From a virus: a DNA stretch of 64,000 nt. Below are positions 1-64,000 of the stretch, piece after piece (the first letter of the stretch is position 1; each line of letters opens with the position of its first letter). Position numbers and translations under genes: made by a program. The notes under the pieces were generated by a model. The model saw nothing but the letters and a program-made list of their open reading frames with translations. It searched no databases and was not told the DNA's origin. The stretch lies in IMG/VR virus record IMGVR_UViG_3300047388_000163, positions 1 to 64,000 of that record, one strand, 5' to 3'.

Positions 1-260
<260 letters not shown>

Positions 261-264
<4 letters not shown>

Positions 265-746
265 GCAAGCTTGATCAAATCAAAGCATTGGGGGCGGCTA
301 AGGCCGCTTCCCGCAATAGTTCTGACGGAGGCGGGGAGCAGACCCGCTACAGTGTGCAAGAAGGGGCTTCGTACTCGAAAACTCAGGCCAATGCATTGCC
401 TTCCAAACGCTCATACCGATCGAAGGGTGAGGAAGCGCCCTCGGGGCCGAGAGTGGAGTCAAAGATCGAAGCAGTCGGAGTAGCGCCCGGCCCGTCAGAA
501 GCTAAATCTAAGGGTTTGAAGATTGCTTCTAGTCCGAAACTAAAGCCGCCTAGCGGAGATGGCGTGGCTCTCACAAGCATGGCTCATCCTCCAGGGCTTA
601 TTGATAAGATGGATAAAGCCATAAAGAGCGGTAAGTTGAGTTTGAAGCGCGGTCGTCCCAAGATCACTGAGCAGCGGCCGTGGGAAGCCAAAGGCATGAG
701 CCGCAGAACTTGGTACCGCCGCCAGCAGAAGGAGAGCAAGACGTGA
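261..746 (+). CDS. Basic phage protein with C-terminal GRP/WYRRQ motif
   Basis: 161 residues starting at an ATG that overlaps the upstream stop by 4 nt. The first 110 residues are polar, rich in Lys, Ser and Pro, and probably disordered. The C-terminus carries KRGRPKI followed by W(E/K)AKGMSRRTWYRRQ, which resembles an AT-hook-like basic patch plus one helix of a resolvase-type HTH. A DNA-binding role, for example as small terminase or accessory, is possible because it lies four short genes upstream of the large terminase, but no clear small-terminase fold is visible. Confidence 0.75.
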
Positions 747-931
747 GCCTTACCCAGCGGCAAGCACAAATGCTTAAGCGCCATCCATGCTCGGTATGCG
801 ACTATGTTTTCACGCTGGCGATCGGGTTTGCATATGCTGGTATTCTTTGGTGGTGCGATATTCCATGGTGGGTCATTGTGATTGTTGTTCATTGGCAGAC
901 CGCCAGTTGGTTCTTGGAGACACGCAAATGA
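743..931 (+). CDS. Small two-helix membrane protein
   Basis: 62 residues from GTG 743, which overlaps the previous TGA (GTGA) and has GGAGAG just upstream; this start is preferred over an earlier in-frame ATG inside the upstream gene. Two hydrophobic, Trp-rich segments (about residues 20-36 and 39-52) predict a hairpin membrane protein. It has Cys residues near the first helix (HPCSVCDYVF). Function unknown. Confidence 0.6.
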   Translation: MSLTQRQAQMLKRHPCSVCDYVFTLAIGFAYAGILWWCDIPWWVIVIVVHWQTASWFLETRK

Positions 932-1002
932 TGAATTTCCTTGCATTAATTGGCGGAATCACAATCGCTGCTGCGGCGTTCCGCGCTCTGCGCCATGGCT
1001 GA
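928..1002 (+). CDS. 24-residue hydrophobic mini-protein
   Basis: Starts ATGATG, overlapping the upstream stop in an ATGA arrangement, and encodes one hydrophobic segment (FLALIGGITIAAAAF) followed by a basic tail. The length is near the lower limit for a gene. Support comes from the tight coupling on both sides and from being one of three consecutive mini membrane proteins before the terminase. Confidence 0.4.
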   Translation: MMNFLALIGGITIAAAAFRALRHG

Positions 1003-1090
1003 TGCAGAAATGACCCTCCTCCGATACCAAGCCTTGAGCGTCTGGGTGCATGCGGCGGCGGTTATCTCAGTCATATGGTGGTTCGCCTGA
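995..1090 (+). CDS. 31-residue single-helix membrane protein
   Basis: Starts at ATG 995 inside the end of the preceding mini-gene and stops 16 nt inside the large-terminase gene. It encodes one hydrophobic helix (about residues 14-30, ending VISVIWWFA). The double overlap and hydrophobic character support a real coupled gene. Function unknown. Confidence 0.4.
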   Translation: MADAEMTLLRYQALSVWVHAAAVISVIWWFA

Positions 1091-2805
1091 ACCGCCCTAT
1101 CTCCCGTGCCGATCTTGAGCGCTTCAACGCAGCATTAGCCGAGAAGCGCCGCAGGATAGCCAAGGCCGAGCATCAGACCAGAGGATATCGGGATGAGGAT
1201 GGGGGGTGGCAGGCCGGCCTGCTGAGCTTCGTCCGGTACTTCTGGCATGTGCTGGAGCCTGGCACGCCGTTCGTGGATGGGTGGGTTCTGGAGGCCATCT
1301 GTGAGCATCTTGAGGCGGTCACTTACGGCGAGATAACCAATCTCCTGATCAATGTGTTCCCTGGAGCGATGAAGTCGCTGCTGACCAACGTGTTCTGGCC
1401 GGCATGGGAATGGGGGGCGATGGATCTTGCCCATCTCAGATACGTGACGTTCTCGTATAGTTCCAGCAATACCGAGCGAGATAATCAGCGGTTCGGGGAT
1501 CTAGTGTCGTCTCCAGATTACCAAGCCATGTATCCGCATGTCGTAATCCGCCAGAACGGCATGACAATGGTTTCCAACCGAAAGCATGGTTGGAAGTTGG
1601 CGAGCTCGGTTACAGGATCGGTCACTGGTAAGCGCGGCAACCGAGCTATTTGTGACGATTTAAATAACGTGAAAGAGAGCGAATCCAAGGCGGTTATGGA
1701 TGAAACCAACCGATGGTTTCGTGAATCGCTGTCGTCGCGGCTGAACAGCATGGAGACCGATGCCAAGATCGTCATATCGCAGCGCGTCAGTGAGGCGGAT
1801 GTTTCCGGTGAAATCCTTCGGCTTCAGCTACCATATTGCCATCTCTGCATTCCAATGGAGTATGTTTGGCAGGCGGACGACAATGGTGAGCCGTACACTA
1901 CCCAGATAGGTTGGGTAGACCCGCGGTGGCGTCCAAATCAGGAAGATTGCGAGGGTGAATTAGCGTGGACTGACCGCTTCTCCGAACGATCTGTTCAAAG
2001 CCTCAAGATTGAACTTGGTCCCTATGCGACAGCTAGCCAGCTACAGCAGACGCCAGAAGCGCGAGGCGGTGGTCTGATCAAACGTGAGTGGTGGATGCCT
2101 GCCGAGATTTATATGACAGGCCGCAAGTTTCCGCCATTTGATTACATCGTGGCTAGTCTGGATGGTGCTTATACCGAGGAAGAAAAGAACGATCCGTCTG
2201 CCTTGACGATCTGGGGAGTGTTCCAAAACGAACATGGATACAATCGAGCAATGCTGGTTCATGCCTGGTCAAAGCGGCTTGAGTTTTCCGGGCCAAAGAT
2301 TGATATTCTGCCAAACGAGCACGAATCCACATATAAGCTTCGAGCGCGGCCATTTTGGGGGCTTATTGAGTGGGTTGCGGATAGCTGCAATCGGTTCAAA
2401 GCCGATAAACTGTTAATAGAATCAAAGGCTTCTGGAATATCTGCGGCGCAGTCTTTGCGTAATGCCCACGGGCGGCAGGGATGGACGATCCAACTTGTTG
2501 AGCCCAAGGGAGATAAGATGGCGCGTGGTATGGCGATTGTGCCTTCGTTCTCTCAAGAGATGATTTATGCGCCAGATCCCGAAGAATTCGACTATGCTGG
2601 GAAGGTCATTGATGAGTGCGCGCTTTTCCCATACGGAACTCATGATGATTTGTTCGATTCGATGACGCAGGCCATCAAGCATCTCCGCGACACCGGCCTG
2701 ATCCGCAGCGATGAGGAGCGCCGGGCACAGGAGTTGGATGCGGTGAGGCATCGTGGGGCGCCTAAAAAGCCCATGTATCCAGGTTTCAGCAGGAGATCGG
2801 CATGA
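1075..2805 (+). CDS. terL: Terminase large subunit
   Basis: The 576-residue DNA-packaging motor subunit, expected to translocate DNA into the prohead at the portal and cut it. A Walker-A-like loop PGAMKS lies at residues 96-101, and a Walker-B-like hydrophobic-DD segment (AICDDL) near 191-196. The C-terminal RNase H-type nuclease shows an Asp after a beta strand (IVASLDGAY, D363), a Glu in LLIES (about 449) and a final HDDLFDS acidic cluster (524-528). Length is normal for TerL. The stop overlaps the KTSC gene start by 4 nt. The assignment is solid; which packaging strategy it uses cannot be read from the sequence. Confidence 0.93.
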   Translation: MVVRLNRPISRADLERFNAALAEKRRRIAKAEHQTRGYRDEDGGWQAGLLSFVRYFWHVLEPGTPFVDGWVLEAICEHLEAVTYGEITNLLINVFPGAMKSLLTNVFWPAWEWGAMDLAHLRYVTFSYSSSNTERDNQRFGDLVSSPDYQAMYPHVVIRQNGMTMVSNRKHGWKLASSVTGSVTGKRGNRAICDDLNNVKESESKAVMDETNRWFRESLSSRLNSMETDAKIVISQRVSEADVSGEILRLQLPYCHLCIPMEYVWQADDNGEPYTTQIGWVDPRWRPNQEDCEGELAWTDRFSERSVQSLKIELGPYATASQLQQTPEARGGGLIKREWWMPAEIYMTGRKFPPFDYIVASLDGAYTEEEKNDPSALTIWGVFQNEHGYNRAMLVHAWSKRLEFSGPKIDILPNEHESTYKLRARPFWGLIEWVADSCNRFKADKLLIESKASGISAAQSLRNAHGRQGWTIQLVEPKGDKMARGMAIVPSFSQEMIYAPDPEEFDYAGKVIDECALFPYGTHDDLFDSMTQAIKHLRDTGLIRSDEERRAQELDAVRHRGAPKKPMYPGFSRRSA

Positions 2806-3029
2806 CCGAGATCAAATCCAGCACGATCGCCGCAGTTGACCACGACGGCAAGCAGCTAACCGTCAAATTCAGATCGGGCGCAACCTATGACTACCCTGAT
2901 GTGCCGAAGGAACTGCATGACCGGATGATGGCCGCGCATGATGCTGGTGAGAGCATCGGCAGGTTTTTCCACGAGCATGTGAAGAACGGTGGGTTTTCAT
3001 TTACGAAACGAGAGGATGAAGCGAAATGA
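2802..3029 (+). CDS. KTSC domain protein
   Basis: 75 residues, nearly all one KTSC domain. It opens with the signature IKSSTI and continues with the beta-rich pattern LTVKFRSGATYDYPDVP. The name comes from the conserved K-T-S-C of the family; here the motif reads K-S-S-T, so the family Cys is not conserved. KTSC proteins are common in phages and bacteria; the domain is predicted to bind nucleic acid but its function is unproven. It is coupled to terL (ATGA) and to the next gene. Confidence 0.85.
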   Translation: MTEIKSSTIAAVDHDGKQLTVKFRSGATYDYPDVPKELHDRMMAAHDAGESIGRFFHEHVKNGGFSFTKREDEAK

Positions 3030-3700
3030 ATCAGCCGAATAAGGTTTGCTCGGAATGTGGTCATCATGCGGTCGGTGGATGGTATAGCACGCCGCTCTGC
3101 CAAGTATGTTTCAGTGTTCGAGGTGCATTTATTTCAAGAGAAGAGGCTCAGAACAAAATGATGGACATCACGAGGAAGCTTGAACTGATCGCGAATCTTA
3201 AGCCGGGAGATCCATGGCCTTCTGCGGATCTCGGCGGCAATGAGTTCAACTATGCTCCTGCCATTAGCGCGATGTGCGCTGAGGCGCGGGCTGAGATCCA
3301 GCGGTTGCGACAGGACGAGGAATCGTCATATTCTGCGTGGTTATCTATCTTCACGCCAAGTCGCATAGGTGAGCCAATGAAGGTATTCGGGAAAACCGCT
3401 ACTCAGGTCATTGTTGATGATCCGCACGAACCAATGACCGACCAAGACAGAGCATTCGTGGCCGCACATATGGCCGATACTGCGGAGAACGCAGAATACA
3501 AGAATGCTGTTCGTATGCTGAATGATCCAAAAACTGTATCTGATCTTGGGCCGTTCGCCGTCAATCAAGTGAGAGCATCCATTGTTCAATATGAGAAAAC
3601 CGGAGAATGGAAGAATTGGTGGCAGCAGCAAGCCACGGCTGAGCCGTCGCCCGAGCCATGGGGCAGTCCCTTCGCGATGAACACGGAGAACTGGAAATGA
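3026..3700 (+). CDS. Hypothetical protein with N-terminal zinc knuckle
   Basis: 224 residues. Residues 8-29 contain CSECGHH and CQVC, a plausible Cys4 treble-clef or ribbon zinc site. The remainder has mixed helical segments and a conserved-looking DDPHEPMTDQDRAFVAAH stretch. It overlaps both neighbours by 4 nt in the packaging operon. No enzymatic motif is recognisable. Confidence 0.7.
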   Translation: MNQPNKVCSECGHHAVGGWYSTPLCQVCFSVRGAFISREEAQNKMMDITRKLELIANLKPGDPWPSADLGGNEFNYAPAISAMCAEARAEIQRLRQDEESSYSAWLSIFTPSRIGEPMKVFGKTATQVIVDDPHEPMTDQDRAFVAAHMADTAENAEYKNAVRMLNDPKTVSDLGPFAVNQVRASIVQYEKTGEWKNWWQQQATAEPSPEPWGSPFAMNTENWK

Positions 3701-3969
3701 CAGACATTGTTGAGAAGCTGAAAGACCGTCGCGCTATTGATGGTTCGGTGACTTTTGTTGAGATGAGCGAACAGGTGCTGGACGACGCGATTTATGAAAT
3801 CGAGCGCCTTCGCAACACGATCGCCCAACTCCGAGCGGTATCCGGTGCCGTCTCGGTTGAGGGGCACAGCTACGCGGATATCAGGCGTAGCGTGCGGACC
3901 AGTGATATTGATGGTTCTGCGATTATGGATGGCATGTCTTTCATTGCTCCAGAAGATAGTAAATCATGA
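3697..3969 (+). CDS. Hypothetical coiled-coil protein
   Basis: 90 residues from ATG 3697 (ATGA overlap with the upstream stop); a further in-frame ATG upstream is rejected because it lies within the previous gene. A short amphipathic helix, DDAIYEIERLRNTIAQL, around residues 28-44 suggests a coiled coil. The C-terminus is polar. Function unknown. Confidence 0.65.
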   Translation: MTDIVEKLKDRRAIDGSVTFVEMSEQVLDDAIYEIERLRNTIAQLRAVSGAVSVEGHSYADIRRSVRTSDIDGSAIMDGMSFIAPEDSKS

Positions 3970-4211
3970 AAAATCCCCGAATCATCACAGGCCAAGGTCC
4001 TCTGATTGTCCCCAAGACCATGCCAGTGGGCGGTGACGATTGCGTAAAGCTGCTGGAGAGCGCCAAGAATGGCGACATGTCTTGGCTGGTGGTCATTGCC
4101 GGAGGTCCGAGCGACTACGGCATGGCGATGGCCGGCAGCAATGCGGCGCAGATGAATCTGGGCATTGATGTCGCCAAGCAGGAAATTCTGGGGCGAGTGA
4201 AGGCGCGATGA
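3966..4211 (+). CDS. Hypothetical protein
   Basis: 81 residues, overlapping both neighbours by 4 nt. It has a small-residue-rich core (VVIAGGPSDYGMAMAGSNA) that could be a beta-loop-helix turn, with no catalytic motif I recognise. Confidence 0.65.
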   Translation: MKNPRIITGQGPLIVPKTMPVGGDDCVKLLESAKNGDMSWLVVIAGGPSDYGMAMAGSNAAQMNLGIDVAKQEILGRVKAR

Positions 4212-4438
4212 GCGAGATGGAGGCATCCAACGAAGTATTTCTGGCCAAAGCCGCCGAGATTTATGACGATGGCTATACGTGGGTACACCAGTTCCTGTAT
4301 CTCGCCGATGTTTCCGAGAGAACCTTGCGCAGATGGCAGGATGGCCAGCGAATACCTGGACCTGTGCGGGCGATGATTTTGGCTCATGAGAAATGCCGTA
4401 AGAATGGCATTCCCATGACCCGAAATGCGTATGCGTAA
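4208..4438 (+). CDS. HTH-like small protein (paralogue of 7184-7429)
   Basis: 76 residues. The segment VSERTLRRWQDGQRIPGPVRAMI has the shape of a helix-turn-helix with an Arg/Trp-rich recognition helix. The same plan (VSQRTMRRWATGTSEIPVGVW) recurs in the protein at 7184-7429, so the two look paralogous. A DNA-binding role within the packaging operon is inferred, not shown. Confidence 0.65.
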   Translation: MSEMEASNEVFLAKAAEIYDDGYTWVHQFLYLADVSERTLRRWQDGQRIPGPVRAMILAHEKCRKNGIPMTRNAYA

Positions 4439-4625
4439 CGCCAACACATGCCAATGCGGGCGGCCGATTAAGGTCTTTCGGCGTGGTGGCGCTCGTAATC
4501 CCGCATTGGACCATGATTTATGCCAGCAGTGCTGGCGAGCAGCGCAGAATAGCAACCGGATGAAGCCAGATGCACCGAGGAAGGAAGCGGATGAGCCGGA
4601 ATTATGGATTGGGCTCGAAACCTGA
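4425..4625 (+). CDS. Small zinc-ribbon protein
   Basis: 66 residues from ATG 4425 (or ATG 4431). It contains CQCGRP near the N-terminus and CQQCW about 25 residues later, a four-Cys zinc-binding arrangement. The C-terminus is acidic. It overlaps the upstream gene by 14 nt. Confidence 0.6.
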   Translation: MRMRNANTCQCGRPIKVFRRGGARNPALDHDLCQQCWRAAQNSNRMKPDAPRKEADEPELWIGLET

Positions 4626-4719
4626 CAAATGCCGATTATCGCCTCTGTCTCACGTTCCTTTTGCGATTGTGGGCTCTTGTGTAGTAATGCTCGGCCTCTG
4701 GTTCCTCCTTGGAGGATGA
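4591..4719 (+). CDS. 42-residue membrane protein, nested start
   Basis: Starts at ATG 4591 with AAGGAAG just upstream and ends at TGA 4717-4719. It begins MSRNYGLGSKPDK and ends in one hydrophobic helix (FAIVGSCVVMLGLWFLLGG). The start lies inside the preceding zinc-ribbon gene in another frame, and the gene explains the otherwise empty 4626-4723 interval. Function unknown. Confidence 0.55.
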   Translation: MSRNYGLGSKPDKCRLSPLSHVPFAIVGSCVVMLGLWFLLGG

Positions 4720-4723
4720 GACT

Positions 4724-4942
4724 ATGAACACAATTATCATTATGTTGACGGGATTTATTTCGATGCCGTCATGTATCGTTGTGGCTGAGGATCATTCTCA
4801 GGTTCAATGGGCTTCAATGATTAATTCGTTGACTATAACTTCTGGTAATTCAGTACGCGTATTTTGGAAATGCAACGGACAAAATGATGAGGGTAAAATT
4901 TTTACTCTTGCTGGCGCTGATAGTATTGAAATAGAGCGCTGA
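4724..4942 (+). CDS. Small protein with hydrophobic N-terminus
   Basis: 72 residues from ATG 4724, 8 nt after GGAGG; an in-frame TTG 15 nt earlier is not needed. The N-terminus (IIIMLTGFISMPSCIVV) is hydrophobic and could be an export signal or membrane anchor. It is followed by a short beta-rich domain with one further Cys. Codon use looks more AT-rich than its neighbours, a possible sign of separate acquisition. Confidence 0.55.
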   Translation: MNTIIIMLTGFISMPSCIVVAEDHSQVQWASMINSLTITSGNSVRVFWKCNGQNDEGKIFTLAGADSIEIER

Positions 4943-4943
4943 A

Positions 4944-7187
4944 ATGGCCGATCCAGCCCAAGACATTCATGTAGTCATCGAAGATGATCCTGACGACAGC
5001 GTTCGAGTCGTTGATGGCAACATCGAAATTGCCCAGCCGGACGGTGGGGTTGTTATCCAGTTCAATCCAACGCCGGATTCTGATCTTGAAACCGAAAATC
5101 CGGCCGACTTTTATAAGAATATCGCCGGTAAACTGAGCGAAAGTGAGCGCTTGACGATCGCCAATGAACTCATTGAGGCGATTCAGGCTGATGATTTATC
5201 CCGCCAGCCGTCATTAGCCAACCGCACCAAGGGCATGGACATGCTTGGGCTGCAGATTGCCGATCCACGGTCTGGGGATGGCGCTGCGCTCATGGACGGC
5301 ATGTCAGTGGTGACCAATCCATTGCTTCTGGAGGCTATCCTCAAGGATTGGGCGAACGCTCAGGCTGAGTTTCTGCCGGCGGGCGGACCCTGCAAGGTTG
5401 AAGACTTCGGCGACGACCCAGAAGAGACCAGAGACGAACTCGCCGACGCTTTCGAGCGGGATATGAACTACTTTCTGACCTCGATTGATACGAGTTACGC
5501 GCCTGAGACCTCGCATATGCTGCTGTGGGGGCGCGCTTTTGGGGGTGCCGGGTTCAAAAAAGTCTACATGCACCCAATGAAAAAGCGCCCGACGACTGAA
5601 TCGGTGGATCAGAAAGACCTGATCGTTTCGGACGCTACCAAGGATTTCAAATCCTGCGAGCGGATCACCCATCAGATTCCCATGCGCCAATCGGTCATGA
5701 AGCGCATGCAGAAAAAGGGGCTATACCTCAATACGTCGCTGACGCCTCCGACTCAAACCGCCAATATGGTTGATGAGAAAACTGCGGCCATACAGGGTAT
5801 TGCTGCGGTGCAATCGAGGCCTGAGGATCAGCCGTATACGCTTTACGAGACGCAGTGCGAGCTTGAGCTTGACCAATTCGCCCCAAAGGACATGCAAGGC
5901 CTCGCGTTACCGTATCTCGTGACGATCGACAAAGATTCGCAGCAGATGCTTGCGTTGCGTCGGGACTGGAAGCCTGAAGATGAGGAATGCCAGCGGAAGA
6001 GGATGTACGTCAAATATCCGTATGTGCCGGGGCCGGGGTTTTTCGGAACGGGGTTGCTCCATATTCTCGGCAACTCTGCTGACGCGCTGACCGCAGCATG
6101 GCGCCTATCCCTGGATGCTGGTTTCCTCGCCAACTTTCCGGCGTTTTTGATTGCAGCGCTCGGGGGAAGACAGAAAACCTCGGATTTGGTGCTTCAGGCT
6201 GGCACCGGAACGCCGATTGAGACAAATGGGCAGCCAATCTCGGATATCGTCGCCAACCTGCCATACCGTGAGGCTGGTCCCGGCTTGATGGATTTGATCA
6301 AACAGATAACCGAACAGGCCAAGAGCGTCGGTTTGGCTGCGGAAATCCCAGTAGGCGAGGGCATCAAGGATATCCCAGTCGGGACCATGCTCGCGCATAT
6401 CGAGATGGCGACCAAGTTAATGGCGGCCACCCATAAGCTTGGCCACGAAGCCCAAGCTGAGGAAATTGGACTTATAGCCGATCTATTTCGCGAGATGCCG
6501 CAGTCATTTTGGAAAGGCAACAAGTCTAAATTCGCCAAGCAATTCGGGTGGACTGAGGAAAAGCTGCTTCAGGCGCTGGATACCGTTACCTTGGTGCCGA
6601 AATCAGATCCGAATATTCCCAGCCATATCCACCGTCAGATGCGCGCTGTGGCGCTAGTTGAGCTTAAATCTGGCCCTCTTGGTGGCCGTATGGATGAGGA
6701 TGAAACCCTTAGACGAGTTCTTGCTGCAATGAGAGAGGATCCAAAAGGACTGATCAAGCCGCCAGATCCTCAAACTGGGCCGAATCCAGACCAAATAACG
6801 GCTCAAGCCAAGATGTTGGATGCCCAGACGAAGGCCAAAAAGCTTGAGACCGTGGAGGCTCCGAAGGTCCAACAGGATCAGCAGCAAATGGACGCTGATA
6901 TCAAAGGCAAAACCATTGATATGGCGAAGGAATTGGTGATTCATGGTGCCGATCAGGAAAAGATCAAGGCCGATCAAGCCAAGGGTACAGCAGAATTAGG
7001 TTTGAAGGCTCACCAGCAAGCCCATGACCAGACGATGGCCAAAGCTGAACATGGGTTGAACGTTGGTAAGGCGGCGCATGAAGCTGCGTTAGGAACGCAT
7101 CAAGCCATTTTGGACACCGCAGAGGCCATGAAGCCAGAACCTGAGCCAACCGCACCAGCGGCTAAACCGAAGAAGCCGAAGCAATGA
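4944..7187 (+). CDS. Portal protein
   Basis: 747 residues, close to the size of P22-type portals. It is expected to form the dodecameric ring at the capsid vertex through which terminase packages DNA and to which the short tail binds. It lies immediately after the terminase block and before the co-chaperonin and scaffold-like genes. Residues 1-60 are acidic; the central region carries the long alternating beta/alpha pattern of portals (LLWGRAFGGAGFKKVYMHP). The last about 110 residues are a Gln/Lys/Ala-rich helical region (AQAKMLDAQTKAKKLE) suggestive of the barrel or coiled coil of P22-like portals. Assignment rests on size, position and overall pattern. Confidence 0.85.
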   Translation: MADPAQDIHVVIEDDPDDSVRVVDGNIEIAQPDGGVVIQFNPTPDSDLETENPADFYKNIAGKLSESERLTIANELIEAIQADDLSRQPSLANRTKGMDMLGLQIADPRSGDGAALMDGMSVVTNPLLLEAILKDWANAQAEFLPAGGPCKVEDFGDDPEETRDELADAFERDMNYFLTSIDTSYAPETSHMLLWGRAFGGAGFKKVYMHPMKKRPTTESVDQKDLIVSDATKDFKSCERITHQIPMRQSVMKRMQKKGLYLNTSLTPPTQTANMVDEKTAAIQGIAAVQSRPEDQPYTLYETQCELELDQFAPKDMQGLALPYLVTIDKDSQQMLALRRDWKPEDEECQRKRMYVKYPYVPGPGFFGTGLLHILGNSADALTAAWRLSLDAGFLANFPAFLIAALGGRQKTSDLVLQAGTGTPIETNGQPISDIVANLPYREAGPGLMDLIKQITEQAKSVGLAAEIPVGEGIKDIPVGTMLAHIEMATKLMAATHKLGHEAQAEEIGLIADLFREMPQSFWKGNKSKFAKQFGWTEEKLLQALDTVTLVPKSDPNIPSHIHRQMRAVALVELKSGPLGGRMDEDETLRRVLAAMREDPKGLIKPPDPQTGPNPDQITAQAKMLDAQTKAKKLETVEAPKVQQDQQQMDADIKGKTIDMAKELVIHGADQEKIKADQAKGTAELGLKAHQQAHDQTMAKAEHGLNVGKAAHEAALGTHQAILDTAEAMKPEPEPTAPAAKPKKPKQ

Positions 7188-7429
7188 CAGTAAGCCTTAA
7201 AAACATTGGCGAAGCGATGTATGGTGATCAGTGGATTAACCCTATGGCTGATGATTTAGAGGTTTCTCAAAGAACTATGAGGCGGTGGGCAACGGGGACT
7301 TCCGAAATACCTGTGGGAGTTTGGGAAGATTTGCTTACGTTGATGCTGCTTCGCCGGATGGCTCTGGATGATAATATTCTGGCCATAAAGGCGAATTTCT
7401 TGCCGAAATCACAAATCGGTGCGATATAA
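7184..7429 (+). CDS. HTH-like small protein (paralogue of 4208-4438)
   Basis: 81 residues, starting within the portal stop (ATGA). The segment LEVSQRTMRRWATGTSEIPVGVW resembles an XRE-like HTH and matches the plan of the 4208-4438 protein. It is followed by a Leu-rich helix. Its location inside a late structural operon is unusual for a transcription factor, so it may bind packaged or packaging DNA; that is conjecture. Confidence 0.6.
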   Translation: MTVSLKNIGEAMYGDQWINPMADDLEVSQRTMRRWATGTSEIPVGVWEDLLTLMLLRRMALDDNILAIKANFLPKSQIGAI

Positions 7430-7455
7430 GACTTGACAGCCGCTAGGAGCGCAAA

Positions 7456-8646
7456 ATGGGCCACCCTTACGCAGAGCACCGGCAAACGAAAAAAGAACAC
7501 TCAAGGGTGAGCCACATCACCAAGGGCTACAAGTCAGGCGGTGCTGTACATGGCGCAAAAGCCATCGGTAAGAAAGCCTTGGCGCTCCACCGTGAAGAAC
7601 ACGCCGAACTGCACGCTGAGGGCGGCAAATCCAAGCATCGTATGGACCGTCCGAAACGAGCCAAGGGTGGCAAGATCCACCGGGATTCCGGTGGAGATGT
7701 CAGCCCGGTCAAGATGACGCCTGATTCTCTGCTGGCGGAAGCTCAGCGCCGTCATGATCAAGCTGTTCAGCAAGGGCGATCGTCTACCTTGACAGGCCAA
7801 TTATACAAGTTGCAAGGCGAGAAGCCTTCTCGGGCCAAGGGCGGCAAGGTCAAGGGCAAGCACGACGCCAAGACGATTATCAATGTGGTATCTGGCGGTC
7901 ATCCTGCAGGCGGCGCTATCCCCGCTGGCCCGCCAATGGCTCCCCCAGCCCCGCCGATGGGCATTGTGCCGGCAACTATGGCACCGCCTCCGATGGCCGC
8001 GAAGCCGCCCATGATGCCTCCTGGCGCTGGCGCACCGCCTTCAATGCCGATGAGGGAGAGAGGTGGCAAAATTCACCGGGCTTCCGGCGGCAAGATGCCG
8101 TCCGCTGAGGATATCGTTGCTTCCAACAAAAGAATGGTTCCTTCTGGTGGTATGTCCCCAGAAGAGGCAATGAGGAGAATTGAGGAAGCCACCCAAAAGC
8201 CCATGCAAAAAGCCCGCGGCGGCAAGGTCACCAAGGGAACGAAGGTTTTCGAAGAAGGCCAGCGCAATGGGACGCCTGTCCAGCATATGCGTGGCAAGGG
8301 CGACCTTGAGCAGATGGGGCGCGGGAAACAAGTTACATTCGAATCGGGTGGCCGCGTTCGGTCGTTTTATGCCAAGGGCGGCTCTGTGAAGAACCATACC
8401 GATCCCGGCGTGTCCGATCGGTTGCACATGGGGGAGAGGTTCAAGGCATCGCCCATGGAAATACGCGGACAGGATTCGAACACGACGAATGATCCGACGA
8501 TTGGTAAGCCAAATCGCGCTCGGGGTGGAATGTGCCGGGCCAATGGCGGAATGGCTGACAAGGTGGCGGCCGCAACAAAATTGCCGGGCGGTTCCGGCGG
8601 CGGCGAGGCCCGTTTAGCCAAGGCGCATCGTGAGGCGCGGCGCTGA
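7456..8646 (+). CDS. Lys/Gly-rich virion-associated protein with repeated RGGK motifs
   Basis: 396 residues of low complexity, rich in Lys, Gly, Pro and His. The short motif (R/K)(A/G)(K/R)GGK(I/V) recurs at least seven times (for example RAKGGKI, RAKGGKV, RERGGKI, ARGGKV), separated by Pro/Met-rich linkers. The N-terminal block HRMDRPKRAKGGK reappears almost unchanged in the protein at 20989-21369. GGAG lies before ATG 7456. The position after portal and before scaffold suggests a head or internal protein, and the basic motif suggests DNA or capsid contact; both are inference. Confidence 0.7.
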   Translation: MGHPYAEHRQTKKEHSRVSHITKGYKSGGAVHGAKAIGKKALALHREEHAELHAEGGKSKHRMDRPKRAKGGKIHRDSGGDVSPVKMTPDSLLAEAQRRHDQAVQQGRSSTLTGQLYKLQGEKPSRAKGGKVKGKHDAKTIINVVSGGHPAGGAIPAGPPMAPPAPPMGIVPATMAPPPMAAKPPMMPPGAGAPPSMPMRERGGKIHRASGGKMPSAEDIVASNKRMVPSGGMSPEEAMRRIEEATQKPMQKARGGKVTKGTKVFEEGQRNGTPVQHMRGKGDLEQMGRGKQVTFESGGRVRSFYAKGGSVKNHTDPGVSDRLHMGERFKASPMEIRGQDSNTTNDPTIGKPNRARGGMCRANGGMADKVAAATKLPGGSGGGEARLAKAHREARR

Positions 8647-8876
8647 TGGCTGTGACCCACCATCCACATGGCTCTGTGGTTACATTTGAGAAGGAAGACC
8701 ACCCCAATCTCGCCCGCAATCTTGAGCGGGAGCTGCAGGCAGCCAAGGCGGCTTATATTGAGGGCCTGACTGCCTCGAAAGACTGGGGCGATTTCCAGAA
8801 GCGGCGGGGGCAGGTCGAAGGTATTGATCTGGCCATTTCCCTTTGCCAAGAGGCGCGAAAGAAGCTAGACGCATAA
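8646..8876 (+). CDS. Hypothetical helical protein
   Basis: 76 residues; the start codon overlaps the upstream stop. After a short beta segment (HHPHGSVVTFEKEDHP) it is mostly amphipathic helix (LARNLERELQAAKAAY, QVEGIDLAISLCQEARKKL). It is a typical small head-region protein of unknown role. Confidence 0.6.
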   Translation: MAVTHHPHGSVVTFEKEDHPNLARNLERELQAAKAAYIEGLTASKDWGDFQKRRGQVEGIDLAISLCQEARKKLDA

Positions 8877-8913
8877 ACCGTGCCAGCATGGCACATAACG
8901 GGATGCATCCCAT

Positions 8914-9582
8914 ATGGTTCGAAGACTGATTAAGAAGCATGCCATACCTGCGCGCAAGTCTAAGCGTGGTGGCAAGGTAAATCCTCCAATTTTTCGCAAA
9001 CATGTTCCGCAAGTTTTTGGCGAAGAAGAAGCCAAGATATTCGATATTCCCAAGCCTCCGATCGGTCTGGCTTACCAGTGGGTTCTCGCCGAGCATGTGA
9101 GGAAGTATCCGGGCTGGGTTCAGGTGCCGTTTGGACGCCATGTTCACGAGATGCCGCCAGACACCAATGATGATGGCGCGATCGTCTATCTGGGCAACAT
9201 CTTGGTACAGCGAGAGCAGAGCTTGGTACAGGCCGAGCTAGTATTATCTCAACAGCACGCTCTCAAAAATCTGAAGGATCATCCAGCTTATCCGGGGAAA
9301 AAAGAGGGTGGTCCGTTTCGGATTCTATCCGAATCCTTCATGGTTTCTAGCCATTACGAGCGCGTCACTGGCCCATCAATCGTTGTGGATGTGACCATTC
9401 CGCTTCGAATGTCTACGCATTTGCAGGATACAGCATCGGCGCTCGGTCTGACGGCGCAAGAATATCTGCAACGCAGCATTTCACTCTATGTCCGGGGTGA
9501 AACAGGCGGTTTGCTATTGCCCATTGATGGCGCAATGGAATTGCATCAAATTTACCTTAACGATCAGATGAGGAATAAATAA
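8914..9582 (+). CDS. Head-region protein, YQW/GW family member 1
   Basis: 222 residues. The N-terminus is basic and includes KSKRGGKV, one copy of the RGGK motif. The centre has AYQWV...YPGWVQVPFGRHVHEMPP...IVYLGNILVQRE, which matches the plan YQW - GW.PV..RH - P - G.I.V.G..L..R seen at 11555-12262 and 12246-12974. The C-terminus has an additional ribbon-helix-helix-like stretch (VDVTIPLRMSTHLQDTAS). Function unknown; three paralogues around the scaffold imply a structural role. Confidence 0.65.
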   Translation: MVRRLIKKHAIPARKSKRGGKVNPPIFRKHVPQVFGEEEAKIFDIPKPPIGLAYQWVLAEHVRKYPGWVQVPFGRHVHEMPPDTNDDGAIVYLGNILVQREQSLVQAELVLSQQHALKNLKDHPAYPGKKEGGPFRILSESFMVSSHYERVTGPSIVVDVTIPLRMSTHLQDTASALGLTAQEYLQRSISLYVRGETGGLLLPIDGAMELHQIYLNDQMRNK

Positions 9583-10004
9583 TGGCTCGTTCAAACGCCA
9601 TCGGCAAAATGCGTGAGATTGCCGACGATACCGAGACAGATCCGAAAGCGCTGTTGTTTGCGAAGGTCGGGGATATCCCGAGCGAACTCACCGTGCTGCA
9701 TTCTCAAGTTCTGGTGGCTGGCTATATCCGGCCAGGCAAAACCAAAGGCGGGATTTTCCTGACCGATAAGTCGGTTGAGGAAGATCGCTGGCAGGGCAAC
9801 ATCGGGCTTGTGCTGGCGCTCGGGAAGGGCGCCTTCAAGGATGACGGCGTTGCTCATTTCCACGGCGACAAGCTGAAAGTCGGCGATTGGGTCATGTATA
9901 CCCCGGCCGATGGGGTGAGCATGTTTATCCGCGAGGTTCCATGCCGGTTGTTTCAGGACACCCGCATTTTGATGAAGGTCAGCAATCCGGAGATCTATTA
10001 CTGA
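9582..10004 (+). CDS. GroES-like co-chaperonin
   Basis: 140 residues with a GroES-type beta barrel. It shows VLVAGYIRPGKTKGGIFLTD (barrel strand plus mobile-loop-like segment), a central turn GLVLALGKGAF, and LKVGDWVMYTPADG, the standard second half of GroES. It probably substitutes for host GroES to fold capsid protein with host GroEL, as T4 gp31 does. It overlaps the next gene by one base. An about 30-residue N-terminal extension precedes the barrel. Genes for such proteins in virion operons usually sit near portal and capsid, as here. Confidence 0.85.
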   Translation: MARSNAIGKMREIADDTETDPKALLFAKVGDIPSELTVLHSQVLVAGYIRPGKTKGGIFLTDKSVEEDRWQGNIGLVLALGKGAFKDDGVAHFHGDKLKVGDWVMYTPADGVSMFIREVPCRLFQDTRILMKVSNPEIYY

Positions 10005-10342
10005 TGGATGGCCGATCGGGATTTTTGAACGAACCACATGATGCGGTGCCTTCCGTTTTTATTCAATGGAAGGGTACCGATGTTTGCATGGATTTTTACT
10101 GCGATTGTGGAGCGCATGGGCATTTTGATGGCGATTTCGCCTATGCTGTGAAGTGCCAACATTGCAGCCAAGTTTGGGAAATGCCATGCCAAATATACCC
10201 TCGAAAAGCTAGCACTTCTGTGACTGATCCATATTGGATTGAAAACGCCAAGCTTCTTGAAGCTGATGAAGATTTTTGCCATCAGATAGAGACTAACGGC
10301 GTGATTGAATTCGTTCCTCATCCCGTACCGAAGGCGGAATAG
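10004..10342 (+). CDS. Zinc-ribbon protein
   Basis: 112 residues from ATG 10004 (TGATG overlap with the co-chaperonin stop). A Cys cluster CDCGAHGHF followed by CQHCSQVWEMPC forms a convincing four-Cys zinc ribbon. The C-terminal third is acidic. It ends at TAG and the next gene starts 2 nt later. Confidence 0.65.
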   Translation: MDGRSGFLNEPHDAVPSVFIQWKGTDVCMDFYCDCGAHGHFDGDFAYAVKCQHCSQVWEMPCQIYPRKASTSVTDPYWIENAKLLEADEDFCHQIETNGVIEFVPHPVPKAE

Positions 10343-10344
10343 TC

Positions 10345-11325
10345 ATGGCTGACCTAGACGACGATGCAATTGTGGTAACGCTGCCAGCGGATGGTGATGG
10401 CACAATCACCAAGATCGAAGGCGAGACGACGAAAACGGTCGTTACTGCGGATCCGTTGGAGGATCTGAAAGACCAGTTCACGAAGGCAACCCAGCGGGCG
10501 ACAGCAGCCGAGATAGCCAGCCAGCAGACAGCGCGGCGTCTTGAAGAAGTCACTCAAGAGCTGCAGACCACCAAGACTGCGGTAACCGAAAGCCAGCTTG
10601 ATACGGTGCTGAGCGGCATCCAGGCGGCAACGGCTGAGGCAGATGCTGCTGAGAAGGATTATATTGCGGCCCATGAATCCGGCGATGGACCGGCGATGGC
10701 GCGGGCGCAACGCAAGATGGCGACCGCTGAGGCCCACGTACAGCGCCTTAACGAGGCTAAGGGCGACCTTGAGGAAGCCAAGTCCGCAAAGCCCGTCACT
10801 CGCGTAGAACGCCGCCCAGAGCCTCGCCAGCAGCCTACGGATAAGGTAGAGCAGTTCGCCGCGCAGATGTCCCCGCGTAGCGCGGCATGGATCAGGGCTC
10901 ACCCTGACTGCATTACGGACGACAAGAAGAACAAGCGCATGTTGGCGGCGCACAATGATTGCCTTGCGGATGATATTGCGATCGATAGCGACGAGTATTT
11001 TGCGCGGATTGAGGCGCGAATCGCTGGCAGCGTCGCTAGGGTTGATCTGAAAACCGAACCAAAGCCCGACACATCAGGCAAGCGCCCGATCAGCGCGGCG
11101 GCATCAGGGGCGAATACAGGTGGCGGAATGAATGGAGGCGGGACCGAGGTTAGGCTCACTCAGCGCGAGGTCACTGCGGCCACAGACGGCACGGTCTGCT
11201 GGAATTACGATGATCCGAAAGGTAAATTCAAGAAGGGGGATGCCGTGGGCGTCCAGGAATTCGCCCGCCGCAAGTCAATTATGAAGCGCGAAGGTCTGTA
11301 TGACCGTGGAATCATAGATTCATGA
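10345..11325 (+). CDS. Putative scaffolding protein
   Basis: 326 residues, highly charged. Residues about 35-155 are a long Ala/Glu/Gln/Lys coiled coil (KATQRATAAEIASQQTARRL, TAEAHVQRLNEAKGDLEEAK). An acidic N-terminus comes first, and a C-terminal region contains SAAWIRAHPDC and GKFKKGDAVGVQEFARRKS. Size, coiled-coil content and location between portal and capsid fit a scaffold that is lost during maturation. No protease is visible. The function is inferred from position and composition only. Confidence 0.6.
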   Translation: MADLDDDAIVVTLPADGDGTITKIEGETTKTVVTADPLEDLKDQFTKATQRATAAEIASQQTARRLEEVTQELQTTKTAVTESQLDTVLSGIQAATAEADAAEKDYIAAHESGDGPAMARAQRKMATAEAHVQRLNEAKGDLEEAKSAKPVTRVERRPEPRQQPTDKVEQFAAQMSPRSAAWIRAHPDCITDDKKNKRMLAAHNDCLADDIAIDSDEYFARIEARIAGSVARVDLKTEPKPDTSGKRPISAAASGANTGGGMNGGGTEVRLTQREVTAATDGTVCWNYDDPKGKFKKGDAVGVQEFARRKSIMKREGLYDRGIIDS

Positions 11326-11558
11326 GCAAATCCACTCATCTATTGCGCGGAACTATACAGCACCCAGGGGATAACAATCTCACTGAGAAATCTCTACTTG
11401 AGTTTATGGAAACGATCAGACAGCCGTATAAGCTAACAACGCCGCATCTTGTGGTCACTCAGGAAGGCATCGATAATGTAAAAGCTCTGTGCGCCGAAGA
11501 TCCTGAATATCGCAAGCGAGTTTTAGCTGAATTTCCCCAACTTGAAGGCATCATATGA
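11322..11558 (+). CDS. Hypothetical protein
   Basis: 78 residues with 4-nt overlaps at both ends. A Leu-rich helix (EKSLLEFMETIRQ) is followed by a basic/acidic helix pair. No known domain is recognised. Confidence 0.6.
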   Translation: MSKSTHLLRGTIQHPGDNNLTEKSLLEFMETIRQPYKLTTPHLVVTQEGIDNVKALCAEDPEYRKRVLAEFPQLEGII

Positions 11559-12262
11559 AACCCGTTCGCGAGATAGTATCCCGAGAGATCATTGATGACC
11601 TATGGGGCGCTGGCTATACGATCCTGCCGCGCGCTCGTCATCCAGATCCGTTCCATGTGCCAGCTGAGATGGTGCCGCAGAGCAGATCGTATCAGTGGTT
11701 CGATCTGAAGCATGACAAGTTTCATTATGAGCATAATGGATGGGCACCGGTTTCAGCGTCACGTCACGATGGTTATTTTATGCCAGCGGGTTTCATCGGA
11801 GATATCGAGGTTAACGGCCTCGGTCTGTTCGAAAAGCCAAAGTTCGAGGTTGATGCCGAACGAGCTGAGAATACCGCCAAAGCCAAAAAGATGGTTGAGG
11901 ACTGGGCGAAGAATACTGGCGCGTTGTTTGAGGGCGAATTCAAGATCGGCAATGAGCGTACCGCGATCGGTGCCACCAAGACGATTGAGGATACAACCAA
12001 GATTCCGCGCGAGTTGACGCCATACATTGCGCAGATATTTGAGGAACGCGACGCACTCTATAACGATCTGGTTGGACGCTGGAATAGTGGTGGCGAACTC
12101 ACAAATTGGCAGAATGCCATAAAGGTGGCTTATGAGCTTCAATTGTCATTTACGCCAGATGCTCCTCTAGGCCCTACGTTGAATCGCTTCATTCTGCCAA
12201 CTGCCATCGAAAACATCCGCAAACGCATTGCCGAGGAGGCTACCAGTGGCCAAGCATCTTAA
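11555..12262 (+). CDS. Head-region protein, YQW/GW family member 2
   Basis: 235 residues. Core: SRSYQWFDL...NGWAPVSASRHDGYFMPAG..GDIEVNGLGLFEKPK, sharing the order YQW, GW-PV, RH, P, G-I-V-G-L-E with the proteins at 8914 and 12246. A helical linker rich in Ala, Lys and Glu follows (RAENTAKAKKMVEDWAKNTG), then a second domain of about 100 residues. Probably an oligomeric head component; the family function is unknown to me. Confidence 0.65.
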   Translation: MKPVREIVSREIIDDLWGAGYTILPRARHPDPFHVPAEMVPQSRSYQWFDLKHDKFHYEHNGWAPVSASRHDGYFMPAGFIGDIEVNGLGLFEKPKFEVDAERAENTAKAKKMVEDWAKNTGALFEGEFKIGNERTAIGATKTIEDTTKIPRELTPYIAQIFEERDALYNDLVGRWNSGGELTNWQNAIKVAYELQLSFTPDAPLGPTLNRFILPTAIENIRKRIAEEATSGQAS

Positions 12263-12974
12263 TATAGACGACGGAGACGATATTGCGCCGCAGCCTCTTT
12301 CGGCCCAGCCAAATCCGGCTCCGTATGGGTATCTCAAAGACGGTAAAACCCCTCGTGGAAGGCCAGGTCGCCCAGCGAAAGAACCGCCCGTTACTGTGCC
12401 ACCGCATGCCGCTCAGGCTGGACCTCCGCTGCGCCGGAACAACCCTCGCCCCGTGCCACGGGAGCAGCCCCGCGAGATGGCGCGTGAGCCGAGCCGAGGC
12501 AATGCCCGCGTGATGGGCCGCGATGGCGAGGAGCTTGTGCGTATGAGGCCGGAATCTGGCGGGGATCTTTACGAGAAGGTCAAAGCGCCTCCGGGATGGA
12601 CTTTTCAGTGGAACAGTGTTGCTGCACTCGGCAAGGAAATGGACGAGATACAGTTGCAGATGTGGGCCAATGGCTGGCGTCCTGTACCTTCGTCACGGTT
12701 CCCCGGCATGTACACTGCGCCGGGGTATGAAGGTCAGATTGTCGTCAAAGGATTGCGCCTTGAGGAACGTCCTGAGACATTGACGCAGGAAGCCCAGTAT
12801 GAGGATCACATGCGAGCTCAGAAGCAGACGCGTGATCAGACGGACGCTCTGCGGCTTACACAGGCCAAACTTCCCGGCGCTGAGGTTGGTGCTCGTGGTA
12901 ACCGTGTAGCTGTAAAAGTTGACCGCAGCTTCACTGCTGACATTCCCCGGCCCCAGCACATGATTGAGGAGTAG
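12246..12974 (+). CDS. Head-region protein, YQW/GW family member 3
   Basis: 242 residues from GTG 12246, chosen because GAGGAGG ends 5 nt upstream; the TTG 18 nt earlier has no such site. The N-terminal about 95 residues are Pro/Arg-rich and probably disordered. The core has FQWNSV...NGWRPVPSSRFPGMYTAPGYEGQIVVKGLRLEERPE, the clearest version of the family plan. A charged helical tail follows. It overlaps the preceding paralogue by 17 nt, as expected after tandem duplication. Confidence 0.65.
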   Translation: MAKHLNIDDGDDIAPQPLSAQPNPAPYGYLKDGKTPRGRPGRPAKEPPVTVPPHAAQAGPPLRRNNPRPVPREQPREMAREPSRGNARVMGRDGEELVRMRPESGGDLYEKVKAPPGWTFQWNSVAALGKEMDEIQLQMWANGWRPVPSSRFPGMYTAPGYEGQIVVKGLRLEERPETLTQEAQYEDHMRAQKQTRDQTDALRLTQAKLPGAEVGARGNRVAVKVDRSFTADIPRPQHMIEE

Positions 12975-12978
12975 TACA

Positions 12979-13326
12979 ATGTCAAACCACGATACGATCG
13001 GTAACATAAAGTCTGAATTCTCTTCTATGGATGAGAAAGTTCATAAGATTCTACGCGAGGTATTGTGGGTTATCTATCCACGTCCTGAAACAACCGGTGA
13101 AGGCTCAGAGGACTTTAAGAATTGCTCGGCTAATGATAAGTTGTCGGACGAATGTGCAGCAATGTTGGTAGATTCCCTTAAGATTAAAGGGATTGACTTT
13201 ATTGAGCGGCTAGAACCGTACAAAAGCAAAAATGCTGATGTTCCGCTTGATCAGTTCTTAGCCGAAACTGAACAAAAGATTTTAGAGGCTCGTGCCAAAA
13301 TGGGGATTGGCAATAATGACGCCTAA
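12979..13326 (+). CDS. Hypothetical protein
   Basis: 115 residues from ATG 12979, 8 nt after GAGGAG. It is acidic with helical stretches (FSSMDEKVHKILREVLWVI) and one segment resembling small phage dUTPase-independent helical proteins, but nothing specific. It overlaps the next gene by 11 nt. Confidence 0.6.
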   Translation: MSNHDTIGNIKSEFSSMDEKVHKILREVLWVIYPRPETTGEGSEDFKNCSANDKLSDECAAMLVDSLKIKGIDFIERLEPYKSKNADVPLDQFLAETEQKILEARAKMGIGNNDA

Positions 13327-14068
13327 CATCCTCGTGTGCATTCCGGCCTATGGCAACGTTGTCTCCGTTCCGACGCTCAACACCACCCATGCGTTAATCC
13401 AGATGTTTTCATCTCGAAACATCCGAGGCGGCATCGCGGCATTCAGCTATCCTGATGTGAGCGAGGCACGCAATATCATGCTGACAGGCTGGTATGACGG
13501 GTGTCCCGACGCTACGCACATGCTGTTCATTGATTCCGACATGAGCTTTGGGCCTCAGGTCGTGCTTGACATGATCTTGCTCAATGAGCCGATGGTTGGC
13601 GCGATATACCCCAAGAAGACGCTGCCGATTCAGTGGGCGGCATCTGGACTTGCGGAAAAGGACGTGAAGCGCAACGGCAACTTCATGACGGTTGCCGGGC
13701 TCGGTATGGGGTGTTTCCTGATCCGCCGTGATGCGGTTGATATCATGCTTAAGCAGATGCCCGAGTTGATCGATACTAGGATGACGTATCACGCGGCAAA
13801 GGACATGCTCGGCGGTCGAATTTTGCGGCTATTCGATACGTTCGACAACCCGGACGACAATCAAGCTGGCAAGTTGTCCGAGGATCTGGCCTTTTGCCAA
13901 CGCTGGCGGACTTGCGGCGGCGATATCTGGGCCTCGCTGGAGCATGATATCGAGCATGTCGGGCAGTATTCGTATAAGGGCAATTACATTCAGTTCATCT
14001 CTGAGAGAGAGCAGAACGCATCGCCTCTGACGCTGGTTGATGCCGTTAAGCAGATGGCAGCAGAATAG
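13316..14068 (+). CDS. GT-A type glycosyltransferase-like protein
   Basis: 250 residues from ATG 13316. It opens with a Rossmann-like strand (ILVCIPAYGNV). A metal-binding DxD-type motif is present in MLFIDSDMSF about 70 residues in, followed by VGAIYPKK and GMGCFLIRRDAV, the layout of family 2 glycosyltransferases. The later ED in LSEDLAFCQRW could be the catalytic-base region. Its place inside the head operon, with a second GT-like gene at 14438, suggests modification of virion or host surface. The substrate is unknown. Confidence 0.75.
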   Translation: MTPNILVCIPAYGNVVSVPTLNTTHALIQMFSSRNIRGGIAAFSYPDVSEARNIMLTGWYDGCPDATHMLFIDSDMSFGPQVVLDMILLNEPMVGAIYPKKTLPIQWAASGLAEKDVKRNGNFMTVAGLGMGCFLIRRDAVDIMLKQMPELIDTRMTYHAAKDMLGGRILRLFDTFDNPDDNQAGKLSEDLAFCQRWRTCGGDIWASLEHDIEHVGQYSYKGNYIQFISEREQNASPLTLVDAVKQMAAE

Positions 14069-14072
14069 GAGA

Positions 14073-14435
14073 ATGAATATGAATGCGATGGCGCCTTGTC
14101 CCAAGGATTCGGCTCTAATGATCACTTGGGAGACCTACAAGAGGTCCGAGGAATACAAGAACAGTTTTAGCTGGGCTACGCGATACATCCCAGATGATGA
14201 CGAGCGCGAGATGGAGCGCATTCGGGCCAGTGGAGCTAATCCGTGGACTAAGGAAATGAAGATAAGCGCCGTGGAGGGATCACTTTGGGCGGCATTCGTA
14301 CATGGATGGTTGGAGGCTGGGGGGACCGATCCTCATAAGCCGAGGCCAACTGTGGCTGAACTAAAAAAACTATTGGACAGCGAGGATGATACGCCGATTG
14401 AGATCATGCCCAACGGCAGCATTCGGCGGCTTTAG
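14073..14435 (+). CDS. Hypothetical protein between glycosyltransferases
   Basis: 120 residues from ATG 14073; ATG 14079 is equally possible since TAGGAGAATGAAT precedes both. It contains Trp-rich helical segments (LWAAFVHGWLEAGG) and an acidic C-terminus. It may act with the flanking glycosyltransferases, but nothing in its sequence proves that. Confidence 0.6.
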   Translation: MNMNAMAPCPKDSALMITWETYKRSEEYKNSFSWATRYIPDDDEREMERIRASGANPWTKEMKISAVEGSLWAAFVHGWLEAGGTDPHKPRPTVAELKKLLDSEDDTPIEIMPNGSIRRL

Positions 14436-14437
14436 GA

Positions 14438-15292
14438 ATGAGCCTCAGCATCCTCCTGACAGCCCGCAGCCGCCCCGAACTCCTGAAATGGACGGTTGAG
14501 ACAACTGTGCCGAATATCCAAGAGCCGGATACGAGGCTTGTGATTGCGTTGGATCATGATGACACTCGTGAGACCATTTCAACGGCATGGGATCTTGGAA
14601 AATATTCAGGTGTTGATGTTTCGGTATTGGGGCGAGAAGATTCGCTCGGCGCCAAGGTCAACCGAATTCTCACGATCGCGCCAGCCGATGTCTACTTGCA
14701 CATGGTGGACTACAGGCCACACCTGACACCTGGTTTTGATACCAAGATTTTGGAGGCTGCCAGCCTATTCCCCGATGGGATCGGCGTGGTCTACAACCAC
14801 ATGGCCAACCTGTCGTTTCCCGAGATTAACGCGGTAACGGCTGGGCTCGTCAAGCACATGGGGTATTTCTACCCGCCGTATTTTCCGTATTGGTTTGTGG
14901 ATCATTGGCTTGACGACATCGCTCGGCTGATCGGGCGTATTGCCGTTGCCGATGTTAAAACTGATGGCAGCCGCCGGCCTGGCACGATGGACCGCCGAGA
15001 CGTGGCATGGTGGGCTACATTTTACGATGCCGCGGTTATCCATCGCCGGAAGATGGCCCATGCGATCATCAATTCCGATGAATTTCAGGAACCGGAATGG
15101 CGTAAAAAGTTGCTCCTCAGCCATCATCCGTTGATCGAAGAGCGGTCAAAGATGATCAATGACAGCGCCCGGACGACGCGCTGGCAGATGCATCCAGAGC
15201 CTGTGGACGATCGCTATCGGAGAGCCAAAGCCGCCGCACAGGCTGCGCTACGCGAATGGATACCCGAACTTGAAAAGGAACTGGCTGCATGA
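14438..15292 (+). CDS. Second glycosyltransferase-like protein
   Basis: 284 residues. The N-terminus LSILLTARSRPELLKWTVET is the first strand and helix of GT2 folds. The position usually holding DxD reads VYLHMVDYRPHL, so the metal motif may be degenerate (only one Asp). A Tyr/Pro/Trp-rich segment (YFYPPYFPYWFVDHW) and a DRRDVAWW region follow. It is related in plan to the 13316 protein but divergent; possible roles are a non-catalytic partner or an enzyme with altered metal use. Confidence 0.65.
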   Translation: MSLSILLTARSRPELLKWTVETTVPNIQEPDTRLVIALDHDDTRETISTAWDLGKYSGVDVSVLGREDSLGAKVNRILTIAPADVYLHMVDYRPHLTPGFDTKILEAASLFPDGIGVVYNHMANLSFPEINAVTAGLVKHMGYFYPPYFPYWFVDHWLDDIARLIGRIAVADVKTDGSRRPGTMDRRDVAWWATFYDAAVIHRRKMAHAIINSDEFQEPEWRKKLLLSHHPLIEERSKMINDSARTTRWQMHPEPVDDRYRRAKAAAQAALREWIPELEKELAA

Positions 15293-15576
15293 GTAAGCAA
15301 GATGAAGTAATCGAGGCATGCAAGAAGATCGCTGTTTTGCCAGATGGCTATACGATGAAGATCAACACCAAAACGCGCAACATATTGGTTTGTGGACCAA
15401 ATCTAGGTTTTTGCATCAGCGAAAGGGCAATGGATGAGGGGCATTATCTGGAATCCTTCAAGCCGTGCTTGGAATTTCTGATTGAGAAAGAAGCCGAATA
15501 TTTGAAAGATCCAGACAATCCGTGTTGGCACATTAAAGTTAGCCATAAACTGGCAACCATTGAGCCGTCTCGGTGA
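15289..15576 (+). CDS. Hypothetical protein
   Basis: 95 residues, coupled to both neighbours (ATGA, GTGA). It contains two short beta stretches (TRNILVCGP) and a helix with ESFKPCLEFLIEKEAEYL. No known domain. Confidence 0.6.
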   Translation: MSKQDEVIEACKKIAVLPDGYTMKINTKTRNILVCGPNLGFCISERAMDEGHYLESFKPCLEFLIEKEAEYLKDPDNPCWHIKVSHKLATIEPSR

Positions 15577-15770
15577 CGGTTGAAAACTACACTGGAGCCT
15601 CGCTCGCCATCAATCAATATGCGTTGAAATATGAAGATTTGCCTTTTAGGGATGGTCTAAAAGTTTATGAACATGGAAAGCTTTATCGATCTCGCTTAGA
15701 TTCTCAGATGGTATATCTTTACAATCTTGAGGGAGACAAATTCGATATTTTCCATTGGCGATATGAGTGA
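15573..15770 (+). CDS. Hypothetical protein
   Basis: 65 residues from GTG 15573, which overlaps the upstream TGA. It is Tyr-rich and beta-like (YEHGKLYRSRLDSQMVYLYNLEGDKFDIFHW). Function unknown. Confidence 0.55.
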   Translation: MTVENYTGASLAINQYALKYEDLPFRDGLKVYEHGKLYRSRLDSQMVYLYNLEGDKFDIFHWRYE

Positions 15771-15845
15771 AGGCTAAACTCCCGATCGGAACCAATCGCC
15801 TATAAGCATGTTCTATAATTCTCACCTTAAACCGGAGCCGCCCAA

Positions 15846-16259
15846 ATGACCCTTGACCAGCTAATCGCGGAAGTCGCCAAAGCCCCAACTCAGATTGAGG
15901 CGTTTACTGTTCTGATGAAATGCCTTGAAATCGAAATGAAGGACGCTTCGGCCGGTGACAGCGCACCGCCCTCGGTGCAGACGAAATACGATGCGGTATT
16001 TTCTTCGGCCACCGGAAAAGCCCATGAGATCCTTGCGGCGATCGAAACCGGCAAGCCAACTCTTGAGCCGGTACCGGTCAAGGAAGTCCCGGCATCTGAC
16101 CCAAGAGGCCCGGTTACTCCCATCCCCCCGTCCGCTGTATTCGTGGACAAGCCCGCAACGGAGGTGCCGTCCACCACGGCAATCCCTGAGGACAAGGCAC
16201 CCAACAACCCCAGCCCAAAGCTGTTCGATCCAAGTCCAAAACCCGAGCCGGTTGTTTGA
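15846..16259 (+). CDS. Pro-rich tail protein at end of first late operon
   Basis: 137 residues. A helical N-terminus (TLDQLIAEVAKAPTQIEAF) precedes a Pro/Val/Thr/Lys-rich, probably disordered C-terminus with repeated Pro-Val and Pro-Lys pairs. The terminator at 16270 follows directly, so this closes the transcription unit that started left of the window. Confidence 0.6.
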   Translation: MTLDQLIAEVAKAPTQIEAFTVLMKCLEIEMKDASAGDSAPPSVQTKYDAVFSSATGKAHEILAAIETGKPTLEPVPVKEVPASDPRGPVTPIPPSAVFVDKPATEVPSTTAIPEDKAPNNPSPKLFDPSPKPEPVV

Positions 16260-16269
16260 ATTTCCCCAG

Positions 16270-16297
16270 CCCCCGCCAAATTGCGGGGGTTTTTCTT
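16270..16297 (+). terminator. Rho-independent terminator
   Basis: Perfect 7-bp stem CCCCCGC (16270-16276) with GCGGGGG (16283-16289), a 6-nt loop and a TTTTTCTT tract directly after. It lies 11 nt beyond the last stop of the packaging operon. Confidence 0.85.
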
Positions 16298-16298
16298 A

Positions 16299-16326
16299 TT
16301 GACAGTAATTATATTTCCGGTGTATT
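16299..16326 (+). promoter_or_regulatory. Promoter for the capsid/tail operon
   Basis: A consensus TTGACA (16299-16304), 16 nt, then TGTATT (16321-16326), immediately after the terminator. About 165 nt of untranslated leader follow before 16497. Terminator plus new promoter would let capsid genes be transcribed much more strongly than the packaging genes. The -10 is only 4 of 6 matches. Confidence 0.5.
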
Positions 16327-16496
16327 GCGGAACTAGCACCAAATCGGCCTCAGCATTTCGCCGATAATTCATCTGAAGTTGAGACGCGCAGGGCGCATTT
16401 CCTTCCGATCCGCTCCAGCAGAAGCGGCTTTTCCCCAAGGCACAATACCTGCAGGCATTGCAGTACAGCCTCCATTAACTAGGAGCGGTACCGGCT

Positions 16497-17084
16497 ATGG
16501 CGAATATTCAAGCCGCCTTCGGATTCAAACATCTTGGATATCTCCCTGGGTACGCGCCCGACTACCAGCAGTTGACCCGGCAGATTCAATCCAGCAATGC
16601 CACCAAGATTTTCAACGGCGATCCAGTTGTTAAAAGCACTAACTGGATTATTCAGGCATCGAATAATACATCTCCTTTGGAGGGTATCTTCGTCGGTTGC
16701 AACTACGTTCCGACAGGTGGTCAGCTCACCCTTCAGCCGAGCCCGTTTTGGGTAGGAAGCGCAGCCTCAGACGCTACTGGCTATCTCATCAGTTCCCCTG
16801 GCGCCACTTTCCTTGCTGCAACACTCAACACCGCAGCGGTTACGGCTGACATAGGAAAGACGGTAGGTTTCTCAATCGGTACCGGGTCTACCTCTGGAGG
16901 AGGTTTCTCTGGCGCTACAATCGATATGAGCACAGCCACGACGACTTCTATCATTACATTGCCATTCCAAATCGTGTCTCTCTATCCAGGGGTTGGCAAC
17001 GGCGCGGATGCTACGACGCCATACGATTGGGTTGTGGTCACGTTTAATAACCAAAGATACCGCTCTGGCGTGACTGGCGCTTAA
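16497..17084 (+). CDS. Putative capsid decoration/structural protein
   Basis: 195 residues, Gly/Ser/Thr-rich and beta-rich after an N-terminal helical part (MANIQAAFGFKHLGYLPGY). AGGAG lies 11 nt before the start. The composition (ISSPGATFLAATLNTAAV, GTGSTSGGGF) and position just before the major capsid gene fit a head decoration or stabilising protein. It overlaps the next gene by one base. Confidence 0.6.
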   Translation: MANIQAAFGFKHLGYLPGYAPDYQQLTRQIQSSNATKIFNGDPVVKSTNWIIQASNNTSPLEGIFVGCNYVPTGGQLTLQPSPFWVGSAASDATGYLISSPGATFLAATLNTAAVTADIGKTVGFSIGTGSTSGGGFSGATIDMSTATTTSIITLPFQIVSLYPGVGNGADATTPYDWVVVTFNNQRYRSGVTGA

Positions 17085-17524
17085 TGACAACGATCATTGA
17101 TCCAACTGGCACTCCAACGATCGTATACAATCGATCGGGTACAACAATTGTTAGTTTGTTGGGAGGTCTTACCCCCAACAAAACTGGTGGTTTCTCGCCA
17201 ATTGGTAATGAAGGCGTAGACATCCCGCGCCTGTCCGAAACTACGGTTCTTCTCGCCACAACTAACACGGTCTTCGATGGTCCCAATGTCAGTGGACGAA
17301 ACGAAGTTTTTCGTCTGCCGTCTGGTGCCGATGTCGGAGATATCGTTGAGATTTATTTGGTGAGTAACGATTCTGGTTCTGGGCCGATGATCTTTCCGCA
17401 GATTGGCGAACAGATACTTCCTAAGCCGGTCAGCGATGGGACCAATCCAGCAGCGGTCAGTAACGCAAGCTCCGAATGTCGTTTTCGTAAGATATCGTCA
17501 ACCACTTGGGTCGTTATCTCATAA
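17084..17524 (+). CDS. Putative structural protein
   Basis: 146 residues, beta-rich with many Gly, Thr and Asn (GTPTIVYNRSGTTIVSLLGG). It starts in a TAATG overlap with the previous gene. It is probably a second capsid accessory protein. The C-terminal ECRFRKISSTTWVV resembles the trimer-forming ends of phage fibre or spike domains, so a head fibre is an alternative. Confidence 0.55.
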   Translation: MTTIIDPTGTPTIVYNRSGTTIVSLLGGLTPNKTGGFSPIGNEGVDIPRLSETTVLLATTNTVFDGPNVSGRNEVFRLPSGADVGDIVEIYLVSNDSGSGPMIFPQIGEQILPKPVSDGTNPAAVSNASSECRFRKISSTTWVVIS

Positions 17525-17538
17525 GGAAAGATTGAAGA

Positions 17539-18453
17539 ATGCCCATTGCCTTGGCCAACATTCGATCTGAGCTTCTGCCGGGCCTCTTTGACGTAAGAGG
17601 CTCCTATGACATGATTCCGAGACAATGGGACAAAGTATTCAAAACCCATAAGTCCGCGATGGCGGTTGAGCGCTCAACGCAGATGGCGTTCGTTGCGCTG
17701 CCGTTCCTGAAAGACGAAGGTGCCGCAACTCAATTCGACAACAATGCCGGTGAGCGCTTTACATGGGCATTCGTGCATATCGAGGTCGCTCTCGGCTACG
17801 CGATCACGAGAAAAGCCATCGACGACAATCTGTACAAGGCGCAGTTCAATCCGACCAATCTCAAGCTTCAGGAAGCGTTTGCGCAGTTCAAGGAAATCCA
17901 GGCCGCGAACGTCCTGAACCTCGGCAACGTCTACAACACGTCGATCATCGGTGACGGCGTTGCTCTGTTCTCCACGGCGCATCCGTTCGACAACGGCACA
18001 TGGGCCAATACTTCGTCCACGCCGAAGTCGCTGAACGAAGCCGCCCTCCTTGCCGACATGACCAACGTGCGAACCCAGTTCGTCAATGAACGCGGCCTGC
18101 GCATCATGGCCCGAGCTCGCCGACTGATCGTACCGCCGAATCTTGAGCAAGTCGCAATTCGTCTGATGAAGACCGAGCTGCGCCCCGGCACCGCAGACAA
18201 CGATGTCAACGCTATCCTTACGCTATCTGGCGGCCTCCCCGAGGGTCACCTCGTGATGGACTTCTTCACCAGTAACTTCGCTTGGTTCCTCACGACCAAC
18301 ATCGAGGGACTGATCCATATGCTTCGCATTCCGTATGAGTCGGACATGTGGATCGATAATATCACGGATAATTTACTTGTGAAAGCGTATGAAAGGTATA
18401 GCTTCGGCTATAACGATCCGCGTTGCGCCTGGGCAGAGTTCGCTACTTCCTGA
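17539..18453 (+). CDS. Major capsid protein (HK97-fold, Mu gpT-like)
   Basis: 304 residues. Features typical of Mu-gpT-like major heads: helical N-terminus (LANIRSELLPGLFDVRGSY), VALPFLKDEGAATQFDNNAGE (E-loop region), GYAITRKAIDDNLY (spine helix), DGVALFSTAHPF, PRTL-like RLIVPPNLE, and GLPEGHLVMDFFTSN in the P-domain. Strong AAGGAAAG site before the ATG. No N-terminal delta domain is obvious, consistent with a separate scaffold gene. Its codon bias appears higher in GC at third positions than flanking genes, as expected for the most expressed gene. Confidence 0.85.
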   Translation: MPIALANIRSELLPGLFDVRGSYDMIPRQWDKVFKTHKSAMAVERSTQMAFVALPFLKDEGAATQFDNNAGERFTWAFVHIEVALGYAITRKAIDDNLYKAQFNPTNLKLQEAFAQFKEIQAANVLNLGNVYNTSIIGDGVALFSTAHPFDNGTWANTSSTPKSLNEAALLADMTNVRTQFVNERGLRIMARARRLIVPPNLEQVAIRLMKTELRPGTADNDVNAILTLSGGLPEGHLVMDFFTSNFAWFLTTNIEGLIHMLRIPYESDMWIDNITDNLLVKAYERYSFGYNDPRCAWAEFATS

Positions 18454-18465
18454 TATTCTTTTGAT

Positions 18466-18494
18466 TTGACTTTCCCCGTTTTCCAAAGTATAAG
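18466..18494 (+). promoter_or_regulatory. Promoter of the homing endonuclease gene
   Basis: TTGACT (18466-18471), 17-nt spacer, TATAAG (18489-18494). The predicted start site, about 18501, lies at the end of the loop of the inverted repeat 18475-18513. A transcript from here would therefore lack the left arm of the hairpin. Confidence 0.65.
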
Positions 18495-18513
18495 TATATC
18501 ATTGGAAAACGGG
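18475..18513 (+). promoter_or_regulatory. 12-bp inverted repeat overlapping promoter and ribosome-binding site
   Basis: Perfect repeat CCCGTTTTCCAA (18475-18486) and TTGGAAAACGGG (18502-18513), with a 15-nt loop that contains the -10 box. The likely Shine-Dalgarno GGGAG (18511-18515) starts inside the right arm, 8 nt before the ATG at 18524. RNA read through from the capsid gene can form the hairpin and hide the site. RNA initiated at about 18501 cannot. No U-tract follows, so it is not a standard terminator. Confidence 0.7.
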
Positions 18514-18523
18514 AGAACGAGAG

Positions 18524-19666
18524 ATGAGCCGAGTGAACAAACTGACCCATGAACGCCTTGTTGAATTGCTGGACTTTGATCCAGCAACTGGCGTTTTCAC
18601 GTGGCTAAAAACTACATCAAATCGAGTGAAGGTTGGGAGCCGTGCTGGCGTATTTCACAAGCCATCAGGCGGTCGGTATATCGCCATTGACGGCGAAAAA
18701 TATATGGCGCACTTGCTGGCATGGTTTTACGTCCATAGCGTTTTTTCTTCGATGGATGTTCGACCGATTGACGGCAACTTCGATAATTGTGCCATCGTAA
18801 ACCTGAAAGAGGTTCATCGCTCTGAGTTGCAACATGCGCGCGGCATGAACCGTAACAATACCAGCGGGTTTCAGGGAGTTAGCGCGGCTCCGCATGACAA
18901 GTGGCAAGCCAAGATCACTTGGAAGACGAAGCAGGTTTCTCTTGGAATGAACTTCGCTAGGGCCGAAGATGCCGCAGATGTGGTCAAGGATGCATATTCT
19001 CGTCTGGGCACTGCTGGAAACGCTTCGGAAGAGGAATTAGTTTTCGAGGCGCTCAGACTTGAAAAACGCCAGCGCGCAGCTTGGGCTCATCTTCTTCGCA
19101 ACGATGATCCATTCGTTTGGAAAACTTTTGAAGATTTTTGTCGCGATGTGACCGATGTTCTTGATCATCGCTACTCCATGGCTCCTATTGACGCCGCTAA
19201 GCCTATGTCCAAAGACAATTACAAATGGGCGTCTGAAGGACATGCCAAAACTGGAACGCCTGAAGGGTTTCTTCAATATCGGAGAGAAAATCAAAAGGCC
19301 AATTCGGATCACATGCGAAGCCGACGTTTCAAGAAGGAGTACGGCATCGATTTTGCGGAATACCAGAGAATGCTTCTTGAACAAAAAGGCGTTTGCGCGA
19401 TATGCGATAGGCCTGAGACCAAGATTGAAAACGGTTCTATTCGCATGCTCTCTGTGGACCATAATCATACGACTGGTGCAGTGCGTGGTCTGCTGTGCGG
19501 TAACTGCAATATGGCCATCGGCTATGCATGCGATGATGTGACAGTGCTTCAGAAGGCCATTGGATATTTGCGCAAGCATGCTGGCGTTGATACGGTGCTT
19601 CAGTTCGAACCAACTCGCCCCGATCGTGACTGGCTTCATGTCGCTACTCTTGGATTTGGAACCTAG
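18524..19666 (+). CDS. Homing-type endonuclease: HNH_3-like, AP2 and endonuclease VII domains fused
   Basis: 380 residues in three parts. Residues about 10-100 follow the HNH_3 pattern but where active members have DH before the IxGN turn, this protein reads VRPIDGN (residues 79-85), so the catalytic His is lost. Residues about 112-160 form an AP2-like DNA-binding domain (SGFQGVS...DKWQAKI). The C-terminus holds an endonuclease VII/HNH zinc fold with CAIC, VDHNHTTGAVRGLLC and GNC, which looks intact. It is inserted between the major capsid gene and the next structural gene, with its own promoter. It probably spreads by cutting related phage lacking the insertion. Confidence 0.85.
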   Translation: MSRVNKLTHERLVELLDFDPATGVFTWLKTTSNRVKVGSRAGVFHKPSGGRYIAIDGEKYMAHLLAWFYVHSVFSSMDVRPIDGNFDNCAIVNLKEVHRSELQHARGMNRNNTSGFQGVSAAPHDKWQAKITWKTKQVSLGMNFARAEDAADVVKDAYSRLGTAGNASEEELVFEALRLEKRQRAAWAHLLRNDDPFVWKTFEDFCRDVTDVLDHRYSMAPIDAAKPMSKDNYKWASEGHAKTGTPEGFLQYRRENQKANSDHMRSRRFKKEYGIDFAEYQRMLLEQKGVCAICDRPETKIENGSIRMLSVDHNHTTGAVRGLLCGNCNMAIGYACDDVTVLQKAIGYLRKHAGVDTVLQFEPTRPDRDWLHVATLGFGT

Positions 19667-19669
19667 CAT

Positions 19670-20935
19670 ATGACCGATACCAATTTCCGAGGCCCGGCCA
19701 ACTCCATTGGCGCGATGCTTGACGGCACGGTGGCACCGACTGATGGGCCGAACTATGCGTATCAGGGGACGGTGTTTCCTGATCTTCGTGGCGGATTTTT
19801 CCAGAAGGATGGGACTGGCGCGGCGCGCATTCCTGGGTTCATTGATAACCCTACGATTGTGACTGTGGATAATATTCCGTCCGCTTCGACCACAGCCAAC
19901 GTTGCCGCGCTTCAGACGGGTATTGTATCCGGTACGGTAATGACGTTGGTCACGGTCGCGCCTGGCAATACGACGGCTGGCGTGCCTTCATTGGCGACTG
20001 GCGTTCCCTTCATTCCGTTCGGTGGCACTGCCGTTCAGAACGTAACGGCGTTGGATTTCGGGTTCACGACGGGCACGACCACGGCCGCGAGCTCGGCTGT
20101 GGTTGTGGTGGATAACTCGCTGTTCACGGTTGGCCAATGGCTCTGCATCGGTGGTGCGGGTAACGCTGGCAAGACGCTGAGCCTGCTTACACAGGTTACT
20201 GTGGTCAGTGCGACAAATACGACTTCGATCAACGTATTTCCGGTTCCGACTGGCTCGCTCTCGAATGCCCCGATCGGGAACGGGAATCAGTTCAACCAGT
20301 TCCTGCCGCCGGCAACGCAGTTTGGTCCGAGCGCGCCTGTGGCTACGGCTCAGTCCATTGCTTGGGCTTCTGGTTTATTCAAGCTGTTCAATCCGATTGC
20401 AGCGCTTGCGCGGAATTTGTCGATTACGACTGTCGCTGCGGCGGTGACTGGCACAATCACGGCTCGTGGATTTGATGTTCACTCTCAGGCGATGAGCGAA
20501 ACATTCAATATCAATACGACGACAGCTGGGACTTTCTACGGAAAGAAGGCGTTCAAATATGTCGCCTCCGTAACTCCGAACTATACTGACTCGACCGGGA
20601 CCTATTCGGTTGGTGTTGGCGATACGTTCGGATTCCCGATGAGGCAGGATAGGTATGAATTTTTGAACTATGCATGGAACGGCATCAACAATATCAATTC
20701 TACCGGATTCTTGGCTGCTGTTACGACCAATCCGGCCACGGCAACGACAGGTGATGTTCGCGGCACGATCCAACTTTCTTTGGCTGGTGCTGGCAGTACG
20801 GCTATTCCAAGTTCGCAGACCAGCAATGGCATTGCACGCCTCATGATTATCCAGACAATTCCTCTATTCAACTGCATCGCAGGAACGCCGAACAACACCG
20901 CGCCATTTTTTGGGGTTACTCAGTTCACGAACTAA
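19670..20935 (+). CDS. Putative virion structural protein
   Basis: 421 residues dominated by Thr, Ala, Gly, Val and Asn in alternating beta patterns (for example TTAASSAVVVVDNSLFTVG), with NYAYQGTVFPDLRGG near the start. Starts 3 nt after the endonuclease stop, so before the insertion it would have followed the capsid gene. Likely a major decoration or head-completion protein; no recognised domain. Confidence 0.65.
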   Translation: MTDTNFRGPANSIGAMLDGTVAPTDGPNYAYQGTVFPDLRGGFFQKDGTGAARIPGFIDNPTIVTVDNIPSASTTANVAALQTGIVSGTVMTLVTVAPGNTTAGVPSLATGVPFIPFGGTAVQNVTALDFGFTTGTTTAASSAVVVVDNSLFTVGQWLCIGGAGNAGKTLSLLTQVTVVSATNTTSINVFPVPTGSLSNAPIGNGNQFNQFLPPATQFGPSAPVATAQSIAWASGLFKLFNPIAALARNLSITTVAAAVTGTITARGFDVHSQAMSETFNINTTTAGTFYGKKAFKYVASVTPNYTDSTGTYSVGVGDTFGFPMRQDRYEFLNYAWNGINNINSTGFLAAVTTNPATATTGDVRGTIQLSLAGAGSTAIPSSQTSNGIARLMIIQTIPLFNCIAGTPNNTAPFFGVTQFTN

Positions 20936-20988
20936 TCCTCGGTTAGCCGAGCCGAGCCCACGGATCCGGGCAGAGAAGGAAGAACGAT

Positions 20989-21369
20989 ATGAGCAGAGCT
21001 CGCCATAAAGAGCACCACAGGGCCTCCGGTGGTGGCATCGGCGGCCGCAAGGGCGAATGGGTCTCAGGTGACCCGGATGTCAAAAAGGAAGCCGAAGGCA
21101 AGGAGCCCTATGACGAGGGTGACGAGCGCAAACGCGGCGGCAAGGTCAAGAAGAAAAAACATGAGATCCATGCAGAGGGCGAGAAGGCCCGTCATCGGAT
21201 GGACCGACCGAAGCGGGCTCATGGTGGCCGTGTAGGCTCTGACAGCAATCCGTTCAGCTCAGCGAAGAATCCATCGAAGGCCGAAGAACCTGACGTGGAA
21301 GACCGTCGTGGTTACAAAACTAGTCGCATCAAGGATGAGCGCGACAACAGCAAGGGTAACCAGAATTGA
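20989..21369 (+). CDS. Basic RGGK-motif protein 2
   Basis: 126 residues, extremely charged (Lys, Arg, Glu, His). It contains KRGGKVKKKK, then HAEGEKARHRMDRPKRAHGGRV, which closely repeats the block near residue 55 of the 7456-8646 protein. Upstream AGAAGGAAG is a good ribosome site. It is probably disordered. It presumably shares a binding partner with the other RGGK proteins, possibly DNA or capsid. Confidence 0.65.
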   Translation: MSRARHKEHHRASGGGIGGRKGEWVSGDPDVKKEAEGKEPYDEGDERKRGGKVKKKKHEIHAEGEKARHRMDRPKRAHGGRVGSDSNPFSSAKNPSKAEEPDVEDRRGYKTSRIKDERDNSKGNQN

Positions 21370-21372
21370 GCC

Positions 21373-21570
21373 ATGGCTAAGCTCACCAGCAAAGAGCGAA
21401 ACGCATTACCGGATAGTGAATTTTCGGGACCGCATCGCTCTTTTCCTATCGATACGCCAAACAGAGCTAGGAATGCGTTGGGTAGAGCAAGCCAGTTTCA
21501 CCCGGAATTGAAGGCCCAGATCAGGGCCAAAGTACACCGCAAGTTCCCGGATATTAAGCTGGAAGACTAG
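21373..21570 (+). CDS. Small conserved-type phage/bacterial protein (LPxxxF-GPxRSFPI)
   Basis: 65 residues: a short N-terminal basic part, then RNALPDSEFSGPHRSFPID and ARNALGRASQF, ending in a basic helix. This pattern recurs in uncharacterised proteins of phages and bacteria, often as a domain in head proteins; that recollection cannot be checked here. Starts 3 nt after the previous stop. Confidence 0.65.
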   Translation: MAKLTSKERNALPDSEFSGPHRSFPIDTPNRARNALGRASQFHPELKAQIRAKVHRKFPDIKLED

Positions 21571-21590
21571 CGGTCTGAACGAGGATCGCT

Positions 21591-22256
21591 ATGGGACTTC
21601 CGATCGTATTCACCCGCACGTTGGCCGCAGCGTCCGCAAATAATATTTCCGTATCTCAAAGCCCTGGTACGGCGGCCATAACGATCACCGGATCGGCGGC
21701 AACGGGTGGTGTTGCCACGTTGGACACTCAGCGCCGGGTGATCATCACTTCTGGCGGCAACGATAGCGGCATCAACTTCACGATAACCGGGACCAATCAG
21801 GCAGGATTTCCGATCTCGGATACCTTTGCTGGGGCGAACGTCGGGGCTGCGCAGTCCAATCTTGATTTTCTGACGGTCACGAAGATTGTTCAATCCGGGT
21901 CTGTCGCTTCGACAATTACGGTTGGAACGAACGGCGTAGGCTCTTCGCTCTGGCAGATCATCAACTGGAATGCTGATCCATCAAGCATTGGGTTTGTGGT
22001 TGAGCTTCGATCCGGGGCGGCAAACTTTACGCTTCAATACACGTTTGATGACCCGAACATTCTGCCGATGACTGGGGGGCTTAATGCTGCTGGATTGGCG
22101 TTTCCCTTAGCGCTCAATCTGGCGACGGTGACAAACTCAACGGCCACGGTTGATTCCGCGTTTTCGACGCCGATCTTGGCATTTCGTCTTCTGACCAATT
22201 CTGGGACTGGAACGTTGGTCTTCCGAGGCCTGCAAGCTGGGTTGGGTTCGCCATGA
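21591..22256 (+). CDS. Putative beta-rich structural protein
   Basis: 221 residues of Thr/Ser/Gly/Asn-rich beta sequence (ISVSQSPGTAAITITGSAAT, GGNDSGINFTITGTNQAGF), like a phage head or tail decoration domain. ATG 21591 follows GAGGATCGCT. The stop overlaps the next start by 4 nt. Confidence 0.6.
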   Translation: MGLPIVFTRTLAAASANNISVSQSPGTAAITITGSAATGGVATLDTQRRVIITSGGNDSGINFTITGTNQAGFPISDTFAGANVGAAQSNLDFLTVTKIVQSGSVASTITVGTNGVGSSLWQIINWNADPSSIGFVVELRSGAANFTLQYTFDDPNILPMTGGLNAAGLAFPLALNLATVTNSTATVDSAFSTPILAFRLLTNSGTGTLVFRGLQAGLGSP

Positions 22257-23060
22257 GAAAACTGTCTGTTCTGCTTGGGTTTTGCTTGGTGCTGCTACTG
22301 CCTGCTGTGGCTTTTGCACAAGGCGCAACACCGTCTGTTCAGATTATAACTGGGAAAGGAACAACTGGGCCTCTCAATCCATTTCCAACGTCATCAATTG
22401 GTCCGAGTGGCTATGTGCAAGGCGTGACGATCGCCAATGGCGGTGCGCGTGTTGCCCAAGATCCAACTCAATTGCTTTGGGACGACTTCCGAGGTGGTGG
22501 TGGGTCTGTTCCGACTGGCACGCTGGATACGGTTTTCAACTGGCAAACTCCGACCACAGGCGGAACGGGTACTCCAACGGCGGCTAACAACCAGTTTGGC
22601 GCCACGTCACTCGGTTCCGGTACCGGAACTGGCTTCTCTATTTTGAAAAGCCAAGAGGCGTTCAAAGGCGTCAATCCTGGTTGGCTGTACTGGCAGGAAA
22701 ACAACAATTTTGAATTTCCGATCATCCTGAATGCTGTACGGTTTTTTGGCTTTGCCACTTTTCCAACGACACCAACTACGGCAGCGCCTTATACGGATGC
22801 CGAAGGATTTGAGCTCGGAACCGATGGCCATCTTCGCGCCGTGACCGCGACCAGTGCGGATGGCGTATCTGCTGGTACGCGGACGGTCATCAATGATTTG
22901 TCGGTGGCTTGTCCTTCGACAATGTGGAACAGCCGCAATTGGAGGTGCCGGAACATTTACCCTTGCGGCTCTTGGTTCATATACGCCCCGCATTCCTGGT
23001 CGCCAAGCGGTCACTGTGATTTGCACTGCCGGCCAACCGATCTATGGGGATGAGAATTGA
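22253..23060 (+). pseudogene. Signal-peptide structural protein with a C-terminal frameshift
   Basis: Starts ATG 22253 with a clear export signal (LLGFCLVLLLPAVAFA, cleavage after AFA). The starting frame runs to TGA 23051-23053, but its last about 45 residues are Cys/Trp/Arg-rich and look out of frame. The +1 frame from about 22930 reads AAIGGAGTFTLAALGSYTP and ends QPIYGDEN at TGA 23058-23060, overlapping the next start (TTGA), the junction style used throughout this operon. The ancestral protein was therefore about 268 residues. A mutation, a sequencing error or programmed frameshifting remain possible. No obvious slippery site is present. Confidence 0.6.
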
Positions 23061-23503
23061 AAAAGATCGCATCGATTCTATTGCTGCTATGGACTTCGGT
23101 AGCCATGGCTGCGGATGTAACAAACCCGCAAAGCGTTGCAGGCACTCAGCGTGTTATCGGAACGCTTCGCGGCGCGAATTTCAATGCGGCCACCGATCAA
23201 GCCATCCCAATAGCGGTGGCCGTCTATCAGATTACGGGGATTGTCGTCACAAATTGTTCGGCATCATTAACTCTCGCTGTTGGCGGTTTCTATCCCACAA
23301 CGGCTAAAGGAGGAACGCCGATCGTTGCCGCTACGCAGATTTATAGCGCTCTGACTTCAGCAAGTGTTTTGCTCAATGCCACGGTTGCCGCTACTCCGTT
23401 GGTTACCCGCTTTGCGGTAACGCCGGTTTATTTGTCTCTCACTACGGCACAAGGCAGCGCTGCTACTTGTGACGTTTACGTTATCGGCGTGGATCTGACC
23501 TAA
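23057..23503 (+). CDS. Secreted-type small structural protein
   Basis: 148 residues from TTG 23057 (GGGGA 8 nt upstream). A strong signal peptide KKIASILLLLWTSVAMA is followed by a beta-rich domain with three Cys. A signal peptide on a protein within a virion operon is unusual; neighbours at 22253 and 25037 have one too. It could be exported to the periplasm rather than assembled in the virion. Confidence 0.6.
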   Translation: MKKIASILLLLWTSVAMAADVTNPQSVAGTQRVIGTLRGANFNAATDQAIPIAVAVYQITGIVVTNCSASLTLAVGGFYPTTAKGGTPIVAATQIYSALTSASVLLNATVAATPLVTRFAVTPVYLSLTTAQGSAATCDVYVIGVDLT

Positions 23504-24199
23504 ATGGCATCCAGCGGAACATACGTCTGGACAATGTCCAACGGCGAGACCGTCTTGGAGGCCTATGAGCGCATTCAGGTGCGCGCCCCATCTATTCGTC
23601 AGGAGCACATGGTTAGCGCTCGGCGAGCTCTGAATCTGCTCTTGGTTGAGGCCAGTAATCGCCAGGTTAACCTCTGGAAGGTGCAACAGAACTCGTTTCC
23701 GTTAGTGCAGGGGACGGCGCTCTATAATCTGCCTGCTAATACGGTTCTCGTCCTGGATGCATGGGTTTCGTCAAACACCGGAACACAAAATCAGACGGAT
23801 ATCTACATTACGCCGATTAGCCGCACTGAATATGCGACTTTCTCAAACAAGCAAACGCCTGGACGACCCACTTCATGGTGGATGGATCGCCTGATATCGC
23901 CCACCTTGACCGTTTGGCCAGTGCCTGATGCTAGCGGGCCATATGTCTTCAATTACTTCTCGTGCGTGCAAATGCAGGACGCCAATTTGCCGGGTGGTGA
24001 AACTCCTGATCTGCCATATAGATGGTTGGACTGGTTCGCGGCTGGTCTCGCGCATCGCCTTTCGAGATACTATGCGCCAACACTTGAGGCTGTTAGAAAG
24101 GAAGATGCCAAGGAAGCTTGGACAATCGCCGCTACACAAGATGTCGAGCCGATGGCCCTCTCGTTAGCGCCTCGGATTTCCACGTATTATCGGAGATAG
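23504..24199 (+). CDS. Adaptor / head-completion protein (P22 gp4-type role), copy 1
   Basis: 231 residues. Helix-rich N-terminus (GETVLEAYERIQVRAPSIRQ, ARRALNLLLVEASNRQVNLW), then beta segments (FPLVQGTALYNLPANTVLVL) and a C-terminal helix. This plan is typical of podophage adaptor proteins that sit under the portal. The protein at 27817 has the same beta pattern (FIVAPWPDQNYTVEV against LTVWPVPDASGPYVF). Assignment is by pattern and position. Confidence 0.6.
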   Translation: MASSGTYVWTMSNGETVLEAYERIQVRAPSIRQEHMVSARRALNLLLVEASNRQVNLWKVQQNSFPLVQGTALYNLPANTVLVLDAWVSSNTGTQNQTDIYITPISRTEYATFSNKQTPGRPTSWWMDRLISPTLTVWPVPDASGPYVFNYFSCVQMQDANLPGGETPDLPYRWLDWFAAGLAHRLSRYYAPTLEAVRKEDAKEAWTIAATQDVEPMALSLAPRISTYYRR

Positions 24200-24201
24200 C
24201 C

Positions 24202-24570
24202 ATGAGGAGACGCCCCAAGCACGCCAGAGTTGACCCTACTTCGCCGAAGGGATGGGGAACTTGTGAAAAGTCCGGCTTCATCGGACAAGCTCAAGACCTG
24301 ATTCCCCAGATGGAGTGGAGAGGTCTCAAGCTGATGCCAACAGGCATTCGAGCGCTTGCTCCATATATCGACAAGCCGCAACGCCAGCTCGGCACGATCA
24401 TTCTTTCGCCGGATCCGGTTGGTTTGGAAAATGCCCGGCCTGAGCAATATCCGATTGATGAGGTCTGGCCTCGATTACTGCAGGGTGGTCAGCCACGGTA
24501 TCTGCAGCGATCGGAAAATTCGAGGTCACTGCAAACGAACCTGTATTTCTCAACTTCGGGGCATTTCTAG
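24202..24570 (+). CDS. Small structural protein
   Basis: 122 residues from ATG 24202, starting MRRRPKHARVDPTSPKGWGTC. It contains PQRQLGTIILSPDPVGLENARPE, a Pro-rich extended segment. Related proteins I recall from other phages carry a four-Cys zinc site in the middle; here only one Cys (CEKSG) remains, so the site appears lost. It ends TAG directly abutting GTG of the next gene in the same frame. Confidence 0.55.
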   Translation: MRRRPKHARVDPTSPKGWGTCEKSGFIGQAQDLIPQMEWRGLKLMPTGIRALAPYIDKPQRQLGTIILSPDPVGLENARPEQYPIDEVWPRLLQGGQPRYLQRSENSRSLQTNLYFSTSGHF

Positions 24571-25050
24571 GTGGCTGCTGGCAATCCACAGCTAGGCGTT
24601 TTCCAAGGCGGTCAGATGACCGATCTTCCGGCTTATCCCGGAACCTTGGACGTGACTGCTTTGCTGGAGATTGTCTCGCCGGGTAATGTTGTCAGTGGGA
24701 TAAACTACAAGATCACGATTGCTCAGTTAGCATTGATCGTTGGGAGCGGTAGCAGCGCTGCTCTGACGATCATCACATCCGGCGCGACCTATAATTCCGT
24801 ACAGACGGATACCCGGATTCTGGTCAACAAGGCGATCGGCTCCCCGACGACGATAGCTTTGCTGGCTGGTTCTAGCTATTTCCAGCCTGTTCTGGTTAAG
24901 GATCTCAAGGGCGATGCCGGAACGAACAATATCACGGTGACGTTTCCGGGCACATTTGATGGTATCGCGTCCCCTCTCACGATCAACACAAATTTCGGGT
25001 GGATATGGCTCAATCCTCTGCCAACTGGGAATTTCTATGATGCGGGTTAA
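24571..25050 (+). CDS. Putative tail-associated structural protein
   Basis: 159 residues from GTG 24571, which touches the preceding TAG with no spacer and only a weak ribosome site. Beta-rich, Thr/Ile/Gly-rich sequence with LPAYPGTLDVTALLEIVSPG near the start. It overlaps the tailspike start by 14 nt, suggesting it assembles with it. Confidence 0.55.
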   Translation: MAAGNPQLGVFQGGQMTDLPAYPGTLDVTALLEIVSPGNVVSGINYKITIAQLALIVGSGSSAALTIITSGATYNSVQTDTRILVNKAIGSPTTIALLAGSSYFQPVLVKDLKGDAGTNNITVTFPGTFDGIASPLTINTNFGWIWLNPLPTGNFYDAG

Positions 25051-27820
25051 AGCGCTTGTTCTTGGATTATTGCTAGCCCTCGGTGCTTCAGGCGCTTGGG
25101 CGCAGACGGGCTGCCAAGGCCAGCCGGCGGCGGGTGGGACGTGCGGCAATCCTGCAGCAACCGCCGGATTGCCCTCATGGGCGACCATGACGGCTCTGTT
25201 GGATCGCAATTTCGGCGGTCCATCAACGCAAGGTACTGTGCTCAACCGCGGCGCCTCGGTATGGTCCGCTACGGCAACTCCGACACTTGGGCTGAATGGC
25301 GGTACGGGCGGCTCTCTTACCCTGAATGGTGCCACGTCCGGTTCGGCATTAATCAGTGTCCAAGCTGCGGCTGGTACTGGAACGCTATTCCAGCTGCCGA
25401 ATACAAATGGTGTCAATGGTCAGCAGTTGATCACGGATGGATCCGGGCACTTGTCTTGGACATCGGCAGGCGCCGGCACGGTTACCAGCGTTGGCCTCGC
25501 GTTGCCGGTGGCGATCTTCACGATCTCTGGCAGTCCGGTGACGAATACCGGAACCTTGACCGGAACTCTGGCCACTCAATCGGCCAACACGGTTTGGGCT
25601 GGACCGACGACTGGCGCTGCTTCTGCTCCTACCTTCCGGGCCTTGGTTGGCGCTGACCTTCCTAACCCCTCTGCAAGTACCCTAGGAGGCGTCCAATCGT
25701 TTGCTGCGGTCGGAAGCCAATGGATCCGGCAAATCTCAACCAGCGGCGTTCCTACGGCCTCCCAGCCTGCCTTTACAGACATCTCAGGGTCTGTTGCTGC
25801 GGCGCAGTTGCCAAATCCGTCAGCTTCAACATTGGGAGGTGTTGAGAGCCTTGCGGCGGTAGCCTCGAAATGGATCAATACCATATCAACGTCTGGTGTT
25901 CCGAGCGCGACCCAACCGTTATTTTCTGACATCTCGGGGAATGCGACACTGGCTCAACTACCGTCGATCGGAAACGGAACCCTCGTTTCCAATATTTCCG
26001 GCGGAACCACGACGCCCTTGGCGAATAGCCTCACGTCTATTATTGACACAATTATCGGTGCCACTCAGGGGCAGGTTTTATACCGGAGTGGCACGGTATG
26101 GACGGCACTTAATCCCGGCACCGCTGGACAGGTGTTAACAACTGGTGGCGCGGCGGCTAATCCGTCGTGGACCTCGGTGGGCGGGACCGGAACGGTGACC
26201 AATGTCGCGACCAACAACGGCGTGACAGGAGGCCCGATAACCACGACCGGAACGATAGGACTTGCATCAATTTCTACTGGTAACGTTCTGGCGAATGTCT
26301 CCGGTATTTCTGCGGCTCCGAGTGCCACCACGCCTACCTCGGTGCTGGATGTTATCGGGGCCACTCAAGGAGACATTCTTTACCGCGGCGCATCAGTTTG
26401 GACTGCTCTTACGCCTGGGACTGCCGGGCAATATCTCCAAACTGGAGGCGCTGGTTCCACCCCAGCATGGGCCACATCTATAAGCGCGTTAACAGCACTT
26501 CCTACAAGTGGCACTTCAGCCAGGACAATGGCTGCGCACCTGCAAGATTACCTTAATGTAAGGGACTTTGGCGCGGTTGGTGATGGTTCGACTTCGGACC
26601 AAACTGCATTCCAAGCCGCTATTGACGCGTCTTGTCCCGGTCATCTGTCGGTTACGCCACCGGCAGCGGCAGTCAATCAGATTTTTCCGATCATCGTCCC
26701 AGCGAGTTCTGGTGCGTATATCGTAACGCAGTTGAATGCGACTAACTGCGCTGGATTTACCATGTGGGGTCTGGGTTCCGGCAACCGACCTGTGATAAAA
26801 TATACGGTCGCTTCTCCTGCCAATAGCATCATGGATCTGACCGGATCAGCGGCAGGAATCAGCCTAAAAAATCTGCTATTCCAAGGTCCGCAATCTGATG
26901 GCATAAGCGCTACGTATCCAGTCTATGGATTGATTGTTGCATCTACGACTGCGGGAGGAGCCAACTACAACGAAATTGACAATGTGGGGGTATCTGGAAG
27001 ATTCCAGCAGGCTGGAATGTATATATATGGGGTATGTTGTTCTCTTGTAACAATGTCCAGCTTTAACAATTTCAACCAGAATAACACGAACTCATATGCG
27101 CTTGTTTTGACCACTTCCAACGTTCTGACGGCGGGGTCAAGCTTCACGACAATCAACACCAGTTCAGCCGCTGGTATGTCAGATTGGACATTCGATCGCA
27201 CTGAGGCGCACGCGTTCCTAGGTGGGGGTGGCGCATCTCCGCAGTCAGTATTTTTTGACAGCGCAATAAACATTAACTGGACTGGAGGCCAGATTGGAGC
27301 GTGCCAAACATTTTTGATGCGCACCAATGGTACTAACGCCAATATCAATTTCAGGGGAACGACATTTTACTGTGACAATGGGACATCAGCCTCAGTTCTA
27401 TTCGGTGCAGCTTCTGGTACATTGTCGCATCTGGTTCTGGAGAACGTGTTCATCAGGCTGACCACGGCAGGAACACTTTTCTCAGGACAATCATTCACAT
27501 CTGGAATGATGATCGAGAGCAGTTACCAGATCAATGCCTCGACCACTCAGATTCATATGGCGGGCTTGGGCACGTCTCCAAGCGCTTCAGTCGGATCCGT
27601 GACGGGTACTGATTTGGACGGCACGGTAACTACGTCGGGAACCCAGACAGGAACCATCATAACCTTTGCGACGCCATTCAATGGGACTCCCTCATGCAAT
27701 GCTAATGCACTGGCTGGAAATGTTCTTACTATTGTCAGAAGCACCACAAGCTTAGTCATAACCTGGCCATCGGCTAGTGGTGTCGTAGTCGATTGGCATT
27801 GTATGGACAAAGTTACATGA
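25037..27820 (+). CDS. Tailspike with signal peptide, fibre repeats and pectate-lyase-like beta-helix
   Basis: 927 residues from ATG 25037 (ATG 25040 equally possible). Residues 1-21 are a signal peptide ending GAWA. About 100-500 contain repeats: two copies of an LPNPSASTLGGV-QSFAAV block and two of an LYRSGTVWTALNPGTAGQVL block, as in tail fibres. At about 525-545 LNVRDFGAVGDGSTSDQTAF marks the start of a Pectate_lyase_3 beta-helix, the usual catalytic domain of polysaccharide-degrading spikes. The C-terminus is a trimerisation-like domain. Probably recognises and degrades capsule or LPS. The export signal on such a protein is odd. Confidence 0.8.
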   Translation: MMRVKALVLGLLLALGASGAWAQTGCQGQPAAGGTCGNPAATAGLPSWATMTALLDRNFGGPSTQGTVLNRGASVWSATATPTLGLNGGTGGSLTLNGATSGSALISVQAAAGTGTLFQLPNTNGVNGQQLITDGSGHLSWTSAGAGTVTSVGLALPVAIFTISGSPVTNTGTLTGTLATQSANTVWAGPTTGAASAPTFRALVGADLPNPSASTLGGVQSFAAVGSQWIRQISTSGVPTASQPAFTDISGSVAAAQLPNPSASTLGGVESLAAVASKWINTISTSGVPSATQPLFSDISGNATLAQLPSIGNGTLVSNISGGTTTPLANSLTSIIDTIIGATQGQVLYRSGTVWTALNPGTAGQVLTTGGAAANPSWTSVGGTGTVTNVATNNGVTGGPITTTGTIGLASISTGNVLANVSGISAAPSATTPTSVLDVIGATQGDILYRGASVWTALTPGTAGQYLQTGGAGSTPAWATSISALTALPTSGTSARTMAAHLQDYLNVRDFGAVGDGSTSDQTAFQAAIDASCPGHLSVTPPAAAVNQIFPIIVPASSGAYIVTQLNATNCAGFTMWGLGSGNRPVIKYTVASPANSIMDLTGSAAGISLKNLLFQGPQSDGISATYPVYGLIVASTTAGGANYNEIDNVGVSGRFQQAGMYIYGVCCSLVTMSSFNNFNQNNTNSYALVLTTSNVLTAGSSFTTINTSSAAGMSDWTFDRTEAHAFLGGGGASPQSVFFDSAININWTGGQIGACQTFLMRTNGTNANINFRGTTFYCDNGTSASVLFGAASGTLSHLVLENVFIRLTTAGTLFSGQSFTSGMMIESSYQINASTTQIHMAGLGTSPSASVGSVTGTDLDGTVTTSGTQTGTIITFATPFNGTPSCNANALAGNVLTIVRSTTSLVITWPSASGVVVDWHCMDKVT

Positions 27821-28539
27821 GCTTGACTTGGGCAACATTCACAACTCAGTTAGCCAATTTTCTGGTTGTGCCGGTCAATGACCCGAATTTCATTATAGCG
27901 TTGCCATCGATTATTGATGACGCAGAGCAAAATTCGTACCGAGATCTTGACTTGCTCAATACGGTATTCCGGGATTCATCGGTTGCTCTTACGGCTGGAA
28001 ACAGGAATTTTGCTGAGAATTCCTCTGGTCCTAATGGGCCATTCCTTGTCACCCAGCAGTTGAACGTGATTACGCCAGCCGGAACGACTAATCCAGACCT
28101 TGGATCTCGCAACCCCCTCTTGCCAGCGAGCAAGGAAATGCTGGATGCTCTGTATCCAAGCAATACCGGTGCTGGAATTCCGGTCTACTTCGCGCCGATC
28201 AATCAGAACAACTTCATCGTGGCACCATGGCCTGACCAGAACTACACGGTTGAGGTTGTCGGGACACAGCGGCCAGCGCCGTTGTCTGCATCGAATACGA
28301 CAACGCTGCTGTCAACATATTTCCCAGACGTGTTCTTTAACGCATCAATGGTTATCGGCTGCGGATTCCAAAAGAACTTTGGTGCGGCCTCAGACGATCC
28401 TCAATCTGCGGTGACTTGGAAATCCAAGTATGATGCATCGCTGAAATCGGCTACCATTGAGGAGATGCGCAAGAAATTCCAATCAGAGGCATGGTCTTCG
28501 AGTTCGCCAACTCCGCTCGCGACACCCCCGCGCACGTAA
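27817..28539 (+). CDS. Adaptor-like protein, copy 2
   Basis: 240 residues from ATG 27817 (ATGA overlap). Helical start with IIDDAEQNSYRDLDLLNTVF, then SKEMLDALYPSNTGAGIPVYF, then the strand pair FIVAPWPDQNYTVEVVGTQRPAPLS and a C-terminal helical arm. Podophage adaptor-type architecture, related in plan to 23504-24199. Two adaptor-like proteins could form successive rings between portal and tail hub. Confidence 0.65.
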   Translation: MSLTWATFTTQLANFLVVPVNDPNFIIALPSIIDDAEQNSYRDLDLLNTVFRDSSVALTAGNRNFAENSSGPNGPFLVTQQLNVITPAGTTNPDLGSRNPLLPASKEMLDALYPSNTGAGIPVYFAPINQNNFIVAPWPDQNYTVEVVGTQRPAPLSASNTTTLLSTYFPDVFFNASMVIGCGFQKNFGAASDDPQSAVTWKSKYDASLKSATIEEMRKKFQSEAWSSSSPTPLATPPRT

Positions 28540-28551
28540 CAGGAGGCTGTT

Positions 28552-29496
28552 ATCGCTGATCCAGTCACAGTCAATCGAGCGCTTGCGCAACCGATCCGAG
28601 GTTCAGATGTCGGAACATGGGATACGCCAACTAATGCAAATTGGGGTTTGGTTGATACGATTGTCGGCGGCATTGCGTTCATTGCCACGACAGGAGGAGC
28701 CACAACACTAAGCCCCGCTCAATTGGCATGTGGCACCATTAGTATTAGCGGCAATCTTTCGTCTCTCGCGAACATCGTATTTCCTGCAGTGCAAGGTTGG
28801 TGGTCGATCGAGAATTTGACGACGGGCGCCTTTCCTGTCTTCATCCAATCTGGATCGGTAACACAGCAGATTTGTATGCCACCTGGAGAGATTACTGACA
28901 TTCAGGTCAATGGTAACGTAGTTAAATTTCGTAATCTAGGACGTATCGGATCTTTCGTAGACTATATCGGAACTTCGGTTCCTAATTGGGTGTCCAACTG
29001 CACTATTCCACCATATTTGAATTGCGATGGTTCTGCATTTAGCAGTGGGACCTATCCATATCTGGCCGGACTCATTGGGACGAATCTTCCTGATCTACGT
29101 GGAAGATCTCGTGCATATCTCAATCAAGGAACGGGCAGGATTACTTCGTCAGGTTCAGGCATAGATGGCAATACTAATTTGTCAGGCGGGGGTCAGCAAA
29201 ACATTCAATTGCAGCAGCAGCATCTTCCCAACCTTACATTTCCGGTAACTATCGTTGATCCTGGTCATTTCCATGTTCTTAACGGTGGCGCGGGATTTAC
29301 AGTAGGCACATCCAGCGTCGGCAACGGCCCTTCTGCGCCAGGCGCTGCTGGCCCAGCTGCTTCGATATCTCCACAAACTGATACCAAACCAACCGGAATT
29401 ACCGCTAGTGTGGTCCTCAATGGAGGTGCGGTCAGTACATTTACAAACATGGGGCCGACTGTGATAACCGGAATCACCATGATCAGAGCTGGGTAA
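28552..29496 (+). CDS. Tail-collar domain fibre protein with ATC start
   Basis: 314 residues if started at ATC 28552. No ATG, GTG or TTG lies between the upstream in-frame TAA (28537-28539) and TTG 28648. The intervening codons encode a good N-terminus (ADPVTVNRALAQPIRGSDVG, then WDTPTNANWGLVD), and AGGAGG (28541-28546) is 5 nt before ATC. Starting at the TTG would discard 32 residues that look conserved. The C-terminal half has the collar pattern (LIGTNLPDLRGRSRAYLNQG, ending with THF-like GHFHVLNG). Likely an attachment or collar protein of the tail. Confidence 0.75.
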   Translation: MADPVTVNRALAQPIRGSDVGTWDTPTNANWGLVDTIVGGIAFIATTGGATTLSPAQLACGTISISGNLSSLANIVFPAVQGWWSIENLTTGAFPVFIQSGSVTQQICMPPGEITDIQVNGNVVKFRNLGRIGSFVDYIGTSVPNWVSNCTIPPYLNCDGSAFSSGTYPYLAGLIGTNLPDLRGRSRAYLNQGTGRITSSGSGIDGNTNLSGGGQQNIQLQQQHLPNLTFPVTIVDPGHFHVLNGGAGFTVGTSSVGNGPSAPGAAGPAASISPQTDTKPTGITASVVLNGGAVSTFTNMGPTVITGITMIRAG

Positions 29497-29500
29497 CGAA

Positions 29501-30010
29501 GTGGCAGCAAAGACAAAACTAACGGCCCCAGACGTTACGCTGGAAAGATTGAGATCGGTCCTGGATTATGATCCAGAGACCGGGATTTTCCGGTGGGGGT
29601 CAGGTGTCAATAAATTCGTTAAATGGAAGATCGGCAGTTTGGCTGGAACCGATAGCAATGGGTATCTTTCTATCGTTATAGACTATCGAATGTATATGGC
29701 CCATCGTCTTGCCTGGTTTTATGTCCATGGTGTTTGACCGGATCAGATTGATCACCGTGACATGAATAGGAGAAACAATGCGATTGCCAATTTGAGACTG
29801 GCAACATTTTCTCAAAATAATGCTAATAGATGTGTACGAGGAGATTGTTCTTCGGGTTACAAAGGTGTGCGTTTTCATAAACCATCAAAGCGATGGCAGG
29901 CACGGTTAGCTCAGCGCCACTTGGGTCTATTTAGCTCACCTGAAGAAGCCCATTCGGCTTATATTGCTGCGGCTATAGAAAAGTATGGCCAATATGCGAA
30001 TGCGGGGTAG
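29501..30010 (+). pseudogene. HNH_3/AP2 homing endonuclease interrupted by TGA
   Basis: Opens at GTG 29501. The first 78 residues follow HNH_3 (VLDYDPETGIFRW, AHRLAWFYVHGV), then TGA at 29735-29737. The same frame continues without further stops with PDQIDHRDMNRRNNAIANLR, an intact DH-N motif, then AP2 (GYKGVRFHKPSKRWQARL), to TAG 30008-30010. In the family this position is usually Trp (HGVWP), one base from TGA (TGG to TGA). As written it should give only an inactive fragment unless the TGA is read through. TGA-C is a leaky context. Confidence 0.8.
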
Positions 30011-30015
30011 GTATC

Positions 30016-32070
30016 TTGGCTTTTGGCTCAGTAACGCTCAGGCCTGGAATAAACGTTGAAAGAACGCCAACTCTGCTTGAGGCGGGTTATTCGCAATCTC
30101 AATTGATCAGATTTCGTGATTCTCTCGCTCAGAAGCTAGGCGGCTGGACTCAGTTCTTTGCATCGGCGCTGTCGGGAGTGCCGCGCGATCTCCACGCATG
30201 GGCTGATCTGAACGCCACGAATCATTTGCTGGTAGGAACCACGACTAGTTTGGATGTCATAACCGGAAGCAATCTTCAGGACATCACACCCCAGACATTA
30301 AAATCCGATTTTTCTCCGAATTTCACGACGGTAAACAATACTCCAACCGTTACGATCATTGATCCAAACATTTCAAACGTGACAATCAATGATTCGGTTT
30401 TGTTCAATACACCGATTTCAATCGGTGGGTTGGTTCTGTCTGGGATCTATTCGATTACGTCGGTAGTAGGTGTCCATTCATACACAATCACCGCCAAGAA
30501 GAATGCTACTTCCAGCGTCAATAACTCTGGTATGGTGCCACTGTTTACGACCGCAAATGGAAGTTCCATCGTCACGGTGGCACTTACCGCTCATGGGATA
30601 GCAGCGGCTGGCGTGACGGTCGTGTTTCCGATCGCAACGAGTGGAAACAATGTAACCATCTTGGGTGCCTATACCGTCAGCTCGGTAATCGATGTAAATC
30701 AATTCACGATCACGGCATCCACCAGGGCGAATGCTCCGGGCTCGTTTTCTATGAACGGTGGCAATGCCGAGTTGCTGTATTACATCGCGATAGGACCGCC
30801 TCCGATCGGAGTTGGCTACGGTCTCGGCGGCTATGGTTTAGGTGGATATGGAACAGGCGTTGTCCCACCCAATCAAACTGGCACGGAGATCACCGCGACC
30901 GACTATACCTCGGATAACTGGGGACAGATTGCTCTGGCGTGCCCTGAGAATGGTGGGATCTATTATTGGGATCCGTCTGGCGGGTTCACCAACGCATCGT
31001 TAGTAGCTACGGGACCGATATTCAATCGCGGGGCCTTCGTCTCAACATCCCAACAGATCCTGATTGCGTTTGGATCAACCATTGATGAGACAATCGGCGG
31101 CGGCATCGGCATTCAGCAAGATCCCATGCTGGTGGCATGGTGCGATGTAGGCAACTTCTTCCAATGGCAAGCTTTGACCACGACACAAGCCGGTAACTTC
31201 CGCATTCCGATCGGATCCATGTGTGTGGGTGGAATGGCCGTTTCCAATCAAAACCTGATCTGGACCGACCTTGATCTGTGGGCGATGAACTACATCGGAT
31301 ATCCAAATACGTATGGATTTAACAAAATTGGGGCCGGTGCTGGACTTGCCTCAAGTCATGCCGCCCAGCAGCTTCGCGGTGGCGTCTATTGGATGGGGAA
31401 ATCAAACTTCTATTCATATACCGGTGGTGGGGTTCAGGTGATCCCATGTCCGGTCTGGGATTTTGTGTTTCAGAACCTCAATAATGCATTCATCCACAAC
31501 GTTCGCGCGATGCCAAATACGCCGTTCAACGAGGTTGGATGGGCATTCCCGAGCAATGCCAGCGCAAACGGCGAGAACGATTCGTATGTCAAGATGAACA
31601 TCACCGAGCCGGGGGCACCTTGGGATTACGGCTTGCTGCCGCGCTCAGCATGGATTGATCAGACGGTGTTGGGACCTCCGATCGGGGCTATCTCAACCGG
31701 AATTGTGTATCAACACGAGACGAGCCCAGATGCTGCGGGGCAGCCGTTGGTTTGGTCCTACACGACAGGTTATTTCCGCATTGCAGAGGGCGAGAGCTAT
31801 GCGTTCGTTGATCGGATACAGCCAGATTTCAAATTTGGTACAAGCGGGGGCGCTCAAACGGCAACTATCCAGATGTCGTTCAATGTGACGAACTACTCGG
31901 GTGATCCGCCTACCGTTTACGGGCCATACACCGTTACCCAATCAACGGAATTCATCACCACGAGATTTCGCGGCGGCTTGATGAGCATAACCGTTAGCGG
32001 ATCGGATCTTGGTAGTTTCTCTCGATTGGGCTATGTTCGCTATCGTTGGCGAGAGGATGGACGGCGATAA
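30016..32070 (+). CDS. Tail hub / DNA-stabilisation protein (P22 gp10-like role)
   Basis: 684 residues from TTG 30016. Starts SVTLRPGINVERTPTLLEAGYSQ and contains SDNWGQIALACPENGGIYYWD, ALTTTQAGNFRIPIGSMCVGGM and HAAQQLRGGVYWMGKSNFYSY, the propeller-like layout of packaged-DNA stabilisation proteins that bind beneath the adaptor ring. It is longer than P22 gp10 (about 470) because of extra Ig-like Thr/Val-rich modules near residues 90-240. A Gly/Tyr stretch (YGLGGYGLGGYG) lies at about 270. Confidence 0.7.
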   Translation: MAFGSVTLRPGINVERTPTLLEAGYSQSQLIRFRDSLAQKLGGWTQFFASALSGVPRDLHAWADLNATNHLLVGTTTSLDVITGSNLQDITPQTLKSDFSPNFTTVNNTPTVTIIDPNISNVTINDSVLFNTPISIGGLVLSGIYSITSVVGVHSYTITAKKNATSSVNNSGMVPLFTTANGSSIVTVALTAHGIAAAGVTVVFPIATSGNNVTILGAYTVSSVIDVNQFTITASTRANAPGSFSMNGGNAELLYYIAIGPPPIGVGYGLGGYGLGGYGTGVVPPNQTGTEITATDYTSDNWGQIALACPENGGIYYWDPSGGFTNASLVATGPIFNRGAFVSTSQQILIAFGSTIDETIGGGIGIQQDPMLVAWCDVGNFFQWQALTTTQAGNFRIPIGSMCVGGMAVSNQNLIWTDLDLWAMNYIGYPNTYGFNKIGAGAGLASSHAAQQLRGGVYWMGKSNFYSYTGGGVQVIPCPVWDFVFQNLNNAFIHNVRAMPNTPFNEVGWAFPSNASANGENDSYVKMNITEPGAPWDYGLLPRSAWIDQTVLGPPIGAISTGIVYQHETSPDAAGQPLVWSYTTGYFRIAEGESYAFVDRIQPDFKFGTSGGAQTATIQMSFNVTNYSGDPPTVYGPYTVTQSTEFITTRFRGGLMSITVSGSDLGSFSRLGYVRYRWREDGRR

Positions 32071-32321
32071 TGGCTGACGAAGACCTCGGTGGAAGTGCAG
32101 CCTCGCAAGGGCTAAAGGATCTCAACACCACTCAACAATCAGGTGTGCGATACCTTGGCCTGATTATCCAAGCGCTGCAAAAGGCATTCATTCAGTTCGG
32201 CGGCAAGACGACTTCGGCTACTTCTGGCGCAGCGAGTGCACTTCCTGCTACCCCTGCGGGCTATGTTGGCATAACCCTTCCTGACGGCACAATTGGGAAG
32301 GTGCCATTTTACAACAATTGA
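32070..32321 (+). CDS. Small structural protein
   Basis: 83 residues from ATG 32070 (TAATG overlap). N-terminal helix (SQGLKDLNTTQQSGVRYLG) and Gly/Ala/Pro-rich C-terminus with YVGITLPDGTIGKVPFY, like the end of small tail proteins. Function unknown. Confidence 0.55.
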   Translation: MADEDLGGSAASQGLKDLNTTQQSGVRYLGLIIQALQKAFIQFGGKTTSATSGAASALPATPAGYVGITLPDGTIGKVPFYNN

Positions 32322-32328
32322 GCATCCC

Positions 32329-32838
32329 ATGCCCCTGATCAAATCAGCCTCTAAGGCCGCGATTGGTAAAAACATTGAGGAGATGCAGGCTTCAGGACAT
32401 CCACATGATCAGGCTGTGGCCGCTGCGCTTGAGACTGCGCGCCGCGCCAAGCGGGCCAAGGGTGGAAAGGTGCATGTTGGGCCTGTTATCGGAGATACAG
32501 GTGGAAGGGCTGATAAGGTTGATGCTTCAGTGCCTGACGGAACCTACGTCATACCAAGTCAGGCTGTTAGCCATTTAGGTGAAAACAACACAATGGCTGG
32601 CATGAAAGTTCTACAGAAGATGTTTCCTCTCAGCGCACCCAAAAAAGCTAGAATGGCAAGCGGCGGCGTTCCGGTTGCAATAGCTGACGGTGAATTTTGC
32701 GTGGCCCCTTCCGATGTGAAAAGAATAGGAGGCGGTGATATAGACTATGGCCACAAGATTCTAGACGAATGGGTCATGCAACTCAAAGCGGATCACATCA
32801 AAACACTTCAGGGTCTAGAACCGCCAGCACGAGATTGA
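32329..32838 (+). CDS. RGGK-motif virion protein 3
   Basis: 169 residues from ATG 32329. Helical N-terminus with HPHDQAVAAALETARRAKRAKGGKVHVG, followed by the two repeated units GTYVIPSQAVSHLGENNT and VAIADGEFCVAPSDVKRIGGGD, which both read as 'x-P-DGEYVIP-V--LG-G'. These units are found in several phage head-interior proteins that also carry the RGGK motif. Probably an internal or tail-tip component. Confidence 0.6.
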   Translation: MPLIKSASKAAIGKNIEEMQASGHPHDQAVAAALETARRAKRAKGGKVHVGPVIGDTGGRADKVDASVPDGTYVIPSQAVSHLGENNTMAGMKVLQKMFPLSAPKKARMASGGVPVAIADGEFCVAPSDVKRIGGGDIDYGHKILDEWVMQLKADHIKTLQGLEPPARD

Positions 32839-32848
32839 TATAAAAGCA

Positions 32849-32882
32849 AAGCCCGTCAAGCGTCTCACCGCCAAACGGGCTT
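32849..32882. repeat. 8-bp inverted repeat before endonuclease gene
   Basis: AAGCCCGT (32849-32856) and ACGGGCTT (32875-32882), 18-nt loop. Downstream plus-strand sequence lacks a T-tract (TTCTAACC), so termination would be weak. On the minus strand the repeat is followed by TTTGCTTTTA, more terminator-like. A TATAAA precedes it at 32839 but with no convincing -35. Confidence 0.5.
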
Positions 32883-32912
32883 CTAACCAAACCGATCGGG
32901 AAAGGATCGAAA

Positions 32913-33629
32913 ATGGCTGAAGAAGAACCTACGCACGAAATCATTTCTCGTAAAGATGCAAAGGCAAAAGGTCTTAAACATTATTTTACGGGGAAACCTT
33001 GTAAAAATGGCCATATTGGACTTAGAAGAGTATCCGAGACTGGATGTTCCACCTGTTCTTATCTAAACGTCAAGAAGTGGCGGAAAGAAAATAGAGAAAA
33101 ATCCAGGGCGATCGATGCTTCTTGGAGAGCAAAAAACAAGGACAGAGTGAATGAGTAGGAGAGAGCACGTTATGCAAAAGATCCTGCTAAATATGTTGCA
33201 AAAACTAGGAGATCATATTGGAAGAAACCGGAAGAATATCGCGCTAAAGCAAATAAGTTCTATTATGAGAGCTACAAAAATCCAGAAGTGAGAAAAAAGG
33301 CCCAAGAGAGATCCCGTCAGTGGGCTTTAGAGAATCCTGAGCGGGCTAAAGTTAGCCGCCGAAACGCTAAAGTTAAGCGGAGAAATCTAGGAACTGAAGG
33401 CTTTCACACAGCGGATGACATTGCCGAAATTCTCAAGATGCAGCGCGGCAAGTGCGCTTACTGTCGGATCAAGATGGGCGACAAATATACAGTTGATCAC
33501 ATCATCCCTGTGGCTAAGGGCGGAACCAATGATCGCCGTAATATCCAGTTAACTTGTATGCCGTGCAACAGAGAAAAATGGGCTAGAGACCCATTGTTCC
33601 ATGCTCAAATGCTCGGTAGGCTCATATAA
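32913..33629 (+). pseudogene. HNH homing endonuclease interrupted by TAG
   Basis: ATG 32913 with GGGAAAGGAT upstream. The first 81 residues carry GKPCKNGH and CSTC, a zinc-binding start seen in phage HNH enzymes, then TAG at 33156-33158. The frame continues open for 156 codons: a Lys/Arg/Tyr-rich helical linker (ERARYAKDPAKYVAKTRRS) and an intact HNH domain with CAYC, YTVDHIIPVAKGG, N and CMPCN, ending TAA 33627-33629. Without read-through the nuclease part is not made from this start. It sits between two structural genes, so loss should cost the phage nothing. Confidence 0.8.
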
Positions 33630-33646
33630 ACCCAAAGGACCAATCC

Positions 33647-33889
33647 ATGGCAGAAACACCAATTACGTTCGTCAATACAGTTTCTGTTTCAGGTTTTTTG
33701 AACGGCGTGCTCAACCTAGGATTCAGTACCGCCCAGTTCCTGCCGACTGAAGACGGCAAGGTTAAGCTTGCGGAGATAATTACCGCTAATCTCCGCATGG
33801 ACTTACTGTGTGCTCAATAGCTTCATGATTCACTGGCGAAGATCATTGCGCAGCAAACGAGCAAACCTGATGCCAAGGACGTGAATTAA
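33647..33889 (+). pseudogene. Small structural protein interrupted by TAG (possible read-through)
   Basis: ATG 33647 after AAAGGACC. Encodes 57 residues (ITFVNTVSVSGFLNGVLNLG, then EDGKVKLAEIITANLRMDLLCAQ), then TAG 33818-33820. The same frame then reads LHDSLAKIIAQQTSKPDAKDVN to TAA 33887-33889, which overlaps the next ATG (TAATG). Small phage proteins of this type typically continue AQQLRDAL, so the TAG probably replaces a Gln codon (CAG). Either a 57-residue truncated form is functional, or amber suppression yields 80 residues. Confidence 0.65.
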
Positions 33890-34506
33890 TGCTGACCACC
33901 GTACCTGCGCCGATCGTCCGTCTTGCCTCCAAATCCGAGGAGGCTGAAATCATGGAGATGTGCCGGGAGATCCATGCCGAGAATGGCTTGGTCTCAATGT
34001 CAGAGCCGAAGGTGAAGGCGATGCTGAATCGCGCATTCAACCGGGAGGGTGGAATCATTGGGTTAATTGGCCAGCCTGGTTCGCTTGAGGCCATCATCAT
34101 GATTGTGATGACGAGCTTTTGGTCGAGTGAAGAGACGCATCTGGAGGAGCTTTTCTCTTACGTGCGAAGACCATTTCGGAGAAAGTTCAACGGGCCGGAT
34201 ATGCCTCACGCCGAGGCCTTGGTGAATTTCGCCAAGAAATGCTCCGATGATATCGGGGTGCCGCTGGTCATAGGCATCATCACAAATAACCGGATGGCTG
34301 GGAAGGTCCGACTTTACCGCAAGATACTGGGATATCCAGCAGGGGCATATTTTGTGGTCAACCCGAAATGGATCAACGGTAATGATCTGACCAATGAAGA
34401 CTTCTGGAAAACACCCTTTCCAAAAGATATTCAAGATGATAAACGACAAAAGAGAGAGCGCCATCAGGCATATTTGGCCAAATCATCAGCACGGCACCGG
34501 GGATAG
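33889..34506 (+). CDS. GNAT-family acetyltransferase-like protein
   Basis: 205 residues. The pattern IVRLASKSEEAEIMEMCREIHAENG, SLEAIIMIVMTSFWSSEETHLEELFSYVRRPFRRK and AEALVNFAKKCSDDIGVPLVIGIITNNRMAGKVRLYRKILG follows the GNAT fold: first helix, central beta hairpin, acetyl-CoA loop (RRPFRRK in place of Q/RxxGxG/A), and the last helix with Y-RK-LG. Such proteins are frequent next to tail genes in podophages. The substrate is unknown. Confidence 0.7.
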   Translation: MLTTVPAPIVRLASKSEEAEIMEMCREIHAENGLVSMSEPKVKAMLNRAFNREGGIIGLIGQPGSLEAIIMIVMTSFWSSEETHLEELFSYVRRPFRRKFNGPDMPHAEALVNFAKKCSDDIGVPLVIGIITNNRMAGKVRLYRKILGYPAGAYFVVNPKWINGNDLTNEDFWKTPFPKDIQDDKRQKRERHQAYLAKSSARHRG

Positions 34507-34538
34507 CATTTCCCTACCTGCTATAAGGACGGTTCCTT

Positions 34539-37500
34539 ATGTGTGGGAAGGGAAGCAATACCACAACCAGTGCTAGCACAACCTCAGCCGCTCCTCAGGC
34601 AACCTCAGCCTATCAAGCCCTTCTTGATCGCGCTCAGGGCGTAGCAGCTACCCCTTACCAAGCCTACACAGGCGAACTAACCGCTCCGATCAATTCCCAG
34701 CAGCAGGCCGGTATATCGGGCATCAACGCGGCTTCTGGACAGGCTCAGCCAGCAATCAATCAGGCGCTTGGCTTGGCGGCGGGCGCTGCTAATCCGCTCA
34801 CAGCCGCACAGATCCAGCAGTACCAGAACCCCTATACGCAGAACGTCATTGATGCGACGCAGGCGCAATTCAACAATCAGAATGCGCAACAGCAGCAGCA
34901 ATTGACAGGGAACGCCATTTCCCAAGGCGCGCTGGGTGGCAATCGTGTTGGGGTGGCACAGGCCAACCTTGCGGGACAGGAATCGCTTGCTCAGGCTCCA
35001 GTTATCGCGGGGCTATACAGCAATTCATATCAGCAGGGATTGGCGGCGGCTGGGCAGCAATTCCAGCAGAATCCCCTGGCTGCGGCTGGATCGATCGCCA
35101 ACTTCGGACTCGCGGGGCAAAATGCGGCTTTGACAGGCGCTGGAGCTCAGCTCGGGGCGGGCACTGTACAGCAGCAGACACAACAGCAGATCGATGCCGC
35201 GAATCAGGCGCAATACAATCAGCAGCAGGCCTATCCGTATCAGCAGACCCAATGGCTGGCTGGGCTTGATACCGGGGTGGGGCCTGGTTTGGGCTCCAGT
35301 TCAACCGGTCAGACGACCGCGCCTGCTCCGAACCAGTTTTCCCAATATGCTGGGCTTGGGTTAGCGGCGGCTTCGTTCCTAGCCCGCGGTGGTCGGGTCA
35401 GCCTTGGAGATGTCCAGCATTTTGACGGCGGTGGTGTAGCCAAGTCACCTTGGGGCAATGCGCCGTCATGGATACCCCAGATCACCCTTGGGAATGCCGC
35501 ACCTCATACCGGCAGCGCTCCGGGGGCGCCGAGCAATACGGCTCCGACGTTCGATTACAGCAAGATCATTGCGGCCAATAATAAGGATTCCAACGGGCTG
35601 TTGAGCGGCCCGTCATATGGCGGCGGTAACGTCTTCACCGATGCATATGGTGGTTCCAGCTCTAGTCCATTGGAAGGATTGAGCGCTGCGGATTATGGCG
35701 AGGGATTCGCCCGTGGAGGTGTGGCTGGATACGCCGATGGCGGTGCCACTTTCAACGAACGTTTTTCTGGTAACCCTAATCCAAGTTCATGGGACTATTT
35801 CAAAGCAGGGGCCAAGGATTTCGCCTCGGATGTTGGAAAGGTATTCAGTGGAGATACGAGCGGAACCACGTTCGATAATAGACGAGCCCTAATCAAGGGA
35901 CGTAACGGCTACGCCGATGGTGGCGCACCCGACGATCCATTTGGGGACCAAAACAGGGCAATTGCGTATGATATGCTGCGTAAGGGTCAAGGCATTCAAA
36001 CTCCGGTTGCGGAAACGCCAAACCAAGGCGTTGCTGCGGCGCCGGTATGGAACCCGGATCAGCCGTATCGGATGCCGGACCAAGCCGCAGTGGACGACTG
36101 GCGCGCAGGCAACCCATTGCCGGGCTCTGGGGTGGCTCCTGCTGCGTCTAGCGATGATGACGAGCCTTTGCCGCCTGAGATCACGGGCAAGCCCAGCGGG
36201 GCTCCTGCTGGCGTTGGTGGGGCTGATAGTGCGGCCATGTCTTTTGCGCCGGGTGTTGGATCTGCGGCACCGACAACCAATCCGATGGGGGCGACTTGGC
36301 AGCCAACTAGCCAACAGGCCCCTGATAACGGCGGCGGTCTGGGATTGTTCAATATGTCGCACAATGCTCGTTCTGGATTGCTGGCCGCAGGGCTTGGCAT
36401 GCTGGCGTCTCGATCGCCGAATCTAGGAAATGCGATCGGCGAAGGTGGTCTAGCGGGGATGTCCGCCTATGGCGCTGGCGAGGAACGCGACCGGAAGGTG
36501 GCTGAGGAAGCCGCAAAGCTATCCCGCGAGGCTCAGCAGCATGCGGAGGAAATGAAATATAAATATGATACTCTTGGAGAAAATATCCGAAGCCACAAGG
36601 CCAATGAAGAAAAGGAATACAAACCATCTTGGAGCGTCATCAGTGAGGCTGTTGATCCAGATACTGGTTTGGCAAAAAAGACCTATGGATGGGTGGATCC
36701 GAACAAAAAGGTAATCACGGATTCGTCTGGGAAGCCGATCGCGGCCAGCACATCACCGACACCACCTTCTACTGCGCCGAAAGATGCCAATCCTGATGCG
36801 ACAGGCGATGAATTTCTAAAGAGCGTGCCACCGGCCAGGGCCGCAAGGGCAAAGATGATCGGCGATTATGAGGAAAGCCCAGCCGATCTGCCTACACGTG
36901 GTGGCGTGAGAGCGGCTGCGGTTGCTGATGCCAAACGGTACAACAAGGACTTCAACGAACAGAACTATGCGGCATCACAGCGCGCGTACACTAATTTCGT
37001 GGCGGGACCTGAGGCTAGAACGGTTCGCTCATTGAATGTGGCCACAGATCACCTCGATACGCTAAGGCAGGCCGCAGCCGCCCTGAAGAATGGTCAAATT
37101 CCTGTACTGAATTCCATAGTGAATAAATATCGGGAAGCCACTGGTTCGCCGCTGACCACAGATTTCGATTCCATCAAGCAGGCGGTGAGCTCTGAAATAG
37201 CCAAGACCATCGTGGGCGGCCAAACTGCGCTTCAAGATCGTGATGAAATGTCCAACAGAGCGCGCAATGCAGATTCTTCAGAGCAGCTTTTTGGCATTTT
37301 CGATCAATTCACCAAACTGATGGGCGGCCAGATGAAGGGCCTCCGTCAGCAATATGAGGCTGGGACCTATAGGAAGGATTTCGATCGGTATCTGTTGCCA
37401 TCCACAAAAGCGGCAATTGACGCTGTTTCAAAGGATGTGCAGCCAACTTATGAGAAACCGAAGGCACCGGATGCAGCGGTTGCAAAGCTGAAAGCTAACC

Positions 37501-37568
37501 CTGAATTGGCTCCGGCATTCGATCAGAAATACGGTGTAGGCGCATCACGTCAATATTTAGGCCAGTAA
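34539..37568 (+). CDS. Large internal/ejection protein 1
   Basis: 1009 residues. N-terminus MCGKGSNTTT then Ala/Gln/Asn-rich helices (AYQALLDRAQGVAATPYQAY, VIDATQAQFNNQNAQQQQQL) typical of podophage injection proteins. Residues about 285-460 carry RGG/DGG motifs (LARGGRVSLGDVQHFDGGG, FARGGVAGYADGG, KGRNGYADGGA). A Pro/Gly linker follows, then a helical C-terminal half (RTVRSLNVATDHLDTLRQAA). Probably packaged in the capsid and ejected to form a channel across the envelope. It overlaps the next gene by one base. Confidence 0.65.
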   Translation: MCGKGSNTTTSASTTSAAPQATSAYQALLDRAQGVAATPYQAYTGELTAPINSQQQAGISGINAASGQAQPAINQALGLAAGAANPLTAAQIQQYQNPYTQNVIDATQAQFNNQNAQQQQQLTGNAISQGALGGNRVGVAQANLAGQESLAQAPVIAGLYSNSYQQGLAAAGQQFQQNPLAAAGSIANFGLAGQNAALTGAGAQLGAGTVQQQTQQQIDAANQAQYNQQQAYPYQQTQWLAGLDTGVGPGLGSSSTGQTTAPAPNQFSQYAGLGLAAASFLARGGRVSLGDVQHFDGGGVAKSPWGNAPSWIPQITLGNAAPHTGSAPGAPSNTAPTFDYSKIIAANNKDSNGLLSGPSYGGGNVFTDAYGGSSSSPLEGLSAADYGEGFARGGVAGYADGGATFNERFSGNPNPSSWDYFKAGAKDFASDVGKVFSGDTSGTTFDNRRALIKGRNGYADGGAPDDPFGDQNRAIAYDMLRKGQGIQTPVAETPNQGVAAAPVWNPDQPYRMPDQAAVDDWRAGNPLPGSGVAPAASSDDDEPLPPEITGKPSGAPAGVGGADSAAMSFAPGVGSAAPTTNPMGATWQPTSQQAPDNGGGLGLFNMSHNARSGLLAAGLGMLASRSPNLGNAIGEGGLAGMSAYGAGEERDRKVAEEAAKLSREAQQHAEEMKYKYDTLGENIRSHKANEEKEYKPSWSVISEAVDPDTGLAKKTYGWVDPNKKVITDSSGKPIAASTSPTPPSTAPKDANPDATGDEFLKSVPPARAARAKMIGDYEESPADLPTRGGVRAAAVADAKRYNKDFNEQNYAASQRAYTNFVAGPEARTVRSLNVATDHLDTLRQAAAALKNGQIPVLNSIVNKYREATGSPLTTDFDSIKQAVSSEIAKTIVGGQTALQDRDEMSNRARNADSSEQLFGIFDQFTKLMGGQMKGLRQQYEAGTYRKDFDRYLLPSTKAAIDAVSKDVQPTYEKPKAPDAAVAKLKANPELAPAFDQKYGVGASRQYLGQ

Positions 37569-40500
37569 TGAAGCATCATCCACAGAGCACGGCAGCAGAA
37601 CGGTTCAAGCGGTTGATCGCTTACGATCCTATGTCTGGTCTCCATCGTGGAAAACGTGCTGATGGTGGCCGCGTAAACATGGGAGAAGTGAATACCAATC
37701 CGACCGAAGGCCAGAAGCTAGCAGGTAACTATCGCAAGGGTCATACTAGAATCCATGGTTTGGATATTTCAATCGAAAATCCAAGAGGTTCAATTCGCAC
37801 TGCAAAAGATGGAAGTTGGAAAGTGCGGATGCCCTGTGCATATGGGTACATCAGAGGAACAGAAGGCTCAGACGGTGATCATGTTGACTGCTACCTTGGG
37901 CCTCATTTGAAATCACCGCATGTGTTTGTAATTGACCAGAATGATTTGCGCACTGGCAAGCACGATGAACACAAGTGCATGATTGGATTTGGCAGCAAGA
38001 CACAAGCCAAGGAGGCCTATCATCAGGCATTTTCGGATGGCAAAGGCAAAGATAGGATTGGGCATATTGAGACGCTAAGCGTTCCGATGTTCAAGCTTTG
38101 GCTCTCTCATGGCAACACCAAGAAGCCCATCAAGCGCGCTTCTGGCGGTAGTGTTCGCAAACCGGGATCAACCTATAATACTGAGCTAAGCCCATTGGAT
38201 GAAATGGCTTACCGCCAATGGGTAAAGGACAACAATGTCCCGACAAATCCTGATGCTACAGCGGTGCAGGATTATGACATGCGTGGATTTTACCAAGGTC
38301 TGCAGCAACAGAACCCGCGCGCTCAATCGGCAATAGATCCAAACGATAGTCAGATGCATTACCCTGATTATTGGAAAACACCGATTCATCAGACATTTTC
38401 CAATGAAAGCCAGTGGGCACCGGCTAACGCACCGTCATGGACCGATGACGATAAGTTGGTTCAGCCCAACGGAAGGGTGGTGTTTGATGACAGAAATAAG
38501 CCATCTGATGCCGCGCAATTACTAACAGTTCCAAGGGCCGGCGGCGGCAATGTTCGAAAGCCTCGGTTTGCTGATTTCCGCCGATCGGAAAACATTGAGG
38601 ATCGGCGCAATGATAATTCTCCTGTCGAAAATAAACCTTGGGGCTTTGATGCAGAACCATGGGCAAGTGAACAAATTGCCGCTACTAGCGATTATAACCC
38701 ATTGTCGGAAGGATTAGGAATCGGAGACATATATTACACTCGCAATCAAAGAGCTGATGGCGGTCGGGTCCATATGGCAGATGGTGGCACTCCGAATCCG
38801 TTCGATGATTTCGATAACCAGCATGCCAGCACTCATGCGTCTAATCCATTTGATGATTTCGACACGCCGGCGAAAACAGCACCATCCGGCGGAATTGCCT
38901 CATATCTGCCAAAGGCAATAACGGATGTCCCGCATGAAATGTATCAGGCTGGTGCCGAGCAGATTGGGAATATCAAAAACGCGTGGAATGAACGGCATGC
39001 AAGACACGAGGCTCAGGCAATCAAGGATAGCGGTCCTAATGCATCGTTCTTTGATCCGGGAGCAATGGTTAATTCCCTGAAGGATGTGGCCGACACCGGA
39101 AAGATGGTTCTAGGCGCAGCTTCAATCATTCCTTCAACCTTGATTGCAGGTCCTGCAAGATCATTGATAGGCCATCCCTTGGCCGATGCTGAGCATTTGG
39201 TTGGATCAATCATCAATCCCCAACAGGCTGCTAAGGATAACCCTGAGCAGATGTATCAGACTGCGAAGGGTGACGTAGATACGGCGCTATCTGCCGTCCG
39301 ACCGCGTGGCCCTATGGTCAAAGCTCCGTCTGTGCCTGGCACTATAGCGGGGCCGCATGAGATCCCGGCCGATGCACCGTCATATCAGCATCCGAGCCAA
39401 ATTCCCGCGCCTCCCCCGCCGGAATCCGTAGCCAATACTCAGGCAGCAGATGAGTTCGGCATCAAGCTGTCGCGAGGGCAGGCAACTGGGGATCTGGATA
39501 CGATCCGCTATGAAGACATGGCTGCGCGCGGTGCCTATGGAAAGGATCTCCAAGACAAAGCGGTGCCATTCTTTGAGAAGCAATTCCAAGACACCCAAGC
39601 TGCTGGTCATGCAGTAGGCCAGCAGACGGCCAGAACGGCACCTGTAGCTGATACGCCTTCTGACGCAGCCTCCGCTGTTGGATCTGAGGTAGCCGATCGT
39701 GCGGCCCGCGCTAGGGCACTACAGGCCCAGACAGAACAACAGGCGGCGACCGAAGCGGAGTCACAACGCGGCATTCTGTCAGATCAGAACCGAGCTCTGA
39801 GCGATGCCCTGCGAGGCAGTTCACTCCCGATTGCCAATCCAACCGAGGCGGGGGAAGTAGTTGGCGCTAATGTGCGCCAAGCTGCGGCAGCAAATCGCGC
39901 GGAGTTTCAGGCTCGATACCGAGAATTTGGGGAGTTGCCCGGCGAATTTCGTGTGGATGCTGTGCGCGGTTTGGGAACGCGTGTCCGTAATGAAATTGGC
40001 GGGGGCGATAATCCGATTATCATTGATGACCAGCTTACGCCGGCAGCATCGCGGGCTATCCAGGCGTTGGATGAAATGTCTGTGCCGCGCATTCAGAATC
40101 GTGCCAGTCCCAATGCGGCACCAAATCCTGATGAAATTGCGGGCGTAAATCTCCGCGGCATTGATCAGATGCGCAAGAAACTGGTGGCCTATTATCAGGC
40201 AGCCAGGACCAATCCGACCGATGCACGAGCCGTTCAGGGAATCATTCATGGTTTCGATGGCCAGATTGAGCGCGCCATTACGGAAGGGCTGTTCTCTGGC
40301 GATCCAAGGGCGCTGGAGGCTCTGCAGGAAGCACGGGCGTCCTATGCCAGGTATCGGCGGACATTCAGCCCTCAAGGCGCTGGCGACGACGTAGGCACCG
40401 CCATGCGCCGAATTGTGGAGCGCAATGCCACGCCGGAAGAAACCGCCAACATGATCATTGGATCTGGGAAAATAGGTAACTCAGGTTTGCCGGTTCGGAT

Positions 40501-41569
40501 AGCCGATCGGCTTGAACAGGTACTAGGGGCTGATTCGGATAGTTGGAGCGCGCTGAGACAAGCCATGTGGCAGAAGGCGTCACAGGTTCGTAATTCCGCA
40601 GGGGTTGTGGATCCGGCCAAGTCTGCGCAGAGCATCAACGATTTTACTGGAACGACACTCGCGCAGCGCATGTTTACCGCTCAGGAACGCGCGGCCATGC
40701 GGGCTCATGCCCAAGGCATCCAGGATCTGGACAGGAACATTGAGCAGCTACCGGCCACCCGGACCGCGGAGCGCACACGACAAGCCTATCAGGATACGTT
40801 TGGCGGGGCTGATCTTGGCGGCACGCCGAAGGCTGTATTTCAGAAAATGGTGCAGGGAACTGCCACACCAGAAGAAATAGCCAACGGTGTTTTCAAGGTA
40901 ATCGGTGCCGGAAATCCTGGCCATGTTACACGGGCTTTGCAGGCTATTGAACGAATTGTTGGGCCGAATAGCGACGCCATGGGCGCGATTCGCCAAGGGG
41001 TGTGGCAAAAGCTCACTCAGGCAGCCGCTGGCAAGGATCAGCCAGGAGCTCAAAAGGCCATGCAGGCAATCAATGAATTCCTAAATGGATCTGGAAAGAC
41101 GATTGCCGAACAACTTTATTCGCCCTCTGAATTGGCTCTTATGGATCGATACCAGAAAGCCTTGAAGCTTACTATCATCCCGAAATATGCTAGAACAAAT
41201 TCCGATACGGCTCCGGCTTTGTTGGCTGCGGTGCGTAAATACGCAGGAATGGTCGGATCTGCTCTTGGGGTTGTCGGGCTTGGAGGAGCAGAGGGCGGAT
41301 TGTCGGGGTATGCGGTTTCCAAGCTGTTGGACAAAGGCGGGGAGAAGTTTCTAGCGGCTCGTCAATCCAAGAAGTTGGAAAATTCGCTCAACAATGTTGT
41401 ACCGCCGCCGGTTAAGCCCGTCACTCCACCGTCACCGAAATCAGCGCGTATTCTTCCGTTGAGTGTTCAGCCGGGATATAGAGGTCCTGGACTTGGTAGT
41501 CTGCAAGGCCCCGTGCCAGCAGATGCCGATGAGAAAAAGAAACGCCCCGGTGGGATAGGGCACGCATAA
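37568..41569 (+). CDS. Giant ejection protein with inorganic-pyrophosphatase-like N-terminal domain
   Basis: 1333 residues. About 55-185 match the 'InPase' domain described in phage polyvalent proteins: GNYRKGHTRIHGLDISIENP, MPCAYGYIRGTEGSDGDHVDCYLG, VFVIDQND, DEHKCMIGF and FKLWL. Asp and His clusters would bind metal. RADGGRV motifs lie near residues 35 and 395, and RASGGSV near 190. The remainder is long helical sequence (about 640-1250) ending in Pro-rich tails, like an ejected inner-core protein. The domain may act in the cell on entering with the DNA, possibly in early takeover. The biochemical activity is predicted only. Confidence 0.7.
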   Translation: MKHHPQSTAAERFKRLIAYDPMSGLHRGKRADGGRVNMGEVNTNPTEGQKLAGNYRKGHTRIHGLDISIENPRGSIRTAKDGSWKVRMPCAYGYIRGTEGSDGDHVDCYLGPHLKSPHVFVIDQNDLRTGKHDEHKCMIGFGSKTQAKEAYHQAFSDGKGKDRIGHIETLSVPMFKLWLSHGNTKKPIKRASGGSVRKPGSTYNTELSPLDEMAYRQWVKDNNVPTNPDATAVQDYDMRGFYQGLQQQNPRAQSAIDPNDSQMHYPDYWKTPIHQTFSNESQWAPANAPSWTDDDKLVQPNGRVVFDDRNKPSDAAQLLTVPRAGGGNVRKPRFADFRRSENIEDRRNDNSPVENKPWGFDAEPWASEQIAATSDYNPLSEGLGIGDIYYTRNQRADGGRVHMADGGTPNPFDDFDNQHASTHASNPFDDFDTPAKTAPSGGIASYLPKAITDVPHEMYQAGAEQIGNIKNAWNERHARHEAQAIKDSGPNASFFDPGAMVNSLKDVADTGKMVLGAASIIPSTLIAGPARSLIGHPLADAEHLVGSIINPQQAAKDNPEQMYQTAKGDVDTALSAVRPRGPMVKAPSVPGTIAGPHEIPADAPSYQHPSQIPAPPPPESVANTQAADEFGIKLSRGQATGDLDTIRYEDMAARGAYGKDLQDKAVPFFEKQFQDTQAAGHAVGQQTARTAPVADTPSDAASAVGSEVADRAARARALQAQTEQQAATEAESQRGILSDQNRALSDALRGSSLPIANPTEAGEVVGANVRQAAAANRAEFQARYREFGELPGEFRVDAVRGLGTRVRNEIGGGDNPIIIDDQLTPAASRAIQALDEMSVPRIQNRASPNAAPNPDEIAGVNLRGIDQMRKKLVAYYQAARTNPTDARAVQGIIHGFDGQIERAITEGLFSGDPRALEALQEARASYARYRRTFSPQGAGDDVGTAMRRIVERNATPEETANMIIGSGKIGNSGLPVRIADRLEQVLGADSDSWSALRQAMWQKASQVRNSAGVVDPAKSAQSINDFTGTTLAQRMFTAQERAAMRAHAQGIQDLDRNIEQLPATRTAERTRQAYQDTFGGADLGGTPKAVFQKMVQGTATPEEIANGVFKVIGAGNPGHVTRALQAIERIVGPNSDAMGAIRQGVWQKLTQAAAGKDQPGAQKAMQAINEFLNGSGKTIAEQLYSPSELALMDRYQKALKLTIIPKYARTNSDTAPALLAAVRKYAGMVGSALGVVGLGGAEGGLSGYAVSKLLDKGGEKFLAARQSKKLENSLNNVVPPPVKPVTPPSPKSARILPLSVQPGYRGPGLGSLQGPVPADADEKKKRPGGIGHA

Positions 41570-41594
41570 CCAAACAATTACAAGGTAAATTAAT

Positions 41595-42173
41595 ATGATG
41601 CCAACCAGCCATGATCGAAGCTTCATTCCGTATCCTTTGGGTTCAGATCCGCAGTTTGAAAAATGCTTGCCTGACACTTTGAAGCAGGAGGGCGGTTATT
41701 CGAATGATGCCCATGATCCTGGTGGAATGACCATGGAGGGCATCATCCAGCGCGAGTACGACAGCAAGCGCAAACAATGGGGTCTCCCGACACAATGGGT
41801 GAAAAAGATCAGCGCTGACGAAATGAGGACGATCTACTACACGGATTATTGGCTGCCATACTGCCCTTCCTTGGATGCCGGATTGGATCTGGAGTTTTTC
41901 GATCTCTGCGTCAATGGTGGACAACACCGGGCTATCGTGACCTTACAGAGAGCGCTGGGCATCTCTGATGATGGAATGTGGGGGCAGCAGACCTCTGCCG
42001 CTGTCGGTAAATTGGCAGCCTCTGGAGACATTCTATCAGCTATTGAAAGACTTAAGGTTGAGCGAGAGAAGTTTTATCGTTCGCTGACGACATTCCGGTA
42101 TTTCGGCAAAGATTGGATCCGGCGCAGCGAGGAAATTGCTGAGCAAGGCACTGAAATGGAAAAAACGGCATGA
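41595..42173 (+). CDS. Endolysin, glycoside hydrolase family 108
   Basis: 192 residues. Residues 28-50 read TLKQEGGYSNDAHDPGGMTMEGI, the GH108 active-site signature with catalytic Glu 32. Then YDSKRKQWGLP, DEMRTIYYTDYWLPY, FFDLCVNGGQHRA and a peptidoglycan-binding C-terminal region (LQRALGISDDGMWGQQT). Cuts the glycan of peptidoglycan for host lysis. No signal peptide, so it depends on a holin. Overlaps the next gene by 4 nt. Confidence 0.88.
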   Translation: MMPTSHDRSFIPYPLGSDPQFEKCLPDTLKQEGGYSNDAHDPGGMTMEGIIQREYDSKRKQWGLPTQWVKKISADEMRTIYYTDYWLPYCPSLDAGLDLEFFDLCVNGGQHRAIVTLQRALGISDDGMWGQQTSAAVGKLAASGDILSAIERLKVEREKFYRSLTTFRYFGKDWIRRSEEIAEQGTEMEKTA

Positions 42174-42373
42174 AACGCCAACTAGCCTTGTCAGCGATCG
42201 ATGCCGCTTTCTGCGATGGCCTCAAGCTGATTTACGAGCGATTGGTCAGCAACATGAGCGAGCAATCTCATGAGGTGGCTAACGCTGAGTTCACGCGAGG
42301 TCTGGATATTAGGCATACCGCATATTCCAAAGCCCGCGCAGTGGTTGAAGCGTTTTTCCCGGAGGGACAATGA
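42170..42373 (+). CDS. Hypothetical lysis-module protein
   Basis: 67 residues, helical (LSAIDAAFCDGLKLIYERLV), no membrane segment. Coupled on both sides. Function unknown. Confidence 0.55.
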   Translation: MKRQLALSAIDAAFCDGLKLIYERLVSNMSEQSHEVANAEFTRGLDIRHTAYSKARAVVEAFFPEGQ

Positions 42374-42651
42374 TCAGGATCGTTGCATTTCTGCTTCTCA
42401 CCACTTCGGCATTTGCTGGCGATCGGGTCTATGCTGATCCGCGCTGCGATGGACCCGGCCGATATGATGCCATGCGCGATGGCGCGAATTGCTCGAATCC
42501 AGCATCAATGCCGATATGCCCGCCAGATCATCCGAATCTGATACAAGATGCTCAGGGGCCATATTGTGTTGATTTCAGCCGGGCTGCCAGCGTCCCGGCA
42601 CAGCCGGCCGCTACGACAGGTGCCAGTCCATATTCGGGGCATGGTCATTGA
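42370..42651 (+). CDS. Secreted Cys-rich small protein
   Basis: 93 residues with signal peptide (RIVAFLLLTTSAFA, cleavage before GDR). The mature part has four Cys (CDGPGR, NCSNP, PICPP, YCVDF) that could form two disulfides in the periplasm, and a Pro/Ala-rich tail. In the lysis cluster it might act as an accessory periplasmic factor. It lacks the lipobox of an Rz1 spanin. It resembles in style the minus-strand protein at 48076-48366. Confidence 0.6.
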   Translation: MIRIVAFLLLTTSAFAGDRVYADPRCDGPGRYDAMRDGANCSNPASMPICPPDHPNLIQDAQGPYCVDFSRAASVPAQPAATTGASPYSGHGH

Positions 42652-42776
42652 TGCCAAATCGCCATGATGTTAATCCAAGGAGCGTCGCAGATAGTCAGGA
42701 TCTGATAGGACTCGCTACTTTTGTCGTGGCAGTAGTGATCCTAGTCATACTTATTATTTGTGTTTTTACACACTGA
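42651..42776 (+). CDS. 41-residue single-helix membrane protein
   Basis: Starts at ATG 42651 within a TGATG overlap and encodes a polar N-terminus, then one long hydrophobic helix (LATFVVAVVILVILIICVF). Candidate small holin or antiholin; the class cannot be decided from the sequence. Confidence 0.5.
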   Translation: MPNRHDVNPRSVADSQDLIGLATFVVAVVILVILIICVFTH

Positions 42777-42787
42777 GGAGAAAAGGC

Positions 42788-43768
42788 ATGGATATCAATA
42801 AAGCTATTGAATCGATGTGGTCAATCGTAAAGCCACAGATTTCCAGTCTGATAAGGGGCGGCTTCAAGGTCGTCGCCGGAATGATCGGCGGTTGGGGCGC
42901 GCTGAAGAATCCGGGTAGTCAAGAGCAGTTCATTGACCTCGGAACCGCCGTTGTCCTATACCTGATTGGGCAGGGATGGTCGTGGTGGCAGGCTAGCGGA
43001 CAGGATTTTGTCAAGGCTCAGTTTGAGGTAATCCAGGCCAAGACGCTTGCTCAGGCGCAGAAATTGAGGACGGCTGGGATCCCTCAGGTGACCGTCAAGG
43101 AGATCGCGCAGCAAAGCCCGACGATGACGCTAGCTGAGACTGCCAAAGTGATACCGACATTGCCGGCTGAGATCCAGGCAAATATCTCGCCAACGGCGGC
43201 AGCCAAGATCGTTGCCGTGCTTGCCATCATGATCATCGCCATGTTTTTTTCTGGACTTGATCCGGCGAGCGCTCAGGTCCGGCAAAAGGCAACCGCTACA
43301 GCTCCGGCAGCCGTTGATACACCAGCACCGGATCAGAAATGCTTGATCCCATGGGATCCTCTGAAGCTATGCGGAGTGCTCACCGGAAATGCGGCGGATG
43401 ACTTCAAACGCGTAGTGAAGCGGATTCAATTGGTAGGCAAGACAGATCTGCAGTATGCCGCACTCAAGGCTATCAATGCCAATACGCCAGCTTCTAAGGT
43501 GCGCCTTCAATGCTTGAATGGTGTCTTGGACATGAAGGCAAAGTTCGAAGATGACCTCAAGGATTCCACCGGAACGGTAGTTCCGAGGCCGGACCCAGAC
43601 GCCATCACGGTGATTGAAGAAACGGCCGAACTCGTTGATGCATTGGCACCGCAAGGGGCTCTATTCACATCCTGCGCTGGCGCGGCTCAGTTGTTCAAGA
43701 CGAGCACCTTGGCGGCTATCAACGGCCTTGTTACGGGTGCTGTCGGCCTCGTGGCGATGGGTGGATGA
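42788..43768 (+). CDS. Holin-like membrane protein with long C-terminal domain
   Basis: 326 residues from ATG 42788 (GAGGAGAAAAGG upstream). About 18-60 has SLIRGGFKVVAGMIGGWGAL and LGTAVVLYLIGQGWSWW, a two-helix holin pattern like that of Pam3 gp28-type holins. A third hydrophobic stretch (IVAVLAIMIIAMFFSGLDPASA, about 140-160) looks like a signal or anchor. It is followed by a soluble domain with four Cys. It may be a holin fused to a periplasmic domain. Confidence 0.55.
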   Translation: MDINKAIESMWSIVKPQISSLIRGGFKVVAGMIGGWGALKNPGSQEQFIDLGTAVVLYLIGQGWSWWQASGQDFVKAQFEVIQAKTLAQAQKLRTAGIPQVTVKEIAQQSPTMTLAETAKVIPTLPAEIQANISPTAAAKIVAVLAIMIIAMFFSGLDPASAQVRQKATATAPAAVDTPAPDQKCLIPWDPLKLCGVLTGNAADDFKRVVKRIQLVGKTDLQYAALKAINANTPASKVRLQCLNGVLDMKAKFEDDLKDSTGTVVPRPDPDAITVIEETAELVDALAPQGALFTSCAGAAQLFKTSTLAAINGLVTGAVGLVAMGG

Positions 43769-43769
43769 G

Positions 43770-44294
43770 ATGATAATTCTCAGATTCGTCTGCCATGATG
43801 ATGGCATATCCAGAGCCATCATTGCCGTGACCGGTGGCCAAGTTGCACACGCTGAGGCAATTATGCGTGGCGGTACGATCATCGGTGCATTCGCAGAGGG
43901 CGGTGTGCAGGAGCGTCGCCTGGACTACGACGGTGGAAAGTTCAAATTCGAACAACTCATCGCGCTGCCAGCCGACGACGACATGACCGCGAGGTTTGAG
44001 CACTATCTGCGCTCGCCCAACGTTCTAGGCGAGAAATACGATTATTTCGGGCTGCTGGATTTCGTTGAGCATTTCGACCTTCATACACAGCACAAGGTAT
44101 TCTGCTCTGCGACGATGCAGGATGATCTCAGGTGGATTGGATATTTCCCAAATCCATTGCCTATTCCTGCACACAAAGTCAGCCCGATCATGCTTCAGCA
44201 AATGGTGCTGTCGCGTCCCGATGTTCGAGTGATTACGCGTGACGATCCTATTTTCAAGGCGCACATCTCCAAGGTGGAGAAGATCGGGGCATGA
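43770..44294 (+). CDS. Permuted papain-like (YiiX/NlpC-P60-like) peptidase
   Basis: 174 residues from ATG 43770. Order of motifs His then Cys: VAHAEAIM (H27) followed by EKYDYFGLLDF and VFCSATM (C112), as in circularly permuted NlpC/P60 enzymes. The fold is expected to cleave peptide or amide bonds, here probably in cell-wall peptides as part of lysis. No export signal. Coupled to the next gene. Confidence 0.65.
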   Translation: MIILRFVCHDDGISRAIIAVTGGQVAHAEAIMRGGTIIGAFAEGGVQERRLDYDGGKFKFEQLIALPADDDMTARFEHYLRSPNVLGEKYDYFGLLDFVEHFDLHTQHKVFCSATMQDDLRWIGYFPNPLPIPAHKVSPIMLQQMVLSRPDVRVITRDDPIFKAHISKVEKIGA

Positions 44295-44295
44295 G

Positions 44296-44613
44296 ATGTC
44301 AGGCGATTTCCTGTTCATTAACCTACGGGATTTCGCGATCGGAATGCAGGGCGGTTTTGCTGGAGTTTTCCTGCTAAAAAAACCGAAGGCGAGAGATCTG
44401 CTTGCCCACGGAATAGTGGGAGGATTGGTTGGGAACGTTGGCGGACCATGGCTGGAGGCGGTGCTTGAGAAATTTGCATATGAATTATGCATCTTTGTCT
44501 CGCCTGAGATATCCTCGGATTTATCGTGCTTCATTGTTGGAGCATGCGGGATGGCTATTCTGCATTTGGCCATTAAATTTGTTGAATCCATAGAGAAAAG
44601 GCTGAGAGGATGA
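44296..44613 (+). CDS. Membrane protein, holin-like
   Basis: 105 residues with two or three hydrophobic segments (GIVGGLVGNVGGPWLEAVL, CFIVGACGMAILHLAI) and a basic C-terminus (KRLRG). Position between peptidase and other membrane genes suggests a holin or phage-exclusion function; undecided. Confidence 0.55.
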   Translation: MSGDFLFINLRDFAIGMQGGFAGVFLLKKPKARDLLAHGIVGGLVGNVGGPWLEAVLEKFAYELCIFVSPEISSDLSCFIVGACGMAILHLAIKFVESIEKRLRG

Positions 44614-45098
44614 ATAGCATGGTCTTGATGTATTTTCTGGAAGCCATCGTATGCGCTTCTCTCCTCATGTATGTCATGATCAAGTACGAGGAGCGGGAAC
44701 GAGCCAATAAAATTGATCCTGATCCTCCATGGCTTCGCTTGGCACGGAAAAGCTCGTTCTTTGTCGCCGCTTCCCTAATGATTTTTTCTGCGGCGGCTTA
44801 TCGAGTGTGGGTAATTTCAATCCCGGTACTATTACTTGTGGCTGCGATCATACTGATTCTCGCATTCAATGCGATTTCTCAATATCGACGGACACCTCCT
44901 GACGATCGGGAAGGCGTTCAGGAGGCAATACAGCATGGCTATCCAGCCTTTGGTCATTACATTTCGAAGTCGGATGTGACGCGCCTCGATGCTGGTCAAA
45001 AGCACATCATAGACTTGGTTGAAGAAGTTCTCAGAAACCAAGAACTGCGGCCAGATAAGGCGATCGTTTATCCCGTGCAATTCCATTCCAAGCAATGA
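44610..45098 (+). CDS. Membrane protein of lysis module
   Basis: 162 residues. Three membrane segments: residues 6-23, 48-65 and 69-87 (VISIPVLLLVAAIILILAF), then a cytoplasmic or periplasmic helical tail (QKHIIDLVEEVLRNQ). Coupled upstream (ATGA). Confidence 0.55.
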   Translation: MNSMVLMYFLEAIVCASLLMYVMIKYEERERANKIDPDPPWLRLARKSSFFVAASLMIFSAAAYRVWVISIPVLLLVAAIILILAFNAISQYRRTPPDDREGVQEAIQHGYPAFGHYISKSDVTRLDAGQKHIIDLVEEVLRNQELRPDKAIVYPVQFHSKQ

Positions 45099-45112
45099 CT
45101 ATGAGACCATGA

Positions 45113-45553
45113 ATGGCACTGAAGGTAAACGAGGGCTTCGTCCCCATCCCTGACCCGACGACGCTAACGAATGAGGCGGTGGCGCAACTCAGGATGCAGG
45201 TGCTTGAGATATTGGACATCAGGCTCAGTGCATTTCGAGAGCTAGTGGATGAAAAGTTTAAGGGAGTTTCCACCGAATTTACTATGCGGGATATCGCGCT
45301 CGCCGCAGCGTTTAAAGCTGCTGAAGCGGCGGTGACGCAACAGAACCAGTCTAATCAGTTGGCATCGGATAAATCGGCGACCGCGTTCACCAAACAGATC
45401 GACAACCTTGATGAGAAGATCAACAACATAAAAGAGGACGTGGGGCAGCTACGAACCCGAAATTATGCCGCAGTTGGCGGGTACATCGTCGGTGCCTTGG
45501 GAGTGGTTTTGACGGTTATTTCGGTTATTCTCCATTTACCACGTACCATTTGA
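45113..45553 (+). CDS. Tail-anchored coiled-coil protein (common phage type)
   Basis: 146 residues. Amphipathic helix LRMQVLEILDIRLSAFRELVDEKF, then Ala-rich and coiled-coil segments (FTKQIDNLDEKINNIKEDVG), then a C-terminal membrane anchor (IVGALGVVLTVISVIL). This plan occurs in many phage lysis cassettes, possibly as a spanin- or holin-like partner. Good start at ATG 45113. Confidence 0.65.
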   Translation: MALKVNEGFVPIPDPTTLTNEAVAQLRMQVLEILDIRLSAFRELVDEKFKGVSTEFTMRDIALAAAFKAAEAAVTQQNQSNQLASDKSATAFTKQIDNLDEKINNIKEDVGQLRTRNYAAVGGYIVGALGVVLTVISVILHLPRTI

Positions 45554-45723
45554 TGCAGTTCCTGGCCAAATGCGCTGCGTCAATCTCCAAGAACCTGCAT
45601 TCGCGATGGGTGCTGATCAAATTCGAAGCCGAGCAAGGGCATTTCACCGGAGAAATTGCCAAGGCGTTAGGTGAATTGCAGCCTGACAAGACGTATCGGA
45701 TAACGATTGAGGAAGTCTCATGA
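45553..45723 (+). CDS. 56-residue soluble protein
   Basis: Starts at ATG 45553 in a TGATG overlap. Sequence has a basic/aromatic first half (SKNLHSRWVLIKFEAEQGHF) and ends with KTYRITIEEVS, giving a small alpha/beta impression. Function unknown. Confidence 0.5.
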   Translation: MQFLAKCAASISKNLHSRWVLIKFEAEQGHFTGEIAKALGELQPDKTYRITIEEVS

Positions 45724-45836
45724 TGCAAACCGAGCTTGATCAACGCCGCCGCTTGGTGTGGGCGCGAGCGGTTATCGGTTTATGGATGGCATGTATTGTT
45801 TGGATTCTGATGGTCTCTGGCTTTCGAGTTTCATAA
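45723..45836 (+). CDS. 37-residue membrane protein, last plus-strand late gene
   Basis: TGATG overlap at 45721. Arg-rich start (QRRRLVWARAV) followed by one hydrophobic helix (IGLWMACIVWILMVSGF). Its stop TAA 45834-45836 overlaps the stop of the convergent minus-strand gene by 6 nt. Confidence 0.5.
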   Translation: MQTELDQRRRLVWARAVIGLWMACIVWILMVSGFRVS

Positions 45837-46037
45837 ATCTTCCGTTTCGAACTTGCATCCTTCGCAGCGAAGTGGAGCATCAGTGCATGAACTGCATGGC
45901 GCGTTGACGTGGCACGAGCAATTCTTGGAAAAGAAAGCCAGCACTCCATTGCGGCACTCAGGGCACGGCGAGCCCTCGTCAAGAATATCCATTTCAAGAG
46001 TATATTTTGGTTCTCGATAATCCCAAACTATACTCAT
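45831..46037 (-). CDS. Cys-rich zinc-binding small protein
   Basis: 68 residues from ATG 46037 (GAGGAAAT upstream, ATGA overlap). Contains CPEC, CSCHVNAPC, CSSC and CEGC: nine Cys, enough for two zinc sites. Last gene of the promoter-P1 operon and convergent with the late genes. Confidence 0.6.
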   Translation of the reverse strand: MSIVWDYREPKYTLEMDILDEGSPCPECRNGVLAFFSKNCSCHVNAPCSSCTDAPLRCEGCKFETEDL

Positions 46038-46624
46038 GTTATTTCCTCTGGCCGCTCTGGCGTGGGGGCTGATGACGTCGGGGTGGCGGTGAGAGCAATG
46101 AAGCGCTTGAGGAATCGGGACTTGGCTTGCCCAGGCGACCAAGACGGAATCTGAAAATCAAGCGGAGTGCGGCCCCTGCAATATTCCCAATCGTCTCGGT
46201 TTTTCATGAGTTGATGCTGCTCTGTCACAAGCATGATGACATCAGCTTCCTTGATCGTGGGCGGCAGCGGCGACACCACATTGAACCGCTCGAATACTGC
46301 GGCCTCGACGCGCTTCTCTATGATGCTAAACTCAGGCAGCATCACCTTCATTGGCTTTGCCATGTCGCCTACGAATGCCTCCGCTGCATCGTGCATCAGA
46401 CCCTGGTAGGCATGCTCTGGTGGAACAATCTCGCTGAGATGAACGCAATGTTGAGCCACCGAGTAAAATCGGCTGCACTGCCCGGTAAACCGGCAAGTCA
46501 TCGATAGGCCATGAGCGATATCCTCGATCGTGAATTCGCTCGTGTGAGGGGCTTCAAAATCGAAGTACGATCCGCCAAAAAGCAGAATGGTAGGGCCAAT
46601 GATGCGACGGACAGTTTCGTTCAT
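46034..46624 (-). CDS. HD-domain phosphohydrolase (YfbR-like)
   Basis: 196 residues from ATG 46624 (ATGA). Motifs of the HD superfamily: H in IAHGLSM, QHCVHL (His 59), MHDAAEAFVGDM (HD at 78-79) and a downstream Asp in KEADVIMLV. Close in layout to phage and bacterial 5'-nucleotidases of the YfbR type, which remove phosphate from dNMPs. With the MazG-like protein directly upstream it probably edits nucleotide pools during infection. Confidence 0.8.
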   Translation of the reverse strand: MNETVRRIIGPTILLFGGSYFDFEAPHTSEFTIEDIAHGLSMTCRFTGQCSRFYSVAQHCVHLSEIVPPEHAYQGLMHDAAEAFVGDMAKPMKVMLPEFSIIEKRVEAAVFERFNVVSPLPPTIKEADVIMLVTEQHQLMKNRDDWEYCRGRTPLDFQIPSWSPGQAKSRFLKRFIALTATPTSSAPTPERPEEIT

Positions 46625-47478
46625 CTCGTTTTCCCATCCCCCTTGGCATCGGCGAGGCATCTGATTTTCTCGGCTATCGTAACGCAAGCGCGATCCCATG
46701 GGGTACCGTGCTCGCAACGTTGCTCTAGGGCCACTTTCACTGCCGCCTCGATCACCGCCGCTCTGTCCACGGAGGGAGGGGCGAGCGCGAGTGCAGCAAC
46801 GATATTTCGGGATATCCAGCCTTCCCAGTGCTCTTCTGGGTTTGGTGGGATATTGAGGTCGTCGTCGCACAGCATCTTGTAGACGATCTGCACGCGCGCA
46901 TCTTCAAATTCCGGTAGTTCATCCCGCAGCGGCTCTGCCTTAGCGTCGGCAGCCTGTGGCAATGGCGAATGCTTCGGTTTTGACGCCTGTTTCTCCCGGA
47001 TCTGATCAATCTTGGTCCAGACGCGCGCCAATTCGGTTTCGCCGCCCTGGTGCATGTCGAGATCGTTCGCCAAGCACAGCGCAGCCAATGTCACCATGAC
47101 GCCGCCGACCTCTTGATTGACATCTCCTTGGCCGCGGCCGTAGACGTAATCGACAAGCTGATGCGCCTCACTGGCGGTGCATCCTAGAGCCTGCACAAGC
47201 TCAAGCGCCTCTTCAAGAAAGCGGTGATTGCGTTCGATGGTGTCGCGGCAGACTTCCATGGAAAACGTAGCTATCATCCAATCCTGAACGCGACGCTGAA
47301 ATGTTGGCGTCTCCGCCGCCTTCGCCGCATAGCTCAGCGCGTGCATGGCCCTGTGCACCTCATTTGGGATGACAAAGTTCATATCCCTCGAATTGGCTTG
47401 CGCCACCTTCAACCTATCAATCCCGGCCTTGAGATTGGCCGCTGCGTCGCGGATGTAGTCGGCGAGGGTGTCGGTCAT
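46621..47478 (-). CDS. MazG-like NTP pyrophosphohydrolase, extended
   Basis: 285 residues. About 55-165 carries the MazG-type four-helix pattern: ERNHRFLEEALELVQALGC (EExxE-type metal site), DVNQEVGGVMVTLAALC and LARVWTKIDQIREK. Cleaves nucleoside triphosphates, possibly (p)ppGpp or dUTP-like. The C-terminal about 110 residues form a separate acidic/helical domain seen with phage regulators (VDRAAVIEAAVKVALEQRC). Coupled to the HD hydrolase. Confidence 0.75.
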   Translation of the reverse strand: MTDTLADYIRDAAANLKAGIDRLKVAQANSRDMNFVIPNEVHRAMHALSYAAKAAETPTFQRRVQDWMIATFSMEVCRDTIERNHRFLEEALELVQALGCTASEAHQLVDYVYGRGQGDVNQEVGGVMVTLAALCLANDLDMHQGGETELARVWTKIDQIREKQASKPKHSPLPQAADAKAEPLRDELPEFEDARVQIVYKMLCDDDLNIPPNPEEHWEGWISRNIVAALALAPPSVDRAAVIEAAVKVALEQRCEHGTPWDRACVTIAEKIRCLADAKGDGKTR

Positions 47479-47741
47479 TGTGTGAGCCTTCCTATCGCGG
47501 CCTTGCCAGCCTTGAGAATTTGGTACCTGTGTGTGACCCTGAGATATGGCGCATTGCCATTCCAGTCTCGGGGATCGGCTAGTTTGCGGCGTCCGACCAT
47601 CTTGCGTTTGAGCAGATCAGTTAAACTTGGCCTATCGATGTGAACGTAGTCTCCCTGGTAGACTTCTGGATCAGGACCAACAAGCGGGCGAATGCAGAGG
47701 AGATGCAAAAATTGCCGCTGCATTTCGCTCAGCTCGCTCAT
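47475..47741 (-). CDS. Small winged-helix-like protein
   Basis: 88 residues from ATG 47741 (TGATG). Helices (MQRQFLHLLCIRP, SLTDLLKRKMVGRR) and a final beta pair (YLRVTHRYQILKAGKAAI) look like a winged HTH. A transcriptional or DNA-binding role is plausible but unproven. Confidence 0.55.
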   Translation of the reverse strand: MSELSEMQRQFLHLLCIRPLVGPDPEVYQGDYVHIDRPSLTDLLKRKMVGRRKLADPRDWNGNAPYLRVTHRYQILKAGKAAIGRLTQ

Positions 47742-48076
47742 CACCTCTGCTCCGATCGCCGCAGCCCGTCCGTTAGTTCTGAGATCGGTGTCATGTCTCG
47801 CACGCCTCTGTTATAGCCGTCTTCTTCCGCGCGAATTAGGGCCTGTCTGTGATCAGCCTCCAGCGCATAGATTGATCGCATCACATGGCTGTCTTCCGCG
47901 CGACATCCGTCAAGTTGGATTTCTAAATCTCGAATATAATCCACCAAGTGCCTCTCGTGACTCTTGAGTTGGCAGGCCGCTGTTTTTAGTCCATCGATTC
48001 CGAAATGCGTGGCGGCGCACTTCACGCTGGTGAAAACCTCGTCACAGTGAAAGCAGCGCCATTGTTTGCGGGCCAT
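47741..48076 (-). CDS. Zinc-finger phage protein
   Basis: 111 residues from ATG 48076. Residues 4-27 read KQWRCFHCDEVF...ATHFG, a Cys2-His type finger, followed later by TAACQLK. The rest is a helical region (VMRSIYALEADHRQALIRAE). The pattern WxCFHCDExFxxxxxAxxHFG is frequent in phage early proteins of unknown function. Confidence 0.65.
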   Translation of the reverse strand: MARKQWRCFHCDEVFTSVKCAATHFGIDGLKTAACQLKSHERHLVDYIRDLEIQLDGCRAEDSHVMRSIYALEADHRQALIRAEEDGYNRGVRDMTPISELTDGLRRSEQR

Positions 48077-48366
48077 CACCTTCCCATCCCCTGATACGGC
48101 GATGCCCCATGGTCGCGCTGCTGGCAGGCCTGCTCGTGGCCGGGGGCGCAGGTGGACGGGGACGCTTCGTGAACTGGCCTCAAAACCCATCTGTCGCTGC
48201 GAACCTCGCGCTCATAATGCTCGCAAGACAGCACATTCCCGGTTTGCGTGCACAGCATTGGATTGCGCCATGCCGGTGGCACCAACTCGGCCGCATGCAC
48301 CTCGGTCTGCATCACGATCGCAAACAGCGCGCGGACGGCTAGGCGGGTGGTGAGGTGGCGGGACAT
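48076..48366 (-). CDS. Secreted Cys-containing small protein
   Basis: 96 residues from ATG 48366. N-terminal export signal (LTTRLAVRALFAIVMQTEVHA, cleavage before AEL) then a mature part with four Cys (LCTQTGNVLSCEHY, STCAPGHEQAC) and a His/Gly-rich end. In an early operon, a periplasmic protein could act in superinfection exclusion; this is conjecture. Confidence 0.55.
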   Translation of the reverse strand: MSRHLTTRLAVRALFAIVMQTEVHAAELVPPAWRNPMLCTQTGNVLSCEHYEREVRSDRWVLRPVHEASPSTCAPGHEQACQQRDHGASPYQGMGR

Positions 48367-48367
48367 G

Positions 48368-48583
48368 TCAATACCCTCCCGTTTTGGCATGCTGGCTGCA
48401 GAACAGGCCGCCGAGACCGTGGCCATCCTTGCGCTTGCAGCGAAATAGGTGCTGGGCGAGCGATCCACTGCCGGCGAATCCGGCGCATCGACCCGGGGTC
48501 CATGGCTTTGGCTCGTGATCTTCCATAAAGCATTCGTATTTGCGTGCCTTGATTGATTCTATAGTCTCAATTCGTTCGCTCAC
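48368..48583 (-). CDS. Small Cys-rich protein
   Basis: 71 residues from GTG 48583 (GTGA overlap with the previous gene). Four Cys in YECFMED, GRCAGF, FRCKRK and LFCSQH, likely a zinc-bound fold. Function unknown. Confidence 0.5.
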   Translation of the reverse strand: MSERIETIESIKARKYECFMEDHEPKPWTPGRCAGFAGSGSLAQHLFRCKRKDGHGLGGLFCSQHAKTGGY

Positions 48584-48672
48584 AGCCAAACCCTCCCGAC
48601 GATAGCCGCCACCACGATCAGCGCCACGATCGCGCGGGCACCACGATGCCATTTCACGGCTGAGGCGGTCAT
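48580..48672 (-). CDS. 30-residue membrane protein
   Basis: ATG 48672 overlaps the upstream stop (ATGA) and the stop overlaps the next start (GTGA). One hydrophobic helix (AIVALIVVAAIVGRVWL) after a short basic start. The double coupling supports it being translated. Confidence 0.5.
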   Translation of the reverse strand: MTASAVKWHRGARAIVALIVVAAIVGRVWL

Positions 48673-48839
48673 GATTCGCGCGTTTGGACCATAGGTCCCA
48701 TCAGCAAATTTCCTCGATCATCATGATATTTCCACCAAAGTTGCTCCAAGCGATCAAGGTCATTATATGACCAGCCGATTTTGAGGCAGTAACCGAGCCA
48801 ATTAGCACAAGCCAACAGCGCTTTTTGTGAAGGCATCAT
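48669..48839 (-). CDS. First gene of the P1 operon, 56 residues
   Basis: ATG 48839 (or 48836) with GGAG at 48843-48846. Helical, Trp-rich sequence (ANWLGYCLKIGWSYNDLDRL, LEQLWWKYHDDRG). It is 12 nt from the predicted transcription start. No recognised domain. Confidence 0.55.
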   Translation of the reverse strand: MMPSQKALLACANWLGYCLKIGWSYNDLDRLEQLWWKYHDDRGNLLMGPMVQTRES

Positions 48840-48846
48840 ACGCTCC

Positions 48847-48908
48847 GTTTACGAATCAATATGGCCACAGGTCCTGGTTTATGTCAACGGGCGGTTTACG
48901 AATTAATC
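48847..48908 (-). promoter_or_regulatory. Promoter P1 with two copies of the TTCGTAAAC box
   Basis: Minus strand: box GATTAATTCGTAAACC (48908-48893), then TTGACA (48887-48882), 18 nt, CATATT (48863-48858). A second box copy, TGATTCGTAAAC (48858-48847), lies from the -10 through the start site. Two operator-like copies flanking one promoter suggest repression or activation by a protein binding this sequence. Confidence 0.7.
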
Positions 48909-49429
48909 GGGCCATTGCCAAATCGAGCTGGCGGCAGAAGGCTGGCCGAACCGCCAAAGCCAGCGCCATAGTTCCGGCCGATCTTCTCCATCAGGGCAAT
49001 GCCGTCAGCATCGGTATCATCCCTCATGGCATCATCGATATAGGCGCTGTCTTGCCCAGATAGCGGTTTCTCGGGCTGCGGAGCGGCCGCTGTTGCGACT
49101 TTGACCTTCCCCGGTACTTCGGCGAAGGCTGCGGCTTTGATCTCCTCCTGGAGGTCCCCAAGCTGCCTCATCATCATCGCGGTGGCGCCTTCCATCTTGG
49201 CGCTGACCCGGATGGCCACCCGCTCATATTGTTCCCGGCTTGCGGTAACGCGATCTACCTCAAGTTTTAGGAAATCGACCTTGTAGGCGAGTGCCTGGTT
49301 CTCGGCATTGGCGGTTCGGAGCTGATCGGTCAGAAGCATGACCTTCAACTGAGATTCGGCTAGGTCAATTTTCAGCTTGTCGTATTCGTCGAAAAACCTC
49401 GCCTCGGTCGATTCGCGGTCGTGGATCAT
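48896..49429 (-). CDS. Coiled-coil protein ending the P2 operon
   Basis: 177 residues. Residues 15-65 form a coiled coil (DEYDKLKIDLAESQLKVMLL, NQALAYKVDFLKLEVDRV), then further helix and a disordered Gly/Pro C-terminus. The last codons, GGPINS-stop, are written by the box of promoter P1. ATGA overlap with the upstream gene. Confidence 0.6.
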   Translation of the reverse strand: MIHDRESTEARFFDEYDKLKIDLAESQLKVMLLTDQLRTANAENQALAYKVDFLKLEVDRVTASREQYERVAIRVSAKMEGATAMMMRQLGDLQEEIKAAAFAEVPGKVKVATAAAPQPEKPLSGQDSAYIDDAMRDDTDADGIALMEKIGRNYGAGFGGSASLLPPARFGNGPINS

Positions 49430-49617
49430 GTGATGTCCTCTGCAACAAGTTTATACCGCTCTCCATCAATCCAAATGATCTCTGGATTGCGCTTCTCTCT
49501 TTCGCTGACCAGCACATAGCCAACATTTTCTGCAACTATGGTGGCTAGCCAGAATTGATCTTCGCATGAGAGCTTGAATAATTGCTCTCTGATGTCGTCT
49601 CGTGAACCTGCGATCAT
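49426..49617 (-). CDS. Hypothetical small protein
   Basis: 63 residues, coupled on both sides. N-terminal helices (DDIREQLFKLSCEDQFWLATIV) and a C-terminal beta hairpin (EIIWIDGERYKLVAE). Unknown function. Confidence 0.6.
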   Translation of the reverse strand: MIAGSRDDIREQLFKLSCEDQFWLATIVAENVGYVLVSEREKRNPEIIWIDGERYKLVAEDIT

Positions 49618-49853
49618 GTCTTTACCCTTGGATAAACCATCCTGTTTTGCGGCCCCGGCGTTGTTGATAAAGCCACGTGAAATTTTCCGCGACGCAAAGC
49701 TGCTCCGAGACTAACGAAACAACCCGGCGGACCACCCGAGCTTGGACACCGCCACGATCGTTTGTCAGGAAATAGCATCTCAGCAAGCCCAGCAAACGAC
49801 ATCGGCTGACCTGCCAAGGCGATATCAATTCTATGCACGAGGCTGGCCTTCAT
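49614..49853 (-). CDS. Hypothetical protein, HTH-like
   Basis: 79 residues from ATG 49853 (ATGA overlap with the gcrA stop), preferred to an earlier ATG inside gcrA. HRIDIALAGQPMSFAGLAEMLFP and SLGAALRRGKFHVAL suggest a winged HTH. Placed just after the GcrA homologue, it may be co-regulatory. Confidence 0.55.
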   Translation of the reverse strand: MKASLVHRIDIALAGQPMSFAGLAEMLFPDKRSWRCPSSGGPPGCFVSLGAALRRGKFHVALSTTPGPQNRMVYPRVKT

Positions 49854-50236
49854 CTCTGCTGGAAACAGATTCTGCAATGGGAAGCACAGTAAGGGAAACC
49901 CTGCAATTGCTTCCGGCCGCAGAATAGATAATCCGAAGCCCCTACAGGATATCGACAGTTATTTGGCTTCAAATCTGCAAACGGTATCAAGTCGGCAAGA
50001 TCGGCAACTTCCTCCGCAACCGGCTCGCATTGCATGTACGGAGGTTTGGCCACGGGTTTTCTCGGCTCTCTCGGTTTTGCGACGCCATGAAGCGGAATCT
50101 TGTTTCTGAAAGCGACCCCAATCACGGCGCACCGAGTCATACCACCGATTTGCGCGGCAATCTGCGATGCCGATAGCCCATTTTCCGAAAATCTGGCGAT
50201 CGAGGCAATGGTTTCCTTGGAATGAACCGCGCTCAT
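49850..50236 (-). CDS. gcrA: GcrA-family cell-cycle regulator homologue
   Basis: 128 residues. N-terminal DNA-binding part: FSENGLSASQIAAQIGGMTRCAVIGVAFR, matching the GcrA pattern G-x-SASQIA-x-LGG-xTRNAVIGKxHR. C-terminal sigma70-interaction part: NNCRYPVGASDYLFCGRKQL, then PYCASHCRICF. In Caulobacter and relatives GcrA binds sigma70-RNA polymerase and activates promoters with methylated GANTC sites. Two deviations: the typical N of TRN is Cys and K of GK is Val. A phage copy could redirect host transcription or regulate phage promoters. Confidence 0.85.
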   Translation of the reverse strand: MSAVHSKETIASIARFSENGLSASQIAAQIGGMTRCAVIGVAFRNKIPLHGVAKPREPRKPVAKPPYMQCEPVAEEVADLADLIPFADLKPNNCRYPVGASDYLFCGRKQLQGFPYCASHCRICFQQR

Positions 50237-50454
50237 GATGGCGGATTCCCATCGACAGTAAGAGATCCGGCTATGCCATAACTGCTGCCGAAACCTCCGG
50301 TGGCATATGTGTCCATATATTCTGGATGATCACTGGACATTTTCGGTCGGAAACCGGCAGATCTCTCCGCTCGGATCCATTCTGATTTGGTTACCTGAAC
50401 CCATTTCGATCCTGGAATTCCTTCAGACTTCAACCAATGTGTGTATTCTGTCAT
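50233..50454 (-). CDS. Hypothetical protein
   Basis: 73 residues from ATG 50454. Short, aromatic N-terminus (TEYTHWLKSEGIPGSKWVQV), then a low-complexity Gly/Tyr/Ser end. Coupled upstream and downstream. Confidence 0.55.
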   Translation of the reverse strand: MTEYTHWLKSEGIPGSKWVQVTKSEWIRAERSAGFRPKMSSDHPEYMDTYATGGFGSSYGIAGSLTVDGNPPS

Positions 50455-50966
50455 GTCGTTTCCTTTGCGTTCTTGGTCAGTTCTTCCAAAGAAATTCCGC
50501 ACATAGAGGCGATGCGCTCCAAGACCTTCTGCTTTGAGGCTTCGAAATCTTTGTGTCCCATGCTGGCGTGGTCTTGCGATTGCGGAACCCAAATATGTAG
50601 AAGCAAACCTTCCTGCTTCATGACTGCATATGGCTCCATCTTGCGGACCATCAGAATCATGGCAGCCATTGCTTCTTCATTCGCGCATAAATGCTCGGTG
50701 TGATCCGCATAGCCTTCCCAAACCAAGCATCTCTTTCGCAGGTGCTCAGGCGACAATATTTTCTCGCCGTATTGCTCAGGAAGGTTGTCGAATCCCTTCC
50801 GCACGCAAGCATGAAAGTGGCGGTGGCTCTCTTCTGATCGCCCCTTGTGATCAACCAGAACGTATTCCGTGCCGGCGCGGTACTGCCGTTCTGCAAGCTT
50901 GCGGAAACGGTCGAGAGGGACCATCTCGCGACCGGACCAGACAAACGCTACCGCTTCTATTTTCAT
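50451..50966 (-). CDS. Phage protein of a widespread unknown family
   Basis: 171 residues from ATG 50966 (ATGA). Pattern: MKIEAVAFVWSGREMVPLDRF, RSEESHRHFHACVRKGFDNL, LPEQYGEKILSPEHLRKRCL, then SQDHASMGHKDFEASKQKVL. The last part resembles proteins found beside phage recombination functions, but I cannot name the family with certainty. Probably acts with RecT and neighbours in early DNA metabolism. Confidence 0.65.
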   Translation of the reverse strand: MKIEAVAFVWSGREMVPLDRFRKLAERQYRAGTEYVLVDHKGRSEESHRHFHACVRKGFDNLPEQYGEKILSPEHLRKRCLVWEGYADHTEHLCANEEAMAAMILMVRKMEPYAVMKQEGLLLHIWVPQSQDHASMGHKDFEASKQKVLERIASMCGISLEELTKNAKETT

Positions 50967-51436
50967 GTGATATATTCCCAACCAAATCCTCGGTGAGTTG
51001 ATTGCTTACCGTTGCAAACATCCCAAATACATTTTCTATGGGCACCCGCAGTATTTTCTGCAGCCTCAAGCAGGCTAGGAAATATTTTCCCATCGGATCG
51101 ACGGACTGGGCGTGTAGATTTTCTATTCAAACTTTGCTGGTGCCGAGTCGCCCAACGGCAGTTTCCCGGCTCATAGTTTCCATCCTTATTCGGATGTCGG
51201 TCTATCGAATAATCAAGACTTGGCCTTTCCCCCATATCCGCAAGAAAGTTTTCAAACGAATTCCATCGATCACAGACCTTGATGCCAATAGCACCATACC
51301 GCGCATAAAAAGTAAAATTTGGGTTATTGCAACGAGTACGCATTGTGCACCAAGATACGTATGTTATCGAACCGCTGTAACCATGTGTTCTCGTTCTTTC
51401 TCCGATTGTTTCTCGACTTGGACGAATTTTAGTCAT
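50963..51436 (-). CDS. HNH-type homing endonuclease with C-terminal intron-nuclease repeat
   Basis: 157 residues. N-terminal two thirds: TYVSWCTMRTRCNNP, YGAIGIKVCDRWNSFENFLAD, LDYSIDRHPNKDGNYEPGNC, an HNH-related fold common in phages in which the usual DR-D-N-N reads DRHPNKDGNY. C-terminal part: SDGKIFPSLLEAAENTAGA, ending GWEY, an IENR1/NUMOD1-type repeat used by homing enzymes for DNA binding. It lies between two early genes with weak ribosome site, consistent with a mobile insertion. Confidence 0.7.
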   Translation of the reverse strand: MTKIRPSRETIGERTRTHGYSGSITYVSWCTMRTRCNNPNFTFYARYGAIGIKVCDRWNSFENFLADMGERPSLDYSIDRHPNKDGNYEPGNCRWATRHQQSLNRKSTRPVRRSDGKIFPSLLEAAENTAGAHRKCIWDVCNGKQSTHRGFGWEYIT

Positions 51437-51449
51437 ACCGGCTCAATCT

Positions 51450-51875
51450 TCATTTCAGGACTAAGATTGTTAAGCCACTTCGCTTGCCGAGCGTGACATT
51501 CTGTAAGGATGACATGTCTGGGAATTCGACGGCTTCGCAACGTTCAATGAACGCCTCGTGCTCATCTTCATCCTCTGGAAGGCCTCCACGTGGAATGTAA
51601 CGATCTGGCCTGCCGGAGGCCTCCCACACCTTCCCATCGAAGAACCAATAGGAGCAATCTGTAATGCTGCTATCATTCCATGGCCAAGGCCAACCCTGTG
51701 CTGGCAATGTTGCATCGTCTCGTAATGCGAGAAATTTACTGACAGCAGTGCGATATTCCTGTTCTGTTTTTGCAGCCTCTATTTCTTCGGAAATCTCGTA
51801 TCCATCCCATGCGATGGATCCAAGCCATTCAGCGCTCTTGTTCTTGCCGATATAAAAATCTGCACGCGTTCCCAT
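51450..51875 (-). CDS. Conserved phage hypothetical (MGTRADFYIG)
   Basis: 141 residues beginning MGTRADFYIGKNKSAEWLGS and continuing with a Trp/Asp-rich middle (GWPWPWNDSSITDCSYWFF) and DRYIPRGG. Proteins with this start occur in many unrelated phages as unknowns. GGAG lies 9 nt before ATG. Function unknown. Confidence 0.65.
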   Translation of the reverse strand: MGTRADFYIGKNKSAEWLGSIAWDGYEISEEIEAAKTEQEYRTAVSKFLALRDDATLPAQGWPWPWNDSSITDCSYWFFDGKVWEASGRPDRYIPRGGLPEDEDEHEAFIERCEAVEFPDMSSLQNVTLGKRSGLTILVLK

Positions 51876-51918
51876 TATTTATCTCCGTTTGTTTTGATTA
51901 TGTCTCAATCTTCATGGC

Positions 51919-52500
51919 TCAGCACGAACAGGAGAAGATGCCAGGATTGTGCTCTTTTCCAGATTCGCCTTTCCATGTATTTGGCTTCTTGCCGGTGATA
52001 TTCTGGAAATGAATCCAGAACTCATCCGGTGTTCTTTGGCCTTCCCATTTGCCGCCTTCGCACAGATATTCGCCCCAAGTGCTCTTTGAACCTTCGCAAT
52101 GGGTTGAGGCCACATGCATCATTTCGTGGTAGTCTGCGCCGACATCAGAGGCAAAATCACGAAGCCACTTTTCAGAAGATGATCCGACGCCAAGGCCTTC
52201 CTTGGAAACTGCAGGATGTGACCAGACGTGGCGCAATCCGGTGATCGTGTTTGGGTAAAGCAGCATGAAGAAGCGCTGGCCTACCGTGACATCCTCCGTA
52301 AGGAATGGATCAACGATGCCGATCAGCTTGTAGGGCTCAGGAGGCGATGCAGTGACCCGCCAACCGCCTTCCTCAAAGCCAATATGCTGGCCCGGCTTCA
52401 ATGTTTCGCCTGCGGTAACTGGCATCGTGGCCACATGGATGGCATCTGGCTCGCCAGAGCCATCAATCAACTTGCCAATCAAGAATTGCGAATCAGACAT
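51919..52500 (-). CDS. Conserved phage hypothetical with His/Cys-rich core
   Basis: 193 residues. N-terminal part DAIHVATMPVTAGETLKPGQHIG is beta-rich. Then FFMLLYPNTITGLRHVWSHPAV and a helix with DYHEMMHVASTHC, which looks metal-binding, and a C-terminal CSC. This layout is known in phage proteins of unknown function encoded near recombination genes. ATG 52500 has AGGAGAAA upstream. Confidence 0.65.
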   Translation of the reverse strand: MSDSQFLIGKLIDGSGEPDAIHVATMPVTAGETLKPGQHIGFEEGGWRVTASPPEPYKLIGIVDPFLTEDVTVGQRFFMLLYPNTITGLRHVWSHPAVSKEGLGVGSSSEKWLRDFASDVGADYHEMMHVASTHCEGSKSTWGEYLCEGGKWEGQRTPDEFWIHFQNITGKKPNTWKGESGKEHNPGIFSCSC

Positions 52501-52512
52501 GTGTTTCTCCTG

Positions 52513-53382
52513 TTATGGTTCAAGTTCCGTCTCGCGTGTCTTCCGGGCCGATAGCAATGCATCGCGATCCAACGGCATGAGATCCGACCAGAATGCATCA
52601 AATGATTCGAACAGCGCATCCATTTCATCGTCGGCATCGGTTTCGGCGATTTTGCCTAGAGCCCATGTCATCCATTCAGCACAGTTATCGATGCTCGGAA
52701 TTGGATCTTTTGTCCGATAGATCCGATTTTCAATAGGGTTGCCGGTGCTGATCGGGTCTTCCTTTTTCGGCTCACTGGGCTTGTGCTCAATGGCTTCCGT
52801 TGGGCTTGGAACGCGCTGGCGCGGCGGTGTGATATCGGTTGCCTCGGCGATGATGCGGCCCTCATCTTCGTCATAGATCCCAGCAAATCCGAAGGCATAT
52901 CGCGCCGCTTGGATCATGGACTTGTGGCGCAGCATCCGGTGTTTCATCTTCCATGGCTCGGTGGCCCGTTTGCATTCCTCGTAATATTCCGTGACACATA
53001 CTGGATGCGATCGATCTTTCCGGTACATGGTACAAGTGCACGAGATCAACTCGCCGTCTGGCGCATGCTCCATCTCAAATTCAAAACCATCGCATTGCGG
53101 GTTTGAATTGACGAGATTGACCCAGCCATCGATAGACACGATGGGGACGATACCGCCGCCTTTGGCGGGAAACGCATAGATTTCCTTCGTCAGCGGGTTG
53201 AGATCGTATTCCTTGGCGACGATCAGGAAGGCTGCGAATTGTTCTGCTGTAGCCGTTGCTAGCCCGCAGGTAGCCCGAACGGTCTTGCTGAACTCATCAG
53301 CCTTGAGCGAATACTTATCCGCCATATAGTCCAGCAGCATGAGCTTCTGGCTCGGCTCTTTCCGTATGGAAACTTGGTTCAT
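52513..53382 (-). CDS. recT: RecT-family single-strand annealing protein
   Basis: 289 residues from ATG 53382 (TGATG). Typical RecT/Bet region: FSKTVRATCGLATATAEQFAAFL, YDLNPLTKEIYAFPAKGGGIVPIVSIDGW, then CTCTMYRKDRSHPV, WKMKHRMLRHKSMIQAARYAFGFAGI. It promotes annealing of complementary strands in phage recombination and replication. The C-terminal about 90 residues are a poorly conserved acidic tail. No partner exonuclease of RecE/Exo type is obvious nearby; the adjacent coiled-coil gene may serve. Confidence 0.9.
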   Translation of the reverse strand: MNQVSIRKEPSQKLMLLDYMADKYSLKADEFSKTVRATCGLATATAEQFAAFLIVAKEYDLNPLTKEIYAFPAKGGGIVPIVSIDGWVNLVNSNPQCDGFEFEMEHAPDGELISCTCTMYRKDRSHPVCVTEYYEECKRATEPWKMKHRMLRHKSMIQAARYAFGFAGIYDEDEGRIIAEATDITPPRQRVPSPTEAIEHKPSEPKKEDPISTGNPIENRIYRTKDPIPSIDNCAEWMTWALGKIAETDADDEMDALFESFDAFWSDLMPLDRDALLSARKTRETELEP

Positions 53383-54440
53383 CAGATTAAGCCTTCCCTT
53401 TTGGTAACACCTGGCACATTCTCTCCAGCTCGGACAGCATCGGTGCACAACTTCTCAAGCCGGGACATAAGATCGGGGTCGGATTGAAAGCGTCGAAACG
53501 CCGCAACCGGATCGTTGATGATGGCGAACTTTTTAACCTGTTCCTTGACAGTGCGTGTCCCATAGGTCGGGACAATCGGCGCCGCCGCTACCGGCATAGC
53601 CACTTCCTCAACCTCAGGCATTGGCTCCGGTTCGCCCCGCGTAATCGCCCGATCGGCTGCACGAACATTGGCCTCGTCAATCTCGCGATGCTTGCGTTCG
53701 GCTTCTGCCTGTTCTGCGGCGATCCGTTTGCGTTCTGATTCGCGGAACGACAGTATCGCCGTGTTGAGCTCCTTTTCCTTCGCCGTGGCGCGGGCAATGA
53801 TCGGTGACCATTTCTTCTGTTCAGCCGTATATTTGCGGAACATTGGCTCATAAAGGCTCTTGCCAACTTTGTCGGCGGCCAAGCGGAGTTCAGCAATCCG
53901 GTTCTTGCTGCCGAGCGCTACAGCAGCGTCTGCATCGCTCTTGACGGCAACAGGAGCGGCACCGATCGCAGCATCAATCGCGGTAGCATGCGCCTTGTCC
54001 GGTTCAATTTCCTCAGGCGCATTGTCGGACTTGGCGACATCGCGATTCGCAGCGGGGATTACAGCAACTTCATCCGCCGCATCGCTCCAATTCATGCCTT
54101 CTTCGGCAACCTGCCTATACTCGCTTTCGCTGATCGGATGGCCAGCAACGTAGCTCCACAATTCGTTCAGTTCATCGCCCGTTGCATCATAGATCGTGTT
54201 ACCTGACGCAATATGCATTTTGCTGGTGACACGCGCGGTCATCACGCCGTCTTGCATGTAAATGGCCACGGCAGACCAGCCAATGCGCTTGTTGTTGCCC
54301 TTGTCGTTGCGCTCTTTGATGGGCTTTCGATAAAAACCCAACTGCGGATCATCAACGAACATTTTTGGCTTCTCGCCAGCCAATGAACGCTTCCAGAAAT
54401 CATAGCTCGGCTCAGAGGGCTTTTCGGCGGTTTTGGTCAT
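53382..54440 (-). CDS. RecT-associated coiled-coil protein
   Basis: 352 residues from ATG 54440. N-terminal domain with VAIYMQDGVMTARVTSKM and HPISESEYRQVAEEGMNW, then an acidic linker, a coiled coil (KEKELNTAILSFRESERKRIAAEQAEAERK), and a C-terminal DPVAAFRRF helical end. This combination accompanies recT in many phages. It may help load or stabilise annealing protein; function not established. Confidence 0.65.
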   Translation of the reverse strand: MTKTAEKPSEPSYDFWKRSLAGEKPKMFVDDPQLGFYRKPIKERNDKGNNKRIGWSAVAIYMQDGVMTARVTSKMHIASGNTIYDATGDELNELWSYVAGHPISESEYRQVAEEGMNWSDAADEVAVIPAANRDVAKSDNAPEEIEPDKAHATAIDAAIGAAPVAVKSDADAAVALGSKNRIAELRLAADKVGKSLYEPMFRKYTAEQKKWSPIIARATAKEKELNTAILSFRESERKRIAAEQAEAERKHREIDEANVRAADRAITRGEPEPMPEVEEVAMPVAAAPIVPTYGTRTVKEQVKKFAIINDPVAAFRRFQSDPDLMSRLEKLCTDAVRAGENVPGVTKREGLI

Positions 54441-54616
54441 CAGATGAATCCTTTGTCTTGGGCAAGCCATTCTGGCATTGTGAAGGTGCCATCGGAGTTT
54501 TTCTCCACCATGGATTTTGGCACCCATTCAGTCGTTTTGCCGTCGTAAATGCGGAATGCTTTATCGGTCTCACCGCGCAATTCGCCTGCGATATCGATTA
54601 ATTCTCGCTTGCTCAT
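54440..54616 (-). CDS. Small conserved phage protein
   Basis: 58 residues from ATG 54616, ending TGATG with the next gene. Sequence KAFRIYDGKTTEWVPKSMVE and MPEWLAQDKGFI matches a short phage protein type with a Trp-Pro-Lys-Ser motif, often encoded near replication or recombination genes. Unknown function. Confidence 0.65.
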   Translation of the reverse strand: MSKRELIDIAGELRGETDKAFRIYDGKTTEWVPKSMVEKNSDGTFTMPEWLAQDKGFI

Positions 54617-54798
54617 GCGTCATCCTCTCTCACTTCACCGTCGCGCTCACAGATGCGGAATCCTTCGCGCAATTCCTCAACCGCATTGCCGAGATATTTC
54701 CCAGTAACACCATGACCATTGGCATAGGCTTGGCCATCGTAATGGCTGATAACCACAGCAGAACCTGCCGGAATATGCTCGCCAGCGACATACAGCAT
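54613..54798 (-). CDS. Small conserved phage protein
   Basis: 61 residues. Starts MLYVAGEHIPAGSAVVIS, a short beta-barrel-like pattern typical of phage head-decoration-like or DUF2190-like fragments, ending in a charged helix. Overlaps both neighbours. Confidence 0.55.
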   Translation of the reverse strand: MLYVAGEHIPAGSAVVISHYDGQAYANGHGVTGKYLGNAVEELREGFRICERDGEVREDDA

Positions 54799-55061
54799 CA
54801 GACATGCTCCAACGCTTCCCGGTAAACCGCCAGCGCCTTGGTGAGGCCATCGGCTTCCGTCTGATCAGCATTGAAAGCCGTGGCGAGATAGGTCTTTGAC
54901 CCGAGGCCGCTCAATGCAATGGATGCTGCCTTTGTTCGGATGCAGTCGCCTCGGATGCGATGCACTGACGCCAAGAATTCCTGTTCGTGCTTTACGATAT
55001 CGCGCGGTTCATCGTAGAGCGCTTGGGCGATAATGATTGCGGGGTGCGTGGTGGTGGTCAT
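54798..55061 (-). CDS. Hypothetical helical protein
   Basis: 87 residues, Ala/Thr/Asp-rich helices (IIIAQALYDEPRDIVKHEQEF). Conserved-looking ALSGLGSKTYLATAFNADQ. Coupled to both neighbours. Function unknown. Confidence 0.55.
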   Translation of the reverse strand: MTTTTHPAIIIAQALYDEPRDIVKHEQEFLASVHRIRGDCIRTKAASIALSGLGSKTYLATAFNADQTEADGLTKALAVYREALEHV

Positions 55062-55312
55062 GCTGATTTCTCCAGCGTATGGAACACGCGTGTTTCTGGA
55101 ATATCGGCAATCTCGCGGGTGCGCGACTTAGCCGAATATTTGCTATCGAACTTGGTGGCCGCGTTCGGATCGCCGATCCACGCAACAATTGTGTGGCCCT
55201 CGCTATCCACGCCGAACGTTGCAAATCGGTTGGCATTCGGTGCCCATTGAATGACGACCTGAGGATGCGATGGAAGCTTGGGCTTGCGGTGTTTTCCGCC
55301 GATGGTGGTCAT
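55058..55312 (-). CDS. First gene of the P2 operon
   Basis: 84 residues from ATG 55312 (GGGGAGAACG upstream). Basic start (GGKHRKPKLPSHPQVVIQW) then an alpha/beta segment (TFGVDSEGHTIVAWIGD) and a helical end. Lies about 36 nt after the predicted start of promoter P2. Confidence 0.6.
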   Translation of the reverse strand: MTTIGGKHRKPKLPSHPQVVIQWAPNANRFATFGVDSEGHTIVAWIGDPNAATKFDSKYSAKSRTREIADIPETRVFHTLEKSA

Positions 55313-55354
55313 TTCGTTCTCCCCTAGTATGAGCCCCAATGGCTCCGTGGGACC

Positions 55355-55404
55355 TATCAACCACGGATCAGGGATCAAGTCAACTGGTGGTTTACGAATT
55401 AATC
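55355..55404 (-). promoter_or_regulatory. Promoter P2 with TTCGTAAAC box
   Basis: Minus strand: box GATTAATTCGTAAACC (55404-55389), then TTGACT (55383-55378), 17 nt, TTGATA (55360-55355). The box is identical to that of P1 for 16 bases. It drives the recT/gcrA polycistron from 55312 to 48896. Confidence 0.7.
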
Positions 55405-56153
55405 GGGAATTGTCTGACCATCAGATCGGGCGGAATCTGCTTTTTGCCGGCAGTTTGCTTGAAAAAGAAGGGAATACCAAGCCGCGCGCACTGATCTCGC
55501 AGGTCTCTAGCCCATTGCAAGGGCATATCGCGATAACCGTGACCGCTCTCCCCGCCGCAGATAATCCATGACGGATAAAGCCCAGTAACCTTGAGGGGAC
55601 CAATTGCCGGTTCGTAGCTGATGAAATGCACGACAGCCGGAACCCGTTGCAGATGCTTCATGCGACGATCGTAGTTCGGTTGATCCTCTGCTGTTGTTCC
55701 CATCCAAATATTGCGAGGTAAACCGCTATCCCATTTTGGCGGGATCATCTCAAGAATATTTTCAGGTCGCTTAGTTAACAGAAGCCAATCGAGTTCTGGG
55801 GTATCCTCAATGAGGCCCCATAGATCCGATCGTGCACCTTCAGGCGCTTGATTATCAAATACATCTGCCAAAGATGCACAAAATACGCGAGGTCGTGAAG
55901 GTCGCATTGTCAGCATTCCAATATCGAAATCCTCCAACGCTTCCCGAGCCTTCTTCGCCCATCGGAGCGGAAGTTTCCAATTAGCCACCGATGTTCGGAT
56001 ACGCTGACCGTGAGGCCCCCATTGGACGCGATGATATCGCGTGTCCATTAAAGTTTCCGCATAGCAGTTATCGCAGCCAGCGCTAACTTTCTGGCAGCCG
56101 ATCCAGGGATTGAAAGTCGAATCTGTCCAGCTTATTTCTGTTTTTTCGGCCAT
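55392..56153 (-). CDS. DUF5131 (phage Gp37/Gp68 family) radical-SAM-like protein
   Basis: 253 residues. N-terminus TEISWTDSTFNPWIGCQKVS followed by AGCDNCYAE: the C-x6-C-x2-C cluster of this family, compatible with an iron-sulfur cluster. Then VANWKLPLRWAKKAR, PRVFCASLADVFD, LDWLLLTKRPEN, WMGTTAEDQ and VHFISYEPAIGPL, typical of Gp37/Gp68. The reaction is unknown in the family; a radical-SAM-type chemistry is suggested by the cluster. The C-terminus PINS is encoded by the P2 box. Start has AAAGGAAA. Confidence 0.85.
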   Translation of the reverse strand: MAEKTEISWTDSTFNPWIGCQKVSAGCDNCYAETLMDTRYHRVQWGPHGQRIRTSVANWKLPLRWAKKAREALEDFDIGMLTMRPSRPRVFCASLADVFDNQAPEGARSDLWGLIEDTPELDWLLLTKRPENILEMIPPKWDSGLPRNIWMGTTAEDQPNYDRRMKHLQRVPAVVHFISYEPAIGPLKVTGLYPSWIICGGESGHGYRDMPLQWARDLRDQCARLGIPFFFKQTAGKKQIPPDLMVRQFPINS

Positions 56154-56557
56154 GGATTTTTCCTTTGCGGTATCTTGGCTTTGCGCTTTGGCTTGCGGGC
56201 CAACGCCTGCTTTCGTTCTTTGCGATCACATGTCAGATCAGCATGCCTAGCGTATTCCTCGAAATACATTAGCGACAGGATGAATGGATCAATACCGTGG
56301 GCGTGCCACCATCCCAGTTCATCTCCGTAATCGTGCTGGGCCATATGGTGATCATGTCGGAGCGGCAATGCCCAACAGTCGCTCGGCTTTTCAGCCATTC
56401 CTGTGTAAGATTTGCCATGCACGACTGAGCCAGAACGGATATGGGCGGCATCCGAGGGTGCCGGAGATCCGCATCCACAGCAACATGGCTGCCGACGAAG
56501 CCAAGCCAGGTAACTTGGACATCGCACGCGCGGCTGCCTTTGGCGAAGCTCGGTCAT
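56132..56557 (-). CDS. HNH-type nuclease-like protein (Ref/DUF968-like)
   Basis: 141 residues from ATG 56557 (GAGGAGCCGAG). RQPCCCGCGSPAPSDAAHIRSGSVV, then KPSDCWALPLRHDHHMAQHDYGDELGWWHAHGID, the layout of phage Ref/DUF968 recombination endonucleases: Cys pair, AHIR, and HHxxxH. It probably needs divalent metal and acts with RecT. Basic C-terminus. Overlaps the next gene by 22 nt. Confidence 0.75.
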   Translation of the reverse strand: MTELRQRQPRVRCPSYLAWLRRQPCCCGCGSPAPSDAAHIRSGSVVHGKSYTGMAEKPSDCWALPLRHDHHMAQHDYGDELGWWHAHGIDPFILSLMYFEEYARHADLTCDRKERKQALARKPKRKAKIPQRKNPWPKKQK

Positions 56558-56567
56558 CTCGGCTCCT

Positions 56568-56792
56568 CTAGAATGGGATCTGATCGATATATTTCTCGGC
56601 AACGGCCATTGCTGATCCCATTTGCGAGATCGCCTCGCGCAATTGGTCGGATATCTTCCCGTGAGTTGCCAATCTCACCTTGCCAGCCGCCTTGTATAGA
56701 TCGGAGAGCGGCCCTTCCGCTTCTATCGCTTCCTTCTGTAGCTTCTGGCGCCATTCTGTTTCGCGAGCGAGTGCCGTATCACGATACTGCAA
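56568..56792 (-). CDS. Coiled-coil protein with uncertain start
   Basis: An open frame ends TAG at 56568. Helical sequence LARETEWRQKLQKEAIEAEG, then LREAISQMGSAMAVAEKYI. No ATG except one far upstream within the 56800 gene; TTG 56792 or TTG 56840 are the realistic starts (74 or 90 residues). The frame overlaps the apparently truncated gene upstream, so the two may derive from one disrupted gene. Confidence 0.45.
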   Translation of the reverse strand: MQYRDTALARETEWRQKLQKEAIEAEGPLSDLYKAAGKVRLATHGKISDQLREAISQMGSAMAVAEKYIDQIPF

Positions 56793-56799
56793 ACTCTGC

Positions 56800-57024
56800 T
56801 TAGCCGTTGCCAGATCCTTGGTGGCTTGCTCTAGCGCCAACTTGAATGGTCGCGTCGCCGCCGGAGACCTGAGAAAGATTGCTCTCTTTCTCAATCCAGC
56901 CACCGAGATCTCCAGCGGCCACGCCGATTGCAGCAATTGCAACCAACGCGCGGATGCGATGCAATTTGATGCCGAATTCGATCTTGGTTTCTGCGGTTAG
57001 TTCGTATTTCTTGGTTTCGGCCAT
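56800..57024 (-). CDS. Truncated Gly-Asp repeat phage protein (YELT family)
   Basis: 74 residues from ATG 57024 (AGGAGAT). Starts KKYELTAETKIEFGIKLHRI and contains AGDLGGWIEKESNLSQVSG, the head of a phage protein family that normally continues with many GDARVxGNA-type beta-helix repeats. Here only QVSGGDATIQVG follows before TAA. Repeats appear lost by deletion or frameshift. Confidence 0.6.
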   Translation of the reverse strand: MAETKKYELTAETKIEFGIKLHRIRALVAIAAIGVAAGDLGGWIEKESNLSQVSGGDATIQVGARASHQGSGNG

Positions 57025-57060
57025 TCTGATCTCCTGCTGTGGTGAGCCACTTTGGGCTGG

Positions 57061-57231
57061 TTAACGTTTGATTAGTCGTCCGTCAGCATCGGTGATTCGC
57101 CAACTATCAATCGTTCGAACCAGTTCTTGAATGCGATCGTCCGTAAGATCGTCAATCCAAGTATTGCGAATGATCTCGATGAGAGGCCAGAGGCGATCAC
57201 CTTCTTGGATTGTGTATTGATCCCGATTCAT
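57061..57231 (-). CDS. Small hypothetical protein
   Basis: 56 residues from ATG 57231 (GGGAGTG). Helical, acidic then basic (EGDRLWPLIEIIRNTW, TDDRIQELVRTIDSWRI). Unknown function. Confidence 0.55.
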   Translation of the reverse strand: MNRDQYTIQEGDRLWPLIEIIRNTWIDDLTDDRIQELVRTIDSWRITDADGRLIKR

Positions 57232-57243
57232 TGGGCACTCCCG

Positions 57244-57573
57244 TCAAATGCTGTAAAGTGGGGTTCTGAGAACAAGGCGGAAATGCGAGGCATTGAAGCC
57301 ATGACGATCAATGCACTTTGGCCCCTTGTGCGCGATAATACCGCGCTCGCGAAGAGTGGCGGCATCATAGCGCCATTTCTTGCCGTAGTAGTTCATGCTG
57401 GTTGCAGCTTTGGCCAAGCAATCGGAACCGAACACGCCACCGAAACCAGCGAGTTTCACGCCAATCTTGAGCGGGCGGCCACAGTGCGAGCATTCACATT
57501 CCTGCTCGCAACCGATGATTTCCACTGGTTCTGCGGCGAAGAATGCGATCTGTTTCGATTCGGTCTTGGCCAT
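57244..57573 (-). CDS. Zinc-binding protein, first gene of the P4 operon
   Basis: 109 residues from ATG 57573, chosen over ATG 57579 because CAGGGAG is 8 nt before it. CECSHCGRPLKIGVKL then GSDCLAK and a His/Cys-rich C-terminal part (KCIDRHGF) suggest a zinc ribbon. Alternating basic/aromatic segments (SMNYYGKKWRYDAATLRERG). Function unknown. Confidence 0.6.
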   Translation of the reverse strand: MAKTESKQIAFFAAEPVEIIGCEQECECSHCGRPLKIGVKLAGFGGVFGSDCLAKAATSMNYYGKKWRYDAATLRERGIIAHKGPKCIDRHGFNASHFRLVLRTPLYSI

Positions 57574-57599
57574 TTGCATTGCTCCCTGATGATGACCCT

Positions 57600-57644
57600 T
57601 CTGTAAACCCCATGTATGCACTTGTCAACTGATAGTTTGCGTGA
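57600..57644 (-). promoter_or_regulatory. Promoter P4 with diverged TTCGTAAAC box
   Basis: Minus strand: box-like CACGCAAACTATCAG (57643-57629), then TTGACA (57628-57623), 17 nt, TACAGA (57605-57600). Aligned to P2 it matches at 16 of 23 positions across box and -35. On the plus strand TTGTCA (57622-57627) with TAAAGA (57645-57650), 17-nt spacing, could be the divergent promoter of the HTH gene. Confidence 0.6.
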
Positions 57645-57657
57645 TAAAGACCGATTT

Positions 57658-57885
57658 ATGAGCAAACCATCCAAAAAACCCGATTACGTCATTCCCCGAA
57701 CCAATGCTGAGGGCCTGGCTCTCGTCTGGACCAAGATTCGCAAGGCCGAATTAGCCCGACAGCTTGGCGTTTCGCGAATGTCGCCATCAAAGTGGAAGAA
57801 ATCTGTTCCGGTGGAAAGGGTTAATGATGTAGCTCGGATCATCGAAATTCCACGAGAGCATATTCTTCCAGAAATTTTCGGGTAA
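57658..57885 (+). CDS. Cro/CI-like HTH regulator
   Basis: 75 residues from ATG 57658. HTH: LALVWTKIRKAELARQLGVSRMSPSKWKKSVP, then VNDVARIIEIPREHILPEIFG, typical of small Cro-like XRE proteins that dimerise through the last strand. Divergent from the P4 operon, the arrangement of a lambda-type switch. No good ribosome site, and the predicted start of transcription at about 57657 would make the mRNA leaderless. The best candidate for binding the TTCGTAAAC boxes. Confidence 0.75.
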   Translation: MSKPSKKPDYVIPRTNAEGLALVWTKIRKAELARQLGVSRMSPSKWKKSVPVERVNDVARIIEIPREHILPEIFG

Positions 57886-57912
57886 CCCACCGAATCACCA
57901 ACCTGAGGAGCC

Positions 57913-58755
57913 ATGATGGCCAGACCAAAGATGACGGACGATCAGAAGGCGGCAGCGAAGGCCGCGCGTGAGGCAGCGAAGGCCAATGCACCAGCAGCGG
58001 CGGATCGGGCTGAGGCAAGGGCGGCATCGAAAAAGCCGCCCACGGACGCTCCCAAGGCCACTGTGGCACCTCGTGGCGTCAATCCTGAGTTCGACCGTGA
58101 GGAGAAGGCGCTTTTTCTCCAGCATTTGCCCGAGATTGAAAGATTGCGTGGGCTGTTGGGCACTGCCAACTCAAATTTGCGCAATGCCTATAAGAAAGCC
58201 AAGGCCGAAGGCGCATTCACGAAGGCAGACTTTGATGTCGCGATAGCGGTAAAGACTGCGGAAAACGAGGCCAAGGAACGGGCCAAGATTGCGCGGGCGC
58301 TCAAGATCGCCAAGATGTGCGGTTCTTCGCTGGGAAACCAGTTGGATATGTTCCTGGAACCTGACCGGACGCCGCTATCCGATCGCGCATTTGAGGAAGG
58401 CGAATCGGACGCGATGCAGAACATTCCGGCGCGACCGCAGTATGATCCCTCCACCGAAGCTTATCGCCGGTATTTGGACGGTTTCCATTCCGTTTCCGAG
58501 CGCCGGATCAAGGAAGGCATGGGCACCCTGCATCCTGAGGTCGAAGCTGATGAAATCGAGAAGGTTAAGCATCAGGCCGAGATGGATGCGCTAAAGGCAC
58601 GCGATGCCAAGGCATTTGAGGGATACGACCAAGAGGCTGCAAATGGTGGCGCCATCCAGGAAGTTGCCGCAACTCCCTCCTCTGGCGTACCGATGACGCG
58701 AGCCCAGTTTAAGGCCCAGCAGGAAGCGGCGAAGGCTGCGAATACGAAACATTGA
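57913..58755 (+). CDS. Hypothetical protein, Ala/Lys-rich
   Basis: 280 residues (ATG 57913 or 57916; GAGGAG upstream). N-terminal about 55 residues basic and Ala-rich, then helices (LPEIERLRGLLGTANSNLRN, AENEAKERAKIARALKIAK), then PLSDRAFEEGESDAM and YRRYLDGFHSVSE. The last third is helical, ending MTRAQFKAQQEAA. Strong candidate for a DNA-associated factor of the replication module, but I do not recognise the family. Confidence 0.65.
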   Translation: MMARPKMTDDQKAAAKAAREAAKANAPAAADRAEARAASKKPPTDAPKATVAPRGVNPEFDREEKALFLQHLPEIERLRGLLGTANSNLRNAYKKAKAEGAFTKADFDVAIAVKTAENEAKERAKIARALKIAKMCGSSLGNQLDMFLEPDRTPLSDRAFEEGESDAMQNIPARPQYDPSTEAYRRYLDGFHSVSERRIKEGMGTLHPEVEADEIEKVKHQAEMDALKARDAKAFEGYDQEAANGGAIQEVAATPSSGVPMTRAQFKAQQEAAKAANTKH

Positions 58756-58763
58756 AAGGAATA

Positions 58764-58859
58764 ATGCTCCAAGGCACCTCGAATAGTGAGCAAGTCCGAT
58801 GGCAACAGAATGCCTTGTGTCCTGTCGGAACCATAGCCTCCGTGGATATGCCGCGGTGA
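58764..58859 (+). CDS. 31-residue small ORF
   Basis: ATG 58764 with AAGGA five bases upstream. Encodes MLQGTSNSEQVRWQQ to VDMPR. No hydrophobic segment or motif; could be a leader peptide or chance. Confidence 0.25.
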   Translation: MLQGTSNSEQVRWQQNALCPVGTIASVDMPR

Positions 58860-59063
58860 ACGCCGACCAACTAGGTTGGAGGAGTAACAGACGGATTATG
58901 TCGGAGGCGGTTGAAAGGCCGCACTGAAATCCGCCGATAGCGTGACAGCTCGGAGAGACGGCATTTGATATGAATTGCGCAAGGGTTCTCCTGCCCCCAA
59001 TGCGCGGTAGGGAATGGCCTCGGTGGTTTCCCCAGCACCGGGGCAATTTGCTGAGAGGATGTG
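58860..59063 (+). other. Non-coding stretch before rusA with hairpins
   Basis: No gene visible. A 9-bp hairpin with one G-U pair, GCCTCGGTG (59017-59025) with CACCGGGGC (59036-59044), stands 17-20 nt before the rusA start region, and CCAAC-TAG-GTTGG forms a shorter one near 58870. Could be a leader regulatory element or part of an RNA gene together with 58764-58859. Confidence 0.35.
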
Positions 59064-59582
59064 ATGGACGAATACCTTGCAGGCATCATGGAGCGCGCGC
59101 CAGTTGAGGCTGCTGCGCCTGAGCCATTCGTTTTCATCGTGCTGCCTGGCGATCCCCGAGGGAAGGGCAGGCCACGCACGCGGGTAATCAAGGATTTTGC
59201 GACGATCTACACCGACCCAGAAACCCGTAAATACGAGAATTCCCTCAAAGCCGCCGGCATCAAGGCCATGGTAGGGAAAAAGCCTCTAGATGAGGCTGTG
59301 TCAGTGGTAATCCATGCTCATATGCCGGTGCCAGCGAGCTGGAGCGCCAAAAAATGGACGGCAGCAATAGCTGGCGACATCATGCCGATAACTGGGATTG
59401 ATTTGGACAATATTTGCAAGATGATCGATGGCCTAAATTACCATCCGCCGCGCTTCAAAGGCGATCGTGAAAAGCGGCCAATCATTTGGCAGAACGATGC
59501 CCAGATCGTCAGCATGCAGGCCATGAAGCTTTACTCGGCCAATCCGAAGCTGGAAATCACTGTTTGGAAATGGGAGGGATGA
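59064..59582 (+). CDS. rusA: RusA-like Holliday junction resolvase
   Basis: 172 residues from ATG 59064 (GAGAGGA upstream; GTG 59061 also in frame). RusA signatures: VLPGDPRGKGRPRTRV, YTDPETRKYENSLKAAG, and GIDLDNICKMIDGL with the catalytic Asp pattern D-x-DN-xxK-xxxD. Then WQNDAQIVSMQ, the last conserved acidic strand (usually DD; here ND). Resolves recombination or replication junctions, with RecT as partner. Confidence 0.9.
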   Translation: MDEYLAGIMERAPVEAAAPEPFVFIVLPGDPRGKGRPRTRVIKDFATIYTDPETRKYENSLKAAGIKAMVGKKPLDEAVSVVIHAHMPVPASWSAKKWTAAIAGDIMPITGIDLDNICKMIDGLNYHPPRFKGDREKRPIIWQNDAQIVSMQAMKLYSANPKLEITVWKWEG

Positions 59583-60644
59583 ATGTCCGTTCTGCATAGC
59601 TCTAACATCATCAATCCTTTTCAAGACGCAAATCCTTTCCGAAACGAAGCTTTGACGGTTTCTCCCATTGAATGGAAAACCGGAAAACTTTCATATGAGG
59701 ATTTTCAAGCTTACGAGGCCATTCTGGAGAAATATCCGCATGTCAAATCGATGGATAGGGACGCTCGGTATAAGTTATTCATCGATAAGAAAGACGAACT
59801 TATCCGAGAAATGGCCGATGTGAACCGGCAAGCCCATGCTAAAAAGCTGGAACTCAAGGATATTGAAACGAAAAAAGCGGTTATTGAAAAGCTGCTGGAC
59901 TGGGGCGCGGATCTCAAAATTCAGCGACCCAATGGCATCTCATTTCGCAAAATGCGTAAGGCTTTCGCCGAAGATCGCACAATCTATCTGGACAAAAGCC
60001 TGCACGGAGTGATGCCAAAGCTTGATTTCGAGAAGGAAATCTTCCGTTTCGCCGAAGTTCTGTTGATTGAGCACGATTGGGCCGCAGCCTTCAAGAATGC
60101 GGATCTGGCCGATTCGGTTGTGAAATTGCCCTACGATGTTTGCGCTTTCGAGTTCCGGTTCTCGGATCGGCCTGTGATTGCTCTGGCGACGCAGTTCGGA
60201 ACCGATATCGCTTTTACCGCTGTCGTCTTGATTGATGAGTGGTGGGTGGTCACTGATTTTGCCGGGCGCATTGGAGCGGATTACGAAGACAACAATTCGA
60301 AGTATGAAGCTCTTGTACGTCTATTCCACGAAGTCAGCCGCCAGATCCGAGCCGCCTGTATCTCACTTGACGCAGAGGTTGCCAAGGCTGAGGTGGTCCG
60401 TGAGCCTCATTCCGGCCAGCACGGCAGAAATGCCCACCAGATGCTGAAACCCTACCACGTGGTCTCTCTGGCCCGGCGCGGGCCTAGGCCGTTGGTATCG
60501 GTGGGGACTGAAACTGGCCGGCGCGTTCGGCTGCACTTCCGGCGCGGTCATTGGCGCCATTTCGAGGATCACAAAACTTGGATCAAATGGTGCCTTTGTG
60601 GAGATCCTGATCTTGGCTTCATCGATAAGCATTACAAACTGTAG
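59583..60644 (+). CDS. Phage protein with conserved C-terminal HFRRGHWR motif
   Basis: 353 residues. Middle: helical, basic (EKLLDWGADLKIQRPNGISF), then beta-rich (ACISLDAEVAKAEVVREPHS). C-terminal about 80 residues have KPYHVVSLARRGPRPL and LHFRRGHWRHFEDHKTWIKWCLCGDPDLGFIDKHYKL, a pattern recurring in uncharacterised phage and plasmid proteins. ATG 59583 directly follows the rusA stop. Function unknown. Confidence 0.65.
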   Translation: MSVLHSSNIINPFQDANPFRNEALTVSPIEWKTGKLSYEDFQAYEAILEKYPHVKSMDRDARYKLFIDKKDELIREMADVNRQAHAKKLELKDIETKKAVIEKLLDWGADLKIQRPNGISFRKMRKAFAEDRTIYLDKSLHGVMPKLDFEKEIFRFAEVLLIEHDWAAAFKNADLADSVVKLPYDVCAFEFRFSDRPVIALATQFGTDIAFTAVVLIDEWWVVTDFAGRIGADYEDNNSKYEALVRLFHEVSRQIRAACISLDAEVAKAEVVREPHSGQHGRNAHQMLKPYHVVSLARRGPRPLVSVGTETGRRVRLHFRRGHWRHFEDHKTWIKWCLCGDPDLGFIDKHYKL

Positions 60645-60702
60645 AAACGAATCAGGTTTTTCTCTAGCGCTAGTTATTGACTGCGGGCTGAGAATCGCCC
60701 TA

Positions 60703-60785
60703 CAAAAGCAAACGACGCCGGAGGGCTTTTGCCGGCGCCGTTAAACTAAGTCCGATGATGCTTGCAGGCTGTTCGGACGGGTAAC
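60703..60785 (-). ncRNA. Candidate small RNA with promoter and terminator
   Basis: Minus strand: TTGACG (60820-60815), 17 nt, TAAATC (60797-60792), predicted start about 60785, then about 45 nt and a GC hairpin (CCGGCG 60737-60732 [minus CGCCGG] with 60721-60716, 10-nt loop), followed by TTTGCTTTTG (60712-60703). Promoter-like and terminator-like elements at proper distance imply an RNA of about 80 nt. The -10 is weak (3 of 6). Confidence 0.35.
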
Positions 60786-61111
60786 AACGATGATTTAGGC
60801 AATATCTCGCCTTTCGTCAACCCCCGTCTAAACCCCGCAAAGCAGCATCGGTTCCAAGCCCGCTAAGTAGCGGCCGATGAACGATTTACGCTGTTGAGGT
60901 CTGCCCGGTGGTTCCCGCTCATAGAGGCAAAATCCAGATTCGAGTAATTCCGGCATTTGAAGGAGCGCGGGACTAAGCCCCCGGTCCGAGCAAACGCCGC
61001 CATAGGCTATGCTCGCATCTACGACATGAACGGCAAAATACCTTCCTACAGGTTGTAGGGCTGGGCGGTTGGTCCCCGAAATCGGACATCGTAGGTATAC
61101 GCGCTAGTATG

Positions 61112-61162
61112 GCTCCCCAGTGCTCTGGCTGTCCCTCTGGGTAGCCGGGAAGAGCGGGGAGC
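61112..61162. repeat. Long imperfect hairpin upstream of zinc-ribbon gene
   Basis: Outer stem GCTCCCC (61112-61118) with GGGGAGC (61156-61162), then a 3-nt bulge and GCTCT (61122-61126) with AGAGC (61151-61155), then GGCT (61127-61130) with AGCC (61143-61146) and a 4-nt bulge. About 16 bp in all, close to 45 nt before the start at 61208. Could be mRNA leader structure or a binding site. Confidence 0.5.
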
Positions 61163-61207
61163 GGGCTATAAAGGATACGGAACTGGAAATGAACAAAGGA
61201 GAAAAAT

Positions 61208-61645
61208 ATGAGCAAAATCAGATACAAAATTGTTCCAGGTGCGGGGAATATTTGTCCGAGGTGCAAATTGGCGACACAAATTCGTGAACACAAGTTCATT
61301 ACTCAAAAGCGTCTCAATCAGCCCTTCTACTATTCAAGATGGTTCAATTGTATCAATCCGAATTGCCAGACGACGGCGATTATGCCGGAAAAATTCAGGG
61401 TCATGCGCAATCAGAAGCAAATGACCTTGAAGACCGAGCCGGATATTTCTTCGGCGCGCATTTCAGAACAAGAACGTCACTTTCTTTCTTTGATCAATTC
61501 TGAAGATGCTACCATCGGGGTAGGGACATCTATTGGCGCTCGGCTACATCGGCGAGGCCTTGTACAAATCGCAAAATCTGGTCGTTACGGCATCACCGAA
61601 GCAGGAAAGAAGGTTTGCGGCGAACAGGAGGAAACAGCATGCTGA
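61208..61645 (+). CDS. Zinc-ribbon / winged-helix protein
   Basis: 145 residues (AAAGGAGAAAAAT before ATG). ICPRCKLATQIREH and FNCINPNCQTT form a four-Cys zinc ribbon at residues 15-55. The C-terminal half (RISEQERHFLSLINSED, ARLHRRGLVQIAKSGRYGITEAGKKV) is a winged HTH. Looks like a regulator or replication initiator-type protein. Confidence 0.65.
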   Translation: MSKIRYKIVPGAGNICPRCKLATQIREHKFITQKRLNQPFYYSRWFNCINPNCQTTAIMPEKFRVMRNQKQMTLKTEPDISSARISEQERHFLSLINSEDATIGVGTSIGARLHRRGLVQIAKSGRYGITEAGKKVCGEQEETAC

Positions 61646-62067
61646 CCTCTCAAACGCTGGCGCGAATCACTGAATTACGCTTGGACCTGATCACCGAGAC
61701 GGCTGTGATAGAGATCCTGGAGGCTGAAATAGCCGCAGCGGTATCTACGGGATCCTCGGTCGCATTGCAGTTACCTGCAGATTGGCCCCACGATTACCGA
61801 GAACAGTTCTGGCGCAGATATCCCAACAAGACAGCCAAGCCCAGAGCTATGAAATCGTTGGATAAAATAGCGTACGCAGGTAAGATGCGCTGGGCCGGTT
61901 TGATGGATGGTCTTGAACGGTATAATAGATCACCCAAGGTAATGGGCGGGTTTGTAAAAAATCCTGCGACATGGCTGAATGACGAAGGCTGGAACGACGG
62001 CCCACAGCCAAATGGACCGAAAAAGAAGCTGAGTTTCTTCGAAATCGCAGCTGGGCACGGTGATTGA
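61639..62067 (+). CDS. Replisome-organiser-like protein fragment
   Basis: 142 residues from ATG 61639. YREQFWRRYPNKTAKPRAMKSL, then RWAGLMDGLERYNRSPKVMGGFVKNPATWLNDEGWND. This pattern is found in the C-terminal domain of phage replication proteins and DnaT-type helicase loaders. It lacks the N-terminal DNA-binding domain, which may be supplied by the 61208 product. Overlaps it by 7 nt. Confidence 0.65.
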   Translation: MLTSQTLARITELRLDLITETAVIEILEAEIAAAVSTGSSVALQLPADWPHDYREQFWRRYPNKTAKPRAMKSLDKIAYAGKMRWAGLMDGLERYNRSPKVMGGFVKNPATWLNDEGWNDGPQPNGPKKKLSFFEIAAGHGD

Positions 62068-62068
62068 A

Positions 62069-62287
62069 ATGAAACCTGATCGTTTTGGAAATAGGGCCAT
62101 GCTTGATAAAATGGATGAATCTGAGCCATTTTTCATTTTACGCGGCCAAGATGCTTTCTCGGCTCATCTGGTTAAGTTGTGGGCGGATCTAGCAGAGAGC
62201 GCTGGAACCAACGGTGCCAAAGTCCTGAATGCTCGCCAATGTGCCAGAGCAATGCGGAATTGGACCAAAAAGAAGATACCAGACTGA
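62069..62287 (+). CDS. Small conserved phage protein
   Basis: 72 residues from ATG 62069; GTG 62060 is an alternative. DKMDESEPFFILRGQDAFSAHLVKLWADLAES is a pattern widespread in phage proteins of unknown function. Ends in TGATG with the next gene. Confidence 0.6.
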   Translation: MKPDRFGNRAMLDKMDESEPFFILRGQDAFSAHLVKLWADLAESAGTNGAKVLNARQCARAMRNWTKKKIPD

Positions 62288-63063
62288 TGGCAAATGACCT
62301 TACGACAGCCGAGGGCAAGGAATTCTCAACCGATACGGTGACCCTCCAAGGCCTGCAGACGACCGTGCAGAGGCTTTACGGTGCGCTGGGCAAGGATGGC
62401 ACCCGAGACACATTGCCCGCTCTGCCGCCTCCCCAGCTCCGTGGTCGCATGCGGGCGCGTCAACTGGACCTGAACACGCAGCTGCGGCCAATTTCGATGG
62501 CATCTGCTGAGCGCGATCGGGCATTCAAGGCGATCTCCGCGCTGTTGGGGGGGTATCTCAACATCAAATCGGACAATCCTCAGGCGGTTGCCGCCGGCTA
62601 CACGGCCCATCTGATTGAACAGCCGCTATTCGCCATCCTCCAAGCCTGCGATGATTTCAAAAACCGCCGTGTTTACGATCTAAATGCTGACGGCGAGCGC
62701 GTTCCATTCACAATCGACCATGCCCCATCAGCCTTCCGATTGCTTGATCAGGTCAAGAAATGCGCCGCAGACATGCGCGAGGAGCATTACCAGATCGGCC
62801 GGGTATTGGCGGTAAAGCAGATCGCCACAACGCCGATGATATCCCCCGACGAGCAAGCCCGTGTCGCTGCGGCAATGCGGTTGAGATCAATGGAGCTCGG
62901 TTCCGTGGCAGATGCTGGGCACCAGGCCGACATGACCAAAACCCAACGAGAGGCACAGGAAGCCCGCGATCGGGCGGCCAAGATCACCGAGGACGGTATC
63001 CGCCGACGCGCCGCATTCAGCGCTGAGCAGGAAGCTCAATCGTATGAGGATCTGGTGAGATGA
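62287..63063 (+). CDS. Hypothetical replication-module protein
   Basis: 258 residues from ATG 62287. Middle is helical (ERDRAFKAISALLGGYLNIK), then IEQPLFAILQACDDFKNRRV and a charged coiled coil (TKTQREAQEARDRAAKITED). No catalytic signature. Coupled upstream and overlapping the next gene by 4 nt. Confidence 0.6.
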   Translation: MANDLTTAEGKEFSTDTVTLQGLQTTVQRLYGALGKDGTRDTLPALPPPQLRGRMRARQLDLNTQLRPISMASAERDRAFKAISALLGGYLNIKSDNPQAVAAGYTAHLIEQPLFAILQACDDFKNRRVYDLNADGERVPFTIDHAPSAFRLLDQVKKCAADMREEHYQIGRVLAVKQIATTPMISPDEQARVAAAMRLRSMELGSVADAGHQADMTKTQREAQEARDRAAKITEDGIRRRAAFSAEQEAQSYEDLVR

Positions 63064-63257
63064 TTCCATTGAGCGAGCGCACGACAGAATTTGACGAAAT
63101 GCTGGCGCGATTGGATGAAATCTCCAGAAGGTCGCGTCACCTTGGAATATCGCTGGCCGCTTATCCAGTGGCCGATATAGAGCGAGTTGTGGCAATTTTG
63201 GCTGCTGGCCAGTTTTTCCGACCGAAAATAGTTTCAAATACGGAAAATTCCCAATGA
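63060..63257 (+). CDS. Hypothetical small helical protein
   Basis: 65 residues, coiled-coil-like (TTEFDEMLARLDEISRRS), with ATGA overlaps on both sides. Unknown function. Confidence 0.55.
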   Translation: MIPLSERTTEFDEMLARLDEISRRSRHLGISLAAYPVADIERVVAILAAGQFFRPKIVSNTENSQ

Positions 63258-63433
63258 AACCATGTCTATGCATGGACTGCGCCCAGCCAATGACGGTGGA
63301 AGAAATCCACTATTACGAATCACGGTGCGAGAATTGTGAACGGGCTTGGAGCGATCGAATCGGGGCATGGATGCGCCGTGAAACCGAGGAGCCGGAGATG
63401 GAAGCGATGTTCGGGGCGCCCAAACCAAAATAA
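63254..63433 (+). CDS. 59-residue zinc-ribbon protein
   Basis: Starts ATG 63254 (ATGA). CLCMDCAQPMTVEEIHYYESRCENCERAW: Cys pairs spaced for one zinc. Stop TAA 63431-63433 lies in the first bases of the P3 box. Confidence 0.6.
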   Translation: MKPCLCMDCAQPMTVEEIHYYESRCENCERAWSDRIGAWMRRETEEPEMEAMFGAPKPK

Positions 63434-63477
63434 TTCGTAAACCAACCGTTGACATCAATGTAAACCTGTGCTTTATG
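63431..63477 (+). promoter_or_regulatory. Promoter P3 with TTCGTAAAC box
   Basis: Plus strand: box TAATTCGTAAACC (63431-63443), then TTGACA (63449-63454), 17 nt, TTTATG (63472-63477). Relative spacing of box and -35 is the same as in P1 and P2. The spacer also holds a partial box, TGTAAACCTGTG. Confidence 0.7.
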
Positions 63478-63520
63478 GGGTTGAGACAACGAGGCTCGGC
63501 AGAAACGGAGATCAGATCGC

Positions 63521-63727
63521 ATGAAAATCCTGACAGCCTCCATTCTCATCGGCCAAGGCCCAGATCGAGTTTTTCTGAACACTGACATGCCGAGCTCTTT
63601 CGCCATGTACAGCGAGCCTTTGATGATTCAGTTCGAGGCTGAGAGAGGGACCGGCGCGGAATACGTGAGGAATAATTTCGGCCTTGAGCCAACGATTATT
63701 CACCGTTCTGCCAGATCGCAGGCCTGA
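63521..63727 (+). CDS. Hypothetical protein, first gene downstream of P3
   Basis: 68 residues (GGAG before ATG 63521). Short alpha/beta pattern: KILTASILIGQGPDRVFLNT, then AEYVRNNFGLEPTIIH. Unknown function. Confidence 0.55.
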   Translation: MKILTASILIGQGPDRVFLNTDMPSSFAMYSEPLMIQFEAERGTGAEYVRNNFGLEPTIIHRSARSQA

Positions 63728-63752
63728 CCCGATATCCCTCATCCCCTCCCAA

Positions 63753-63773
63753 GGCGAGCTAGACAGGCTCGCC
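63753..63773. repeat. 7-bp inverted repeat
   Basis: GGCGAGC (63753-63759) and GCTCGCC (63767-63773), 7-nt loop, between two genes, no T-tract. Possible mRNA hairpin or weak terminator. Confidence 0.45.
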
Positions 63774-63798
63774 ATCACCTGAAAGGACCACCGATGCC

Positions 63799-64000
63799 AT
63801 GAAGATTTCCTGTGATTGCTCTAATTGCAAAGGATGCTGCATTGAGGTGCCGGGGTGGTTTACTCCTGCGGAAGCGTTGCTTGCGATCGAGGCAGGTTTT
63901 GCAAATCGTCTTTCTGCTGTGAAGGAAGACGGTGTCATTGCAATCGCTCCTTCACCGGTGGGATATGAGGGCCAAGAAAAGCGTCATGGACCGGGGATCT
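63799..64000 (+). CDS. Cys-cluster protein, partial
   Basis: Starts ATG 63799 (AAAGGACC upstream) and runs off the window; 67 residues are visible. N-terminus KISCDCSNCKGCCIEVPGWF has a dense Cys cluster, reminiscent of zinc or iron-sulfur cluster proteins of the YkgJ type. Then TPAEALLAIEAGFANRL. Function not determined. Confidence 0.6.
   Translation, partial: MKISCDCSNCKGCCIEVPGWFTPAEALLAIEAGFANRLSAVKEDGVIAIAPSPVGYEGQEKRHGPGI

Follow-up and report, generated by a model that had tools for sequence, protein, structure and literature searches.

A promoter-in-hairpin leader as a candidate transcript-origin switch for a homing-type endonuclease gene behind a phage capsid gene

Results

A homing-type endonuclease gene behind the capsid gene

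If a homing-type endonuclease gene sits directly behind the major capsid gene of a phage, from which transcript is it translated? This question is raised by a 64-kb window (the whole stretch of viral DNA analysed here, part of a 67-kb virus record) in which a free-standing, intergenic endonuclease gene lies between the major capsid gene and the next phage gene (Table 1). An annotated major capsid protein (MW202675) matches the capsid protein at 60% identity over 99%. The initial annotation is borne out in placing the endonuclease beside a capsid gene and in a phage outside the T-even group; its designation of the gene as homing-type is likewise upheld by the PHROG 99 and endonuclease VII domains and by the existence, at a single site, of both occupied and empty alleles. 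The capsid stop codon and the endonuclease start are 70 nt apart, and since a consensus promoter/terminator scan detected no terminator-like site between the two genes, transcriptional read-through from one into the other is expected. Upstream of the head-gene block lies a strong terminator-like hairpin (16268-16291) with a T-run after it.

The endonuclease combines an N-terminal HNH (PHROG 99) region with a C-terminal endonuclease VII domain (residues 267-351; Pfam Endonuclease_7, E 4e-22). The N-terminal HNH unit (18701-18829) apparently lacks the catalytic histidine (DVRPIDGN vs VDH in short relatives) and scores 15.5 bits with Pfam HNH_3, under the cut-off of 24.8; the C-terminal domain (19322-19576) retains DHNH and two CxxC pairs. 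Judging from these motifs, one nuclease domain appears to have been replaced by the other. A second endonuclease gene in the window (29501-30010) is broken by an in-frame TGA; its GTG start follows the upstream gene's stop codon by 4 nt, and it carries no hairpin.

Table 1 Features of the capsid-endonuclease region (window coordinates)
Feature	Position	Strand	Remarks
Major capsid protein gene	17539..18453	+	PHROG 371 major head protein, E 6e-9; source of read-through mRNA
Predicted -35 element, TTGACT	18466..18471	+	Just 5' of left arm; best promoter score in leader
Left arm (anti-SD arm), CCCGTTTTCCAA	18475..18486	+	In promoter spacer; read-through RNA only
Predicted -10 element, TATAAG	18489..18494	+	Within hairpin loop
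Predicted transcription start (A)	18501..18501	+	Placed 7 nt past -10; beyond left arm
Right arm, TTGGAAAACGGG	18502..18513	+	3' end is GGG of SD
Shine-Dalgarno (SD), GGGAG	18511..18515	+	8 nt 5' of ATG 18524
Homing-type endonuclease, 380 aa	18524..19666	+	PHROG 99, E 2e-40; PHROG 2914, E 5e-34
Next phage gene	19670..20935	+	Directly after capsid gene in many empty relatives, gap about 15-45 nt

A predicted promoter and a hairpin share the leader

The leader holds the 12-bp perfect inverted repeat exactly where it had been annotated, with arms complementary at 12 of 12 positions around a 15-nt loop. It is the sole perfect inverted repeat of its kind (arms ≥12, loop 3-30) in the window, and each of five dinucleotide-shuffled windows contained none. 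The promoter, TTGACT-17 nt-TATAAG, is also as annotated: it spans the left arm and has its -10 element between the arms. Its score is higher than in 99% of shuffled versions of this leader (p = 0.01), with the proviso that the consensus used is that of an E. coli-like sigma factor, which may not be the host's own. A simple consensus scan overlooked this promoter, because the scanner requires a T at the last -10 position; nor did it call a terminator at the hairpin. An Rfam search gave no match; looking for a phage RNA polymerase of the single-subunit type brought no hit, not even among the controls, and therefore carries no information. Only the GGG of GGGAG falls inside the perfect right arm, and the SD therefore sits at the foot of the stem without being fully buried.

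We then compared the two transcripts by computed folding. The read-through RNA (18455-18560) folds at -25.5 kcal/mol (z -2.9) and the hairpin alone at -17.4 kcal/mol (z -6.0), vs -3.7 kcal/mol (z +1.3) for RNA starting at 18501. Opening the SD core (GGAG) costs 9.6 kcal/mol in the long RNA and 1.1 kcal/mol in the RNA from ~18501, against 4.0 ± 2.4 kcal/mol in 200 shuffles of the window leader and a mean of 2.7 kcal/mol for other window genes with an SD core of ≥4 nt. The identical method, applied to T4 I-TevI as a positive control, returned 11.6 kcal/mol for the long and 0.9 kcal/mol for the short RNA. The RNA predicted from the internal promoter has a 5' leader of ~23 nt with an open SD. These calculations agree with the initial annotation, according to which read-through RNA sequesters GGGAG and RNA without the left arm leaves it accessible.

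We propose, with a probability of roughly 80%, that the leader acts as a transcript-origin switch. RNA reading through from the capsid gene would contain both arms and form the stem, from which the endonuclease should be poorly translated because the stem holds the SD. RNA begun at ~18501 would lack the left arm, since this arm sits between the -35 and -10 elements of the internal promoter; its SD would be free and the gene translated. The endonuclease would thereby be insulated from the abundant capsid message, its level and time of expression being set by its own promoter. We infer that the internal promoter would fire and that the hairpin would block ribosomes. Limited nuclease dosage would be the presumable benefit.

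Twenty-seven leaders at the capsid-downstream site

Because the initial annotation rested on one locus, the leaders of other endonuclease genes at the same site constitute an independent test. We analysed 27 leaders from the capsid-downstream site of related phages, the window and 26 others. About 17 share a common layout, in which a -35 is followed by an anti-SD arm, the loop contains the -10 and the right arm contains the SD (the window, L001, L002, L004, L008, L014, L020, L024, L027, L035, L039, L041, L045, L048, L079, L082 and L087, with L043 borderline), 6 hide the SD with a weak or absent internal promoter (L009, L010, L011, L023, L040 and L083) and 3 do not match the layout (L017, L058 and L170); these class counts are judgements from the folds, and for L020 and L024 the choice of promoter was made partly by eye. 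In L024, L035 and L043 the stem is visible and the free-energy scores are poor. L009, L011, L023, L040 and L083 belong to another endonuclease type, with a tight SD hairpin and a short loop.

Across all 27 leaders, taken with unassisted choices and not all phylogenetically independent (though their stems are unalignable), the mean SD opening cost is 7.1 vs 3.4 kcal/mol in shuffles (z 10.6), with 17 individually at p ≤ 0.05. The predicted short RNAs have a mean opening cost of 2.5 kcal/mol. Next genes at empty sites average 5.1, a modest difference from the leaders (p = 0.02). The promoters are enriched as well: TTGAC is present in 14 of the 27 leaders (3.2 expected), and in 22 the stretch from the -35 to the predicted start includes a pairing partner for the SD (12.9 expected). 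When the top-scoring promoter is taken from the 150 nt preceding the start codon, the distance from -35 to start codon is 55-66 nt in 20 leaders vs 2.5 expected, the interval having been chosen post hoc with its centre fixed by the window locus (58).

This promoter signal bears on whether the hairpin might instead keep the endonuclease permanently weak, or coupled to capsid translation, with a non-functional internal promoter. The tight SD hairpins of L009, L011, L023, L040 and L083, with their weak or missing internal promoters, would fit such an arrangement, but the signal is strong across the set (combined z 6.3), the window promoter ranks with the best, and the 70 nt between the capsid stop and the start are too far for ordinary coupling; we therefore consider it very improbable.

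The stems themselves are unrelated in sequence between leaders (for example CCTCC/GGAGG in L001, CTCCTGAT/ATCAGGAG in L002, GTCCTCC/GGAGGAC in L004, TTCTCCCCG/CGGGGAGAA in L045 and CTCTCTCC/GGAGAGAG in L082), and even endonucleases 55-67% identical have unrelated arms. When left halves were swapped among 22 loci, the mean opening cost dropped from 7.0 (cognate) to 3.9 kcal/mol, and the cognate mean was reached in none of 20,000 left-half permutations, which establishes that arm complementarity is locus-specific. Since this swap test amounts to covariation without alignable sequence, it is our strongest evidence that pairing is selected. The I-TevI-like anatomy as a whole is apparently under selection, because ~17 of the 27 leaders share one layout built from unrelated sequences.

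The same data speak to a reading in which the inverted repeat serves as an operator in the DNA: a dimeric repressor, perhaps the endonuclease itself, would bind both arms and block the internal promoter, RNA folding being incidental. The repeat does overlap the promoter, and I-TevI is known to autorepress at its late promoter (PMC2988022). An operator is nevertheless hard to reconcile with the unrelated arms of similar endonucleases, the regular position of the SD inside the right arm and the variable stem length and loop; moreover, 38 of the 355 stem pairs are G-U, which would be mismatches in DNA and thus favour a function in RNA. We judge it to have little chance of being correct.

A homing hot spot

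Relatives of the capsid gene retrieved from IMG/VR yielded 77 distinct sites, of which 30 hold an endonuclease or a remnant (28 with intact-looking genes) and 47 are empty. On the capsid tree, occupancy switches at least 19 times, or 25 times counting endonuclease type; such patchy occupancy marks the slot as a hot spot for homing endonucleases of several types. A scan of genome contigs added two distant relatives only. In empty relatives the gap between the capsid gene and the next gene, mostly 15-45 nt, has no such leader, and the leader thus arrives together with the gene.

Stems between phage genes are often processed. That the hairpin is mainly an RNA-processing site (e.g. for RNase III or RNase E) or an mRNA stabiliser, its SD overlap being a by-product, is likewise very improbable despite the precedent of T4 segB and segG messages cut by RNase E (PMC2988022), because empty sites lack the hairpin though the capsid and next genes are still co-linear, the stem includes specifically the endonuclease SD, not an arbitrary stretch between the genes, and the promoter is linked to the stem at a fixed distance.

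Two loci, L044 (3153-3258) and L016 (1434-1492), have no endonuclease, yet a leader-like promoter region is present; L044 also retains an endonuclease 3' tail resembling L020 and L087. By sequence, both look like relics of lost endonuclease genes. L001, L024 and L048 encode differing endonuclease types with near-identical final 25-30 nt ahead of the next gene (e.g. gccacgccaaactttgagggctcat), a similarity that suggests recombination between occupants.

We also considered whether the hairpin is a general trait of the endonuclease superfamily and rejected this, as ten endonuclease relatives from known phages show no significant SD sequestration. Nine of the ten have a recognisable SD, opening costs are 0.7-4.0, and many overlap the upstream gene. 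The promoter-in-hairpin layout was also absent from the window remnant (29501) and from four endonucleases at other sites. As far as these sequences go, the device belongs to the capsid-downstream site and not to the superfamily.

Discussion

The preferred reading, a switch set by transcript origin, leaves the question of when it operates. Major capsid genes are normally expressed late and their messages are abundant. The initial annotation had invoked the logic of I-TevI, including the silencing of early read-through RNA. The first part is borne out by the predicted hiding and freeing of the SD, by the ~17 leaders and by the swap test; the early timing is not, as the source of read-through is the capsid gene, normally a late gene, and the promoter is sigma-70-like. 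In T4 I-TevI, read-through RNA is early/middle and the gene's own promoter is late (PMC2988022, PMC3014915). Given that read-through RNA here comes from capsid mRNA, the timing may be the reverse. The late capsid message and the sigma-70-like promoter together favour insulation with possible early expression, and the switch more likely curbs over-production of the nuclease from the capsid message than delays the nuclease.

A broader proposition, which we put forward tentatively and at somewhat less than even odds, is that several endonuclease subfamilies each acquired promoter-in-hairpin leaders of independent sequence because such leaders are needed behind the most abundant late message, so that the device provides dosage insulation tied to the site, with timing opposite to that of I-TevI. 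Regardless, some 17 leaders with unrelated stems at one site in non-T-even phages would turn the T4 case into a comparative system. They suggest that the persistence of a selfish gene can depend on its not being expressed from a neighbour's message, a dependence made testable by the coexistence of occupied, empty and relic alleles.

Among T-even phages, I-TevI and mobE are known to be controlled by an SD hairpin, and such control has been suggested for I-TevII, I-TevIII and segB (PMC2988022, PMC3014915); a limited search of the open literature found no report of it outside this group. As in T4 I-TevI, I-TevII and I-TevIII, the SD of the window gene lies in a stem of the read-through RNA, and RNA from the internal promoter would lack the 5' arm (PMC2988022, PMC3014915); the computed SD opening costs are similar to those of I-TevI (9.6/1.1 vs 11.6/0.9). 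I-TevI, however, is a GIY-YIG enzyme encoded by an intron of an early/middle gene and served by a T4 late promoter, whereas the window gene is free-standing, of the HNH/endonuclease VII kind, located behind a capsid gene and preceded by a sigma-70-like promoter; it falls outside the I-TevI family in the strict sense (GIY-YIG, group I intron, T4 late promoter).

Closer in arrangement are mobE of Aeromonas phage Aeh1 and T4 segB, likewise free-standing endonucleases with an SD-sequestering hairpin, mobE sharing the HNH class with the window gene (PMC2988022, PMC3014915). Unlike the window gene, they reside in T-even phages, at other genes and sites and with T4-type promoters; the segB message, like that of segG, undergoes RNase E processing (PMC2988022). 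For neither mobE nor segB does the literature searched report a series of equivalents that share a hot spot yet are unrelated in sequence. The mRNAs of T4 genes e, soc and 49 also carry inhibitory structure at the initiation region, the masked transcripts of gene e being the longer, early ones (PMC3014915). These genes belong to the phage itself and are timed late, whereas the leader described here belongs to a mobile gene. The logic of the switch is thus that of the T-even cases; the phage group, the type of promoter, the type of nuclease, the insertion site and, probably, the timing differ.

Follow-up and report, generated by a model that had tools for sequence, protein, structure and literature searches.

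A predicted operator fused to the −35 element at four early promoters of an uncultured phage, with a Cro/YdaS-like protein as candidate repressor

Four early promoters (P1–P4) in the virus of IMG/VR record IMGVR_UViG_3300047388_000163 very probably share one operator, at which a dimer of a Cro/YdaS-like protein would repress all four promoters as well as its own gene. The window, that is, the whole stretch of DNA analyzed, comprises positions 1 to 64,000 of this 67,131-bp record. An earlier note on this DNA had claimed that a common box defines a phage regulon, and a shared regulatory site at four early promoters is supported by the sequence comparisons described here.

The operator and the promoters

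The exact box, TTCGTAAACC, occurs three times in the whole record (48893-48902 and 55389-55398 on the minus strand and 63434-63443 on the plus strand), each time upstream of GTTGAC, and is absent from the reversed control. When up to one mismatch was allowed, ten matches were found in the window versus 2.03 expected, a number reached in none of 100 shuffles. The longer form given in the earlier note, GATTAATTCGTAAACC, is exact at P1 (48893..48908, minus) and P2 (55389..55404, minus), where it overlaps the stop codons of the genes at 48896-49429 and 55392-56153, respectively; P3 reads AAATAATTCGTAAACC. At all three promoters the box is followed by N2-C-N-G-TTGAC and then by a 17-nt spacer. The second copy that had been noticed near the P1 start is also present (TTCGTAAACG, 48846-48855).

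In the sequence, the box belongs to a 17-bp inverted repeat, GTMAAC-N5-GTTKAC: it makes up the left half, and the −35 element falls in the right half. The earlier idea of a separate box at a fixed phase upstream of −35 is corrected accordingly, and the location of the −35 within the dyad points to repression. The dyad has the form GTAAAC-N5-GTTGAC at P1–P3 and a weaker one, GCAAAC-N5-GTTGAC, at P4. The diverged copy claimed for P4 fails to reach significance when scored as a box and is borne out only when it is read as a version of the whole palindrome. A box matrix built from eight P1–P3 sites of three phages, the scored sites themselves included, gave 41.9-56.8 for these eight sites and 1.5 for P4, which is under two other genome sites; the listed sites other than P1–P3 scored at most 4.0, and the best of five shuffles reached 10.0.

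An independent operator matrix was made from 26 sites of relatives, with the window genome (G000), G001, and G002 excluded and with no dyads supplied by G012 and L148. It placed P1, P2, P3, and P4 at ranks 1-4 in the window genome (P4 tied at 11.2) and likewise in the close relative G001. In a shuffled genome, a score as high as that of P4 would arise 0.0012 times in every 100 positions. The best site reached 17.2-21.1 in three of 20 genome shuffles; one score in the range of P2 or P3 is therefore by itself no proof.

The P1 operator, GTAAACCGCCCGTTGAC (48883..48899, minus; rank 1), goes with a predicted −35, TTGACA (48882-48887), and a −10-like CCATAT (48859-48864). A second P1 site, GTAAACGGAGCGTATGA (48836..48852, minus), conserved in its left half only, overlaps the ribosome-binding region of gene 48669-48839. 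At P2, the operator GTAAACCACCAGTTGAC (55379..55395, minus; rank 2) is found with TTGACT (55378-55383) and TTGATA (55355-55360) as predicted −35 and −10-like elements. The P2 transcript is expected to begin close to a leader hairpin, GAGCC-ATTGG-GGCTC (55331..55345, minus), and hairpins of this type also occur downstream of operators in relatives. The P3 operator, GTAAACCAACCGTTGAC (63437..63453, plus; rank 3), is accompanied by a predicted −35, TTGACA (63449-63454), and a −10-like TTTATG (63472-63477).

The P4/cro operator, GCAAACTATCAGTTGAC (57624..57640, minus; rank 4, tied), ends 17 bp before the start codon of the Cro-like gene, and P4 itself has a predicted −35, TTGACA (57623-57628), and a −10-like TACAGA (57600-57605). 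The inferred promoter of the Cro-like gene (57622..57650, plus) runs in the opposite direction and consists of TTGTCA (57622-57627), a 17-nt spacer that holds most of the operator, and TAAAGA (57645-57650). A possible second, weak operator, GTAAACCCCATGTATGC (57603..57619, plus; score 8.0, with only the left half good), lies 21 bp from the main one.

As the earlier note had stated, P1, P2, and P4 head three successive minus-strand gene runs in the open reading frame map, and P3 stands before a plus-strand run. The P4-headed run (55392..57573) comprises 57244-57573, 57061-57231, 56568-56903, 56132-56557 (HNH/DUF968), and 55392-56153; its first gene, which lies opposite cro, had no repressor match. 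The P2-headed run (48896..55312) includes 53382 (weak exonuclease match), a Bet/RecT gene (52513), 50451 (weak NinB match), and a GcrA-like gene (49850), and the P1-headed run extends over 46621..48839. Elsewhere in the record, the product of 65742-66359 is a putative terminase small subunit. At gathering scores, Rfam had no match in the window, and none was found in 60600-61260 even with E values of up to 1 allowed.

The predicted −10 hexamers are weak, and at P1–P3 poor −10 hexamers stand beside near-perfect −35 elements, a pairing that would suit an activator. The Cro-like protein, or a relative of it, might bind the dyad, centred at about −40, and contact sigma region 4, which would aid promoters with a weak −10, and for this lambda CI at PRM is a precedent; the dyad centre also falls where class II activators have their site. 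However, the right half-site covers the −35 bases themselves, the operator at the cro promoter is flanked by the inferred −35 and −10, a position at which a bound protein should block, and two promoters of the relative G003 pair the operator with a good −10 (TATAAG). Activation is in our view unlikely.

Dyads in related phages

The spacing of the dyad was examined in 15 hand-chosen sequences (342,323 bp), about one per phage or fragment, from which near-identical loci were excluded and in which related fragments (e.g., L149 and L155) remain. Among values of k from 0 to 14, the pattern GTNAAC-Nk-GTTNAC was found 34 times at k = 5 and twice at the 14 other values taken together. The N5 form occurs solely at P1–P3 in the genomes of the window phage and of its two close relatives (3, 3, and 2 sites; controls, 0).

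Independently of the motif, 27 loci were found by homology to the product of the gene that follows the HTH gene (57916..58755, plus; 279 aa, no assigned function). At least one exact dyad is present in 22 of these loci, and in 18 of the 23 among contigs new relative to the motif scan, with a total of 42 dyads in 372,962 bp versus none in the reversed control; several relatives are near-identical copies, so dyad and locus counts are not independent. A Cro-like frame was detected in 24 of the 27 loci, 14 of which have a dyad that ends 7-19 bp upstream of the Cro-like start codon; in the other ten, no exact dyad lies immediately upstream of cro. In the window, P4 is the weakest of the four sites although it is the site at the cro promoter. 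Larger records with more than one dyad have 3-5, and whole contigs hold up to five; one of the five in G015, GTGAAC-N5-GTTCAC, is outside the consensus. L005, L025, L053, and L056 carry 2-3 dyads each, and no Cro-like relative was found in the stretch searched. In L016, an HTH gene close to the dyad (E 0.09) encodes a different XRE protein and was not counted.

Among the Cro-like proteins found, that of G012 has diverged furthest (E 8.5e-5). This genome has no N5 dyad and three copies of TGTCAA-N6-TTGACA, a form with N4 between the half-sites; one copy lies at the cro promoter. This form is absent from the other four genomes searched (G000, G003, G013, and G015).

These distributions also bear on a strong constitutive promoter, made of a UP-like AT-rich stretch, −35, and TGn-10, that would have been copied between gene blocks without any regulator. 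The AATTAATTC prefix is AT-rich, TGn precedes the −10 in all eight P1–P3 sites of the three phages, and P1 and P2 resemble each other, as judged by eye, over some 46 bp, all of which agrees with such copying. Yet only the window phage and the two phages closest to it have the prefix, which is not retained in other relatives, and none of the 11 GTAAAC-type operators from nine more distantly related sequences has TTC in front of it. Neither UP elements nor sigma contacts account for the complementarity of the left half-site to the −35, and the strict N5 spacing in distant phages, as well as the N4 form that accompanies a diverged Cro-like protein, would be left unexplained. We therefore consider an unregulated promoter very improbable.

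The box scan of viral contigs returned 97 stretches, mostly of unrelated sequence and chance-like by eye, and viral-contig searches with three other window proteins, like the first search with the 57916 product, returned already known contigs only. In the annotated phage collection, there was no DNA relative of window positions 44000-64000 and no relative of the 53382 or 57916 products; GcrA had one weak match (33% identity), and Bet-like matches were many but generic. The best TerL match among those listed (of 1303 records) was 36.9% identical.

The candidate repressor and other proposed binders

The proposed repressor is a Cro/YdaS-like HTH protein of 75 aa (57658..57885, plus), whose gene diverges from P4 with the operator between them, as in a divergent early region. 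Among 14 Cro-like members, 13 matched the Pfam YdaS model and 11 matched P22_Cro (E ≤ 0.01); the window protein itself scores under the Pfam cut-offs (23.3 of 30 bits for YdaS and 20.8 of 30.2 for P22_Cro). The top structural match of its AlphaFold model (pLDDT 78) is prophage Cro (3bd1; Z 7.6, rmsd 1.9 over 59 residues), and P22 Cro (1rzs) is the fourth; all PDB matches have Z < 8, and Foldseek gave none with E < 0.001. Together, the family and structure matches indicate a small protein with a Cro/CI-type HTH fold.

At one position of helix 3, the window protein carries Met, and all 13 other members of the alignment carry Gln. The divergence of the Cro-like proteins of G000 and G001, which have the same P1–P3 half-sites, was considered as a counter-argument and dropped, because helix 3 is similar across the 14 members and the operator is found at cro in distant relatives. 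The earlier note had named the HTH protein beside P4 as a likely binder, and synteny together with the co-variation of protein and operator spacing supports this choice.

The same note had offered the phage GcrA homologue (49850..50236, minus), a gene of the P2 run, which would bind the box and recruit sigma70 RNA polymerase. It is a genuine member of the GcrA family (Pfam E 1e-21) and is 65-68% conserved in the two close relatives. According to a review, Caulobacter GcrA acts at methylated promoters. GANTC, however, is found inside only P1 of the four promoters (48853-48857), the P1 copy is GATTT in G001, and the nearest GANTC to the P2, P4, and P3 operators is 38, 63, and 76 bp away. Moreover, GcrA was found in only three of ten records, and six of the seven without it carry dyads, some of these records being fragments. 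No conclusion on depletion was drawn from the genome count of GANTC, since this motif is self-reverse-complementary and observed and expected numbers were perhaps counted differently. Given its patchy occurrence relative to the dyads and the single GANTC-bearing promoter, GcrA was rejected as the binder, its involvement being extremely improbable. Least credible of all, to the point of being negligible, is a host transcription factor whose regulon the phage would have borrowed: when 84,980 genomes of bacteria and archaea were scanned for the exact P1–P3 form only, TCGTAAACCNNNNGTTGACWT, the 19 stretches returned had one match each, were from varied phyla, and gave no support to it.

Proposed mechanism, known systems, and significance

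Under repression by the Cro-like protein, a burst of early transcription would come first, and the protein would then accumulate. Its dimer most probably binds the dyad, as synteny and co-variation suggest, and by lying over the −35 would exclude RNA polymerase from P1–P4; at the P4/cro site, between the −35 and −10 of the cro promoter, it would also shut the cro promoter. Rising levels should jointly lower the expression of the recombination genes, the small early genes, the P3 run, and the run that contains the GcrA homologue. This looks like a shut-off of early genes and not a lysis/lysogeny switch, because neither a tyrosine integrase (PF00589) nor an S24-type CI repressor (PF00717) was found in any of ten records, several of which are fragments.

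Lambda Cro binds 17-bp imperfect palindromic operators that overlap early promoters, and the operators described here are also 17-bp palindromes overlapping early promoters. As in lambda and P22, a small HTH protein with a Cro fold is encoded by the first gene of the rightward early run, divergent from the leftward run. On the other hand, here single operators are dispersed over the early promoters, whereas there they form clustered triplets, and here the −35 itself belongs to a half-site. The absence of an S24-type CI and a tyrosine integrase from all ten records, some of them fragments, is a further difference from the lambdoid immunity region. In mycobacteriophage L5, one repressor uses many dispersed genomic sites (stoperators), and one candidate repressor with dispersed sites is also proposed here. 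In L5, the sites are 13-mers that lack symmetry and serve a lysogeny repressor, whereas those of the window group are symmetric 17-mers on −35 elements.

YdaS is described as a Cro equivalent (PMC9986795), and the YdaS matches of 13 of the 14 Cro-like members recall the Rac-type and CP-933P prophages. These differ in their YdaT- or RacR-type partners, none of which was found among the window early proteins scanned for families. For the window protein, the YdaS designation "toxin" is a family name only. TgrL of Caulobacter phage phiCbK is presented as a small XRE/HTH regulator with very early expression that is mostly a repressor (PMC10688885). The likeness lies in a small phage HTH regulator, early in TgrL and proposed here as a repressor; TgrL is reported to act mainly on host genes, whereas here the sites are in the phage's own early promoters. 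No earlier description of this operator or regulon appeared among the titles and abstracts listed from an open-access literature collection.

More tentatively, the phages may form an undescribed lineage with Cro but without CI, a transplantable operator/−35 cassette, conserved 5' hairpins, and co-evolution of repressor and spacing, a reading somewhat more doubtful than probable. If it is true, many transcripts would open with a hairpin GAGMC-loop-GKCTC before the ribosome-binding site, early runs would be controlled at the DNA and probably also the RNA level, and the N5 and N4 spacings would have co-evolved with the repressor; the N5/N4 pair would be a natural specificity swap.

The repeated box can now be understood as a defined operator for which a candidate repressor is named, and an early regulon can be predicted across a group of phages that are not in culture. 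Being short, strict, and genome-specific, the operator may be used to locate early promoters in fragments, and the apparent Cro-without-CI layout draws attention to the role of an orphan Cro in phages without visible lysogeny genes.

Architecture of the promoter box

The shared box that the earlier note had read at three early promoters, P1 (48882-48908, minus strand), P2 (55378-55404, minus) and P3 (63431-63454, plus), holds in the full virus record (67,131 bp, of which the window is bases 1-64,000), where TTCGTAAACC occurs exactly three times, at these promoters and nowhere else, and the reversed control is absent. At each of them the box is followed by NNCNG, TTGAC and a 17-nt spacer, with TG located one base before a weak -10. 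The ORF map also bears out the proposal that P4 (57623-57643, minus), P2 and P1 head three successive minus-strand runs (57573-55392, 55312-48896, and 48839-46621, respectively). P3 heads a plus-strand run which extends past the window end and contains a putative terminase small subunit (65742-66359; our own label). At both P1 (48893-48908) and P2 (55389-55404) the gene upstream takes its stop codon from the promoter box, which gives the two encoded proteins the same last residues, INS. In G001 and G002, the two closest relatives of the window phage (G000), the P2 box likewise closes ORFs with INS, and these are different ORFs, as if genes had been swapped at this boundary.

The box is part of an inverted repeat, GTAAAC-N5-GTTGAC, in which one of six pairs is mismatched and the right arm contains the -35. 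The pattern GTNAAC-N5-GTTNAC (exact dyad) was confined to these promoters (three copies in G000, three in G001, and two in G002; controls, 0). P3 and P4 of G002 could not be placed because the comparison, which covered 40,000 of its 56,337 bases, showed no relatives of the window's right-hand early genes. P4 reads GCAAAC-N5-GTTGAC in the window and GTCAAT-N5-GTTGAC in G001. A half-conserved second site (57603-57619) was observed over the P4 -10, 21 bp from the P4/cro operator, and G001 likewise has GTAAAC at this place. Across 15 sequences, half-sites were separated by N5 in 34 cases, and by all other spacings from 0 to 14 in two cases together.

We then scored the genomes with an operator matrix built from 26 dyads of relatives, leaving out G000-G002. 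The four promoters ranked 1-4 in both G000 (21.8, 19.8, 17.8, and 11.2, the last tied with one further site) and G001 (20.4, 19.8, 18.4, and 16.3). The best chance score in 20 shuffles ranged from 8.7 to 21.1, so a single score is weak evidence, and what carries weight is that all four promoters are placed together. In the shuffled genome, a score like that of P4 has an expectation of 0.0012 per 100 positions.

Two other features of the genome were recorded. The window phage and G001 (L098:7968-8033, minus strand) share a 66-bp block without a single difference, amid sequence that is otherwise diverged; in the window it lies at 60791-60856, in a gap with few ORFs (60645-61207), and Rfam gave no match for it. 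A very large protein (37568-41569, 1333 amino acids) matches DarB-like antirestriction and minor head families.

Operator and Cro-like gene in the wider phage group

A motif scan of viral contigs reached more distant contigs with further dyads. Two of these contigs (L020 and L021) have a Cro-like gene divergent from a promoter with the dyad and, next after that gene, a relative of gene 57916 of the window (57916-58755, plus); G003, a distant record with five dyads, has the same layout. A motif-free search, based on homology to the 57916 core only, yielded 27 loci; the exact dyad is present in 22 of them and a Cro-like frame in 24. Of these 24 Cro-bearing loci, 14 have a dyad whose end lies 7-19 bp upstream of the start codon of that frame (17 bp for the P4 operator in the window). 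Over the 27 loci (372,962 bp) there were 42 dyads versus 0 for the control, and whole contigs carried dyads in 11 of 14 records (control, 0 of 14). The exact dyad was absent from L139, L148, L159, L161, and L163. L148 carries GTCAAG-N5-GTTTAC ahead of cro; the short contigs L159 and L161 encode the same Cro-like protein as L157; and L163 has a weak 57916 match (E 2e-4) and no Cro-like frame was found in it.

Candidate binders of the operator

The likeliest candidate is the Cro-like protein (57658-57885, plus), whose gene accompanies the operator. Among solved structures, 3bd1, a prophage Cro, is nearest to its predicted fold (Z 7.6), and helix 3 is similar across 14 members, with Met in place of Gln in the window's copy. 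The most telling case on who binds the operator is G012, a relative whose Cro-like protein is the most diverged among those found (E 8.5e-5). It has no N5 dyads and three TGTCAA-N6-TTGACA sites (half-sites N4 apart), one of them at its own cro promoter; none of this form was detected in the four other phages searched for it.

Four contigs have two or three dyads each and no Cro-like relative in the stretch examined (L005:1477-1510, two abutting copies; L025:1896-2286; L053:12611-12655; L056:1059-1298), and thus the half-site may serve other regulators too. The GcrA homologue (49850-50236, minus), which the earlier note had also put forward, is unlikely to be the general binder because it was found in only 3 of 10 records, G000-G002, some of the ten being fragments. 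This product of the P2 run matches the GcrA family in its N-terminal as well as its C-terminal region; together with distant TerL matches (e.g., to a Paracoccus phage), the sole other pointer, it suggests an alphaproteobacterial host for this uncultured group.

Leader hairpin and predicted mode of control

We searched 25 to 110 nt after the operator start for hairpins with a GAG-starting stem and complementary arms. In 19 of 52 operator orientations such a hairpin starts 48-57 nt after the operator start, approximately at the expected transcript 5' end. Only 98 were found in 684,646 strand-bases of the whole set (both strands), so that, by an arithmetic estimate, less than one is expected near 52 sites. 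Two arm pairs were seen (GAGCC/GGCTC and GAGAC/GTCTC), which are not independent proof of pairing since the search demanded complementary arms. This conserved leader hairpin, GAGMC-loop-GKCTC, precedes the ribosome-binding site of operator-controlled genes. In the window it is present at P2 (55331-55345, minus), with no clear one at P1, P3, or P4; it also stands 48-57 nt after operator starts in G001, G002, G003, G005, G013, G014, G015, G019, L155, and L157. It might stabilise the transcript at its 5' end or serve to control translation, both of which are guesses.

Neither a tyrosine integrase (PF00589) nor an S24 repressor (PF00717) was detected in the ten records, some of which are fragments. 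The operator spans the -35 at P1-P4; at cro it would lie between the inferred -35 (TTGTCA) and the inferred -10 (in the window, TAAAGA), an arrangement that predicts autorepression. Activation via the operator is the rival explanation. Because of this placement over the -35 at P1-P4 and between -35 and -10 at cro, the simplest reading of the sequence is that an operator-bound protein would repress these promoters.
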